The notes below the pieces were generated by a model that saw only the letters and a list, made by a program, of their open reading frames with translations, was not told the origin of the DNA and made no database searches. Below are positions 1 to 64,000 of a DNA stretch of 64,000 nucleotides, piece after piece. This stretch comes from Pithys albifrons albifrons (taxonomy: Eukaryota; Chordata; Aves; Passeriformes; Thamnophilidae), in NCBI RefSeq assembly GCF_047495875.1, contig NC_092479.1, positions 9,756,806 to 9,820,805 on the forward strand, in the 5' to 3' direction. A program made the position numbers and the translations under genes. The first letter of the stretch is position 1, and the number at the start of each line of letters is the position of its first letter.

Positions 1-368
1 CTGCCAGGAAAAAAGGGCCAGGACAGAAAGCGATTGCTCCTTTTCTAGGGTCAATAGGGCCCCATCATTGGCACCTGAGAGCCAAAGGCTGCCGCCTTTT
101 CCCTGGGCGCAAAGCTCGACGGCGCGGGCCACGTGCAGGTCCGGGAAAGTGCCATTTTTCAGCCCAGAATCCCGGACGGACGAAGATTCCTGCCAGGAAA
201 AAAGGGCCAGGACAGAAAGCGATTGCTCCTTTTCTAGGGTCAATAGGGCCCCATCATTGGCACCTGAGAGCCAAAGGCTGCCGCCTTTTCCCTGGGCGCA
301 AAGCTCGACGGCGCGGGCCACGTGCAGGTCCGGGAAAGTGCCATTTTTCAGCCCAGAATTCCGGACGG

Positions 369-3300
369 ATGAAGATTCCTGCCAGGAAAAAAGGGCCAGG
401 ACAGAAAGCGATTGCTCCTCTTCTAAGGTCAATAGGGCCCCATCATTGGCACCTGAGAGCCAAAGGCTGCCGCCTTTTCCCTGGGCGCAAAGCTCGACGG
501 CGCGGGCCACGTGCAGGTCCGGGAAAGTGCCATTTTTCAGCCCAGAATTCCGGACGGACGAAGATTGCTGCCAGGAAAAAAGGGCCAGGACAGAAAGCCA
601 TTGCTCCTTTTCTAGGGTCAATAGGGCCCCATCATTGGCACCTGAGAGCCAAAGGCTGCCGCCTTTTCCCTGGGCGCAAAGCTCGACGGCGCGGGCCACG
701 TGCAGGTCCGGGAAAGTGCCATTTTTCAGCCCAGAATTCCGGACGGACGAAGATTGCTGCCAGGAAAAAAGGGCCAGGACAGAAAGCCATTGCTCCTTTT
801 CTAGGGTCAATAGGGCCCCATCATTGGCACCCGAGAGCCAAAGGCTGCCGCCTTTTCCCTGGGCGCAAAGCTCGACGGCGCGGGCCACGTGCAGGTCCGG
901 GAAAGTGCCATTTTTCAGCCCGGAATTCCGGACGGACGAAGATTCCTGCCAGGAAAAAAGGGCCAGGACAGAAAGCGATTGCTCCTTTTCTAGGGTCAAT
1001 AGGGCCCCATCATTGGCACCTGAGAGCCAAAGGCTGCCGCCTTTTCCCTGGGCGCAAAGCTCGACGGCGCGGGCCACGTGCAGGTCCGGGAAAGTGCCAT
1101 TTTTCAGCCCAGAATTCCGGACGGACGAAGATTCCTGCCAGGAAAAGAGAGCCAGGACAGAAAGCGATTGCTCCTTTTCTAGAGTCAATAGGGCCCCATC
1201 ATTGGCACCTGAGAGCCAAAGGCTGCCGCCTTTTCCCTGGGCGCAAAGCTCGACGGCGCGGGCCACGTGCAGGTCCGGGAAAGTGCCATTTTTCAGCCCA
1301 GAATTCCGGACGGACGAAGATTGCTGCCAGGAAAAAAGGGCCAGGACAGAAAGCGATTGCTCCTTTTCTAGGGTCAATAGGGCCCCATCATTGGCACCTG
1401 AGAGCCAAAGGCTGCCGCCTTTTCCCTGGGCGCAAAGCTCGACGGCGCGGGCCACGTGCAGGTCCGGGAAAGTGCCATTTTTCAGCCCAGAATTCCGGAC
1501 GGACGAAGATTGCTGCCAGGAAAAAAGGGCCAGGACAGAAAGCGATTGCTCCTTTTCTAGGGTCAATAGGGCCCCATCATTGGCACCTGAGAGCCAAAGG
1601 CTGCCGCCTTTTCCCTGGGCGCAAAGCTCGACGGCGCGGGCCACGTGCAGGTCCGGGAAAGTGTCATTTTTCAGCCCAGAATTCCGGACGGACGAAGATT
1701 CCTGCCAGGAAAAAAGGGCCAGGACAGAAAGCGATTGCTCCTTTTCTAGGGTCAATAGGGCCCCATCATTGGCACCTGAGAGCCAAAGGCTGCCGCCGTT
1801 TCCCTGGGTGCAAAGCTCGACGACGCGGGCCACGTGCAGGTCCGGGAAAGTGCCATTTTTCAGCCCAGAATTCCGGACGGACGAAGATTGCTGCCAGGAA
1901 AAAAGGGCCAGGACAGAAAGCGATTGCTCCTTTTCTAGGGTCAATAGGGCCCCATCATTGGCACCTGAGAGCCAAAGGCTGCCGCCTTTTCCCTGGGCGC
2001 AAAGCTCGACGGCGCGGGCCACGTGCAGGTCCGGGAAAGTGCCATTTTTCAGCCCAGAATTCCGGACGGAAGAAGATTGCTGCCAGGAAAAAAGGGCCAG
2101 GACAGAAAGCGATTGCTCCTTTTCTAGGGTCAATAGGGCCCCATCATTGGCACCTGAGAGCCAAAGGCTGCCGCCTTTTCCCTGGGCGCAAAGCTCGACG
2201 GCGCGGGCCACGTGCAGGTCCGGGAAAGTGTCATTTTTCAGCCCAGAATTCCGGACGGACGAAGATTGCTGCCAGGAAAAAAGGGCCAGGACAGAAAGCG
2301 ATTGCTCCTTTTCTAGGGTCAATAGGGCCCCATCATTGGCACCTGAGAGCCAAAGGCTGCCGCCTTTTCCCTGGGCGTAAAGCTCGACGGCGCGGGCCAC
2401 GTGCAGGTCCGGGAAAGTGCCATTTTTCAGCCCAGAATTCCGGACGGACGAAGATTGCTGCCAGGAAAAGAGAGCCAGGACAGAAAGCGATTGCTCCTTT
2501 TCTAGGGTCAATAGGGCCCCATCATTGGCACCTGAGAGCCAAAGGCTGCCGCCTTTTCCCTGGGCGCAAAGCTCGACGGCGCGGGCCACGTGCAGGTCCG
2601 GGAAAGTGCCATTTTTCAGCCCAGAATTCCGGACGGACGAAGATTCCTGCCAGGAAAAGAGAGCCAGGACAGAAAGCGATTGCTCCTTTTCTAGGGTCAA
2701 TAGGGCCCCATCATTGGCACCTGAGAGCCAAAGGCTGCCGCCTTTTCCCTGGGCGCAAAGCTCGACAGCGCGGGCCACGTGCAGGTCCGGGAAAGTGCCA
2801 TTTTTCAGCCCAGAATTCCGGACGGACGAAGATTGCTGCCAGGAGAAAAGGGCCAGGACAGAAAGCGATTGCTCCTTTTCTAGAGTCAATAGGGCCCCAT
2901 CATTGGCACCTGAGAGCCAAAGGCTGCCGCCTTTTCCCTGGGCGCAAAGCTCGACGGCGCGGGCCACGTGCAGGTCCGGGAAAGTGCCATTTTTCAGCCC
3001 AGAATTCCGGACGGACGAAGATTGCTGCCAGGAAAAAAGGGCCAGGACAGAAAGCGATTGCTCCTTTTCTAGGGTCAATAGGGCCCCATCATTGGCACCT
3101 GAGAGCCAAAGGCTGCCGCCTTTTCCCTGGGCGCAAAGCTCGACGGCGCGGGCCACGTGCAGGTCCGGGAAAGTGCCATTTTTCAGCCCAGAATTCCGGA
3201 CGGACGAAGATTCCTGCCAGGAAAAAAGGGCCAGGACAGAAAGCGATTGCTCCTTTTCTAGGGTCAATAGGGCCCCATCATTGGCACCTGAGAGCCAAAG

Positions 3301-3959
3301 GCTGCCGCCTTTTCCCTGGGCGCAAAGCTCGACGGCGCGGGCCACGTGCAGGTCCGGGAAAGTGCCATTTTTCAGCCTAGAATTCCAGACGGACGAAGAT
3401 TCCTGCCAGGAAAAAAGGGCCAGGACAGAAAGCGATTGCTCCTTTTCTAGGGTCAATAGGGCCCCATCATTGGCACCTGAGAGCCAAAGGCTGCCGCCTT
3501 TTCCCTGGGCGCAAAGCTCGACGGCGCGGGCCACGTGCAGGTCCGGGAAATTGCCATTTTTCAGCCCAGAATCCCGGACGGACGAAGATTCCTGCCAGGA
3601 AAAAAGGGCCAGGACAGAAAGCGATTGCTCCTTTTCTAGGGTCAATAGGGCCCCATCATTGGCACCTGAGAGCCAAAGGCTGCCGCCTTTTCCCTGGGCG
3701 CAAAGCTCGACGGCGCGGGCCACGTGCAGGTCCGGGAAAGTGCCATTTTTCAGCCCAGAATCCCGGACGGACGAAGATTCCTGCCAGGAAAAAAGGGCCA
3801 GGACAGAAAGCGATTGCTCCTTTTCTAGGGTCAATAGGGCCCCATCATTGGCACCTGAGAGCCAAAGGCTGCCGCCTTTTCCCTGGGCGCAAAGCTCGAC
3901 GGCGCGGGCCACGTGCAGGTCCGGGAAAGTGCCATTTTTCAGCCCAGAATTCCGGACGG
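369..3959. repeat. Array A higher-order unit, 19 monomers
   Basis: This 3591-bp unit (19 x 189) is bounded by a marker monomer carrying GGATGAAG (CpG lost in GGACGAAG), followed by CTCCTCTTCTAAGG in place of the usual CTCCTTTTCTAGGG. The same marker monomer recurs at 3960. It is preceded by monomers with AATCCC instead of the EcoRI site and followed by two monomers with AAGCCATTG instead of AAGCGATTG. The order of variants is therefore repeated, not just the monomer. Inside the unit lie the GTTTCCCTGGGTG variant (around 1798) and GGCGTAAAG (around 2375), which also mark the higher-order units of array B. Confidence 0.75.
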
Positions 3960-6900
3960 ATGAAGATTCCTGCCAGGAAAAAAGGGCCAGGACAGAAAGC
4001 GATTGCTCCTCTTCTAAGGTCAATAGGGCCCCATCATTGGCACCTGAGAGCCAAAGGCTGCCGCCTTTTCCCTGGGCGCAAAGCTCGACGGCGCGGGCCA
4101 CGTGCAGGTCCGGGAAAGTGCCATTTTTCAGCCCAGAATTCCGGACGGACGAAGATTGCTGCCAGGAAAAAAGGGCCAGGACAGAAAGCCATTGCTCCTT
4201 TTCTAGGGTCAATAGGGCCCCATCATTGGCACCTGAGAGCCAAAGGCTGCCGCCTTTTCCCTGGGCGCAAAGCTCGACGGCGCGGGCCACGTGCAGGTCC
4301 GGGAAAGTGCCATTTTTCAGCCCAGAATTCCGGACGGACGAAGATTGCTGCCAGGAAAAAAGGGCCAGGACAGAAAGCCATTGCTCCTTTTCTAGGGTCA
4401 ATAGGGCCCCATCATTGGCACCCGAGAGCCAAAGGCTGCCGCCTTTTCCCTGGGCGCAAAGCTCGACGGCGCGGGCCACGTGCAGGTCCGGGAAAGTGCC
4501 ATTTTTCAGCCCAGAATTCCGGACGGACGAAGATTGCTGCCAGGAAAAAAGGGCCAGGACAGAAAGCGATTGCTCCTTTTCTAGGGTCAATAGGGCCCCA
4601 TCATTGGCACCTGAGAGCCAAAGGCTGCCGCCTTTTCCCTGGGCGCAAAGCTCGACGGCGCGGGCCACGTGCAGGTCCGGGAAAGTGCCATTTTTCAGCC
4701 CAGAATTCCGGACGGACGAAGATTGCTGCCAGGAAAAAAGGGCCAGGACAGAAAGCGATTGCTCCTTTTCTAGGGTCAATAGGGCCCCATCATTGGCACC
4801 TGAGAGCCAAAGGCTGCCGCCTTTTCCCTGGGCGCAAAGCTCGACGGCGCGGGCCACGTGCAGGTCCGGGAAAGTGCCATTTTTCAGCCCAGAATTCCGG
4901 ACGGACGAAGATTGCTGCCAGGAAAAAAGGGCCAGGACAGAAAGCCATTGCTCCTTTTCTAGGGTCAATAGGGCCCCATCATTGGCACCTGAGAGCCAAA
5001 GGCTGCCGCCTTTTCCCTGGGCGCAAAGCTCGACGGCGCGGGCCACGTGCAGGTCCGGGAAAGTGCCATTTTTCAGCCCAGAATTCCGGACGGACGAAGA
5101 TTGCTGCCAGGAAAAAAGGGCCAGGACAGAAAGCCATTGCTCCTTTTCTAGGGTCAATAGGGCCCCATCATTGGCACCTGAGAGCCAAAGGCTGCCGCCT
5201 TTTCCCTGGGCGCAAAGCTCGACGGCGCGGGCCACGTGCAGGTCCGGGAAAGTGCCATTTTTCAGCCCAGAATTCCGGACGGACGAAGATTGCTGCCAGG
5301 AAAAAAGGGCCAGGACAGAAAGCCATTGCTCCTTTTCTAGGGTCAATAGGGCCCCATCATTGGCACCTGAGATCCAAAGGCTGCCGCCTTTTCCCTGGGC
5401 GCAAAGCTCGACGGCGCGGGCCACGTGCAGGTCCGGGAAAGTGCCATTTTTCAGCCCAGAATTCCGGACGGACGAAGATTGCTGCCAGGAAAAAAGGGCC
5501 AGGACAGAAAGCGATTGCTCCTTTTCTAGGGTCAATAGGGCCCCATCATTGGCACCTGAGAGCCAAAGGCTGCCGCCTTTTCCCTGGGCGCAAAGCTCGA
5601 CGGCGCGGGCCACGTGCAGGTCCGGGAAAGTGCCATTTTTCAGCCCAGAATTCCGGACGGACGAAGATTGCTGCCAGGAAAAAAGGGCCAGGACAGAAAG
5701 CCATTGCTCCTTTTCTAGGGTCAATAGGGCCCCATCATTGGCACCTGAGAGCCAAAGGCTGCCGCCTTTTCCCTGGGCGCAAAGCTCGACGGCGCGGGCC
5801 ACGTGCAGGTCCGGGAAAGTGCCATTTTTCAGCCCAGAATTCCGGACGGACGAAGATTCCTGCCAGGAAAAAAGGGCCAGGACAGAAAGCCATTGCTCCT
5901 TTTCTAGGGTCAATAGGGCCCCATCATTGGCACCTGAGAGCCAAAGGCTGCCGCCTTTTCCCTGGGCGCAAAGCTCGACGGCGCGGGCCACGTGCAGGTC
6001 CGGGAAAGTGCCATTTTTCGGCCCAGAATTCCGGACGGACGAAGATTCCTGCCAGGAAAAAAGGGCCAGGACAGAAAGCCATTGCTCCTTTTCTAGGGTC
6101 AATAGGGCCCCATCATTGGCACCTGAGATCCAAAGGCTGCCGCCTTTTCCCTGGGCGCAAAGCTCGACGGCGCGGGCCACGTGCAGGTCCGGGAAAGTGC
6201 CATTTTTCAGCCCAGAATTCCGGACGGACGAAGATTGCTGCCAGGAAAAAAGGGCCAGGACAGAAAGCGATTGCTCCTTTTCTAGGGTCAATAGGGCCCC
6301 ATCATTGGCACCCGAGAGCCAAAGGCTGCCGCCTTTTCCCTGGGCGCAAAGCTCGACGGCGCGGGCCACGTGCAGGTCCGGGAAAGTGCCATTTTTCAGC
6401 CTAGAATTCCGGACGGACGAATATTCCTGCCAGGAAAAAAGGGCCAGGACAGAAAGCGATTGCTCCTTTTCTAGGGTCAATAGGGCCCCATCATTGGCAC
6501 CTGAGAGCCAAAGGCTGCCGCCTTTTCCCTGGGCGCAAAGCTCGACGGCGCGGGCCACGTGCAGGTCCGGGAAAGTGCCATTTTTCAGCCCAGAATCCCG
6601 GACGGACGAAGATTCCTGCCAGGAAAAAAGGGCCAGGACAGAAAGCGATTGCTCCTTTTCTAGGGTCAATAGGGCCCCATCATTGGCACCTGAGAGCCAA
6701 AGGCTGCCGCCTTTTCCCTGGGCGCAAAGCTCGACGGCGCGGGCCACGTGCAGGTCCGGGAAAGTGCCATTTTTCAGCCCAGAATCCCGGACGGACGAAG
6801 ATTCCTGCCAGGAAAAAAGGGCCAGGACAGAAAGCGATTGCTCCTTTTCTAGGGTCAATAGGGCCCCATCATTGGCACCTGAGAGCCAAAGGCTGCCGCC

Positions 6901-6983
6901 TTTTCCCTGGGCGCAAAGCTCGACGGCGCGGGCCACGTGCAGGTCCGGGAAAGTGCCATTTTTCAGCCCAGAATTCCGGACGG
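3960..6983. repeat. Array A higher-order unit, 16 monomers
   Basis: The second unit of the array A higher-order pattern is 3024 bp (16 x 189), from the GGATGAAG/CTAAGG marker at 3960 to a related marker at 6984. The run CAGCCTAGAATTCC, two AATCCC monomers and then the GGATGAAG monomer occurs before 3960 and again before 6984 (CAGCCTAG near 3376 and 6400, exactly 3024 bp apart). It contains rare GAGATCC variants (5372, 6128) that recur at 8018 and 8963. The third marker (6984) has CTTTTCTAAGG, lacking the CTCTTC change, so it is older or converted. Confidence 0.72.
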
Positions 6984-9240
6984 ATGAAGATTCCTGCCAG
7001 GAAAAAAGGGCCAGGACAGAAAGCGATTGCTCCTTTTCTAAGGTCAATAGGGCCCCATCATTGGCACCTGAGAGCCAAAGGCTGCCGCCTTTTCCCTGGG
7101 CGCAAAGCTCGACGGCGCGGGCCACGTGCAGGTCCGGGAAAGTGCCATTTTTCAGCCCAGAATTCCGGACGGACGAAGATTGCTGCCAGGAAAAAAGGGC
7201 CAGGACAGAAAGCCATTGATCCTTTTCTAGGGTCAATAGGGCCCCATCATTGGCACCTGAGAGCCAAAGGCTGCCGCCTTTTCCCTGGGCGCAAAGCTCG
7301 ACGGCGCGGGCCACGTGCAGGTCCGGGAAAGTGCCATTTTTCAGCCCAGAATTCCGGACGGACGAAGATTGCTGCCAGGAAAAAAGGGCCAGGACAGAAA
7401 GCGATTGCTCCTTTTCTAGGGTCAATAGGGCCCCATCATTGGCACCCGAGAGCCAAAGGCTGCCGCCTTTTCCCTTGGCGCAAAGCTCGACGGCGCGGGC
7501 CACGTGCAGGTCCGGGAAAGTGCCATTTTTCAGCCCAGAATTCCGGACGGACGAAGATTGCTGCCAGGAAAAAAGGGCCAGGACAGAAAGCCATTGCTCC
7601 TTTTCTAGGGTCAATAGGGCCCCATCATTGGCACCTGAGAGCCAAAGGCTGCCGCCTTTTCCCTGGGCGCAAAGCTCGACGGCGCGGGCCACGTGCAGGT
7701 CCGGGAAAGTGCCATTTTTCAGCCCAGAATTCCGGACGGACGAAGATTGCTGCCAGGAAAAAAGGGCCAGGACAGAAAGCCATTGCTCCTTTTCTAGGGT
7801 CAATAGGGCCCCATCATTGGCACCTGAGAGCCAAAGGCTGCCGCCTTTTCCCTGGGCGCAAAGCTCGACGGCGCGGGCCACGTGCAGGTCCGGGAAAGTG
7901 CCATTTTTCAGCCCAGAATTCCGGACGGACGAAGATTGCTGCCAGGAAAAAAGGGCCAGGACAGAAAGCCATTGCTCCTTTTCTAGGGTCAATAGGGCCC
8001 CATCATTGGCACCTGAGATCCAAAGGCTGCCGCCTTTTCCCTGGGCGCAAAGCTCGACGGCGCGGGCCACGTGCAGGTCCGGGAAAGTGCCATTTTTCAG
8101 CCCAGAATTCCGGACGGACGAAGATTGCTGCCAGGAAAAAAGGGCCAGGACAGAAAGCGATTGCTCCTTTTCTAAGGTCAATAGGGCCCCATCATTGGCA
8201 CCTGAGAGCCAAAGGCTGCCGCCTTTTCCCTGGGCGCAAAGCTCGACGGCGCGGGCCACGTGCAGGTCCGGGAAAGTGCCATTTTTCAGCCCAGAATTCC
8301 GGACGGACGAAGATTGCTGCCAGGAAAAAAGGGCCAGGACAGAAAGCCATTGCTCCTTTTCTAGGGTCAATAGGGCCCCATCATTGGCACCTGAGAGCCA
8401 AAGGCTGCCGCCTTTTCCCTGGGCGCAAAGCTCGACGGCGCGGGCCACGTGCAGGTCCGGGAAAGTGCCATTTTTCAGCCCAGAATTCCGGACGGACGAA
8501 GATTGCTGCCAGGAAAAAAGGGCCAGGACAGAAAGCGATTGCTCCTTTTCTAGGGTCAATAGGGCCCCATCATTGGCACCTGAGAGCCAAAGGCTGCCGC
8601 CTTTTCCCTGGGCGCAAAGCTCGACGGCGCGGGCCACGTGCAGGTCCGGGAAAGTGCCATTTTTCAGCCCAGAATTCCGGACGGACGAAGATTGCTGCCA
8701 GGAAAAAAGGGCCAGGACAGAAAGCGATTGCTCCTTTTCTAGGGTCAATAGGGCCCCATCATTGGCACCTGAGAGCCAAAGGCTGCCGCCTTTTCCCTGG
8801 GCGCAAAGCTCGACGGCGCGGGCCACGTGCAGGTCCGGGAAAGTGCCATTTTTCAGCCCAGAATTCCGGACGGACGAAGATTGCTGCCAGGAAAAAAGGG
8901 CCAGGACAGAAAGCCATTGCTCCTTTTCTAGGGTCAATAGGGCCCCATCATTGGCACCTGAGATCCAAAGGCTGCCGCCTTTTCCCTGGGCGCAAAGCTC
9001 GACGGCGCGGGCCACGTGCAGGTCCGGGAAAGTGCCATTTTTCAGCCCAGAATTCCGGACGGACGAAGATTGCTGCCAGGAAAAAAGGGCCAGGACAGAA
9101 AGCGATTGCTCCTTTTCTAGGGTCAATAGGGCCCCATCATTGGCACCTGAGAGCCAAAGGCTGCCGCCTTTTCCCTGGGCGCAAAGCTCGACGGCGCGGG
9201 CCACGTGCAGGTCCGGGAAAGTGCCATTTTTCAGCCCAGA

Positions 9241-12200
9241 ATTCCGGGTGGACGAAGATTGCTGCCAGGAAAAAAGGGCCAGGACAGAAAGCCATTGCTC
9301 CTTTTCTAGGGTCAATAGGGCCCCATCATTGGCACCTGAGAGCCAAAGGCTGCCGCCTTTTCCATGGGCGCAAAGCTCGACGGCGCGGGCCACGTGCAGG
9401 TCCGGGAAAGTGCCATTTTTCAGCCCAGAATTCCGGACGGACGAAGATTGCTGCCAGGAATAAAGGGCCAGGACAGAAAGCCATTGCTCCTTTTCTAGGG
9501 TCAATAGGGCCCCATCATTGGCACCTGAGAGCCAAAGGCTGCCGCCTTTTCCCTGGGCGCAAAGCTCGACGGCGCGGGCCACGTGCAGGTCCGGGAAAGT
9601 GCCATTTTTCAGCCCAGAATTCCGGACGGACGAAGATTGCTGCCAGGAGAAAAGGGCCAGGACTGAAAGCGATTGCTCCTTTTCTAGGGTCAATAGGGCC
9701 CCATCATTGGCACCTGAGAGCCAAAGGCTGCCGCCTTTTCCCTGGGCGCAAAGCTCGACGGCGCGGGCCACGTGCAGGTCCGGGAAAGTGCCATTTTTCA
9801 GCCCAGAATTCCGGACGGACGAAGATTGCTGCCAGGAAAAAAGGGCCAGGACAGAAAGCCATTGCTCCTTTTCTAGGGTCAATAGGGCCCCATCATTGGC
9901 ACCTGAGAGCCAAAGGCTGCCGCCTTTTCCCTGGGCGCAAAGCTCGACGGCGCGGGCCACGTGCAGGTCCGGGAAAGTGCCATTTTTCAGCCCAGAATTC
10001 CGGACGGACGAAGATTGCTGCCAGGAAAAAAGGGCCAGGACAGAAAGCGATTGCTCCTTTTCTAGGGTCAATAGGGCCCCATCATTGGCACCCGAGAGCC
10101 AAAGGCTGCCGCCTTTTCCCTGGGCGCAAAGCTCGACGGCGCGGGCCACGTGCAGGTCCGGGAAAGTGCCATTTTTCAGCCCACAATTCCAGATGGACGA
10201 AGATTCCTGCCAGGGAAAAGGTGCCAGGACAGAAAGCGATTGTTCCTTTTCTAGGGTTAATGGGGCCCCATCATTGGCACCTGAGAGCCAAAGGCTGCCG
10301 CCTTTTCCCTGGGCGCAAAGCTCGACGGCGCGGGCCACGTGCAGGTCCGGGAAAGTGCCATTTTTCAGCCCAGAATTCCGGACGGACGAAGATTGCTGCT
10401 AGGAAAAAAGGGCCAGGACAGAAAGCAATTGCTCCTTTTCTAGGGTCAATAGGGCCCCATCATTGGCACCTGAGAGCCAAAGGCTGCCGCCTTTTCCCTG
10501 GGCGCAAAGCTCGACGGCGCGGGCCACGTGCAGGTCCGGGAAAGTGCCATTTTTCAGCCCAGAATTCCGGACGGACGAAGATTGCTGCCAGGAAAAAAGG
10601 GCCAGGACAGAAAGCCATTGCTCCTTTTCTAGGGTCAATAGGGCCCCATCATTGGCACCTGAGAGCCAAAGGCTGCCGCCTTTTCCCTGGGCGCAAAGCT
10701 CGACGGCGCGTGCCACGTGCAGGTCCGGGAAAGTGCCATTTTTCAGCCCAGAATTCCGGACGGACGAAGATTGCTGCCAGGAAAAAAGGGCCAGGACAGA
10801 AAGCGATTGCTCCTTTTCTAGGGTCAATAGGGCCCCATCATTGGCACCTGAGAGCCAAAGGCTGCCGCCTTTTCCCTGGGCGCAAAGCTCGACGGCGCGG
10901 GCCACGTGCAGGTCCGGGAAAGTGCCATTTTTCAGCCCAGAATCCCGGACGGACGAAGATTGCTGCCAGGAAAAAAGGGCCAGGACAGAAAGCGATTGCT
11001 CCTTTTCTAGGGTCAATAGGGCCCCATCATTGGCACCTGAGAGCCAAAGGCTGCCGCCTTTTCCCTGGGCGCAAAGCTCGACGGCGCGGGCCACGTGCAG
11101 GTCCGGGAAAGTGCCATTTTTCAGCCCAGAATTCCGGACGGACGAAGATTGCTGCCAGGAAAAAAGGGCCAGGACTGAAAGCGATTGCTCCTTTTCTAGG
11201 GTCAATAGGGCCCCATCATTGGCACTTGAGAGCCAAAGGCTGCCGCCTTTTCCCTGGGCGCAAAGCTCGACGGCGCGGGCCACGTGCAGGTCCGGGAAAG
11301 TGCCATTTTTCAGCCCAGAATTCCGGACGGACTAAGATTGCTGCCAGGAAAAAAGAGCCAGGACAGAATGCCATTGCTCCTTTTCTAGGGTCAATAGGGC
11401 CCCATCATTGGCACCTGAGAGCCAAAGGCTGCCGCCTTTTCCCTGGGCGCAAAGCTCGATGGCGCGGGCCACGTGCAGGTCCGGGAAAGTGCCATTTTTC
11501 AGCCCAGAATCCCGGACGGACGAAGATTGCTGCCAGGAAAAAAGGGTCAGGAGAGAAAGCGATTGCTCCTTTTCTAGGGTCAATAGGGCCCCATCATTGG
11601 CACCTGAGAGCCAAAGGCTGCCGCCTTTTCCCTGGGCGCAAAGCTCGACGTCGCGGGCCACGTGCAGGTCCGGGAAAGTGCCATTTTTCAGCCCAGAATT
11701 CCGGACGGACGAAGATTGCTGCCAGGAAAAAAGGGCCAGGACAGAAAGCCATTGCTCCTTTTCTAGGGTCAATAGGGCCCCATCATTGGCACCTGAGAGC
11801 CAAAGGCTGCCGCCTTTTCCCTGGGCGCAAAGCTCGACGGCGCGGGCCACGTGCAGGTCCGGGAAAGTGCCATTTTTCAGCCCAGAATTCCGGACGGACG
11901 AAGATTGCTGCCAGGAAAAAAGGGCCAGGACTGAAAGCGATTGCTCCTTTTCTAGGGTCAATAGGGCCCCATCATTGGCACCTGAGAGCCAAAGGCTGCC
12001 GCCTTTTCCCTGGGCGCAAAGCTCGACGGCGCGGGCCACGTGCAGGTCCGGGAAAGTGCCATTTTTCAGCCCAGAATTCCGGACGGACGAAGATTGCTGC
12101 CAGAATAAAAGGGCCAGGACAGAAATCGATTGCTCCTTTTCTGGGGTCAGTAGGGCCCCATCATTGGCACCTGAGAGCCAAAGGCTGCCGCCTTTTCCCT

Positions 12201-15200
12201 GGGCGCAAAGCTCGACGGCGCGGGCCACGTGCAAGTCCGGGAAAGTGCCATTTTTCAGCCCAGAATTCCAGACGGACGAAGATTGCTGCCAGGAAAAGAG
12301 GGCCAGGACAGAAAGCGATTGCTCCTTTTCTAGGGTCAATAGGGCACCAACATTGGCACCTGAGAGCCAAAGGCTGCCGCCTTTTCCCTGGGCGCAAAGC
12401 TCGACGGCGCGGGCCACGTGCAGGTCCGGGAAAGTGCCATTTTTCAGCCCAGAATTCCGGACGGACGAAGATTGCTGCCAGGAAAAAAGGGCCAGGACAG
12501 AAAGCGATTGCTCCTTTTCTAGGGTCAATAGGGCCCCATCATTGGCACCTGAGAGCCAAAGGCTGCCGCCTTTTCCCTGGGCGCAAAGCTCGACGGCGCG
12601 GGCCACGTGCAGGTCCGGGAAAGTGCCATTTTTCAGCCCAGAATTCCGGACGGACGAAGATTGCTGCCAGGAAAAAAGGGCCAGGACAGAAAGCGATTGC
12701 TCCTTTTCTAGGGTCAATAGGGCCCCATCATTGGCACCTGAGAGCCAAAGGCTGCCGCCTTTTCCCTGGGCGCAAAGCTCGACGGCGCGGGCCACGTGCA
12801 GGTCCGGGAAAGTGCCATTTTTCAGCCCAGAATTCCGGACGGACGAAGATTCCTGCCAGGAAAAGAGGGCCAGGACAGAAAGCGATTGCTCCTTTTCTAG
12901 GGTCAATAGGGCCCCATCATTGGCACCTGAGAGCCAAAGGCTGCCGCCTTTTCCCTGGGCGCAAAGCTCGACGGCGCGGGCCACGTGCAGGTCCGGGAAA
13001 GTGCCATTTTTCAGCCCAGAATTCCGGACGGACGAAGATTCCTGCCAGGAAAAGAGGGCCAGGACAGAAAGCGATTGCTCCTTTTCTAGGGTCAATAGGG
13101 CCCCATCATTGGCACCTGAGAGCCAAAGGCTGCCGCCTTTTCCCTGGGCGCAAAGCTCGACGGCGCGGGCCACGTGCAAGTCCGGGAAAGTGCCATTTTT
13201 CAGCCCAGAATTCCAGACGGACGAAGATTCCTGCCAGGAAAAGAGGGCCAGGACAGAAAGCGATTGCTCCTTTTCTAGGGTCAATAGGGCACCAACATTG
13301 GCACCTGAGAGCCAAAGGCTGCCGCCTTTTCCCTGGGCGCAAAGCTCGACGGCGCGGGCCACGTGCAGGTCCGGGAAAGTGCCATTTTTCAGCCCAGAAT
13401 TCCGGACGGACGAAGATTGCTGCCAGGAAAAAAGGGCCAGGACAGAAAGCGATTGCTCCTTTTCTAGGGTCAATAGGGCCCCATCATTGGCACCTGAGAG
13501 CCAAAGGCTGCCGCCTTTTCCCTGGGCGCAAAGCTCGACGGCGCGGGCCACGTGCAGGTCCGGGAAAGTGCCATTTTTCAGCCCAGAATTCCGGACGGAC
13601 GAAGATTGCTGCCAGGAAAAAAGGGCCAGGACAGAAAGCGATTGCTCCTTTTCTAGGGTCAATAGGGCCCCATCATTGGCACCTGAGAGCCAAAGGCTGC
13701 CGCCTTTTCCCTGGGCGCAAAGCTCGACGGCGCGGGCCACGTGCAGGTCCGGGAAAGTGCCATTTTTCAGCCCAGAATTCCGGACGGACGAAGATTCCTG
13801 CCAGGAAAAGAGGGCCAGGACAGAAAGCGATTGCTCCTTTTCTAGGGTCAATAGGGCCCCATCATTGGCACCTGAGAGCCAAAGGCTGCCGCCTTTTCCC
13901 TGGGCGCAAAGCTCGACGGCGCGGGCCACGTGCAGGTCCGGGAAAGTGCCATTTTTCAGCCCAGAATTCCGGACGGACGAAGATTCCTGGAAGAAAAAGA
14001 GGGACAGGACTGAAAGCGATTGCTCCTTTTCTAGGGTCAATAGGGCCCCATCATTGGCACCTGAGAGCCAAAGGCTGCCGCCTTTTCCCTGGGCGCAAAG
14101 CTCGACGGCGCGGGCCACGTGCAGGTCCGGGAAAGTGCCATTTTTCAGCCCAGAATTCCGGACGGACGAAGATTGCTGCCAGGAAAAAAGGGCCAGGACA
14201 GAAAGCCATTGCTCCTTTTCTAGGGTCAATAGGGCCCCATCATTGGCACCTGAGAGCCAAAGGCTGCCGCCTTTTCCCTGGGCGCAAAGCTCGACGGCGC
14301 GGGCCACGTGCAGGTCCGGGAAAGTGCCATTTTTCAGCCCAGAATTCCGGACGGACGAAGATTCCTGCCAGGAAAAAAGGGCCAGGACAGAAAGCCATTG
14401 CTCCTTTTCTAGGGTCAATAGGGCCCCATCATTGGCACCTGAGAGCCAAAGGCTGCCGCCTTTTCCCTGGGCGCAAAGCTCGACGGCGCGGGCCACGTGC
14501 AGGTCCGGGAAAGTGCCATTTTTCAGCCCAGAATTCCGGACGGACGAAGATTGCTGCCAGGAAAAGAGAGCCAGGACAGAAAGCGATTGCTCCTTTTCTA
14601 GGGTCAATAGGGCCCCATCATTGGCACCTGAGAGCCAAAGGCTGCCGCCTTTTCCCTGGGCGCAAAGCTCGACGGCGCGGGCCACGTGCAGGTCCGGGAA
14701 AGTGCCATTTTTCAGCCCAGAATCCCGGACGGACGAAGATTGCTGCCAGGAAAAAAGGGCCAGGACAGAAAGCGATTGCTCCTTTTCTAGGGTCAATAGG
14801 GCCCCATCATTGGCACCTGAGAGCCAAAGGCTGCCGCCTTTTCCCTGGGCGCAAAGCTCGACGGCGCGGGCCACGTGCAGGTCCGGGAAAGTGCCATTTT
14901 TCAGCCCAGAATTCCGGACGGACGAAGATTGCTGCCAGGAAAAAAGGGCCAGGACAGAAAGCCATTGCTCCTTTTCTAGGGTCAATAGGGCCCCATCATT
15001 GGCACCTGAGAGCCAAAGGCTGCCGCCTTTTCCCTGGGCGCAAAGCTCGACGGCGCGGGCCACGTGCAGGTCCGGGAAAGTGCCATTTTTCAGCCCAGAA
15101 TTCCGGACGGACGAAGATTCCTGCCAGGAAAAAAGGGCCAGGACTGAAAGCGATTGCTCCTTTTCTAGGGTCAATAGGGCCCCATCATTGGCACCTGAGA

Positions 15201-17846
15201 GCCAAAGGCTGCCGCCTTTTCCCTGGGCGCAAAGCTCGACGGCGCGGGCCACGTGCAGGTCCGGGAAAGTGCCATTTTTCAGCCCAGAATTCCGGACGGA
15301 CGAAGATTGCTGCCAGGAAAAAAGGGCCAGGACAGAAAGCCATTGCTCCTTTTCTAGGGTCAATAGGGCCCCATCATTGGCACCTGAGAGCCAAAGGCTG
15401 CCGCCTTTTCCCTGGGCGCAAAGCTCGACGGCGCGGGCCACGTGCAGGTCCGGGAAAGTGCCATTTTTCGGCCCAGAATTCCGGACGGACGAAGATTGCT
15501 GCCAGGAAAAAAGGGCCAGGACAGAAAGCGATTGCTCCTTTTCTAGGGTCAATAGGGCCCCATCATTGGCACCCGAGAGCCAAAGGCTGCCGCCTTTTCC
15601 CTGGGCGCAAAGCTCGACGGCGCGGGCCACGTGCAGGTCCGGGAAAGTGCCATTTTTCAGCCCAGAATTCCGGACGGACGAAGATTGCTGCCAGGAAAAA
15701 AGGGCCAGGACAGAAAGCGATTGCTCCTTTTCTAGGGTCAATAGGGCCCCATCATTGGCACCTGAGAGCCAAAGGCTGCCGCCTTTTCCCTGGGCGCAAA
15801 GCTCGACGGCGCGGGCCACGTGCAGGTCCGGGAAAGTGCCATTTTTCGGCCCAGAATTCCGGACGGACGAAGATTGCTGCCAGGAAAAAAGGGCCAGGAC
15901 AGAAAGCGATTGCTCCTTTTCTAGGGTCAATAGGGCCCCATCATTGGCACCTGAGAGCCAAAGGCTGCCGCCTTTTCCCTGGGCGCAAAGCTCGACGGCG
16001 CGGGCCACGTGCAGGTCCGGGAAAGTGCCATTTTTCGGCCCAGAATTCCGGACGGACGAAGATTCCTGCCAGGAAAAAAGGGCCAGGACAGAAAGCGATT
16101 GCTCCTTTTCTAGGGTCAATAGGGCCCCATCATTGGCACCTGAGAGCCAAAGGCTGCCGCCTTTTCCCTGGGCGCAAAGCTCGACGGCGCGGGCCACGTG
16201 CAGGTCCGGAAAAGTGCCATTTTTCAGCCGAGAATCCCGGACGGACGAAGATTGCTGCCAGGAAAAAAGGGCCAGGACAGAAAGCGATTGCTCCTTTTCT
16301 AGGGTCAATAGGGCCCCATCATTGGCACCTGAGAGCCAAAGGCTGCCGCCTTTTCCCTGGGCGCAAAGCTCGACGGCGCGGGCCACGTGCAGGTCCGGGA
16401 AAGTGCCATTTCTCAGCCCAGAATTCCGGACGGACGAAGATTCCTGCCAGGAAAAAAGGGCCAGGACAGAAAGCCATTGCTCCTTTTCTAGGGTCAATAG
16501 GGCCCCATCATTGGCACCTGAGAGCCAAAGGCTGCCGCCTTTTCCCTGGGCGCAAAGCTCGACGGCGCGGGCCACGTGCAGGTCCGGGAAAGTGCCATTT
16601 TTCAGCCCAGAATTCCGGACGGACGAAGATTGCTGCCAGGAAAAAAGGGCCAGGACAGAAAGCCATTGCTCCTTTTCTAGGGTCAATAGGGCCCCATCAT
16701 TGGCACCTGAGAGCCAAAGGCTGCCGCCTTTTCCCTGGGCGCAAAGCTCGACGGCGCGGGCCACGTGCAGGTCCGGGAAAGTGCCATTTTTCAGCCCAGA
16801 ATTCCGGACGGACGAAGATTGCTGCCAGGAAAAAAGGGCCAGGACAGAAAGCGATTGCTCCTTTTCTAGGGTCAATAGGGCCCCATCATTGGCACCTGAG
16901 AGCCAAAGGCTGCCGCCTTTTCCCTGGGCGCAAAGCTCGACGGCGCGGGCCACGTGCAGGTCCGGGAAAGTGCCATTTTTCAGCCCAGAATTCCGGACGG
17001 ACGAAGATTGCTGCCAGGAAAAAAGGGCCAGGACAGAAAGCCATTGCTCCTTTTCTAGGGTCAATAGGGCCCCATCATTGGCACCTGAGAGCCAAAGGCT
17101 GCCGCCTTTTCCCTGGGCACAAAGCTCGACGGCACGGGCCACGTGCAGGTCCGGGAAAGTGCCATTTTTCAGCCCAGAATTCCGGACGGACGAAGATTCC
17201 TGCCAGGAAAAAAGGGCCAGGACAGAAAGCGATTGCTCCTTTTCTAGGGTCAATAGGGCCCCATCATTGACACCTGAGAGCCAAAGGCTGCCGCCTTTTC
17301 CCTGGGCGCAAAGCTCGACGGCGCGGGCCACGTGCAGGTCCGGGAAAGTGCCATTTTTCGGCCCAGAATTCCGGACGGACGAAGATTGCTGCCAGGAAAA
17401 GAGAGCCAGGACAGAAAGCGATTGCTCCTTTTCTAGGGTCAATAGGGCCCCATCATTGGCACCTGAGAGCCAAAGGCTGCCGCCTTTTCCCTGGGCGCAA
17501 AGCTCGACGGCGCGGGCCACGTGCAGGTCCGGGAAAGTGCCATTTTTCAGCCCAGAATTCCGGACGGACGAAGATTTGTGCCAGGAAAAAAGGGCCAGGA
17601 CAGAAAGCGATTGCTCCTTTTCTAGGGTCAATAGGGCCCCATCATTGGCACCTGAGAGCCAAAGGCTGCCGCCTTTTCCCTGGGCGCAAAGCTCGACGGC
17701 GCGGGCCACGTGCAGGTCCGGGAAAGTGCCATTTTTCAGCCCAGAATTCCGGACGGACGAAGATTGCTGCCAGGAAAAAAGGGCCAGGACAGAAAGCGAT
17801 TGCTCCTTTTCTAGGGTCAATAGGGCCCCATCATTGGCACCTGAGA
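9241..17846. repeat. Right part of array A, paralogous to right part of array B
   Basis: Rare variants occur in the same order as in 55187-62280. The double change CCGGGTGG lies at 9241 and 55187, the CACAATTCCAGATGG monomer at 10183 and 56129, a GACTAAG monomer at 11331 and 57277, and GGGTCAGG at 11545 and 57491, all at an offset of 45946. Further right the offset drops to 44245 (the CCTGGAAG monomer at 13986 and 58231; AATCCC at 14723 and 58968) and then rises to 44434 (ACCCGAG at 15571 and 60005, through to the array end). The two segments therefore share ancestry, with nine monomers fewer in B in one place and one more in another. Co-linearity may reach left to about 8174, where CTAAGG matches 54120. 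Confidence 0.85.
12233..13985. repeat. Local 945-bp (5-monomer) tandem duplication inside array A
   Basis: The variants GCAAGTCC (12233 and 13178) and ACCAACATTGG (near 12343 and 13288) recur exactly 945 bp (5 x 189) apart, with the intervening monomers in matching order. The match ends near 13986, where a CCTGGAAGAAAAAG monomer replaces the ordinary CCTGCCAGG. Neither variant occurs in the paralogous part of array B, so this is either a segment gained in A or one lost from B within the nine-monomer difference. Confidence 0.8.
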
Positions 17847-17904
17847 TTTGAAGTCTGCTATCTTTCCCCTGGGGAAAGAGCTGGATGGTGCCACATGCAG
17901 GTCC
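17847..17904. repeat. Degenerate edge half-monomer at right end of array A
   Basis: After the ordinary CACCTGAGA of the last monomer the sequence becomes strongly diverged but still alignable to the monomer: TTTGAAGTCTGC against GCCAAAGGCTGC, then CTTTCCCCTGGGG against CTTTTCCCTGGG, AGAGCTGGATGG against AAAGCTCGACGG, and CCACATGCAGGTCC against CCACGTGCAGGTCC. I judge this 58-bp piece about three-quarters identical to consensus, whereas interior monomers are nearly identical. Decay at the edge is expected where unequal exchange no longer homogenises copies. The 45-bp repeat starts immediately after it. Confidence 0.85.
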
Positions 17905-18214
17905 TTCGGGGACCTCTGGTGCCCGAGCTGTCGCCTCTTGGGAACCCCCATTGGAGACCCCTTGTGCCTGAAATGTCGTCCCTCTGCAACCCCCCTTGGG
18001 GACTCCCTGTTCCCTAAATATCGTCCCTTGGCAATCCCCCTTTGGGACCCCCGATGCAGAATATGTCGTCCCTTGGGCACCCCCCAGTGCCCAAAATGTC
18101 GTGCCTCGACAACTCCCGCGTCGGGACTCCCTAGGTGCCCAAAATGTCGATTGTCTCGGGAATCCCACTTTGGGCACACACGATGCCCGAAATGTCGTCC
18201 CTCGGGAATACCCC

Positions 18215-18540
18215 TTGGGGACCCCCGGCACTGGAGGAGCCGCCCCTTGGCCAGCCCCATCTTGGGGACCCCGTCCCCGAGGAGCAGCCCCTCGGAAAGC
18301 CCCCACTTGGGGAACCCTGGCGATCGAGGCGCCGCCCCTCGTCCAATCCCTCTTTGGGGACCCCCGGCGCCCGAGCTGCCGCCCCTCGGCAAGCCCCTCT
18401 TGGGGAGACCCGGCGCCCGAGGCACCGCCCCTTTTCCAGCCCCCCCCTTGGGGACCCCGGGCGCCCCAGGCGCCGCCCCTCGGGCAGCCCCCTCTTGGGG
18501 ACCCCCGGCGTCAGAGGTGTCGCCCCTCGGCAACCATCCT
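18215..18540. repeat. CpG-rich subfamily of the 45-bp unit (block I, left cluster)
   Basis: Here the TGTCGTCCCTCGG core is replaced by GCCGCCCCTCGG and the unit junction reads GGCGCCCGAG, raising the CpG count per unit well above that of the core class. Units are less regular in length. The same class returns at 19125-19560, so the homogenised class in the centre of the block is flanked by the divergent GC-rich class on both sides. Confidence 0.8.
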
Positions 18541-18555
18541 TTTGGGACTCCTGGT

Positions 18556-19005
18556 TCCCGAGGTGTCGTCCCTCAGCAACCCCCCTTGGGGACCCCCGGT
18601 GCCCAAAGTGTCGTCCCTCGGCAACCCCCCTTGGGGACCCCCGGTGCCCAAAGTGTCGTCCCTCGGAAACCCCCCTTGGGGACCCCCGGTGCCCAAAGTG
18701 TCGTCCCTCGGAAACCCCCCTTGCGGACCCCCGGTGCCCAAAGTGTCGTCCCTCGGAAACCCCCCTTGGGGACCCCCGGTGCCCAAAGTGTCGTCCCTCG
18801 GAAACCCCCCTTGGGGACCCCCGGTGCCCGAAATGTCGTCCGTCGGACAACCCCCTTGGGGACCCCCGGTGCCCAAAATGTCGTCCGTCGGGAATCCCCC
18901 TTGGGGACCCCCAGTTCCCGAAATGTCGTCCCTCGGCAACCCCCCTTGGGGACCCCCGGTGCCCGAAATGTCGTCCCTCAGCAACCCCCCTTGGGGACCC
19001 CTGAC
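18556..19005. repeat. Homogenised core of block I: ten exact 45-bp units
   Basis: Ten successive units have no length change. Five of them (18601-18825) are almost identical, differing at single sites such as GGCAACC/GGAAACC and TTGGGG/TTGCGG. Units from 18826 carry AAATGTCG in place of AAAGTGTCG-type junctions, and some have CCGTCGG. The near-identity in the centre and divergence outward repeats on a small scale the edge-decay pattern of the 189-bp arrays. Confidence 0.88.
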
Positions 19006-19124
19006 GCAGAAAATGTCGTCCCTTGGCCCTCCCGCAGTGCCCAAAATGTCGTCCCTCGGCAACTCCCCCGTCGGGACCCCCTAGGTGCCTCAAATGTCGA
19101 TTCTCTCGGGAACACCCCTTAGGG

Positions 19125-19560
19125 ACCCCCGGCGCCCGAGGGGCCGACCCTCGGCAAGTCCCTACTTGGGGAACCCCGACGCCCCAGCTGCCGCCCCTCG
19201 GCAAGACCCCCTTGTGGAGCCCCGGCGCCCGAGGCACCGCCCCTTTGCCAGCCGCCCCTTGAGGACCTCGGGCGGCCGAGGCACCGCCCCTGGGCCAGCC
19301 CCCTCTTGGGAATCCCCGGCGCTTGAGGGGCCGCCCCTCGGCAAGCCCCGCCTTGGGGACGTCCGGCGCCCGAGGGCCGCCCCTCGGCCAGCCCCCCTTG
19401 GGGACGCCAGCGCATGAGGAGCCGCCCCTCGCCCAGCCCCTTTTTCTTGACCCTCCGGCGCCAGAGGGGCCGCCCCTCGCCCAGCTCCCACTTGGGGACC
19501 CCCGGCTCCCGAGACAACGCCCCTCGGCGACACACCCTTGGGGACACCCGGCGCCAGAGG
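19125..19560. repeat. CpG-rich subfamily of the 45-bp unit (block I, right cluster)
   Basis: About nine to ten irregular units have GCCGCCCCTCGGC-type cores and GGCGCCCGAGG junctions, ending in a TGTCGCCC unit at 19561 that directly abuts the first monomer of array B. Some units have lost or gained bases relative to 45 (for example around 19380 and 19440), so unit register is not kept here. Confidence 0.75.
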
Positions 19561-19580
19561 TGTCGCCCTTCGCAACCCCA

Positions 19581-19632
19581 GCTTTTCCCTGGGCACAAAG
19601 CTCGACAGTGCCTGCCACGTCCAGGTCTGGGA
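19581..19632. repeat. Degenerate edge monomer at left end of array B
   Basis: The first monomer starts at its CTTTTCCCTGGG element and carries a cluster of private changes: GGGCACAAAG, GACAGTGCCTGCC and CACGTCCAGGTCTGGG, the last destroying the CACGTG palindrome. From about 19633 on, the copy matches the consensus. The changes per base are several times those of interior monomers, again a boundary effect. Confidence 0.8.
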
Positions 19633-20390
19633 AAGTGCCATTTTTCAGCCCAGAATTCCGGACGGACGAAGATTGCTGCCAGGAAAAAAGGGCCAGGACA
19701 GAAAGCGATTGCTCCTTTTCTAGGGTCAATAGGGCCCCATCATTGGCACCTGAGAGCCAAAGGCTGCCGCCTTTTCCCTGGGCGCAAAGCTCGACGGCGC
19801 GGGCCACGTTCAGGTCCGGGAAAGTGCCATTTTTCAGCCCAGAATTCCAGATGGACGAAGATTGCTGCCAGGGAAAAAGTGCCAGGACAGAAAGCGATTG
19901 TTCCTTTTCTAGGGTCAATAGGGCCCCATCATTGGCACCTGAGAGCCAAAGGCTGCCGCCTTTTCCCTGGGCGCAAAGCTCGATGGCGCGGGCCACGTGC
20001 AGGTCCGGGAAAGTGCCATTTTTCAGCCCAGAATTCCGGACGGACGAAGATTGCTGCCAGGAAAAAAGGGCCAGGACAGAAAGCGATTGCTCCTTTTCTA
20101 GGGTCAATAGGGCCCCATCATTGGCACCTGAGAGCCAAAGGCTGCCGCCTTTTCCCTGGGCGCAAAGCTCGACGGCGCGGGCCACGTTCAGGTCCGGGAA
20201 AGTGCCATTTTTCAGCCCAGAATTCCAGATGGACGAAGATTCCTGCCAGGGAAAAAGTGCCAGGACAGAAAGCGATTGTTCCTTTTCTAGGGTCAATAGG
20301 GCCCCATCATTGGCACCTGAGAGCCAAAGGCTGCCGCCTTTTCCCTGGGCGCAAAGCTCGACGGCGCGGGCCACGTGCAGGTCCGGGAAA
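19633..20390. repeat. Dimeric (378-bp) repeat near left edge of array B
   Basis: Two variants recur exactly 378 bp (2 x 189) apart: CACGTTCAGG (about 19806 and 20184), which breaks the E-box, and AATTCCAGATGG followed by CAGGGAAAAAGTGCC and TGTTCC (about 19843 and 20221). The same compound variant, slightly changed (CACAATTCC, GGGAAAAGGTGCC), reappears alone near 10183 and 56129, which identifies a distinct monomer subfamily. Confidence 0.78.
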
Positions 20391-20650
20391 GTGCCATTTT
20401 TCAGCCCAGAATTCCGGACGGACGAAGATTCCTGCCAGGAAAAAAGGGCCAGGACAGAAAGCGATTGCTCCTTTTCTAGGGTCAATAGGGCCCCATCATT
20501 GGCACCTGAGAGCCAAAGGCTGCCGCCTTTTCCCTGGGCGCAAAGCTCGACGGCGCGGGCCACGTGCAGGTCCGGGAAAGTGCCATTTTTCAGCCCAGAA
20601 TTCCGGACGGACGAAGATTGCTGCCAGGAAAAAAGGGCCAGGACAGAAAG

Positions 20651-22099
20651 CCAATGCTCCTTTTCTAGGGTCAATAGGGCCCCATCATTGGCACCTGAGA
20701 GCCAAAGGCTGCCGCCTTTTCCCTGGGCGCAAAGCTCGACGGCGCGGGCCACGTGCAGGTCCGGGAAAGTGCCATTTTTCAGCCCAGAATTCCGGACGGA
20801 TGAAGATTGCTGCCAGGAAAAAAGGGCCAGGACAGAAAGCGATTGCTCCTTTTCTAGGGTCAATAGGGCCCCATCATTGGCACCTGAGAGCCAAAGGCTG
20901 CCGCCTTTTCCCTGGGCGCAAAGCTCGACGGCGCGGGCCACGTGCAGGTCCGGGAAAGTGCCATTTTTCAGCCCAGAATTCCGGACGGACGAAGATTGCT
21001 GCCAGGAAAAGAGTGCCAGGACAGAAAGCGATTGCTCCTTTTCTAGGGTCAATAGGGCCCCATCATTGGCACCTGAGAGCCAAAGGCTGCCGCCTTTTCC
21101 CTGGGCGCAAAGCTCGACGGCGCGGGCCACGTGCAGGTCCGGGAAAGTGCCATTTTTCAGCCCAGAATTCCGGACGGACGAAGATTGCTGCCAGGAAAAA
21201 AGGGCCAGGACAGAAAGCGATTGCTCCTTTTCTAGGGTCAATAGGGCCCCATCATTGGCACCTGAGAGCCAAAGGCTGCCGCCTTTTCCCTGGGCGCAAA
21301 GCTCGACGGCGCAGGCCACGTGCAGGTCCGGGAAAGTGCCATTTTTCAGCCCAGAATTCCGGACGGACGAAGATTGCTGCCAGGAAAAAAGGGCCAGGAC
21401 AGAAAGCGATTGCTCCTTTTCTAGGGTCAATAGGGCCCCATCATTGGCACCTGAGAGCCAAAGGCTGCCGCCTTTTCCCTGGGCGCAAAGCTCGACGGCG
21501 CGGGCCACGTGCAGGTCCGGGAAAGTGCCATTTTTCAGCCCAGAATTCCAGACGGACGAAGATTGCTGCCAGGAAAAAAGGGCCAGGACAGAAAGCGATT
21601 GCTCCTTTTCTAGGGTCAATAGGGCCCCATCATTGGCACCTGAGAGCCAAAGGCTGCCGCCTTTTCCCTGGGCGCAAAGCTCGACGGCGCGGGCCACGTG
21701 CAGGTCCGGGAAAGTGCCATTTTTCAGCCCAGAATTCCGGACGGACGAAGATTGCTGCCAGGAAAAAAGGGCCAGGACAGAAAGCGATTGCTCCTTTTCT
21801 AGGGTCAATAGGGCCCCATCATTGGCACCCGAGAGCCAAAGGCTGCCGCCTTTTCCCTGGGCGCAAAGCTCGACGGCGCGGGCCACGTGCAGGTCCGGGA
21901 AAGTGCCATTTTTCAGCCCAGAATTCCGGACGGACGAAGATTGCTGCCAGGAAAAAAGGGCCAGGACAGAAAGCCAATGCTCCTTTTCTAGGGTCAATAG
22001 GGCCCCATCATTGGCACCTGAGAGCCAAAGGCTGCCGCCTTTTCCCTGGGCGCAAAGCTCGACGGCGCGGGCCACGTGCAGGTCCGGGAAAGTGCCATT
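20651..22099. repeat. Seven-monomer (1323-bp) repeat in the edge zone of array B
   Basis: The variant AAGCCAATGC, not seen elsewhere in the window, occurs at 20651 and 21974, exactly seven monomers apart. The monomers between them are mainly of the GATTGCTGCC class with single private changes. The evidence is one shared rare variant plus spacing, so the unit boundaries are approximate. Confidence 0.55.
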
Positions 22100-24890
22100 T
22101 TTCAGCCCAGAATTCTGGACGGACGAAGATTGCTGCCAGGAAAAAAGGGCCAGGACAGAAAGCGATTGCTCCTTTTCTAGGGTCAATAGGGCCCCATCAT
22201 TGGCACCTGAGAGCCAAAGGCTGCCGCCTTTTCCCTGGGCGCAAAGCTCGACGGCGCGGGCCACGTGCAGGTCCGGGAAAGTGCCATTTTTCAGCCCAGA
22301 ATTCCGGACGGACGAAGATTGCTGCCAGGAAAAAAGGGCCAGGACTGAAAGCGATTGCTCCTTTTCTAGGGTCAATAGGGCCCCATCATTGGCACCTGAG
22401 AGCCAAAGGCTGCCGCCTTTTCCCTGGGCGCAAAGCTCGACGGCGCGTGCCACGTGCAGGTCCGGGAAAGTGCCATTTTTCAGCCCAGAATTCCGGACGG
22501 ACGAAGATTGCTGCCAGGAAAAAAGAGCCAGGACAGAAAGCGATTGCTCCTTTTCTAGGGTCAATAGGGCCCCATCATTGGCACCTGAGAGCCAAAGGCT
22601 GCCGCCTTTTCCCTGGGTGCAAAGCTCGACGGCGCGGGCCACGTGCAGGTCCGGGAAAGTGCCATTTTTCAGCCCAGAATTCCGGACGGACGAAGATTCC
22701 TGCCAGGAAAAGAGGGCCAGGACAGAAAGCGATTGCTCCTTTTCTAGGGTCAATAGGGCCCCATCATTGGCACCTGAGAGCCAAAGGCTGCCGCCTTTTC
22801 CCTGGGCGCAAAGCTCGACGGCGCGGGCCACGTGCAGGTCCGGGAAAGTGCCATTTTTCAGCCCAGAATTCCGGACGGACGAAGATTGCTGCCAGGAAAA
22901 AAGGGCCAGGACAGAAAGCCATTGCTCCTTTTCTAGGGTCAATAGGGCCCCATCATTGGCACCTGAGAGCCAAAGGCTGCCGCCTTTTCCCTGGGCGCAA
23001 AGCTCGACGGCGCGGGCCACGTGCAGGTCCGGGAAAGTGCCATTTTTCAGCCCAGAATTCCGGACGGACGAAGATTCCTGCCAGGAAAAGAGGGCCAGGA
23101 CAGAAAGCGATTGCTCCTTTTCTAGGGTCAATAGGGCCCCATCATTGGCACCTGAGAGCCAAAGGCTGCCGCCTTTTCCCTGGGCGCAAAGCTCGACGGC
23201 GCGGGCCACGTGCAGGTCCGGGAAAGTGCCATTTTTCAGCCCAGAATTCCGGACGGACGAAGATTGCTGCCAGGAAAAAAGGGCCAGGACAGAAAGCCAT
23301 TGCTCCTTTTCTAGGGTCAATAGGGCCCCATCATTGGCACCTGAGAGCCAAAGGCTGCCGCCTTTTCCCTGGGCGCAAAGCTCGACGGCGCGGGCCACGT
23401 GCAGGTCCGGGAAAGTGCCATTTTTCAGCCCAGAATTCCGGACGGACGAAGATTCCTGCCAGGAAAAAAGGGCCAGGACAGAAAGCGATTGCTCCTTTTC
23501 TAGGGTCAATAGGGCCCCATCATTGGCACCTGAGAGCCAAAGGCTGCCGCCTTTTCCCTGGGCGCAAAGCTCGACGGCGCGGGCCACGTGCAGGTCCGGG
23601 AAAGTGCCATTTTTCAGCCCAGAATTCCGGACGGACGAAGATTGCTGCCAGGAAAAAAGGGCCAGGACAGAAAGCGATTGCTCCTTTTCTAGGGTCAATA
23701 GGGCCCCATCATTGGCACCTGAGAGCCAAAGGCTGCCGCCTTTTCCCTGGGCGCAAAGCTCGACGGCGCGGGCCACGTGCAGGTCCGGGAAAGTGCCATT
23801 TTTCAGCCCAGAATCCCGGACGGACGAAGATTCCTGCCAGGAAAAAACGACCAGGACAGAAAGCGATTGCTCCTTTTCTAGGGTCAATAGGGCCCCATCA
23901 TTGGCACCTGAGAGCCAAAGGCTGCCGCCTTTTCCCTGGGCGCAAAGCTCGACGGCGCGGGCCACGTGCAGGTCCGGGAAAGTGCCATTTTTCAGCCCAG
24001 AATTCCGGACGGACGAAGATTCCTGCCAGGAAAAAAGGGCCAGGACAGAAAGCGATTGCTCCTTTTCTAGGGTCAATAGGGCCCCATCATTGGCACCTGA
24101 GAGCCAAAGGCTGCCGCCTTTTCCCTGGGCGCAAAGCTCGACGGCGCGGGCCACGTGCAGGTCCGGGAAAGTGCCATTTTTCGGCCCAGAATTCCGGACG
24201 GACGAAGATTGCTGCCAGGAAAAAAGGGCCAGGACAGAAAGCGATTGCTCCTTTTCTAGGGTCAATAGGGCCCCATCATTGGCACCTGAGAGCCAAAGGC
24301 TGCCGCCGTTTCCCTGGGTGCAAAGCTCGACGACGCGGGCCACGTGCAGGTCCGGGAAAGTGCCATTTTTCAGCCCAGAAGTCCGGACGGACGAAGATTG
24401 CTGCCAGGAAAAAAGGGCCAGGACAGAAAGCGATTGCTCCTTTTCTAGGGTCAATAGGGCCCCATCATTGGCACCTGAGAGCCAAAGGCTGCCGCCTTTT
24501 CCCTGGGCGCAAAGCTCGACGGCGCGGGCCACGTGCAGGTCTGGGAAAGTGCCATTTTTCAGCCCAGAATTCCGGACGGACGAAGATTGCTGCCAGGAAA
24601 AAAGGGCCAGGACAGAAAGCGATTGCTCCTTTTCTAGGGTCAATAGGGCCCCATCATTGGCACCTGAGAGCCAAAGGCTGCCGCCTTTTCCCTGGGCGCA
24701 AAGCTCGACGGCGCGGGCCACGTGCAGGTCCGGGAAAGTGTCATTTTTCAGCCCAGAATTCCGGATGGACGAAGATTGCTGCCAGGAAAAAAGGGCCAGG
24801 ACAGAAAGCGATTGCTCCTTTTCTAGGGTCAATAGGGCCCCATCATTGGCACCTGAGAGCCAAAGGCTGCCGCCTTTTCCCTGGGCGTAA
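22100..24890. repeat. Partial 26-monomer higher-order unit (right part)
   Basis: Variants match the first full unit at an offset of 4914 bp: AATTCTGG at about 22112 and 27026, GACTGAAAG near 22340, GCGCGTGCC near 22444 and 27358, GGGTGCAAAG near 22617, AAAAAACGACC near 23843, GTTTCCCTGGGTG at 24308, AGAAGTCCGG near 24377, GTGTCATTTTTC plus CCGGATGG near 24740-24765, and the closing GGCGTAAAG at 24884. The left limit is where the order of variants stops matching. Confidence 0.82.
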
Positions 24891-27800
24891 AGCTCGACGG
24901 CGCGGGCCACGTGCAGGTCCGGGAAAGTGCCATTTTTCAGCCCAGAATTCCGGACGGACGAAGATTGCTGCCAGGAAAAAAGAGCCAGGACAGAATGCCA
25001 TTGCTCCTTTTCTAGGGTCAATAGGGCCCCATCATTGGCACCTGAGAGCCAAAGGCTGCCGCCTTTTCCCTGGGCGCAAAGCTCGACGGCGCGGGCCACG
25101 TGCAGGTCCGGGAAAGTGCCATTTTTCAGCCCAGAATTCCGGACGGACGAAGATTGCTGGCAGGAAAAAAGGGCCAGGACAGAAAGCGATTGCTCCTTTT
25201 CTAGGGTCAATAGGGCCCCATCATTGGCACCTGAGAGCCAAAGGCTGCCGCCTTTTCCCTGGGCGCAAAGCTCGACGGCGCGGGCCACGTGCAGGTCCGG
25301 GAAAGTGCCATTTTTCGGCCCAGAATTCCGGACGGACGAAGATTCCTGCCAGGAAAAAAGGGCCAGGACAGAAAGCGATTGCTCCTTTTCCAGAGTCAAT
25401 AGGGCCCCATCATTGGCACCTGAGAGCCAAAGGCTGCCGCCTTTTCCCTGGGCGCAAAGCTCGACGGCGCGGGCCACGTGCAGGTCCGGGAAAGTGCCAT
25501 TTTTCGGCCCAGAATTCCGGACGGACGAAGATTCCTGCCAGGAAAAGAGGGCCAGGACAGAAAGCGATTGCTCCTTTTCTAGGGTCAATAGGGCCCCATC
25601 ATTGGCACCTGAGAGCCAAAGGCTGCCGCCTTTTCCCTGGGCGCAAAGCTCGACGGCGCGGGCCACGTGCAGGTCCGGGAAAGTGCCATTTTTCAGCCCA
25701 GAATTCCGGACGGACGAAGATTCCTGCCAGGAAAAAAGGGCCAGGACAGAAAGCGATTGCTCCTTTTCTAGGGTCAATAGGGCCCCATCATTGGCACCTG
25801 AGAGCCAAAGGCTGCCGCCTTTTCCCTGGGCGCAAAGCTCGACGGCGCGGGCCACGTGCAGGTCCGGGAAAGTGCCATTTTTCAGCCCAGAATTCCGGAC
25901 GGACGAAGATTGCTGCCAGGAAAAAAGGGCCAGGACAGAAAGCCATTGCTCCTTTTCTAGGGTCAATAGGGCCCCATCATTGGCACCTGAGAGCCAAAGG
26001 CTGCCGCCTTTTCCCTGGGCGCAAAGCTCGACGGCGCGGGCCACGTGCAGGTCCGGGAAAGTGCCATTTTTCAGCCCAGAATCCCGGACGGACGAAGATT
26101 CCTGCCAGGAAAAAAGGGCCAGGACAGAAAGCGATTGCTCCTTTTCTAGGGTCAATAGGGCCCCATCATTGGCACCTGAGAGCCAAAGGCTGCCGCCTTT
26201 TCCCTGGGCGCAAAGCTCGACGGCGCGGGCCACGTGCAGGTCCGGGAAAGTGCCATTTTTCAGCCCAGAATTCCGGACGGACGAAGATTCCTGCCAGGAA
26301 AAGAGTGCCAGGACAGAAAGAGATTGCTCCTTTTCTAGGGTCAATAGGGCCCCATCATTGGCACCTGAGAGCCAAAGGCTGCCGCCTTTTCCCTGGGCGC
26401 AAAGCTCGACGGCGCGGGCCACGTGCAGGTCCGGGAAAGTGCCATTTTTCAGCCCAGAATTCCGGACGGACGAAGATTGCTGCCAGGAAAAAAGAGCCAG
26501 GACAGAATGCCATTGCTCCTTTTCTAGGGTCAATAGGGCCCCATCATTGGCACCTGAGAGCCAAAGGCTGCCGCCTTTTCCCTGGGCGCAAAGCTCGACG
26601 GCGCGGGCCACGTGCAGGTCCGGGAAAGTGCCATTTTTCAGCCCAGAATTCCGGACGGACGAAGATTGCTGCCAGGAAAAAAGGGCCAGGACAGAAAGCG
26701 ATTGCTCCTTTTCTAGGGTCAATAGGGCCCCATCATTGGCACCTGAGAGCCAAAGGCTGCCGCCTTTTCCCTGGGCGCAAAGCTCGACGGCGCGGGCCAC
26801 GTGCAGGTCCGGGAAAGTGCCATTTTTCAGCCCAGAATTCCGGACGGACGAAGATTCCTGCCAGGAAAAGAGAGCCAGGACAGAAAGCGATTGCTCCTTT
26901 TCTAGAGTCAATAGGGCCCCATCATTGGCACCTGAGAGCCAAAGGCTGCCGCCTTTTCCCTGGGCGCAAAGCTCGACGGCGCGGGCCACGTGCAGGTCCG
27001 GGAAAGTGCCATTTTTCAGCCCAGAATTCTGGACGGACGAAGATTGCTGCCAGGAAAAAAGGGCCAGGACAGAAAGCGATTGCTCCTTTTCTAGGGTCAA
27101 TAGGGCCCCATCATTGGCACCTGAGAGCCAAAGGCTGCCGCCTTTTCCCTGGGCGCAAAGCTCGACGGCGCGGGCCACGTGCAGGTCCGGGAAAGTGCCA
27201 TTTTTCAGCCCAGAATTCCGGACGGACGAAGATTGCTGCCAGGAAAAAAGGGCCAGGACTGAAAGCGATTGCTCCTTTTCTAGGGTCAATAGGGCCCCAT
27301 CATTGGCACCTGAGAGCCAAAGGCTGCCGCCTTTTCCCTGGGCGCAAAGCTCGACGGCGCGTGCCACGTGCAGGTCCGGGAAAGTGCCATTTTTCAGCCC
27401 AGAATTCCGGACGGACGAAGATTGCTGCCAGGAAAAAAGAGCCAGGACAGAAAGCGATTGCTCCTTTTCTAGGGTCAATAGGGCCCCATCATTGGCACCT
27501 GAGAGCCAAAGGCTGCCGCCTTTTCCCTGGGTGCAAAGCTCGACGGCGCGGGCCACGTGCAGGTCCGGGAAAGTGCCATTTTTCAGCCCAGAATTCCGGA
27601 CGGACGAAGATTCCTGCCAGGAAAAGAGGGCCAGGACAGAAAGCGATTGCTCCTTTTCTAGGGTCAATAGGGCCCCATCATTGGCACCTGAGAGCCAAAG
27701 GCTGCCGCCTTTTCCCTGGGCGCAAAGCTCGACGGCGCGGGCCACGTGCAGGTCCGGGAAAGTGCCATTTTTCAGCCCAGAATTCCGGACGGACGAAGAT

Positions 27801-29804
27801 TGCTGCCAGGAAAAAAGGGCCAGGACAGAAAGCCATTGCTCCTTTTCTAGGGTCAATAGGGCCCCATCATTGGCACCTGAGAGCCAAAGGCTGCCGCCTT
27901 TTCCCTGGGCGCAAAGCTCGACGGCGCGGGCCACGTGCAGGTCCGGGAAAGTGCCATTTTTCAGCCCAGAATTCCGGACGGACGAAGATTCCTGCCAGGA
28001 AAAGAGGGCCAGGACAGAAAGCGATTGCTCCTTTTCTAGGGTCAATAGGGCCCCATCATTGGCACCTGAGAGCCAAAGGCTGCCGCCTTTTCCCTGGGCG
28101 CAAAGCTCGACGGCGCGGGCCACGTGCAGGTCCGGGAAAGTGCCATTTTTCAGCCCAGAATTCCGGACGGACGAAGATTGCTGCCAGGAAAAAAGGGCCA
28201 GGACAGAAAGCCATTGCTCCTTTTCTAGGGTCAATAGGGCCCCATCATTGGCACCTGAGAGCCAAAGGCTGCCGCCTTTTCCCTGGGCGCAAAGCTCGAC
28301 GGCGCGGGCCACGTGCAGGTCCGGGAAAGTGCCATTTTTCAGCCCAGAATTCCGGACGGACGAAGATTCCTGCCAGGAAAAAAGGGCCAGGACAGAAAGC
28401 GATTGCTCCTTTTCTAGGGTCAATAGGGCCCCATCATTGGCACCTGAGAGCCAAAGGCTGCCGCCTTTTCCCTGGGCGCAAAGCTCGACGGCGCGGGCCA
28501 CGTGCAGGTCCGGGAAAGTGCCATTTTTCAGCCCAGAATTCCGGACGGACGAAGATTGCTGCCAGGAAAAAAGGGCCAGGACAGAAAGCGATTGCTCCTT
28601 TTCTAGGGTCAATAGGGCCCCATCATTGGCACCTGAGAGCCAAAGGCTGCCGCCTTTTCCCTGGGCGCAAAGCTCGACGGCGCGGGCCACGTGCAGGTCC
28701 GGGAAAGTGCCATTTTTCAGCCCAGAATCCCGGACGGACGAAGATTCCTGCCAGGAAAAAACGACCAGGACAGAAAGCGATTGCTCCTTTTCTAGGGTCA
28801 ATAGGGCCCCATCATTGGCACCTGAGAGCCAAAGGCTGCCGCCTTTTCCCTGGGCGCAAAGCTCGACGGCGCGGGCCACGTGCAGGTCCGGGAAAGTGCC
28901 ATTTTTCAGCCCAGAATTCCGGACGGACGAAGATTCCTGCCAGGAAAAAAGGGCCAGGACAGAAAGCGATTGCTCCTTTTCTAGGGTCAATAGGGCCCCA
29001 TCATTGGCACCTGAGAGCCAAAGGCTGCCGCCTTTTCCCTGGGCGCAAAGCTCGACGGCGCGGGCCACGTGCAGGTCCGGGAAAGTGCCATTTTTCGGCC
29101 CAGAATTCCGGACGGACGAAGATTGCTGCCAGGAAAAAAGGGCCAGGACAGAAAGCGATTGCTCCTTTTCTAGGGTCAATAGGGCCCCATCATTGGCACC
29201 TGAGAGCCAAAGGCTGCCGCCGTTTCCCTGGGTGCAAAGCTCGACGACGCGGGCCACGTGCAGGTCCGGGAAAGTGCCATTTTTCAGCCCAGAAGTCCGG
29301 ACGGACGAAGATTGCTGCCAGGAAAAAAGGGCCAGGACAGAAAGCGATTGCTCCTTTTCTAGGGTCAATAGGGCCCCATCATTGGCACCTGAGAGCCAAA
29401 GGCTGCCGCCTTTTCCCTGGGCGCAAAGCTCGACGGCGCGGGCCACGTGCAGGTCTGGGAAAGTGCCATTTTTCAGCCCAGAATTCCGGACGGACGAAGA
29501 TTGCTGCCAGGAAAAAAGGGCCAGGACAGAAAGCGATTGCTCCTTTTCTAGGGTCAATAGGGCCCCATCATTGGCACCTGAGAGCCAAAGGCTGCCGCCT
29601 TTTCCCTGGGCGCAAAGCTCGACGGCGCGGGCCACGTGCAGGTCCGGGAAAGTGTCATTTTTCAGCCCAGAATTCCGGATGGACGAAGATTGCTGCCAGG
29701 AAAAAAGGGCCAGGACAGAAAGCGATTGCTCCTTTTCTAGGGTCAATAGGGCCCCATCATTGGCACCTGAGAGCCAAAGGCTGCCGCCTTTTCCCTGGGC
29801 GTAA
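24891..29804. repeat. Higher-order unit 1 of array B (26 monomers, 4914 bp)
   Basis: Counted between successive GGCGTAAAG markers. The variant order is: an AGAATGCCATTG monomer; GCTGGCAGG; two TTTTTCGGCCC monomers with CTTTTCCAGAGTC between them; an AATCCC monomer; GAGTGCC with AAAGAGATTG; a second AGAATGCC; GAGAGCC with TAGAGTC; AATTCTGG; a GGGTGCAAAG monomer; alternating CCTGCC and AAGCCATTG monomers; AAAAAACGACC; TTTTTCGG; GTTTCCCTGGGTG with GACGACGCGG; AGAAGTCCGG; and GTGTCATT with GGATGGAC. This fixed order is what identifies the higher-order level. Confidence 0.9.
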
Positions 29805-32800
29805 AGCTCGACGGCGCGGGCCACGTGCAGGTCCGGGAAAGTGCCATTTTTCAGCCCAGAATTCCGGACGGACGAAGATTGCTGCCAGGAAAAAAGAGCC
29901 AGGACAGAATGCCATTGCTCCTTTTCTAGGGTCAATAGGGCCCCATCATTGGCACCTGAGAGCCAAAGGCTGCCGCCTTTTCCCTGGGCGCAAAGCTCGA
30001 CGGCGCGGGCCACGTGCAGGTCCGGGAAAGTGCCATTTTTCAGCCCAGAATTCCGGACGGACGAAGATTGCTGGCAGGAAAAAAGGGCCAGGACAGAAAG
30101 CGATTGCTCCTTTTCTAGGGTCAATAGGGCCCCATCATTGGCACCTGAGAGCCAAAGGCTGCCGCCTTTTCCCTGGGCGCAAAGCTCGACGGCGCGGGCC
30201 ACGTGCAGGTCCGGGAAAGTGCCATTTTTCGGCCCAGAATTCCGGACGGACGAAGATTCCTGCCAGGAAAAAAGGGCCAGGACAGAAAGCGATTGCTCCT
30301 TTTCCAGAGTCAATAGGGCCCCATCATTGGCACCTGAGAGCCAAAGGCTGCCGCCTTTTCCCTGGGCGCAAAGCTCGACGGCGCGGGCCACGTGCAGGTC
30401 CGGGAAAGTGCCATTTTTCGGCCCAGAATTCCGGACGGACGAAGATTCCTGCCAGGAAAAGAGGGCCAGGACAGAAAGCGATTGCTCCTTTTCTAGGGTC
30501 AATAGGGCCCCATCATTGGCACCTGAGAGCCAAAGGCTGCCGCCTTTTCCCTGGGCGCAAAGCTCGACGGCGCGGGCCACGTGCAGGTCCGGGAAAGTGC
30601 CATTTTTCAGCCCAGAATTCCGGACGGACGAAGATTCCTGCCAGGAAAAAAGGGCCAGGACAGAAAGCGATTGCTCCTTTTCTAGGGTCAATAGGGCCCC
30701 ATCATTGGCACCTGAGAGCCAAAGGCTGCCGCCTTTTCCCTGGGCGCAAAGCTCGACGGCGCGGGCCACGTGCAGGTCCGGGAAAGTGCCATTTTTCAGC
30801 CCAGAATTCCGGACGGACGAAGATTGCTGCCAGGAAAAAAGGGCCAGGACAGAAAGCCATTGCTCCTTTTCTAGGGTCAATAGGGCCCCATCATTGGCAC
30901 CTGAGAGCCAAAGGCTGCCGCCTTTTCCCTGGGCGCAAAGCTCGACGGCGCGGGCCACGTGCAGGTCCGGGAAAGTGCCATTTTTCAGCCCAGAATCCCG
31001 GACGGACGAAGATTCCTGCCAGGAAAAAAGGGCCAGGACAGAAAGCGATTGCTCCTTTTCTAGGGTCAATAGGGCCCCATCATTGGCACCTGAGAGCCAA
31101 AGGCTGCCGCCTTTTCCCTGGGCGCAAAGCTCGACGGCGCGGGCCACGTGCAGGTCCGGGAAAGTGCCATTTTTCAGCCCAGAATTCCGGACGGACGAAG
31201 ATTCCTGCCAGGAAAAGAGTGCCAGGACAGAAAGAGATTGCTCCTTTTCTAGGGTCAATAGGGCCCCATCATTGGCACCTGAGAGCCAAAGGCTGCCGCC
31301 TTTTCCCTGGGCGCAAAGCTCGACGGCGCGGGCCACGTGCAGGTCCGGGAAAGTGCCATTTTTCAGCCCAGAATTCCGGACGGACGAAGATTGCTGCCAG
31401 GAAAAAAGAGCCAGGACAGAATGCCATTGCTCCTTTTCTAGGGTCAATAGGGCCCCATCATTGGCACCTGAGAGCCAAAGGCTGCCGCCTTTTCCCTGGG
31501 CGCAAAGCTCGACGGCGCGGGCCACGTGCAGGTCCGGGAAAGTGCCATTTTTCAGCCCAGAATTCCGGACGGACGAAGATTGCTGCCAGGAAAAAAGGGC
31601 CAGGACAGAAAGCGATTGCTCCTTTTCTAGGGTCAATAGGGCCCCATCATTGGCACCTGAGAGCCAAAGGCTGCCGCCTTTTCCCTGGGCGCAAAGCTCG
31701 ACGGCGCGGGCCACGTGCAGGTCCGGGAAAGTGCCATTTTTCAGCCCAGAATTCCGGACGGACGAAGATTCCTGCCAGGAAAAGAGAGCCAGGACAGAAA
31801 GCGATTGCTCCTTTTCTAGAGTCAATAGGGCCCCATCATTGGCACCTGAGAGCCAAAGGCTGCCGCCTTTTCCCTGGGCGCAAAGCTCGACGGCGCGGGC
31901 CACGTGCAGGTCCGGGAAAGTGCCATTTTTCAGCCCAGAATTCCGGACGGACGAAGATTGCTGCCAGGAAAAAAGGGCCAGGACAGAAAGCGATTGCTCC
32001 TTTTCTAGGGTCAATAGGGCCCCATCATTGGCACCTGAGAGCCAAAGGCTGCCGCCTTTTCCCTGGGCGCAAAGCTCGACGGCGCAGGCCACGTGCAGGT
32101 CCGGGAAAGTGCCATTTTTCAGCCCAGAATTCCGGACGGACGAAGATTCCTGCCAGGAAAAAAGGGCCAGGACAGAAAGCGATTGCTCCTTTTCTAGGGT
32201 CAATAGGGCCCCATCATTGGCACCTGAGAGCCAAAGGCTGCCGCCTTTTCCCTGGGCGCAAAGCTCGACGGCGCGGGCCACGTGCAGGTCCGGGAAAGTG
32301 CCATTTTTCAGCCCAGAATTCCGGACGGACGAAGATTGCTGCCAGGAAAAGAGAGCCAGGACAGAAAGCGATTGCTCCTTTTCTAGGGTCAATAGGGCCC
32401 CATCATTGGCACCTGAGAGCCAAAGGCTGCCGCCTTTTCCCTGGGCGCAAAGCTCGACGGCGCGGGCCACGTGCAGGTCCGGGAAAGTGCCATTTTTCAG
32501 CCCAGAATTCCGGACGGACGAAGATTCCTGCCAGGAAAAGAGGGCCAGGACAGAAAGCGATTGCTCCTTTTCTAGGGTCAATAGGGCCCCATCATTGGCA
32601 CCTGAGAGCCAAAGGCTGCCGCCTTTTCCCTGGGCGCAAAGCTCGACGGCGCGTGCCACGTGCAGGTCCGGGAAAGTGCCATTTTTCAGCCCAGAATTCC
32701 GGACGGACGAAGATTGCTGCCAGGAAAAAAGAGCCAGGACAGAAAGCGATTGCTCCTTTTCTAGGGTCAATAGGGCCCCATCATTGGCACCTGAGAGCCA

Positions 32801-35096
32801 AAGGCTGCCGCCTTTTCCCTGGGTGCAAAGCTCGACGGCGCGGGCCACGTGCAGGTCCGGGAAAGTGCCATTTTTCAGCCCAGAATTCCGGACGGACGAA
32901 GATTCCTGCCAGGAAAAGAGGGCCAGGACAGAAAGCGATTGCTCCTTTTCTAGGGTCAATAGGGCCCCATCATTGGCACCTGAGAGCCAAAGGCTGCCGC
33001 CTTTTCCCTGGGCGCAAAGCTCGACGGCGCGGGCCACGTGCAGGTCCGGGAAAGTGCCATTTTTCAGCCCAGAATTCCGGACGGACGAAGATTGCTGCCA
33101 GGAAAAAAGGGCCAGGACAGAAAGCCATTGCTCCTTTTCTAGGGTCAATAGGGCCCCATCATTGGCACCTGAGAGCCAAAGGCTGCCGCCTTTTCCCTGG
33201 GCGCAAAGCTCGACGGCGCGGGCCACGTGCAGGTCCGGGAAAGTGCCATTTTTCAGCCCAGAATTCCGGACGGACGAAGATTCCTGCCAGGAAAAGAGGG
33301 CCAGGACAGAAAGCGATTGCTCCTTTTCTAGGGTCAATAGGGCCCCATCATTGGCACCTGAGAGCCAAAGGCTGCCGCCTTTTCCCTGGGCGCAAAGCTC
33401 GACGGCGCGGGCCACGTGCAGGTCCGGGAAAGTGCCATTTTTCAGCCCAGAATTCCGGACGGACGAAGATTGCTGCCAGGAAAAAAGGGCCAGGACAGAA
33501 AGCCATTGCTCCTTTTCTAGGGTCAATAGGGCCCCATCATTGGCACCTGAGAGCCAAAGGCTGCCGCCTTTTCCCTGGGCGCAAAGCTCGACGGCGCGGG
33601 CCACGTGCAGGTCCGGGAAAGTGCCATTTTTCAGCCCAGAATTCCGGACGGACGAAGATTGCTGCCAGGAAAAAAGGGCCAGGAGAGAAAGCGATTGCTC
33701 CTTTTCTAGGGTCAATAGGGCCCCATCATTGGCACCTGAGAGCCAAAGGCTGCCGCCTTTTCCCTGGGCGCAAAGCTCGACGGCGCGGGCCACGTGCAGG
33801 TCCGGGAAAGTGCCATTTTTCAGCCCAGAATTCCGGACGGACGAAGATTGCTGCCAGGAAAAAAGGGCCAGGACAGAAAGCGATTGCTCCTTTTCTAGGG
33901 TCAATAGGGCCCCATCATTGGCACCTGAGAGCCAAAGGCTGCCGCCTTTTCCCTGGGCGCAAAGCTCGACGGCGCGGGCCACGTGCAGGTCCGGGAAAGT
34001 GCCATTTTTCAGCCCAGAATCCCGGACGGACGAAGATTCCTGCCAGGAAAAAACGACCAGGACAGAAAGCGATTGCTCCTTTTCTAGGGTCAATAGGGCC
34101 CCATCATTGGCACCTGAGAGCCAAAGGCTGCCGCCTTTTCCCTGGGCGCAAAGCTCGACGGCGCGGGCCACGTGCAGGTCCGGGAAAGTGCCATTTTTCA
34201 GCCCAGAATTCCGGACGGACGAAGATTCCTGCCAGGAAAAAAGGGCCAGGACAGAAAGCGATTGCTCCTTTTCTAGGGTCAATAGGGCCCCATCATTGGC
34301 ACCTGAGAGCCAAAGGCTGCCGCCTTTTCCCTGGGCGCAAAGCTCGACGGCGCGGGCCACGTGCAGGTCCGGGAAAGTGCCATTTTTCGGCCCAGAATTC
34401 CGGACGGACGAAGATTGCTGCCAGGAAAAAAGGGCCAGGACAGAAAGCGATTGCTCCTTTTCTAGGGTCAATAGGGCCCCATCATTGGCACCTGAGAGCC
34501 AAAGGCTGCCGCCGTTTCCCTGGGTGCAAAGCTCGACGACGCGGGCCACGTGCAGGTCCGGGAAAGTGCCATTTTTCAGCCCAGAAGTCCGGACGGACGA
34601 AGATTGCTGCCAGGAAAAAAGGGCCAGGACAGAAAGCGATTGCTCCTTTTCTAGGGTCAATAGGGCCCCATCATTGGCACCTGAGAGCCAAAGGCTGCCG
34701 CCTTTTCCCTGGGCGCAAAGCTCGACGGCGCGGGCCACGTGCAGGTCCGGGAAAGTGCCATTTTTCAGCCCAGAATTCCGGACGGACGAAGATTGCTGCC
34801 AGGAAAAAAGGGCCAGGACAGAAAGCGATTGCTCCTTTTCTAGGGTCAATAGGGCCCCATCATTGGCACCTGAGAGCCAAAGGCTGCCGCCTTTTCCCTG
34901 GGCGCAAAGCTCGACGGCGCGGGCCACGTGCAGGTCCGGGAAAGTGTCATTTTTCAGCCCAGAATTCCGGATGGACGAAGATTGCTGCCAGGAAAAAAGG
35001 GCCAGGACAGAAAGCGATTGCTCCTTTTCTAGGGTCAATAGGGCCCCATCATTGGCACCTGAGAGCCAAAGGCTGCCGCCTTTTCCCTGGGCGTAA
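29805..35096. repeat. Higher-order unit 2 of array B (28 monomers, 5292 bp)
   Basis: It has the same order of variants as unit 1 from the AGAATGCC monomer to the GGCGTAAAG marker, but with two extra monomers in the middle. A GCGCAGGCC monomer (about 32083) and its neighbour appear in the region where unit 1 has AATTCTGG. It also has AGGAGAGAAAG (33683), absent from unit 1. The left third and right third are almost unchanged, so length variation is confined to the centre. Confidence 0.9.
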
Positions 35097-38000
35097 AGCT
35101 CGACGGCGCGGGCCACGTGCAGGTCCGGGAAAGTGCCATTTTTCAGCCCAGAATTCCGGACGGACGAAGATTGCTGCCAGGAAAAAAGAGCCAGGACAGA
35201 ATGCCATTGCTCCTTTTCTAGGGTCAATAGGGCCCCATCATTGGCACCTGAGAGCCAAAGGCTGCCGCCTTTTCCCTGGGCGCAAAGCTCGACGGCGCGG
35301 GCCACGTGCAGGTCCGGGAAAGTGCCATTTTTCAGCCCAGAATTCCGGACGGACGAAGATTGCTGGCAGGAAAAAAGGGCCAGGACAGAAAGCGATTGCT
35401 CCTTTTCTAGGGTCAATAGGGCCCCATCATTGGCACCTGAGAGCCAAAGGCTGCCGCCTTTTCCCTGGGCGCAAAGCTCGACGGCGCGGGCCACGTGCAG
35501 GTCCGGGAAAGTGCCATTTTTCGGCCCAGAATTCCGGACGGACGAAGATTCCTGCCAGGAAAAAAGGGCCAGGACAGAAAGCGATTGCTCCTTTTCCAGA
35601 GTCAATAGGGCCCCATCATTGGCACCTGAGAGCCAAAGGCTGCCGCCTTTTCCCTGGGCGCAAAGCTCGACGGCGCGGGCCACGTGCAGGTCCGGGAAAG
35701 TGCCATTTTTCGGCCCAGAATTCCGGACGGACGAAGATTCCTGCCAGGAAAAGAGGGCCAGGACAGAAAGCGATTGCTCCTTTTCTAGGGTCAATAGGGC
35801 CCCATCATTGGCACCTGAGAGCCAAAGGCTGCCGCCTTTTCCCTGGGCGCAAAGCTCGACGGCGCGGGCCACGTGCAGGTCCGGGAAAGTGCCATTTTTC
35901 AGCCCAGAATTCCGGACGGACGAAGATTCCTGCCAGGAAAAAAGGGCCAGGACAGAAAGCGATTGCTCCTTTTCTAGGGTCAATAGGGCCCCATCATTGG
36001 CACCTGAGAGCCAAAGGCTGCCGCCTTTTCCCTGGGCGCAAAGCTCGACGGCGCGGGCCACGTGCAGGTCCGGGAAAGTGCCATTTTTCAGCCCAGAATT
36101 CCGGACGGACGAAGATTGCTGCCAGGAAAAAAGGGCCAGGACAGAAAGCCATTGCTCCTTTTCTAGGGTCAATAGGGCCCCATCATTGGCACCTGAGAGC
36201 CAAAGGCTGCCGCCTTTTCCCTGGGCGCAAAGCTCGACGGCGCGGGCCACGTGCAGGTCCGGGAAAGTGCCATTTTTCAGCCCAGAATCCCGGACGGACG
36301 AAGATTCCTGCCAGGAAAAAAGGGCCAGGACAGAAAGCGATTGCTCCTTTTCTAGGGTCAATAGGGCCCCATCATTGGCACCTGAGAGCCAAAGGCTGCC
36401 GCCTTTTCCCTGGGCGCAAAGCTCGACGGCGCGGGCCACGTGCAGGTCCGGGAAAGTGCCATTTTTCAGCCCAGAATTCCGGACGGACGAAGATTCCTGC
36501 CAGGAAAAGAGTGCCAGGACAGAAAGAGATTGCTCCTTTTCTAGGGTCAATAGGGCCCCATCATTGGCACCTGAGAGCCAAAGGCTGCCGCCTTTTCCCT
36601 GGGCGCAAAGCTCGACGGCGCGGGCCACGTGCAGGTCCGGGAAAGTGCCATTTTTCAGCCCAGAATTCCGGACGGACGAAGATTGCTGCCAGGAAAAAAG
36701 AGCCAGGACAGAATGCCATTGCTCCTTTTCTAGGGTCAATAGGGCCCCATCATTGGCACCTGAGAGCCAAAGGCTGCCGCCTTTTCCCTGGGCGCAAAGC
36801 TCGACGGCGCGGGCCACGTGCAGGTCCGGGAAAGTGCCATTTTTCAGCCCAGAATTCCGGACGGACGAAGATTGCTGCCAGGAAAAAAGGGCCAGGACAG
36901 AAAGCGATTGCTCCTTTTCTAGGGTCAATAGGGCCCCATCATTGGCACCTGAGAGCCAAAGGCTGCCGCCTTTTCCCTGGGCGCAAAGCTCGACGGCGCG
37001 GGCCACGTGCAGGTCCGGGAAAGTGCCATTTTTCAGCCCAGAATTCCGGACGGACGAAGATTCCTGCCAGGAAAAGAGAGCCAGGACAGAAAGCGATTGC
37101 TCCTTTTCTAGAGTCAATAGGGCCCCATCATTGGCACCTGAGAGCCAAAGGCTGCCGCCTTTTCCCTGGGCGCAAAGCTCGACGGCGCGGGCCACGTGCA
37201 GGTCCGGGAAAGTGCCATTTTTCAGCCCAGAATTCCGGACGGACGAAGATTGCTGCCAGGAAAAAAGGGCCAGGACAGAAAGCGATTGCTCCTTTTCTAG
37301 GGTCAATAGGGCCCCATCATTGGCACCTGAGAGCCAAAGGCTGCCGCCTTTTCCCTGGGCGCAAAGCTCGACGGCGCAGGCCACGTGCAGGTCCGGGAAA
37401 GTGCCATTTTTCAGCCCAGAATTCCGGACGGACGAAGATTCCTGCCAGGAAAAAAGGGCCAGGACAGAAAGCGATTGCTCCTTTTCTAGGGTCAATAGGG
37501 CCCCATCATTGGCACCTGAGAGCCAAAGGCTGCCGCCTTTTCCCTGGGCGCAAAGCTCGACGGCGCGGGCCACGTGCAGGTCCGGGAAAGTGCCATTTTT
37601 CAGCCCAGAATTCCGGACGGACGAAGATTGCTGCCAGGAAAAGAGAGCCAGGACAGAAAGCGATTGCTCCTTTTCTAGGGTCAATAGGGCCCCATCATTG
37701 GCACCTGAGAGCCAAAGGCTGCCGCCTTTTCCCTGGGCGCAAAGCTCGACGGCGCGGGCCACGTGCAGGTCCGGGAAAGTGCCATTTTTCAGCCCAGAAT
37801 TCCGGACGGACGAAGATTGCTGCCAGGAAAAAAGAGCCAGGACAGAAAGCGATTGCTCCTTTTCTAGGGTCAATAGGGCCCCATCATTGGCACCTGAGAG
37901 CCAAAGGCTGCCGCCTTTTCCCTGGGTGCAAAGCTCGACGGCGCGGGCCACGTGCAGGTCCGGGAAAGTGCCATTTTTCAGCCCAGAATTCCGGACGGAC

Positions 38001-39443
38001 GAAGATTCCTGCCAGGAAAAGAGGGCCAGGACAGAAAGCGATTGCTCCTTTTCTAGGGTCAATAGGGCCCCATCATTGGCACCTGAGAGCCAAAGGCTGC
38101 CGCCTTTTCCCTGGGCGCAAAGCTCGACGGCGCGGGCCACGTGCAGGTCCGGGAAAGTGCCATTTTTCAGCCCAGAATTCCGGACGGACGAAGATTGCTG
38201 CCAGGAAAAAAGGGCCAGGACAGAAAGCCATTGCTCCTTTTCTAGGGTCAATAGGGCCCCATCATTGGCACCTGAGAGCCAAAGGCTGCCGCCTTTTCCC
38301 TGGGCGCAAAGCTCGACGGCGCGGGCCACGTGCAGGTCCGGGAAAGTGCCATTTTTCAGCCCAGAATTCCGGACGGACGAAGATTCCTGCCAGGAAAAGA
38401 GGGCCAGGACAGAAAGCGATTGCTCCTTTTCTAGGGTCAATAGGGCCCCATCATTGGCACCTGAGAGCCAAAGGCTGCCGCCTTTTCCCTGGGCGCAAAG
38501 CTCGACGGCGCGGGCCACGTGCAGGTCCGGGAAAGTGCCATTTTTCAGCCCAGAATTCCGGACGGACGAAGATTGCTGCCAGGAAAAAAGGGCCAGGACA
38601 GAAAGCCATTGCTCCTTTTCTAGGGTCAATAGGGCCCCATCATTGGCACCTGAGAGCCAAAGGCTGCCGCCTTTTCCCTGGGCGCAAAGCTCGACGGCGC
38701 GGGCCACGTGCAGGTCCGGGAAAGTGCCATTTTTCAGCCCAGAATTCCGGACGGACGAAGATTCCTGCCAGGAAAAAAGGGCCAGGACAGAAAGCGATTG
38801 CTCCTTTTCTAGGGTCAATAGGGCCCCATCATTGGCACCTGAGAGCCAAAGGCTGCCGCCGTTTCCCTGGGTGCAAAGCTCGACGACGCGGGCCACGTGC
38901 AGGTCCGGGAAAGTGCCATTTTTCAGCCCAGAAGTCCGGACGGACGAAGATTGCTGCCAGGAAAAAAGGGCCAGGATAGAAAGCGATTGCTCCTTTTCTA
39001 GGGTCAATAGGGCCCCATCATTGGCACCTGAGAGCCAAAGGCTGCCGCCTTTTCCCTGGGCGCAAAGCTCGACGGCGCGGGCCACGTGCAGGTCCGGGAA
39101 AGTGCCATTTTTCAGCCCAGAATTCCGGACGGACGAAGATTGCTGCCAGGAAAAAAGGGCCAGGACAGAAAGCGATTGCTCCTTTTCTAGGGTCAATAGG
39201 GCCCCATCATTGGCACCTGAGAGCCAAAGGCTGCCGCCTTTTCCCTGGGCGCAAAGCTCGACGGCGCGGGCCACGTGCAGGTCCGGGAAAGTGTCATTTT
39301 TCAGCCCAGAATTCCGGATGGACGAAGATTGCTGCCAGGAAAAAAGGGCCAGGACAGAAAGCGATTGCTCCTTTTCTAGGGTCAATAGGGCCCCATCATT
39401 GGCACCTGAGAGCCAAAGGCTGCCGCCTTTTCCCTGGGCGTAA
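35097..39443. repeat. Higher-order unit 3 of array B (23 monomers, 4347 bp)
   Basis: It matches unit 2 through the GCGCAGGCC monomer (about 37375) and the GGGTGCAAAG monomer. It then goes directly from a CCTGCC monomer to the GTTTCCCTGGGTG monomer (38858), so the AATCCC/ACGACC monomer and its neighbours are missing. It ends with the same AGAAGTCC, GTGTCATT/GGATGG and GGCGTAAAG sequence. A private GGATAGAAAG occurs at about 38974. Confidence 0.9.
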
Positions 39444-42400
39444 AGCTCGACGGCGCGGGCCACGTGCAGGTCCGGGAAAGTGCCATTTTTCAGCCCAGAA
39501 TTCCGGACGGACGAAGATTGCTGCCAGGAAAAAAGAGCCAGGACAGAATGCCATTGCTCCTTTTCTAGGGTCAATAGGGCCCCATCATTGGCACCTGAGA
39601 GCCAAAGGCTGCCGCCTTTTCCCTGGGCGCAAAGCTCGACGGCGCGGGCCACGTGCAGGTCCGGGAAAGTGCCATTTTTCAGCCCAGAATTCCGGACGGA
39701 CGAAGATTGCTGGCAGGAAAAAAGGGCCAGGACAGAAAGCGATTGCTCCTTTTCTAGGGTCAATAGGGCCCCATCATTGGCACCTGAGAGCCAAAGGCTG
39801 CCGCCTTTTCCCTGGGCGCAAAGCTCGACGGCGCGGGCCACGTGCAGGTCCGGGAAAGTGCCATTTTTCGGCCCAGAATTCCGGACGGACGAAGATTCCT
39901 GCCAGGAAAAAAGGGCCAGGACAGAAAGCGATTGCTCCTTTTCCAGAGTCAATAGGGCCCCATCATTGGCACCTGAGAGCCAAAGGCTGCCGCCTTTTCC
40001 CTGGGCGCAAAGCTCGACGGCGCGGGCCACGTGCAGGTCCGGGAAAGTGCCATTTTTCGGCCCAGAATTCCGGACGGACGAAGATTCCTGCCAGGAAAAG
40101 AGGGCCAGGACAGAAAGCGATTGCTCCTTTTCTAGGGTCAATAGGGCCCCATCATTGGCACCTGAGAGCCAAAGGCTGCCGCCTTTTCCCTGGGCGCAAA
40201 GCTCGACGGCGCGGGCCACGTGCAGGTCCGGGAAAGTGCCATTTTTCAGCCCAGAATTCCGGACGGACGAAGATTCCTGCCAGGAAAAAAGGGCCAGGAC
40301 AGAAAGCGATTGATCCTTTTCTAGGGTCAATAGGGCCCCATCATTGGCACCTGAGAGCCAAAGGCTGCCGCCTTTTCCCTGGGCGCAAAGCTCGACGGCG
40401 CGGGCCACGTGCAGGTCCGGGAAAGTGCCATTTTTCAGCCCAGAATTCCGGACGGACGAAGATTGCTGCCAGGAAAAAAGGGCCAGGACAGAAAGCCATT
40501 GCTCCTTTTCTAGGGTCAATAGGGCCCCATCATTGGCACCTGAGAGCCAAAGGCTGCCGCCTTTTCCCTGGGCGCAAAGCTCGACGGCGCGGGCCACGTG
40601 CAGGTCCGGGAAAGTGCCATTTTTCAGCCCAGAATCCCGGACGGACGAAGATTCCTGCCAGGAAAAAAGGGCCAGGACAGAAAGCGATTGCTCCTTTTCT
40701 AGGGTCAATAGGGCCCCATCATTGGCACCTGAGAGCCAAAGGCTGCCGCCTTTTCCCTGGGCGCAAAGCTCGACGGCGCGGGCCACGTGCAGGTCCGGGA
40801 AAGTGCCATTTTTCAGCCCAGAATTCCGGACGGACGAAGATTCCTGCCAGGAAAAGAGTGCCAGGACAGAAAGAGATTGCTCCTTTTCTAGGGTCAATAG
40901 GGCCCCATCATTGGCACCTGAGAGCCAAAGGCTGCCGCCTTTTCCCTGGGCGCAAAGCTCGACGGCGCGGGCCACGTGCAGGTCCGGGAAAGTGCCATTT
41001 TTCAGCCCAGAATTCCGGACGGACGAAGATTGCTGCCAGGAAAAAAGAGCCAGGACAGAATGCCATTGCTCCTTTTCTAGGGTCAATAGGGCCCCATCAT
41101 TGGCACCTGAGAGCCAAAGGCTGCCGCCTTTTCCCTGGGCGCAAAGCTCGACGGCGCGGGCCACGTGCAGGTCCGGGAAAGTGCCATTTTTCAGCCCAGA
41201 ATTCCGGACGGACGAAGATTGCTGCCAGGAAAAAAGGGCCAGGACAGAAAGCGATTGCTCCTTTTCTAGGGTCAATAGGGCCCCATCATTGGCACCTGAG
41301 AGCCAAAGGCTGCCGCCTTTTCCCTGGGCGCAAAGCTCGACGGCGCGGGCCACGTGCAGGTCCGGGAAAGTGCCATTTTTCAGCCCAGAATTCCGGACGG
41401 ACGAAGATTCCTGCCAGGAAAAGAGAGCCAGGACAGAAAGCGATTGCTCCTTTTCTAGAGTCAATAGGGCCCCATCATTGGCACCTGAGAGCCAAAGGCT
41501 GCCGCCTTTTCCCTGGGCGCAAAGCTCGACGGCGCGGGCCACGTGCAGGTCCGGGAAAGTGCCATTTTTCAGCCCAGAATTCCGGACGGACGAAGATTGC
41601 TGCCAGGAAAAAAGGGCCAGGACAGAAAGCGATTGCTCCTTTTCTAGGGTCAATAGGGCCCCATCATTGGCACCTGAGAGCCAAAGGCTGCCGCCTTTTC
41701 CCTGGGCGCAAAGCTCGACGGCGCGGGCCACGTGCAGGTCCGGGAAAGTGCCATTTTTCAGCCCAGAATTCCGGACGGACGAAGATTGCTGCCAGGAAAA
41801 GAGAGCCAGGACAGAAAGCGATTGCTCCTTTTCTAGGGTCAATAGGGCCCCATCATTGGCACCTGAGAGCCAAAGGCTGCCGCCTTTTCCCTGGGCGCAA
41901 AGCTCGACGGCGCGGGCCACGTGCAGGTCCGGGAAAGTGCCATTTTTCAGCCCAGAATTCCGGACGGACGAAGATTGCTGCCAGGAAAAAAGAGCCAGGA
42001 CAGAAAGCGATTGCTCCTTTTCTAGGGTCAATAGGGCCCCATCATTGGCACCTGAGAGCCAAAGGCTGCCGCCTTTTCCCTGGGTGCAAAGCTCGACGGC
42101 GCGGGCCACGTGCAGGTCCGGGAAAGTGCCATTTTTCAGCCCAGAATTCCGGACGGACGAAGATTCCTGCCAGGAAAAGAGGGCCAGGACAGAAAGCGAT
42201 TGCTCCTTTTCTAGGGTCAATAGGGCCCCATCATTGGCACCTGAGAGCCAAAGGCTGCCGCCTTTTCCCTGGGCGCAAAGCTCGACGGCGCGGGCCACGT
42301 GCAGGTCCGGGAAAGTGCCATTTTTCAGCCCAGAATTCCGGACGGACGAAGATTGCTGCCAGGAAAAAAGGGCCAGGACAGAAAGCCATTGCTCCTTTTC

Positions 42401-44357
42401 TAGGGTCAATAGGGCCCCATCATTGGCACCTGAGAGCCAAAGGCTGCCGCCTTTTCCCTGGGCGCAAAGCTCGACGGCGCGGGCCACGTGCAGGTCCGGG
42501 AAAGTGCCATTTTTCAGCCCAGAATTCCGGACGGACGAAGATTCCTGCCAGGAAAAGAGGGCCAGGACAGAAAGCGATTGCTCCTTTTCTAGGGTCAATA
42601 GGGCCCCATCATTGGCACCTGAGAGCCAAAGGCTGCCGCCTTTTCCCTGGGCGCAAAGCTCGACGGCGCGGGCCACGTGCAGGTCCGGGAAAGTGCCATT
42701 TTTCGGCCCAGAATTCCGGACGGACGAAGATTGCTGCCAGGAAAAAAGGGCCAGGACAGAAAGCCATTGCTCCTTTTCTAGGGTCAATAGGGCCCCATCA
42801 TTGGCACCTGAGAGCCAAAGGCTGCCGCCTTTTCCCTGGGCGCAAAGCTCGACGGCGCGGGCCACGTGCAGGTCCGGGAAAGTGCCATTTTTCAGCCCAG
42901 AATTCCGGACGGACGAAGATTCCTGCCAGGAAAAAAGGGCCAGGACAGAAAGCGATTGCTCCTTTTCTAGGGTCAATAGGGCCCCATCATTGGCACCTGA
43001 GAGCCAAAGGCTGCCGCCTTTTCCCTGGGCGCAAAGCTCGACGGCGCGGGCCACGTGCAGGTCCGGGAAAGTGCCATTTTTCAGCCCAGAATTCCGGACG
43101 GACGAAGATTGCTGCCAGGAAAAAAGGGCCAGGACAGAAAGCGATTGCTCCTTTTCTAGGGTCAATAGGGCCCCATCATTGGCACCTGAGAGCCAAAGGC
43201 TGCCGCCTTTTCCCTGGGCGCAAAGCTCGACGGCGCGGGCCACGTGCAGGTCCGGGAAAGTGCCATTTTTCAGCCCAGAATCCCGGACGGATGAAGATTC
43301 CTGCCAGGAAAAAAGGACCAGGACAGAAAGCGATTGCTCCTTTTCTAGGGTCAATAGGGCCCCATCATTGGCACCTGAGAGCCAAAGGCTGCCGCCTTTT
43401 CCCTGGGCGCAAAGCTCGACGGCGCGGGCCACGTGCAGGTCCGGGAAAGTGCCATTTTTCAGCCCAGAATTCCGGACGGACGAAGATTCCTGCCAGGAAA
43501 AAAGGGCCAGGACAGAAAGCGATTGCTCCTTTTCTAGGGTCAATAGGGCCCCATCATTGGCACCTGAGAGCCAAAGGCTGCCGCCTTTTCCCTGGGCGCA
43601 AAGCTCGACGGCGCGGGCCACGTGCAGGTCCGGGAAAGTGCCATTTTTCGGCCCAGAATTCCGGACGGACGAAGATTGCTGCCAGGAAAAAAGGGCCAGG
43701 ACAGAAAGCCATTGCTCCTTTTCTAGGGTCAATAGGGCCCCATCATTGGCACCTGAGAGCCAAAGGCTGCCGCCGTTTCCCTGGGTGCAAAGCTCGACGA
43801 CGCGGGCCACGTGCAGGTCCGGGAAAGTGCCATTTTTCAGCCCAGAAGTCCGGACGGACCAAGATTGCTGCCAGGAAAAAAGGGCCAGGACAGAAAGCGA
43901 TTGCTCCTTTTCTAGGGTCAATAGGGCCCCATCATTGGCACCTGAGAGCCAAAGGCTGCCGCCTTTTCCCTGGGCGCAAAGCTCGACGGCGCGGGCCACG
44001 TGCAGGTCCGGGAAAGTGCCATTTTTCAGCCCAGAATTCCGGACGGACGAAGATTGCTGCCAGGAAAAAAGGGCCAGGACAGAAAGCCATTGCTCCTTTT
44101 CTAGGGTCAATAGGGCCCCATCATTGGCACCTGAGAGCCAAAGGCTGCCGCCTTTTCCCTGGGCGCAAAGCTCGACGGCGCGGGCCACGTGCAGGTCCGG
44201 GAAAGTGTCATTTTTCAGCCCAGAATTCCGGATGGACGAAGATTCCTGCCAGGAAAAAAGGGCCAGGACAGAAAGCGATTGCTCCTTTTCTAGGGTCAAT
44301 AGGGCCCCATCATTGGCACCTGAGAGCCAAAGGCTGCCGCCTTTTCCCTGGGCGTAA
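39444..44357. repeat. Higher-order unit 4 of array B (26 monomers, 4914 bp)
   Basis: It has the same variant order as unit 1, with private changes: GATTGATCC (about 40310), no AATTCTGG, AAAAAAGGACC with GGATGAAG in place of the ACGACC version (43290-43320), extra TTTTTCGG and AAGCCATTG states near 42703-42770 and 43648-43710, and GGACCAAG in the AGAAGTCC monomer (43860). The GGACCAAG state is carried on into the 24-monomer zone, so this unit is its closest relative. Confidence 0.9.
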
Positions 44358-45690
44358 AGCTCGACGGCGCGGGCCACGTGCAGGTCCGGGAAAGTGCCAT
44401 TTTTCAGCCCAGAATTCCGGACGGACGAAGATTGCTGCCAGGAAAAAAGAGCCAGGACAGAATGCCATTGCTCCTTTTCTAGGGTCAATAGGGCCCCATC
44501 ATTGGCACCTGAGAGCCAAAGGCTGCCGCCTTTTCCCTGGGCGCAAAGCTCGACGGCGCGGGCCACGTGCAGGTCCGGGAAAGTGCCATTTTTCAGCCCA
44601 GAATTCCGGACGGACGAAGATTGCTGGCAGGAAAAAAGGGCCAGGACAGAAAGCGATTGCTCCTTTTCTAGGGTCAATAGGGCCCCATCATTGGCACCTG
44701 AGAGCCAAAGGCTGCCGCCTTTTCCCTGGGCGCAAAGCTCGACGGCGCGGGCCACGTGCAGGTCCGGGAAAGTGCCATTTTTCGGCCCAGAATTCCGGAC
44801 GGACGAAGATTCCTGCCAGGAAAAAAGGGCCAGGACAGAAAGCGATTGCTCCTTTTCCAGAGTCAATAGGGCCCCATCATTGGCACCTGAGAGCCAAAGG
44901 CTGCCGCCTTTTCCCTGGGCGCAAAGCTCGACGGCGTGGGCCACGTGCAGGTCCGGGAAAGTGCCATTTTTCGGCCCAGAATTCCGGACGGACGAAGATT
45001 CCTGCCAGGAAAAGAGGGCCAGGAGAGAAAGCGATTGCTCCTTTTCTAGGGTCAATAGGGCCCCATCATTGGCACCTGAGAGCCAAAGGCTGCCGCCTTT
45101 TCCCTGGGCGCAAAGCTCGACGGCGCGGGCCACGTGCAGGTCCGGGAAAGTGCCATTTTTCAGCCCAGAATTCCGGACGGACGAAGATTCCTGCCAGGAA
45201 AAAAGGGCCAGGACAGAAAGCGATTGCTCCTTTTCTAGGGTCAATAGGGCCCCATCATTGGCACCTGAGAGCCAAAGGCTGCCGCCTTTTCCCTGGGCGC
45301 AAAGCTCGACGGCGCGGGCCACGTGCAGGTCCGGGAAAGTGCCATTTTTCAGCCCAGAATTCCGGACGGACGAAGATTGCTGCCAGGAAAAAAGGGCCAG
45401 GACAGAAAGCCATTGCTCCTTTTCTAGGGTCAATAGGGCCCCATCATTGGCACCTGAGAGCCAAAGGCTGCCGCCTTTTCCCTGGGCGCAAAGCTCGACG
45501 GCGCGGGCCACGTGCAGGTCCGGGAAAGTGCCATTTTTCAGCCCAGAATCCCGGACGGACGAAGATTCCTGCCAGGAAAAAAGGGCCAGGACAGAAAGCG
45601 ATTGCTCCTTTTCTAGGGTCAATAGGGCCCCATCATTGGCACCTGAGAGCCAAAGGCTGCCGCCTTTTCCCTGGGCGCAAAGCTCGACGG
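44358..45690. repeat. Truncated higher-order unit 5 (left part only)
   Basis: It begins like units 1-4 (AGAATGCC, GCTGGCAGG, TTTTTCGG, TTCCAGAGTC, TTTTTCGG, AAGCCATTG and the AATCCC monomer at about 45549). It then jumps directly to the GCGCAGGCC monomer (45691), skipping the GAGTGCC/AGAGATTG and second AGAATGCC monomers seen in units 1-4. Private changes are GGCGTGGGCC (about 44935) and AGGAGAGAAAG (about 45024). The junction is a clean monomer-to-monomer exchange with no loss of register. Confidence 0.8.
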
Positions 45691-48600
45691 CGCAGGCCAC
45701 GTGCAGGTCCGGGAAAGTGCCATTTTTCAGCCCAGAATTCCGGACGGACGAAGATTCCTGCCAGGAAAAAAGGGCCAGGACAGAAAGCGATTGCTCCTTT
45801 TCTAGGGTCAATAGGGCCCCATCATTGGCACCTGAGAGCCAAAGGCTGCCGCCTTTTCCCTGGGCGCAAAGCTCGACGGCGCGGGCCACGTGCAGGTCCG
45901 GGAAAGTGCCATTTTTCAGCCCAGAATTCCGGACGGACGAAGATTGCTGCCAGGAAAAGAGAGCCAGGACAGAAAGCGATTGCTCCTTTTCTAGGGTCAA
46001 TAGGGCCCCATCATTGGCACCTGAGAGCCAAAGGCTGCCGCCTTTTCCCTGGGCGCAAAGCTCGACGGCGCGGGCCACGTGCAGGTCCGGGAAAGTGCCA
46101 TTTTTCAGCCCAGAATTCCGGACGGACGAAGATTGCTGCCAGGAAAAAAGGGCCAGGACAGAAAGCGATTGCTCCTTTTCTAGGGTCAATAGGGCCCCAT
46201 CATTGGCACCTGAGAGCCAAAGGCTGCCGCCTTTTCCCTGGGCGCAAAGCTCGACGGCGCGGGCCACGTGCAGGTCCGGGAAAGTGCCATTTTTCGGCCC
46301 AGAATTCCGGACGGACGAAGATTGCTGCCAGGAAAAAGGGGCCAGGACAGAAAGCCATTGCTCCTTTTCTAGGGTCAATAGGGCCCCATCATTGGCACCT
46401 GAGAGCCAAAGGCTGCCGCCTTTTCCCTGGGCGCAAAGCTCGACGGCGCGGGCCACGTGCAGGTCCGGGAAAGTGCCATTTTTCAGCCCAGAATTCCGGA
46501 CGGACGAAGATTCCTGCCAGGAAAAAAGGGCCAGGACAGAAAGCGATTGCTCCTTTTCTAGGGTCAATAGGGCCCCATCATTGGCACCTGAGAGCCAAAG
46601 GCTGCCGCCTTTTCCCTGGGCGCAAAGCTCGACGGCGCGGGCCACGTGCAGGTCCGGGAAAGTGTCATTTTTCAGCCTAGAATTCCGGACGGACGAAGAT
46701 TGCTGCGAGGAAAAAAGGGCCAGGACAGAAAGCGATTGCTCCTTTTCTAGGGTCAATAGGGCCCCATCATTGGCACCTGAGAGCCAAAGGCTGCCGCCTT
46801 TTCCCTGGGCGCAAAGCTCGACGGCGCGGGCCACGTGCAGGTCCGGGAAAGTGCCATTTTTCAGCCCAGAATTCCGGACGGACGAAGATTGCTGCCAGGA
46901 AAAAAGGGCCAGGACAGAAAGCGATTGCTCCTTTTCTAGGGTCAATAGGGCCCCATCATTGGCACCTGAGAGCCAAAGGCTGCCGCCTTTTCCCTGGGCG
47001 CAAAGCTCGACGGCGCGGGCCACGTGCAGGTCCGGGAAAGTGCCATTTTTCAGCCCAGAATTCCGGACGGACGAAGATTCCTGCCAGGAAAAAAGGGCCA
47101 GGACAGAAAGCGATTGCTCCTTTTCTAGGGTCAATAGGGCCCCATCATTGGCACCTGAGAGCCAAAGGCTGCCGCCTTTTCCCTGGGCGCAAAGCTCGAC
47201 GGCGCGGGCCACGTGCAGGTCCGGGAAAGTGCCATTTTTCAGCCCAGAATTCCGGACGGACGAAGATTGCTGCCAGGAAAAAAGGGCCAGGACAGAAAGC
47301 GATTGCTCCTTTTCTAGGGTCAATAGGGCCCCATCATTGGCACCTGAGAGCCAAAGGCTGCCGCCTTTTCCCTGGGCGCAAAGCTCGACGGCGCGGGCCA
47401 CGTGCAGGTCCGGGAAAGTGCCATTTTTCAGCCCAGAATTCCGGACGGACGAAGATTGCTGCCAGGAAAAAAGGGCCAGGACAGAAAGCGATTGCTCCTT
47501 TTCTAGGGTCAATAGGGCCCCATCATTGGCACCTGAGAGCCAAAGGCTGCCGCCTTTTCCCTGGGCGCAAAGCTCGACGGCGCGGGCCACGTGCAGGTCC
47601 GGGAAAGTGCCATTTTTCGGCCCAGAATTCCGGACGGACGAAGATTGCTGCCAGGAAAAAGGGGCCAGGACAGAAAGCGATTGCTCCTTTTCTAGGGTCA
47701 ATAGGGCCCCATCATTGGCACCTGAGAGCCAAAGGCTGCCGCCTTTTCCCTGGGCGCAAAGCTCGACGGCGCGGGCCACGTGCAGGTCCGGGAAAGTGCC
47801 ATTTTTCAGCCTAGAATTCCGGACGGACGAAGATTCCTGCCAGGAAAAAAGGGCCAGGACAGAAAGCGATTGCTCCTTTTCTAGGGTCAATAGGGCCCCA
47901 TCATTGGCACCTGAGAGCCAAAGGCTGCCGCCTTTTCCCTGGGCGCAAAGCTCGACGGCGCGGGCCACGTGCAGATCCGGGAAAGTGTCATTTTTCAGCC
48001 TAGAATTCCGGACGGACGAAGATTGCTGCCAGGAAAAAAGGGCCAGGACAGAAAGCGATTGCTCCTTTTCTAGGGTCAATAGGGCCCCATCATTGGCACC
48101 TGAGAGCCAAAGGCTGCCGCCTTTTCCCTGGGCGCAAAGCTCGACGGCGCGGGCCACATGCAGGTCCGGGAAAGTGCCATTTTTCAGCCCAGAATTCCGG
48201 ACGGACGAAGATTGCTGCCAGGAAAAGAGAGCCAGGACAGAAAGCGATTGCTCCTTTTCTAGGGTCAATAGGGCCCCATCATTGGCACCTGAGAGCCAAA
48301 GGCTGCCGCCTTTTCCCTGGGCGCAAAGGTCGACGGCGCGGGCCACGTGCAGGTCCGGGAAAGTGCCATTTTTCGGCCCAGAATTCCGGACGGACGAAGA
48401 TTGCTGCCAGGAAAAAAGGGCCAGGACAGAAAGCCATTGCTCCTTTTCTAGGGTCAATAGGGCCCCATCATTGGCACCTGAGAGCCAAAGGCTGCCGCCG
48501 TTTCCCTGGGTGCAAAGCTCGACGACGCGGGCCACGTGCAGGTCCGGGAAAGTGCCATTTTTCAGCCCAGAAGTCCGGACGGACCAAGATTGCTGCCAGG

Positions 48601-50226
48601 AAAAAAGGGCCAGGACAGAAAGCGATTGCTCCTTTTCTAGGGTCAATAGGGCCCCATCATTGGCACCTGAGAGCCAAAGGCTGCCGCCTTTTCCCTGGGC
48701 GCAAAGCTCGACGGCGCGGGCCACGTGCAGGTCCGGGAAAGTGCCATTTTTCAGCCCAGAATTCCGGACGGACGAAGATTGCTGCCAGGAAAAAAGGGCC
48801 AGGACAGAAAGCGATTGCTCCTTTTCTAGGGTCAATAGGGCCCCATCATTGGCACCTGAGAGCCAAAGGCTGCCGCCTTTTCCCTGGGCGCAAAGCTCGA
48901 CGGCGCGGGCCACGTGCAGGTCCGGGAAAGTGCCATTTTTCAGCCCAGAATTCCGGACGGACGAAGATTGCTGCCAGGAAAAAAGGGCCAGGACAGAAAG
49001 CCATTGCTCCTTTTCTAGGGTCAATAGGGCCCCATCATTGGCACCTGAGAGCCAAAGGCTGCCGCCTTTTCCCTGGGCGCAAAGCTCGACGGCGCGGGCC
49101 ACGTGCAGGTCCGGGAAAGTGCCATTTTTCAGCCCAGAATCCCGGACGGACGAAGATTCCTGCCAGGAAAAAAGGGCCAGGACAGAAAGCGATTGCTCCT
49201 TTTCTAGGGTCAATAGGGCCCCATCATTGGCACCTGAGAGCCAAAGGCTGCCGCCTTTTCCCTGGGCGCAAAGCTCGACGGCGCGGGCCACGTGCAGGTC
49301 CGGGAAAGTGCCATTTTTCAGCCCAGAATTCCGGACGGACGAAGATTCCTGCCAGGAAAAGAGTGCCAGGACAGAAAGAGATTGCTCTTTTTCTAGGGTC
49401 AATAGGGCCCCATCATTGGCACCTGAGAGCCAAAGGCTGCCGCCTTTTCCCTGGGCGCAAAGCTCGACGGCGCGGGCCACGTGCAGGTCCGGGAAAGTGC
49501 CATTTTTCAGCCCAGAATTCCGGACGGACGAAGATTGCTGCCAGGAAAAAAGAGCCAGGACAGAATGCCATTGCTCCTTTTCTAGGGTCAATAGGGCCCC
49601 ATCATTGGCACCTGAGAGCCAAAGGCTGCCGCCTTTTCCCTGGGCGCAAAGCTCGACGGCGCGGGCCACGTGCAGGTCCGGGAAAGTGCCATTTTTCAGC
49701 CCAGAATTCCGGACGGACGAAGATTGCTGCCAGGAAAAAAGGGCCAGGACAGAAAGCGATTGCTCCTTTTCTAGGGTCAATAGGGCCCCATCATTGGCAC
49801 CCGAGAGCCAAAGGCTGCCGCCTTTTCCCTGGGCGCAAAGCTCGACGGCGCGGGCCACGTGCAGGTCCGGGAAAGTGCCATTTTTCAGCCCAGAATTCCG
49901 GACGGACGAAGATTCCTGCCAGGAAAAGAGAGCCAGGACAGAAAGCGATTGCTCCTTTTCTAGAGTCAATAGGGCCCCATCATTGGCACCTGAGAGCCAA
50001 AGGCTGCCGCCTTTTCCCTGGGCGCAAAGCTCGACGGCGCGGGCCACGTGCAGGTCCGGGAAAGTGCCATTTTTCAGCCCAGAATTCCGGACGGACGAAG
50101 ATTGCTGCCAGGAAAAAAGGGCCAGGACAGAAAGCGATTGCTCCTTTTCTAGGGTCAATAGGGCCCCATCATTGGCACCTGAGAGCCAAAGGCTGCCGCC
50201 TTTTCCCTGGGCGCAAAGCTCGACGG
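45691..50226. repeat. 24-monomer higher-order unit, copy 1 (4536 bp)
   Basis: Variants recur 4536 bp (24 x 189) later: GCGCAGGCC at 45691 and 50227; GTGTCATTTTTCAGCCTAG at about 46663 with GCTGCGAGG and its partner near 51199; AAAAAGGGGCC near 47655 and 52191; GCAGATCCGG at 47971 and 52507; CCACATGCAGG near 48154 and 52690; and GCAAAGGTCGAC near 48325 and 52861. From about 48440 to 50226 the unit is filled with the GTTTCCC/AGAAGTCC/GGACCAAG, AATCCC, GAGTGCC, AGAATGCC and GAGAGCC/TAGAGTC monomers of the 26-monomer family, so this order was built from the older one. Confidence 0.87.
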
Positions 50227-52967
50227 CGCAGGCCACGTGCAGGTCCGGGAAAGTGCCATTTTTCAGCCCAGAATTCCGGACGGACGAAGATTCCTGCCAG
50301 GAAAAAAGGGCCAGGACAGAAAGCGATTGCTCCTTTTCTAGGGTCAATAGGGCCCCATCATTGGCACCTGAGAGCCAAAGGCTGCCGCCTTTTCCCTGGG
50401 CGCAAAGCTCGACGGCGCGGGCCACGTGCAGGTCCGGGAAAGTGCCATTTTTCAGCCCAGAATTCCGGACGGACGAAGATTGCTGCCAGGAAAAGAGAGC
50501 CAGGACAGAAAGCGATTGCTCCTTTTCTAGGGTCAATAGGGCCCCATCATTGGCACCTGAGAGCCAAAGGCTGCCGCCTTTTCCCTGGGCGCAAAGCTCG
50601 ACGGCGCGGGCCACGTGCAGGTCCGGGAAAGTGCCATTTTTCAGCCCAGAAGTCCGGACGGACCAAGATTGCTGCCAGGAAAAAAGGGCCAGGACAGAAA
50701 GCGATTGCTCCTTTTCTAGGGTCAATAGGGCCCCATCATTGGCACCTGAGAGCCAAAGGCTGCCGCCTTTTCCCTGGGCGCAAAGCTCGACGGCGCGGGC
50801 CACGTGCAGGTCCGGGAAAGTGCCATTTTTCGGCCCAGAATTCCGGACGGACGAAGATTGCTGCCAGGAAAAAAGGGCCAGGACAGAAAGCCATTGCTCC
50901 TTTTCTAGGGTCAATAGGGCCCCATCATTGGCACCTGAGAGCCAAAGGCTGCCGCCTTTTCCCTGGGCGCAAAGCTCGACGGCGCGGGCCACGTGCAGGT
51001 CCGGGAAAGTGCCATTTTTCAGCCCAGAATTCCGGACGGACGAAGATTCCTGCCAGGAAAAAAGGGCCAGGACAGAAAGCGATTGCTCCTTTTCTAGGGT
51101 CAATAGGGCCCCATCATTGGCACCTGAGAGCCAAAGGCTGCCGCCTTTTCCCTGGGCGCAAAGCTCGACGGCGCGGGCCACGTGCAGGTCCGGGAAAGTG
51201 TCATTTTTCAGCCTAGAATTCCGGACGGACGAAGATTGCTGCGAGGAAAAAAGGGCCAGGACAGAAAGCGATTGCTCCTTTTCTAGGGTCAATAGGGCCC
51301 CATCATTGGCACCTGAGAGCCAAAGGCTGCCGCCTTTTCCCTGGGCGCAAAGCTCGACGGCGCGGGCCACGTGCAGGTCCGGGAAAGTGCCATTTTTCAG
51401 CCCAGAATTCCGGACGGACGAAGATTGCTGCCAGGAAAAAAGGGCCAGGACAGAAAGCGATTGCTCCTTTTCTAGGGTCAATAGGGCCCCATCATTGGCA
51501 CCTGAGAGCCAAAGGCTGCCGCCTTTTCCCTGGGCGCAAAGCTCGACGGCGCGGGCCACGTGCAGGTCCGGGAAAGTGCCATTTTTCAGCCCAGAATTCC
51601 GGACGGACGAAGATTCCTGCCAGGAAAAAAGGGCCAGGACAGAAAGCGATTGCTCCTTTTCTAGGGTCAATAGGGCCCCATCATTGGCACCTGAGAGCCA
51701 AAGGCTGCCGCCTTTTCCCTGGGCGCAAAGCTCGACGGCGCGGGCCACGTGCAGGTCCGGGAAAGTGCCATTTTTCAGCCCAGAATTCCGGACGGACGAA
51801 GATTGCTGCCAGGAAAAAAGGGCCAGGACAGAAAGCGATTGCTCCTTTTCTAGGGTCAATAGGGCCCCATCATTGGCACCTGAGAGCCAAAGGCTGCCGC
51901 CTTTTCCCTGGGCGCAAAGCTCGACGGCGCGGGCCACGTGCAGGTCCGGGAAAGTGCCATTTTTCAGCCCAGAATTCCGGACGGACGAAGATTGCTGCCA
52001 GGAAAAAAGGGCCAGGACAGAAAGCGATTGCTCCTTTTCTAGGGTCAATAGGGCCCCATCATTGGCACCTGAGAGCCAAAGGCTGCCGCCTTTTCCCTGG
52101 GCGCAAAGCTCGACGGCGCGGGCCACGTGCAGGTCCGGGAAAGTGCCATTTTTCGGCCCAGAATTCCGGACGGACGAAGATTGCTGCCAGGAAAAAGGGG
52201 CCAGGACAGAAAGCGATTGCTCCTTTTCTAGGGTCAATAGGGCCCCATCATTGGCACCTGAGAGCCAAAGGCTGCCGCCTTTTCCCTGGGCGCAAAGCTC
52301 GACGGCGCGGGCCACGTGCAGGTCCGGGAAAGTGCCATTTTTCAGCCTAGAATTCCGGACGGACGAAGATTCCTGCCAGGAAAAAAGGGCCAGGACAGAA
52401 AGCGATTGCTCCTTTTCTAGGGTCAATAGGGCCCCATCATTGGCACCTGAGAGCCAAAGGCTGCCGCCTTTTCCCTGGGCGCAAAGCTCGACGGCGCGGG
52501 CCACGTGCAGATCCGGGAAAGTGTCATTTTTCAGCCTAGAATTCCGGACGGACGAAGATTGCTGCCAGGAAAAAAGGGCCAGGACAGAAAGCGATTGCTC
52601 CTTTTCTAGGGTCAATAGGGCCCCATCATTGGCACCTGAGAGCCAAAGGCTGCCGCCTTTTCCCTGGGCGCAAAGCTCGACGGCGCGGGCCACATGCAGG
52701 TCCGGGAAAGTGCCATTTTTCAGCCCAGAATTCCGGACGGACGAAGATTGCTGCCAGGAAAAGAGAGCCAGGACAGAAAGCGATTGCTCCTTTTCTAGGG
52801 TCAATAGGGCCCCATCATTGGCACCTGAGAGCCAAAGGCTGCCGCCTTTTCCCTGGGCGCAAAGGTCGACGGCGCGGGCCACGTGCAGGTCCGGGAAAGT
52901 GCCATTTTTCGGCCCAGAATTCCGGACGGACGAAGATTGCTGCCAGGAAAAAAGGGCCAGGACAGAA
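50227..52967. repeat. 24-monomer higher-order unit, copy 2 (partial)
   Basis: It repeats the left about 2.7 kb of copy 1 variant for variant, ending near 52967, where copy 1 reads AAGCCATTG and this copy AAGCGATTG. The next monomers then stop matching (copy 1 has GTTTCCCTGGGTG, here the ordinary CTTTTCCCTGGGCG). One monomer near 50650 carries AGAAGTCC with GGACCAAG, which copy 1 lacks at that place, pointing to a small conversion from a neighbouring unit. Confidence 0.85.
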
Positions 52968-55186
52968 AGCGATTGCTCCTTTTCTAGGGTCAATAGGGCC
53001 CCATCATTGGCACCTGAGAGCCAAAGGCTGCCGCCTTTTCCCTGGGCGCAAAGCTCGATGGCGCGGGCCACGTGCAGGTCCGGGAAAGTGCCATTTTTCA
53101 GCCCAGAATTCCGGACGGACGAAGATTCCTGCCAGGAAAAAAGGGCCAGGACAGAAAGCGATTGCTCCTTTTCTAAGGTCAATAGGGCCCCATCATTGGC
53201 ACCTGAGAGCCAAAGGCTGCCGCCTTTTCCGTGGGCGCAAAGCTCGACGGCGCGGGCCACGTGCAGGTCCGGGAAAGTGCCATTTTTCAGCCCAGAATTC
53301 CGGACGGACGAAGATTGCTGCCAGGAAAAAAGGGCCAGGACTGAAAGCCATTGCTCCTTTTCTAGGGTCAATAGGGCCCCATCATTGGCACCTGAGAGCC
53401 AAAGGCTGCCGCCTTTTCCCTGGGCGCAAAGCTCGACGGCGCGGGCCACGTGCAGGTCCGGGAAAGTGCCATTTTTCAGCCCAGAATTCCGGACGGACGA
53501 AGATTCCTGCCAGGAAAAAAGGGCCAGGACAGAAAGCGATTGCTCCTTTTCTAGGGTCAATAGGGCCCCATCATTGGCACCTGAGAGCCAAAGGCTGCCG
53601 CCTTTTCCCTGGGCGCAAAGCTCGACGGCGCGGGCCACGTGCAGGTCCGGGAAAGTGCCATTTTTCAGCCCAGAATTCCGGACGGACGAAGATTGCTGCC
53701 AGGAAAAGAGAGCCAGGACAGAAAGCGATTGCTCCTTTTCTAGGGTCAATAGGGCCCCATCATTGGCACCTGAGAGCCAAAGGCTGCCGCCTTTTCCCTG
53801 GGCGCAAAGCTCGACGGCGCGGGCCACGTGCAGGTCCGGGAAAGTGCCATTTTTCAGCCCAGAATTCCGGACGGACGAAGATTGCTGCCAGGAAAAAAGG
53901 GCCAGGACAGAAAGCCATTGCTCCTTTTCTAGGGTCAATAGGGCCCCATCATTGGCACCTGAGAGCCAAAGGCTGCCGCCTTTTCCCTGGGCGCAAAGCT
54001 CGACGGCGCGGGCCACGTGCAGGTCCGGGAAAGTGCCATTTTTCAGCCCAGAATTCCGGACGGACGAAGATTCCTGCCAGGAAAAAAGGGCCAGGATAGA
54101 AAGCGATTGCTCCTTTTCTAAGGTCAATAGGGCCCCATCATTGGCACCTGAGAGCCAAAGGCTGCCGCCTTTTCCCTGGGCGCAAAGCTCGACGGCGCGG
54201 GCCACGTGCAGGTCCGGGAAAGTGCCATTTTTCAGCCCAGAATTCCGGACGGACGAAGATTGCTGCCAGGAAAAAAGGGCCAGGACAGAAAGCGATTGCT
54301 CCTTTTCTAGGGTCAATAGGGCCCCATCATTGGCACCCGAGAGCCAAAGGCTGCCGCCTTTTCCCTGGGCGCAAAGCTCGACGGCGCGGGCCACGTGCAG
54401 GTCCGGGAAAGTGCCATTTTTCAGCCCAGAATTCCGGACGGACGAAGATTGCTGCCAGGAAAAAAGGGCCAGGACAGAAAGCCATTGCTCCTTTTCTAGG
54501 GTCAATAGGGCCCCATCATTGGCACCTGAGAGCCAAAGGCTGCCGCCTTTTCCCTGGGCGCAAAGCTCGACGGCGCGGGCCACGTGCAGGTCCGGGAAAG
54601 TGCCATTTTTCAGCCCAGAATTCCGGACGGACGAAGATTGCTGCCAGGAAAAAAGGGCCAGGACAGAAAGCGATTGCTCCTTTTCTAGGGTCAATAGGGC
54701 CCCATCATTGGCACCTGAGAGCCAAAGGCTGCCGCCTTTTCCCTGGGCGCAAAGCTCGACGGCGCGGGCCACGTGCAGGTCCGGGAAAGTGCCATTTTTC
54801 AGCCCAGAATTCCGGACGGACGAAGATTGCTGCCAGGAAAAAAGGGCCAGGACAGAAAGCCATTGCTCCTTTTCTAGGGTCAATAGGGCCCCATCATTGG
54901 CACCTGAGAGCCAAAGGCTGCCGCCTTTTCCCTGGGCGCAAAGCTCGACGGCGCGGGCCACGTGCAGGTCCGGGAAAGTGCCATTTTTCAGCCCAGAATT
55001 CCGGACGGACGAAGATTGCTGCCAGGAAAAAAGGGCCAGGACAGAAAGCCATTGCTCCTTTTCTAGGGTCAATAGGGCCCCATCATTGGCACCTGAGAGC
55101 CAAAGGCTGCCGCCTTTTCCCTGGGCGCAAAGCTCGACGGCGCGGGCCACGTGCAGGTCCGGGAAAGTGCCATTTTTCAGCCCAGA
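52968..55186. repeat. Transition zone of array B
   Basis: About twelve ordinary monomers lie here with no marker order shared with the 24- or 26-monomer units. Scattered variants are CTCGATGG (about 53055), CTAAGG (about 53174 and 54120), TTTTCCGTGGG (about 53230) and GGATAGAAAG (about 54094). The CTAAGG at 54120 may already belong to the segment shared with array A (8174). I see nothing else in it. Confidence 0.7.
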
Positions 55187-58100
55187 ATTCCGGGTGGACG
55201 AAGATTGCTGCCAGGAAAAAAGGGCCAGGACAGAAAGCCATTGCTCCTTTTCTAGGGTCAATAGGGCCCCATCATTGGCACCTGAGAGCCAAAGGCTGCC
55301 GCCTTTTCCCTGGGCGCAAAGCTCGACGGCGCGGGCCACGTGCAGGTCCGGGAAAGTGCCATTTTTCAGCCCAGAATTCCGGACGGACGAAGATTGCTGC
55401 CAGGAAAAAAGGGCCAGGACAGAAAGCCATTGCTCCTTTTCTAGGGTCAATAGGGCCCCATCATTGGCACCTGAGAGCCAAAGGCTGCCGCCTTTTCCCT
55501 GGGCGCAAAGCTCGACGGCGCGGGCCACGTGCAGGTCCGGGAAAGTGCCATTTTTCAGCCCAGAATTCCGGACGGACGAAGATTGCTGCCAGGAGAAAAG
55601 GGCCAGGACTGAAAGCCATTGCTCCTTTTCTAGGGTCAATAGGGCCCCATCATTGGCACCTGAGAGCCAAAGGCTGCCGCCTTTTCCCTGGGCGCAAAGC
55701 TCGACGGCGCGGGCCACGTGCAGGTCCGGGAAAGTGCCATTTTTCAGCCCAGAATTCCGGACGGACGAAGATTGCTGCCAGGAAAAAAGGGCCAGGACAG
55801 AAAGCCATTGCTCCTTTTCTAGGGTCAATAGGGCCCCATCATTGGCACCTGAGAGCCAAAGGCTGCCGCCTTTTCCCTGGGCGCAAAGCTCGACGGCGCG
55901 GGCCACGTGCAGGTCCGGGAAAGTGCCATTTTTCAGCCCAGAATTCCGGACGGACGAAGATTGCTGCCAGGAAAAAAGGGCCAGGACAGAAAGCGATTGC
56001 TCCTTTTCTAGGGTCAATAGGGCCCCATCATTGGCACCCGAGAGCCAAAGGCTGCCGCCTTTTCCCTGGGCGCAAAGCTCGACGGCGCGTGCCACGTGCA
56101 GGTCCGGGAAAGTGCCATTTTTCAGCCCACAATTCCAGATGGACGAAGATTCCTGCCAGGGAAAAGGTGCCAGGACAGAAAGCGATTGTTCCTTTTCTAG
56201 GGTTAATGGGGCCCCATCATTGGCACCTGAGAGCCAAAGGCTGCCGCCTTTTCCCTGGGCGCAAAGCTCGACGGCGCGGGCCACGTGCAGGTCCGGGAAA
56301 GTGCCATTTTTCAGCCCAGAATTCCGGACGGACGAAGATTGCTGCCAGGAAAAAAGGGCCAGGACGGAAAGCCATTGCTCCTTTTCTAGGGTCAATAGGG
56401 CCCCATCATTGGCACCTGAGAGCCAAAGGCTGCCGCCTTTTCCCTGGGCGCAAAGCTCGACGGCGCGGGCCACGTGCAGGTCCGGGAAAGTGCCATTTTT
56501 CAGCCCAGAATTCCGGACGGACGAAGATTGCTGCCAGGAAAAAAGGGCCAGGACAGAAAGCGATTGCTCCTTTTCTAGGGTCAATAGGGCCCCATCATTG
56601 GCACCTGAGAGCCAAAGGCTGCCGCCTTTTCCCTGGGCGCAAAGCTCGACGGCGCGTGCCACGTGCAGGTCCGGGAAAGTGCCATTTTTCAGCCCAGAAT
56701 TCCGGACGGACGAAGATTGCTGCCAGGAAAAAAGGGCCAGGACAGAAAGCGATTGCTCCTTTTCTAGGGTCAATAGGGCCCCATCATTGGCACCTGAGAG
56801 CCAAAGGCTGCCGCCTTTTCCCTGGGCGCAAAGCTCGACGGCGCGGGCCACGTGCAGGTCCGGGAAAGTGACATTTTTCAGCCCAGAATCCCGGACGGAC
56901 GAAGATTGCTGCCAGGAAAAAAGGGCCAGGACAGAAAGCGATTGCTCCTTTTCTAGGGTCAATAGGGCCCCATCATTGGCACCTGAGAGCCAAAGGCTGC
57001 CGCCTTTTCCCTGGGCGCAAAGCTCGACGGCGCGGGCCACGTGCAGGTCCGGGAAAGTGCCATTTTTCAGCCCAGAATTCCGGACGGACGAAGATTGCTG
57101 CCAGGAAAAAAGGGCCAGGACTGAAAGCGATTGCTCCTTTTCTAGGGTCAATAGGGCCCCATCATTGGCACTTGAGAGCCAAAGGCTGCCGCCTTTTCCC
57201 TGGGCGCAAAGCTCGACGGCGCGGGCCACGTGCAGGTCCGGGAAAGTGCCATTTTTCAGCCCAGAATTCCGGACGGACTAAGATTGCTGCCAGGAAAAAA
57301 GAGCCAGGACAGAATGCCATTGCTCCTTTTCTAGGGTCAATAGGGCCCCATCATTGGCACCTGAGAGCCAAAGGCTGCCGCCTTTTCCCTGGGCGCAAAG
57401 CTCGATGGCGCGGGCCACGTGCAGGTCCGGGAAAGTGCCATTTTTCAGCCCAGAATCCCGGACGGACGAAGATTGCTGCCAGGAAAAAAGGGTCAGGACA
57501 GAAAGCGATTGCTCCTTTTCTAGGGTCAATAGGGCCCCATCATTGGCACCTGAGAGCCAAAGGCTGCCGCCTTTTCCCTGGGCGCAAAGCTCGACGGCGC
57601 GGGCCACGTGCAGGTCCGGGAAAGTGCCATTTTTCAGCCCAGAATTCCGGACGGACGAAGATTCCTGCCAGGAAAAAAGGGCCAGGACAGAAAGCGATTG
57701 CTCCTTTTCTAGGGTCAATAGGGCCCCATCATTGGCACCTGAGAGCCAAAGGCTGCCGCCTTTTCCCTGGGCGCAAAGCTCGACGGCGCGGGCCACGTGC
57801 AGGTCCGGGAAAGTGCCATTTTTCAGCCCAGAATTCCGGACGGACGAAGATTCCTGCCAGGAAAAAAGGGCCAGGACAGAAAGCGATTGCTCCTTTTCTA
57901 GGGTCAATAGGGCCCCATCATTGGCACCTGAGAGCCAAAGGCTGCCGCCTTTTCCCTGGGCGCAAAGCTCGACGGCGCGGGCCACGTGCAGGTCCGGGAA
58001 AGTGCCATTTTTCAGCCCAGAATTCCGGACGGACGAAGATTCCTGCCAGGAAAAGAGGGCCAGGACAGAAAGCGATTGCTCCTTTTCTAGGGTCAATAGG

Positions 58101-61100
58101 GCCCCATCATTGGCACCTGAGAGCCAAAGGCTGCCGCCTTTTCCCTGGGCGCAAAGCTCGACGGCGCGGGCCACGTGCAGGTCCGGGAAAGTGCCATTTT
58201 TCAGCCCAGAATTCCGGACAGACGAAGATTCCTGGAAGAAAAAGAGGGACAGGACTGAAAGCGATTGCTCCTTTTCTAGGGTCAATAGGGCCCCATCATT
58301 GGCACCTGAGAGCCAAAGGCTGCCGCCTTTTCCCTGGGCGCAAAGCTCGACGGCGCGGGCCACGTGCAGGTCCGGGAAAGTGCCATTTTTCAGCCCAGAA
58401 TTCCGGACGGACGAAGATTGCTGCCAGGAAAAAAGGGCCAGGACTGAAAGCCATTGCTCCTTTTCTAGGGTCAATAGGGCCCCATCATTGGCACCTGAGA
58501 GCCAAAGGCTGCCGCCTTTTCCCTGGGCGCAAAGCTCGACGGCGCGGGCCACGTGCAGGTCCGGGAAAGTGCCATTTTTCAGCCCAGAATTCCGGACGGA
58601 CGAAGATTGCTGCCAGGAAAAAAGGGCCAGGACAGAAAGCCATTGCTCCTTTTCTAGGGTCAATAGGGCCCCATCATTGGCACCTGAGAGCCAAAGGCTG
58701 CCGCCTTTTCCCTGGGCGCAAAGCTCGACGGCGCGGGCCACGTGCAGGTCCGGGAAAGTGCCATTTTTCAGCCCAGAATTCCGGACGGACGAAGATTGCT
58801 GCCAGGAAAAGAGAGCCAGGACAGAAAGCGATTGCTCCTTTTCTAGGGTCAATAGGGCCCCATCATTGGCACCTGAGAGCCAAAGGCTGCCGCCTTTTCC
58901 CTGGGCGCAAAGCTCGACGGCGCGGGCCACGTGCAGGTCCGGGAAAGTGCCATTTTTCAGCCCAGAATCCCGGACGGACGAAGATTGCTGCCAGGAAAAA
59001 AGGGCCAGGACAGAAAGCCATTGCTCCTTTTCTAGGGTCAATAGGGCCCCATCATTGGCACCTGAGAGCCAAAGGCTGCCGCCTTTTCCCTGGGCGCAAA
59101 GCTCGACGGCGCGGGCCACGTGCAGGTCCGGGAAAGTGCCATTTTTCAGCCCAGAATTCCGGACGGACGAAGATTCCTGCCAGGAAAAAAGGGCCAGGAT
59201 AGAAAGCGATTGCTCCTTTTCTAAGGTCAATAGGGCCCCATCATTGGCACCTGAGAGCCAAAGGCTGCCGCCTTTTCCCTGGGCGCAAAGCTCGACGGCG
59301 CGGGCCACGTGCAGGTCCGGGAAAGTGCCATTTTTCAGCCCAGAATTCCGGACGGACGAAGATTGCTGCCAGGAAAAAAGGGCCAGGACAGAAAGCCATT
59401 GCTCCTTTTCTAGGGTCAATAGGGCCCCATCATTGGCACCTGAGAGCCAAAGGCTGCCGCCTTTTCCCTGGGCGCAAAGCTCGACGGCGCGGGCCACGTG
59501 CAGGTCCGGGAAAGTGCCATTTTTCAGCCCAGAATTCCGGACGGACGAAGATTCCTGCCAGGAAAAAAGGGCCAGGACTGAAAGCGATTGCTCCTTTTCT
59601 AGGGTCAATAGGGCCCCATCATTGGCACCTGAGAGCCAAAGGCTGCCGCCTTTTCCCTGGGCGCAAAGCTCGACGGCGCGGGCCACGTGCAGGTCCGGGA
59701 AAGTGCCATTTTTCAGCCCAGAATTCCGGATGGACGAAGATTGCTGCCAGGAAAAAAGGGCCAGGACAGAAAGCCATTGCTCCTTTTCTAGGGTCAATAG
59801 GGCCCCATCATTGGCACCTGAGAGCCAAAGGCTGCCGCCTTTTCCCTGGGCGCAAAGCTCAACGGCGCGGGCCACGTGCAGGTCCGGGAAAGTGCCATTT
59901 TTCGGCCCAGAATTCCGGACGGACGAAGATTGCTGCCAGGAAAAAAGGGCCAGGACAGAAAGCGATTGCTCCTTTTCTAGGGTCAATAGGGCCCCATCAT
60001 TGGCACCCGAGAGCCAAAGGCTGCCGCCTTTTCCCTGGGCGCAAAGCTCGACAGCGCGGGCCACGTGCAGGTCCGGGAAAGTGCCATTTTTCAGCCCAGA
60101 ATTCCGGACGGACGAAGATTGCTGCCAGGAAAAAAGGGCCAGGACAGAAAGCGATTGCTCCTTTTCTAGGGTCAATAGGGCCCCATCATTGGCACCTGAG
60201 AGCCAAAGGCTGCCGCCTTTTCCCTGGGCGCAAAGCTCGACGGCGCGGGCCACGTGCAGGTCCGGGAAAGTGCCATTTTTCGGCCCAGAATTCCGGACGG
60301 ACGAAGATTGCTGCCAGGAAAAAAGGGCCAGGACAGAAAGCGATTGCTCCTTTTCTAGGGTCAATAGGGCCCCATCATTGGCACCTGAGAGCCAAAGGCT
60401 GCCGCCTTTTCCCTGGGCGCAAAGCTCGACGGCGCGGGCCACGTGCAGGTCCGGGAAAGTGCCATTTTTCGGCCCAGAATTCCGGACGGACGAAGATTCC
60501 TGCCAGGAAAAAAGGGCCAGGACAGAAAGCGATTGCTCCTTTTCTAGGGTCAATAGGGCCCCATCATTGGCACCTGAGAGCCAAAGGCTGCCGCCTTTTC
60601 CCTGGGCGCAAAGCTCGACGGCGCGGGCCACGTGCAGGTCCGGAAAAGTGCCATTTTTCAGCCGAGAATCCCGGACGGACGAAGATTGCTGCCAGGAAAA
60701 AAGGGCCAGGACAGAAAGCGATTGCTCCTTTTCTAGGGTCAATAGGGCCCCATCATTGGCACCTGAGAGCCAAAGGCTGCCGCCTTTTCCCTGGGCGCAA
60801 AGCTCGACGGCGCGGGCCACGTGCAGGTCCGGGAAAGTGCCATTTCTCAGCCCAGAATTCCGGACGGACGAAGATTCCTGCCAGGAAAAAAGGGCCAGGA
60901 CAGAAAGCGATTGCTCCTTTTCTAGGGTCAATAGGGCCCCATCATTGGCACCTGAGAGCCAAAGGCTGCCGCCTTTTCCCTGGGCGCAAAGCTCGACGGC
61001 GCGGGCCACGTGCAGGTCCGGGAAAGTGCCATTTTTCAGCCCAGAATTCCGGACGGACGAAGATTGCTGCCAGGAAAAAAGAGCCAGGACAGAATGCCAT

Positions 61101-62280
61101 TGCTCCTTTTCTAGGGTCAATAGGGCCCCATCATTGGCACCTGAGAGCCAAAGGCTGCCGCCTTTTCCCTGGGCGCAAAGCTCGACGGCGCGGGCCACGT
61201 GCAGGTCCGGGAAAGTGCCATTTTTCAGCCCAGAATTCCGGACGGACGAAGATTGCTGCCAGGAAAAAAGGGCCAGGACAGAAAGCGATTGCTCCTTTTC
61301 TAGGGTCAATAGGGCCCCATCATTGGCACCTGAGAGCCAAAGGCTGCCGCCTTTTCCCTGGGCGCAAAGCTCGACGGCGCGGGCCACGTGCAGGTCCGGG
61401 AAAGTGCCATTTTTCAGCCCAGAATTCCGGACGGACGAAGATTGCTGCCAGGAAAAGAGTGCCAGGACAGAAAGCGATTGCTCCTTTTCTAGGGTCAATA
61501 GGGCCCCATCATTGGCACCTGAGAGCCAAAGGCTGCCGCCTTTTCCCTGGGCACAAAGCTCGACGGCACGGGCCACGTGCAGGTCCGGGAAAGTGCCATT
61601 TTTCAGCCCAGAATTCCGGACGGACGAAGATTCCTGCCAGGAAAAAAGGGCCAGGACAGAAAGCGATTGCTCCTTTTCTAGGGTCAATAGGGCCCCATCA
61701 TTGACACCTGAGAGCCAAAGGCTGCCGCCTTTTCCCTGGGCGCAAAGCTCGACGGCGCGGGCCACGTGCAGGTCCGGGAAAGTGCCATTTTTCAGCCCAG
61801 AATTCCGGACGGACGAAGATTGCTGCCAGGAAAAAAGGGCCAGGACAGAAAGCGATTGCTCCTTTTCTAGGGTCAATAGGGCCCCATCATTGGCACCTGA
61901 GAGCCAAAGGCTGCCGCCTTTTCCCTGGGCGCAAAGCTCGACGGCGCGGGCCACGTGCAGGTCCGGGAAAGTGCCATTTTTCAGCCCAGAATTCCGGACG
62001 GACGAAGATTGCTGCCAGGAAAAAAGGGCCAGGACAGAAAGCGATTGCTCCTTTTCTAGGGTCAATAGGGCCCCATCATTGGCACCTGAGAGGCAAAGGC
62101 TGCCGCCTTTTCCCTGGGCGCAAAGCTCGACGGCGCGGGCCACGTGCAGGTCCGGGAAAGTGCCATTTTTCAGCCCAGAATTCCGGACGGACGAAGATTG
62201 CTGCCAGGAAAAAAGGGCCAGGACAGAAAGCGATTGCTCCTTTTCTAGGGTCAATAGGGCCCCATCATTGGCACCTGAGA
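55187..62280. repeat. Right part of array B, paralogous to right part of array A
   Basis: It shares with 9241-17846 an ordered set of rare variants, including GGGTGGAC, GGAGAAAAGG with GACTGAAAG, CACAATTCCAGATGG, GGCACTTGAG, GACTAAG, CTCGATGG, GGGTCAGG, CCTGGAAGAAAAAG, GTCCGGAAAAG with CAGCCGAG, CATTTCTCAG, GGGCACAAAG with GGCACGGG, and ATTGACACC, and it ends at the identical boundary. It lacks nine monomers present in A (including the 945-bp duplication) and has one extra between about 58968 and 60005 (a GGATAGAAAG/CTAAGG monomer near 59200). Scattered single-base differences also separate the two. Confidence 0.87.
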
Positions 62281-62338
62281 TTTGAAGTCTGCTATCTTTC
62301 CCCTGGGGAAAGAGCTGGATGGTGCCACATGCAGGTCC
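62281..62338. repeat. Degenerate edge half-monomer at right end of array B
   Basis: Base for base the same diverged half-monomer as at 17847-17904, 44434 bp later. Because the decay is shared, it predates the duplication that produced the two boundaries. Confidence 0.87.
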
Positions 62339-64000
62339 TTCGGGGACCTCTGGTGCCCGAGCTGTCGCCTCTTGGGAACCCCCATTGGAGACCCCTTGTG
62401 CCTGAAATGTCGTCCCTCTGCAACCCCCCTTGGGGACTCCCTGTTCCCTAAATATCGTCCCTTGGCAATCCCCCTTTGGGACCCCCGATGCAGAATATGT
62501 CGTCCCTTGGGCACCCCCCAGTGCCCAAAATGTCGTGCCTCGACAACTCCCGCGTCGGGACTCCCTAGGTGCCCAAAATGTCGATTGTCTCGGGAATCCC
62601 ACTTTGGGCACACACGATGCCCGAAATGTCGTCCCTCGGGAATACCCCTTGGGGACCCCCGGCACTGGAGGAGCCGCCCCTTGGCCAGCCCCATCTTGGG
62701 GACCCCGTCCCCGAGGAGCAGCCCCTCGGAAAGCCCCCACTTGGGGAACCCTGGCGATCGAGGCGCCGCCCCTCGTCCAATCCCTCTTTGGGGACCCCCG
62801 GCGCCCGAGCTGCCGCCCCTCGGCAAGCCCCTCTTGGGGAGACCCGGCGCCCGAGGCACCGCCCCTTTTCCAGCCCCCCCCTTGGGGACCCCGGGCGCCC
62901 CAGGCGCCGCCCCTCGGGCAGCCCCCTCTTGGGGACCCCCGGCGTCAGAGGTGTCGCCCCTCGGCAACCATCCTTTTGGGACTCCTGGTTCCCGAGGTGT
63001 CGTCCCTCAGCAACCCCCCTTGGGGACCCCCGGTGCCCAAAGTGTCGTCCCTCGGCAACCCCCCTTGGGGACCCCCGGTGCCCAAAGTGTCGTCCCTCGG
63101 AAACCCCCCTTGGGGACCCCCGGTGCCCAAAGTGTCGTCCCTCGGAAACCCCCCTTGCGGACCCCCGGTGCCCAAAGTGTCGTCCCTCGGAAACCCCCCT
63201 TGGGGACCCCCGGTGCCCAAAGTGTCGTCCCTCGGAAACCCCCCTTGGGGACCCCCGGTGCCCGAAATGTCGTCCGTCGGACAACCCCCTTGGGGACCCC
63301 CGGTGCCCAAAATGTCGTCCGTCGGGAATCCCCCTTGGGGACCCCCAGTTCCCGAAATGTCGTCCCTCGGCAACCCCCCTTGGGGACCCCCGGTGCCCGA
63401 AATGTCGTCCCTCAGCAACCCCCCTTGGGGACCCCTGACGCAGAAAATGTCGTCCCTTGGCCCTCCCGCAGTGCCCAAAATGTCGTCCCTCGGCAACTCC
63501 CCCGTCGGGACCCCCTAGGTGCCTCAAATGTCGATTCTCTCGGGAACACCCCTTAGGGACCCCCGGCGCCCGAGGGGCCGACCCTCGGCAAGTCCCTACT
63601 TGGGGAACCCCGACGCCCCAGCTGCCGCCCCTCGGCAAGACCCCCTTGTGGAGCCCCGGCGCCCGAGGCACCGCCCCTTTGCCAGCCGCCCCTTGAGGAC
63701 CTCGGGCGGCCGAGGCACCGCCCCTGGGCCAGCCCCCTCTTGGGAATCCCCGGCGCTTGAGGGGCCGCCCCTCGGCAAGCCCCGCCTTGGGGACGTCCGG
63801 CGCCCGAGGGCCGCCCCTCGGCCAGCCCCCCTTGGGGACGCCAGCGCATGAGGAGCCGCCCCTCGCCCAGCCCCTTTTTCTTGACCCTCCGGCGCCAGAG
63901 GGGCCGCCCCTCGCCCAGCTCCCACTTGGGGACCCCCGGCTCCCGAGACAACGCCCCTCGGCGACACACCCTTGGGGACACCCGGCGCCAGAGGTGTCGC
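62339..64000. repeat. 45-bp minisatellite block II (cut by window end)
   Basis: It repeats block I with every landmark shifted by 44434 bp: CTAGGTGCC at 18131/62565 and 19081/63515, the regular core at 18556-19005/62990-63439, and the two CpG-rich clusters. I found no difference in the parts I compared line by line, and the conceptual translations of the two blocks in several frames are the same. The window ends at a position equivalent to 19566, about 15 bp short of where a further 189-bp array would begin. Confidence 0.95.

What the first reader, a model, noticed from the sequence alone, without database searches (positions are those of the whole stretch)
17847..62280. Candidate 44434-bp macro-repeat: one 45-bp block plus one long 189-bp array
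Both array-to-block boundaries are identical, including the decayed half-monomer, and all landmarks in the two 45-bp blocks are offset by exactly 44434 bp. The window thus spans one full period of a possible macrosatellite alternating two unrelated satellites. If this pattern continues outward it would be a very large composite unit.
Basis: seen in the sequence. Interest (0 to 1): 0.75.

Follow-up and report, generated by a model that had tools for sequence, protein, structure and literature searches.

The report
Satellite islands inside satellite array
A long satellite array at one end of what is probably a bird chromosome carries near-identical 1.7-kb islands of a second satellite at irregular spacing, so the 44-kb offset in the window is one spacing among several and not a fixed repeat unit.

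Summary
In detail: the 45-bp block at 17847 recurs at 62281, with 0 mismatches over the 1,720 bases visible in both copies. The macro-period reading is only partly right. The window lies on contig C22 of a 1.144-Gb genome. In 264 kb around it, a head-to-tail 189-bp array holds eight copies of the same 1,735-bp island (one is 1,736), 99.2-100% identical and in one orientation. Their spacings are 38,951, 21,941, 14,572, 53,695, 44,434, 8,335 and 51,612 bp, so there is no 44,434-bp unit. The arrays between islands keep whole-monomer register, and two neighbour pairs sit in 8.3-8.5-kb and 14.6-kb tandem duplications. This fits unequal exchange between 189-bp monomers, with the island as passenger. 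Islands with both junctions at the same bases occur on C24, C49, C6, C8 and C20; diverged ones on C29 and C25. The array begins near C22:9,556,439 and runs off the contig end; the other end of C22 is telomere. An acrocentric centromere is likely but unproven. An ordinary kind of structure, unusually legible.

The parts
1..17846 (+). 189-bp satellite array (right end of array 4 of C22, which continues to the left of the window)
   Evidence: TRF; 94 in-register monomers sliced, mean 1.0% from consensus; no length-variant monomer in array 4
17847..17904 (+). left junction: decayed half-monomer (aligns to monomer positions 1-62)
   Evidence: alignment; junction at the same base in the 18 copies aligned (C29 less decayed)
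17905..19581 (+). 45-bp satellite island (whole island 17847-19581 = 1,735 bp, C22 copy 5); right junction at monomer position about 16
   Evidence: TRF; BLAST; junction alignments
19582..62280 (+). 189-bp array 5 of C22, 225.9 monomers, no length-variant monomer found
21993..31943 (+). tandem pair of a 26-monomer (4,914-bp) higher-order segment: 5,037 bp exact match at shift 4,914; further long exact matches at shifts of 28, 23, 22 and 24 monomers farther right in the same array
   Evidence: exact-match list
62281..64000 (+). second island (C22 copy 6), cut by the window end 15 bases before its right junction

Best explanation
The window is part of a satellite array of about 398 kb or more that ends contig C22, probably the centromeric array of an acrocentric microchromosome. 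In it a 1.7-kb island of an older 45-bp satellite has been multiplied as a passenger. Monomers of the 189-bp array are 97-99% alike, so sister chromatids or homologues can pair out of step by any whole number of monomers and exchange. Each unequal exchange that spans an island duplicates or deletes it with its flanks, which gives islands with identical junctions separated by variable whole numbers of monomers. The 45-bp units inside the island are only about 75% alike, so the island itself seldom misaligns and is copied intact. Shown: register, variable spacing, near-identity of islands, two clear tandem duplications, and islands with the same junctions on other contigs. Inferred: that the process is unequal crossing-over rather than another kind of copying, that low similarity of the 45-bp units is what keeps the island intact, and that the array is centromeric.
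For: Eight islands in 264 kb, same orientation, 99.2-100% identical. Array lengths 37216, 20206, 12837, 51960, 42699, 6600 and 49876 bp, that is 169-174 mod 189 in 7 of 7; the departures from 174 equal the net length changes of the variant monomers found in arrays 1, 2, 3 and 7. Tandem duplications: shift 8,524/8,336 bp (4,708 and 2,021 bp exact) around islands 6 and 7; shift 14,570-14,572 bp over 12.7 kb around islands 3 and 4. Monomer order is shared beyond the islands: arrays 5/7 align over 72 monomers (score 63.4; four permutations 8.8-10.6), arrays 4/5 over 39 (44.3 against 7.7-10.5). Right edges of C22 copies 2 and 8 carry consensus-type monomer sequence up to about 13 bases from the junction where the other six of copies 1-8 keep a diverged variant, a trace of exchange or conversion ending there. 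Array start near 9556439, contig end inside the array, telomere repeat at base 1.
Against: Around islands 5 and 6 (the pair in the window) near-identity without gaps spans only 5.8 kb of the 44 kb, so that copy either turned over fast or arose by shorter conversion-like copying. Of 9 array pairs compared (of 28 possible among arrays 0-7), three (4/7, 1/4, 1/5) score only slightly above their four permutations. The ninth C22 island (9925587) is closer to the islands taken from C6, C20 and C49 (94.7-95.9%) than to its C22 neighbours (93.5-93.8%), which means transfer between chromosomes or a mis-joined contig end. No CENP-A data.
Confidence: 0.8

Rival explanations
1. True macrosatellite: a fixed unit of one island plus about 226 monomers, repeated in tandem.
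For: Exact 44,434-bp offset in the window. Arrays 5 and 7, to the right of islands 5 and 7, share monomer order over 72 aligned monomers, so one duplication of roughly this size is plausible.
Against: Seven measured spacings from 8.3 to 53.7 kb; array 4 shows almost no shared order with array 7 (score 11.7, four permutations 7.1-11.0).
Confidence: 0.05
2. Assembly artefact: one island repeated by mis-assembly, or the two parental haplotypes stitched in tandem.
For: The contig ends inside the array; island 9 looks foreign to C22; islands 5 and 6 have no difference at all.
Against: Among the eight islands 27 of 28 pairs differ, by 1-14 columns; flanks differ; longest exact repeat 5.9 kb and longest near-identical pair 7.9 kb with 9 mismatches, which long accurate reads would normally span (inference; sequencing method unknown); islands with the same junctions on other contigs.
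Confidence: 0.1
3. The islands spread as a mobile or conversion unit (rolling circle, break-induced replication or gene conversion) rather than by crossing-over between sister arrays.
For: Flanks of islands 5 and 6 return to background within about 1 kb (right) and 3 kb (left) in ungapped comparison; both junctions are at the same monomer positions on several contigs; a 47-bp stretch of the monomer (about 16-62) is present on both sides of the island, as a target duplication would leave.
Against: Islands 3/4 and 6/7 lie in long tandem duplications; the eight C22 islands share one orientation and one register, as exchange in register predicts.
Confidence: 0.2
4. The 45-bp satellite arose from the 189-bp monomer by tandem amplification of positions 16-62, the stretch present on both sides.
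For: The doubled stretch is 47 bp, close to the 45-bp period.
Against: No similarity above chance: 452 of 1000 shuffles score as high for the 45-bp unit, 376-434 of 500 for four monomer or edge pieces.
Confidence: 0.1

Closest known systems
Chicken acrocentric centromeres: 41-bp CNM arrays with higher-order repeats (Huang et al. 2023, PMC9974502; section 8 read in full, passages elsewhere)
   Same: Hundreds of kb of tandem repeat at one end of small chromosomes, higher-order organisation, and a second sequence embedded within the array on several chromosomes.
   Different: Monomer 189 bp, not 41 bp; the embedded sequence is a 1.7-kb 45-bp satellite island with the same junctions on several contigs, not (TTAGGG)n, (GCCTT)n or an ERV; no CENP-A data here.
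APL-HaeIII (190 bp) and AFA-HinfI-L (192 bp) satellites of duck and bean goose (PMC6435179; passages seen)
   Same: Bird centromeric-heterochromatin satellites of nearly the same monomer length.
   Different: Reported G+C 51.6% against 58.2% for the consensus here; their sequences are not in the text seen, so homology is untested.
TmeSat01-189 of the trogon Trogon melanurus (PMC12651973; abstract, Results section and a passage of its Table 2 seen)
   Same: Length 189 bp and G+C 59.8%; first in the table of that genome's satellites (abundance 0.0248).
   Different: Sequence not in the text; listed divergence 11.05 against about 1% from consensus here. Length and G+C alone are a lead, not a test.
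Human macrosatellites D4Z4, DXZ4, NBL2 (passages of PMC8122249)
   Same: Large tandem organisation.
   Different: They have a unit of 1.4-3.3 kb repeated in tandem; no fixed large unit was found here.

Membership tests
Macrosatellite (fixed large tandem unit) | Constant unit length over successive copies | tested here: not met
   Spacings 38951, 21941, 14572, 53695, 44434, 8335, 51612 bp
Satellite array with higher-order organisation | Monomer variants recurring in order at multi-monomer spacing | tested here: met
   5,037-bp exact match at 26 monomers, 3,070 bp at 28 monomers and others in the window; 6 of 9 array pairs clearly above four permutations each
Satellite array with higher-order organisation | A constant higher-order unit length | tested here: not met
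   Shifts of 22, 23, 24, 26 and 28 monomers in one array
Centromeric satellite | CENP-A nucleosomes on the array | not testable with these tools
   No ChIP data held
Centromeric satellite | Large array at a position fitting the primary constriction, shared among chromosomes | tested here: inconclusive
   About 398 kb or more at the end of C22 opposite a telomere repeat (part read, part spot-checked); boundary-query hits on C5, C6, C8, C20, C24, C25, C29, C49 (40 of 2,289 candidates scored); constriction positions unknown
CNM repeat family of birds | 41-bp unit | tested here: not met
   Units are 189 and 45 bp; judged by length only, the CNM sequence was not compared
Protein-coding tandem repeat (189 and 45 are multiples of 3) | Synonymous excess or stop depletion in a frame | tested here: not met
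   92 substitution types; in all six frames the share of simulations with at least as many synonymous changes is 0.39-0.95, and with as few stops 0.32-0.88

The most novel reading that the evidence does not exclude
The 45-bp islands are functional nodes: as in chicken, where kinetochore cores sit at array boundaries or on foreign sequence embedded in CNM arrays, the islands with junctions shared across contigs would be where CENP-A nucleates or is bounded, and selection for them would explain their spread with the junctions kept at the same bases.
Probability: 0.07. Interest if true: 0.65.

Novelty: new member of a known kind. Interest (0 to 1): 0.3.

Why it matters
Because the islands differ from the array and are long, they serve as landmarks inside otherwise uniform satellite DNA. 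Counting monomers between islands in different individuals would directly measure the size and rate of unequal exchange in what is probably a centromere. The same junctions on several contigs also suggest exchange between chromosomes.

Tried and rejected
Coding reading: three frames of the 189-bp consensus are open and there are very long stop-free stretches, but the substitution spectrum shows no selection in any of six frames. Origin of the 45-bp unit from the monomer: no similarity above shuffles. CENP-B-box-like motif TTCGNNNNANNCGGG (recalled): 0 on both strands in the tandem consensus, the island and the edge stretch. Unusual folding of one monomer: z 0.57, 139 of 200 shuffles fold as well. 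Rfam: no match in 15001-25000, the only part searched. Plasmids: no match to 17400-19700. Exact-pattern scans of the GTDB genome contigs and IMG/VR: none. Text searches for satellite letters: 0 papers for five fragments; none for four more (its 2 papers, one on a fish and one on trogons, matched 'Sat..-189' names only). The chicken 41-bp PO41 repeat could not be compared: passages of PMC4301066 seen give no repeat sequence. Other paper searches gave listings only, apart from the papers cited.

Rows dropped: of the 21 island copies compared, three (C25_2840379, C24_4520470, C6_63730777) were left out of the alignment and tree because they aligned in pieces; they were looked at apart. There C25 and C24 near 4.52 Mb have array on both sides of the island, while for C6 near 63.73 Mb the fetched stretch shows only the left side. 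In one search only 40 of 2,289 first-look candidates were scored, so island counts outside the fetched 264 kb are lower bounds. In one search the junction strings found a wrong (upstream) right junction for C29 and C6_63730777; those two lengths were not used.
Full report
Observation. The window holds a 189-bp array (1-17846), 45-bp repeats, a second 189-bp array (19582-62280), and the 45-bp repeats again. At shift 44,434 there are 0 mismatches in the 1,720 visible bases of the block and 15 in the 2,846 bases before it; farther left (275 in 15,000) the difference is that of any two monomers (background 18.4 per kb, sd 4.7, 1,446 in-register pairs). Only the left junction of the second block is in the window.

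The wider map. The genome search placed the window at C22:9756806-9820805 of a 1.144-Gb, 53-contig genome and listed nine full-length boundary copies on C22 (40 of 2,289 candidates scored). I fetched 120 kb to the left and 80 kb to the right and joined them with the window. This 264-kb stretch is one head-to-tail 189-bp array, in one orientation, with eight islands of 1,735 bp (one of 1,736), starting at 9645493, 9684444, 9706385, 9720957, 9774652, 9819086, 9827421 and 9879033. The spacings are 38951, 21941, 14572, 53695, 44434, 8335 and 51612 bp. A fixed macro-period is therefore absent, although the alternation goes on.

Register and duplications. The seven arrays between islands are 169-174 bp mod 189: 196.9, 106.9, 67.9, 274.9, 225.9, 34.9 and 263.9 monomers; the missing fraction is the start of the first monomer, since the right junction enters at about position 16. 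Length-variant monomers occur in arrays 1, 2, 3 and 7 (2, 6, 2 and 4 of them) and none was found in arrays 0, 4, 5 and 6, out of 1,210 monomers sliced, 372 distinct; their net changes account for the departures from 174. Islands 6 and 7 lie in a tandem duplication of 8.3-8.5 kb; islands 3 and 4 in one of 14.57 kb that matches over 12.7 kb; islands 5 and 6, the pair in the window, share 5.8 kb with 19 mismatches. In monomer order, arrays 5 and 7 align over 72 monomers, arrays 4 and 5 over 39, arrays 2 and 3 over 38, arrays 5 and 6 over 24 and arrays 3 and 4 over 18, far above four permutations each. Arrays 1/2 are weaker (12 monomers, 24.8 against at most 9.3), and 4/7, 1/4 and 1/5 are only slightly above their permutations (9 of 28 pairs tested). 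Inside array 5, exact matches of 5,037 and 3,070 bp at 26 and 28 monomers, and others at 22-24, show a loose higher-order pattern of about 4.2-5.3 kb.

The island. It begins with a decayed copy of monomer positions 1-62, continues with 45-bp units that TRF scores at 71-75% matches, and returns to the monomer at about position 16, so that about 47 bp of monomer stand on both sides. Its two ends resemble each other (about 77.4-77.8% over 0.73 kb). Its units have no detectable relation to the monomer. Among C22 copies 1-8 there are 0-14 differing columns; copies 5, 6 and 7 differ by 0 or 1 and copies 3 and 4 by 1, so in these cases neighbours are the closest relatives.

Other contigs. Eighteen of 21 copies compared were aligned: C22 (9), C24 (2), C49 (2), C6 (2), C8, C20 and C29. 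The left junction is at the same base in all 18, with C29 less decayed. The right junction is also shared, though C29 has a gap soon after it. Identities of C22 copies 1-8 to the rest: C24 96.1-96.5%, C6 94.5-95.3%, C20 94.6-94.9%, C49 94.1-94.5%, C8 89.0-89.3%, C29 85.3-85.7%. Junction-to-junction lengths differ from the C22 value of 1,709 by -2 and -1 (C24), +45 and -45 (C49), +90 and +12 (C6), +92 (C8), +315 (C20) and +362 (C22 copy 9), mostly close to multiples of the 45-bp unit (recounted from the distances, whose last column used another reference). C25 has two short islands about 0.82 kb apart with about two monomers between; C24 near 4.52 Mb has one diverged island.

Array edge. C22 begins with (CCCTAA)n and its other end lies inside the array. 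The inner edge lies between a 10-bp CCAGAGACCC minisatellite interspersed with 45-bp stretches and the first 189-bp monomer at 9556439. The last 45-bp stretch there passes into the monomer at the same right junction as the islands. One reading, inferred, is that the islands descend from an old array-edge junction now carried inside the array. From 9556439 to the contig end at 9955621 the array spans about 399 kb. Of this, 264 kb and some 14 kb at the edge were read through; island 9 was read in one 2.6-kb stretch; the rest was seen in ten 1-kb spot checks, all 189-bp array.

Mechanism and limits. Whole-monomer register, shared orientation, near-identical neighbours, tandem duplications and consensus-type right edges (copies 2 and 8) fit unequal exchange in register with the island as passenger. 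That the array is centromeric is inference from size, position, sharing between contigs and the chicken precedent (PMC9974502, section 8 read in full). CpG observed/expected is 0.73 in the array and 0.67 in the island, against 0.08-0.26 in three 1-kb samples from elsewhere on C22 (9.0-9.45 Mb) and 0.23 in the edge minisatellite. Island 9 is closer to the islands taken from C6, C20 and C49 than to its neighbours, though not closer to those from C24, C8 and C29, so the last part of C22 may be mis-joined or may have received DNA from another chromosome.

Noticed in passing
L047 (C22:9556644-9557250): A 607-bp solo-LTR-like insert (TGTCACAG...CTCCAACA) with a 6-bp flanking duplication CCTGGG sits near the first monomer of the array. 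Described only.
   Followed up: partly
L061 (C22:9925287-9927900): Ninth island on C22, longer by about 362 bp and more like islands of C6, C20 and C49 than its own neighbours: interchromosomal transfer or a mis-join.
   Followed up: partly
window 19582-62280: 225 sliced monomers without a length change found, and a period divisible by three with three open frames in the consensus; no sign of coding selection.
   Followed up: yes
L057 (C25:2838400-2841400): Two short islands of about 0.4-0.5 kb separated by about two monomers, a composite of about 0.82 kb that may resemble the ancestral arrangement.
   Followed up: partly
L039 and L047 (C22:9550001-9555723): 10-bp CCAGAGACCC minisatellite with 45-bp stretches scattered in it, next to the array.
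   Followed up: no
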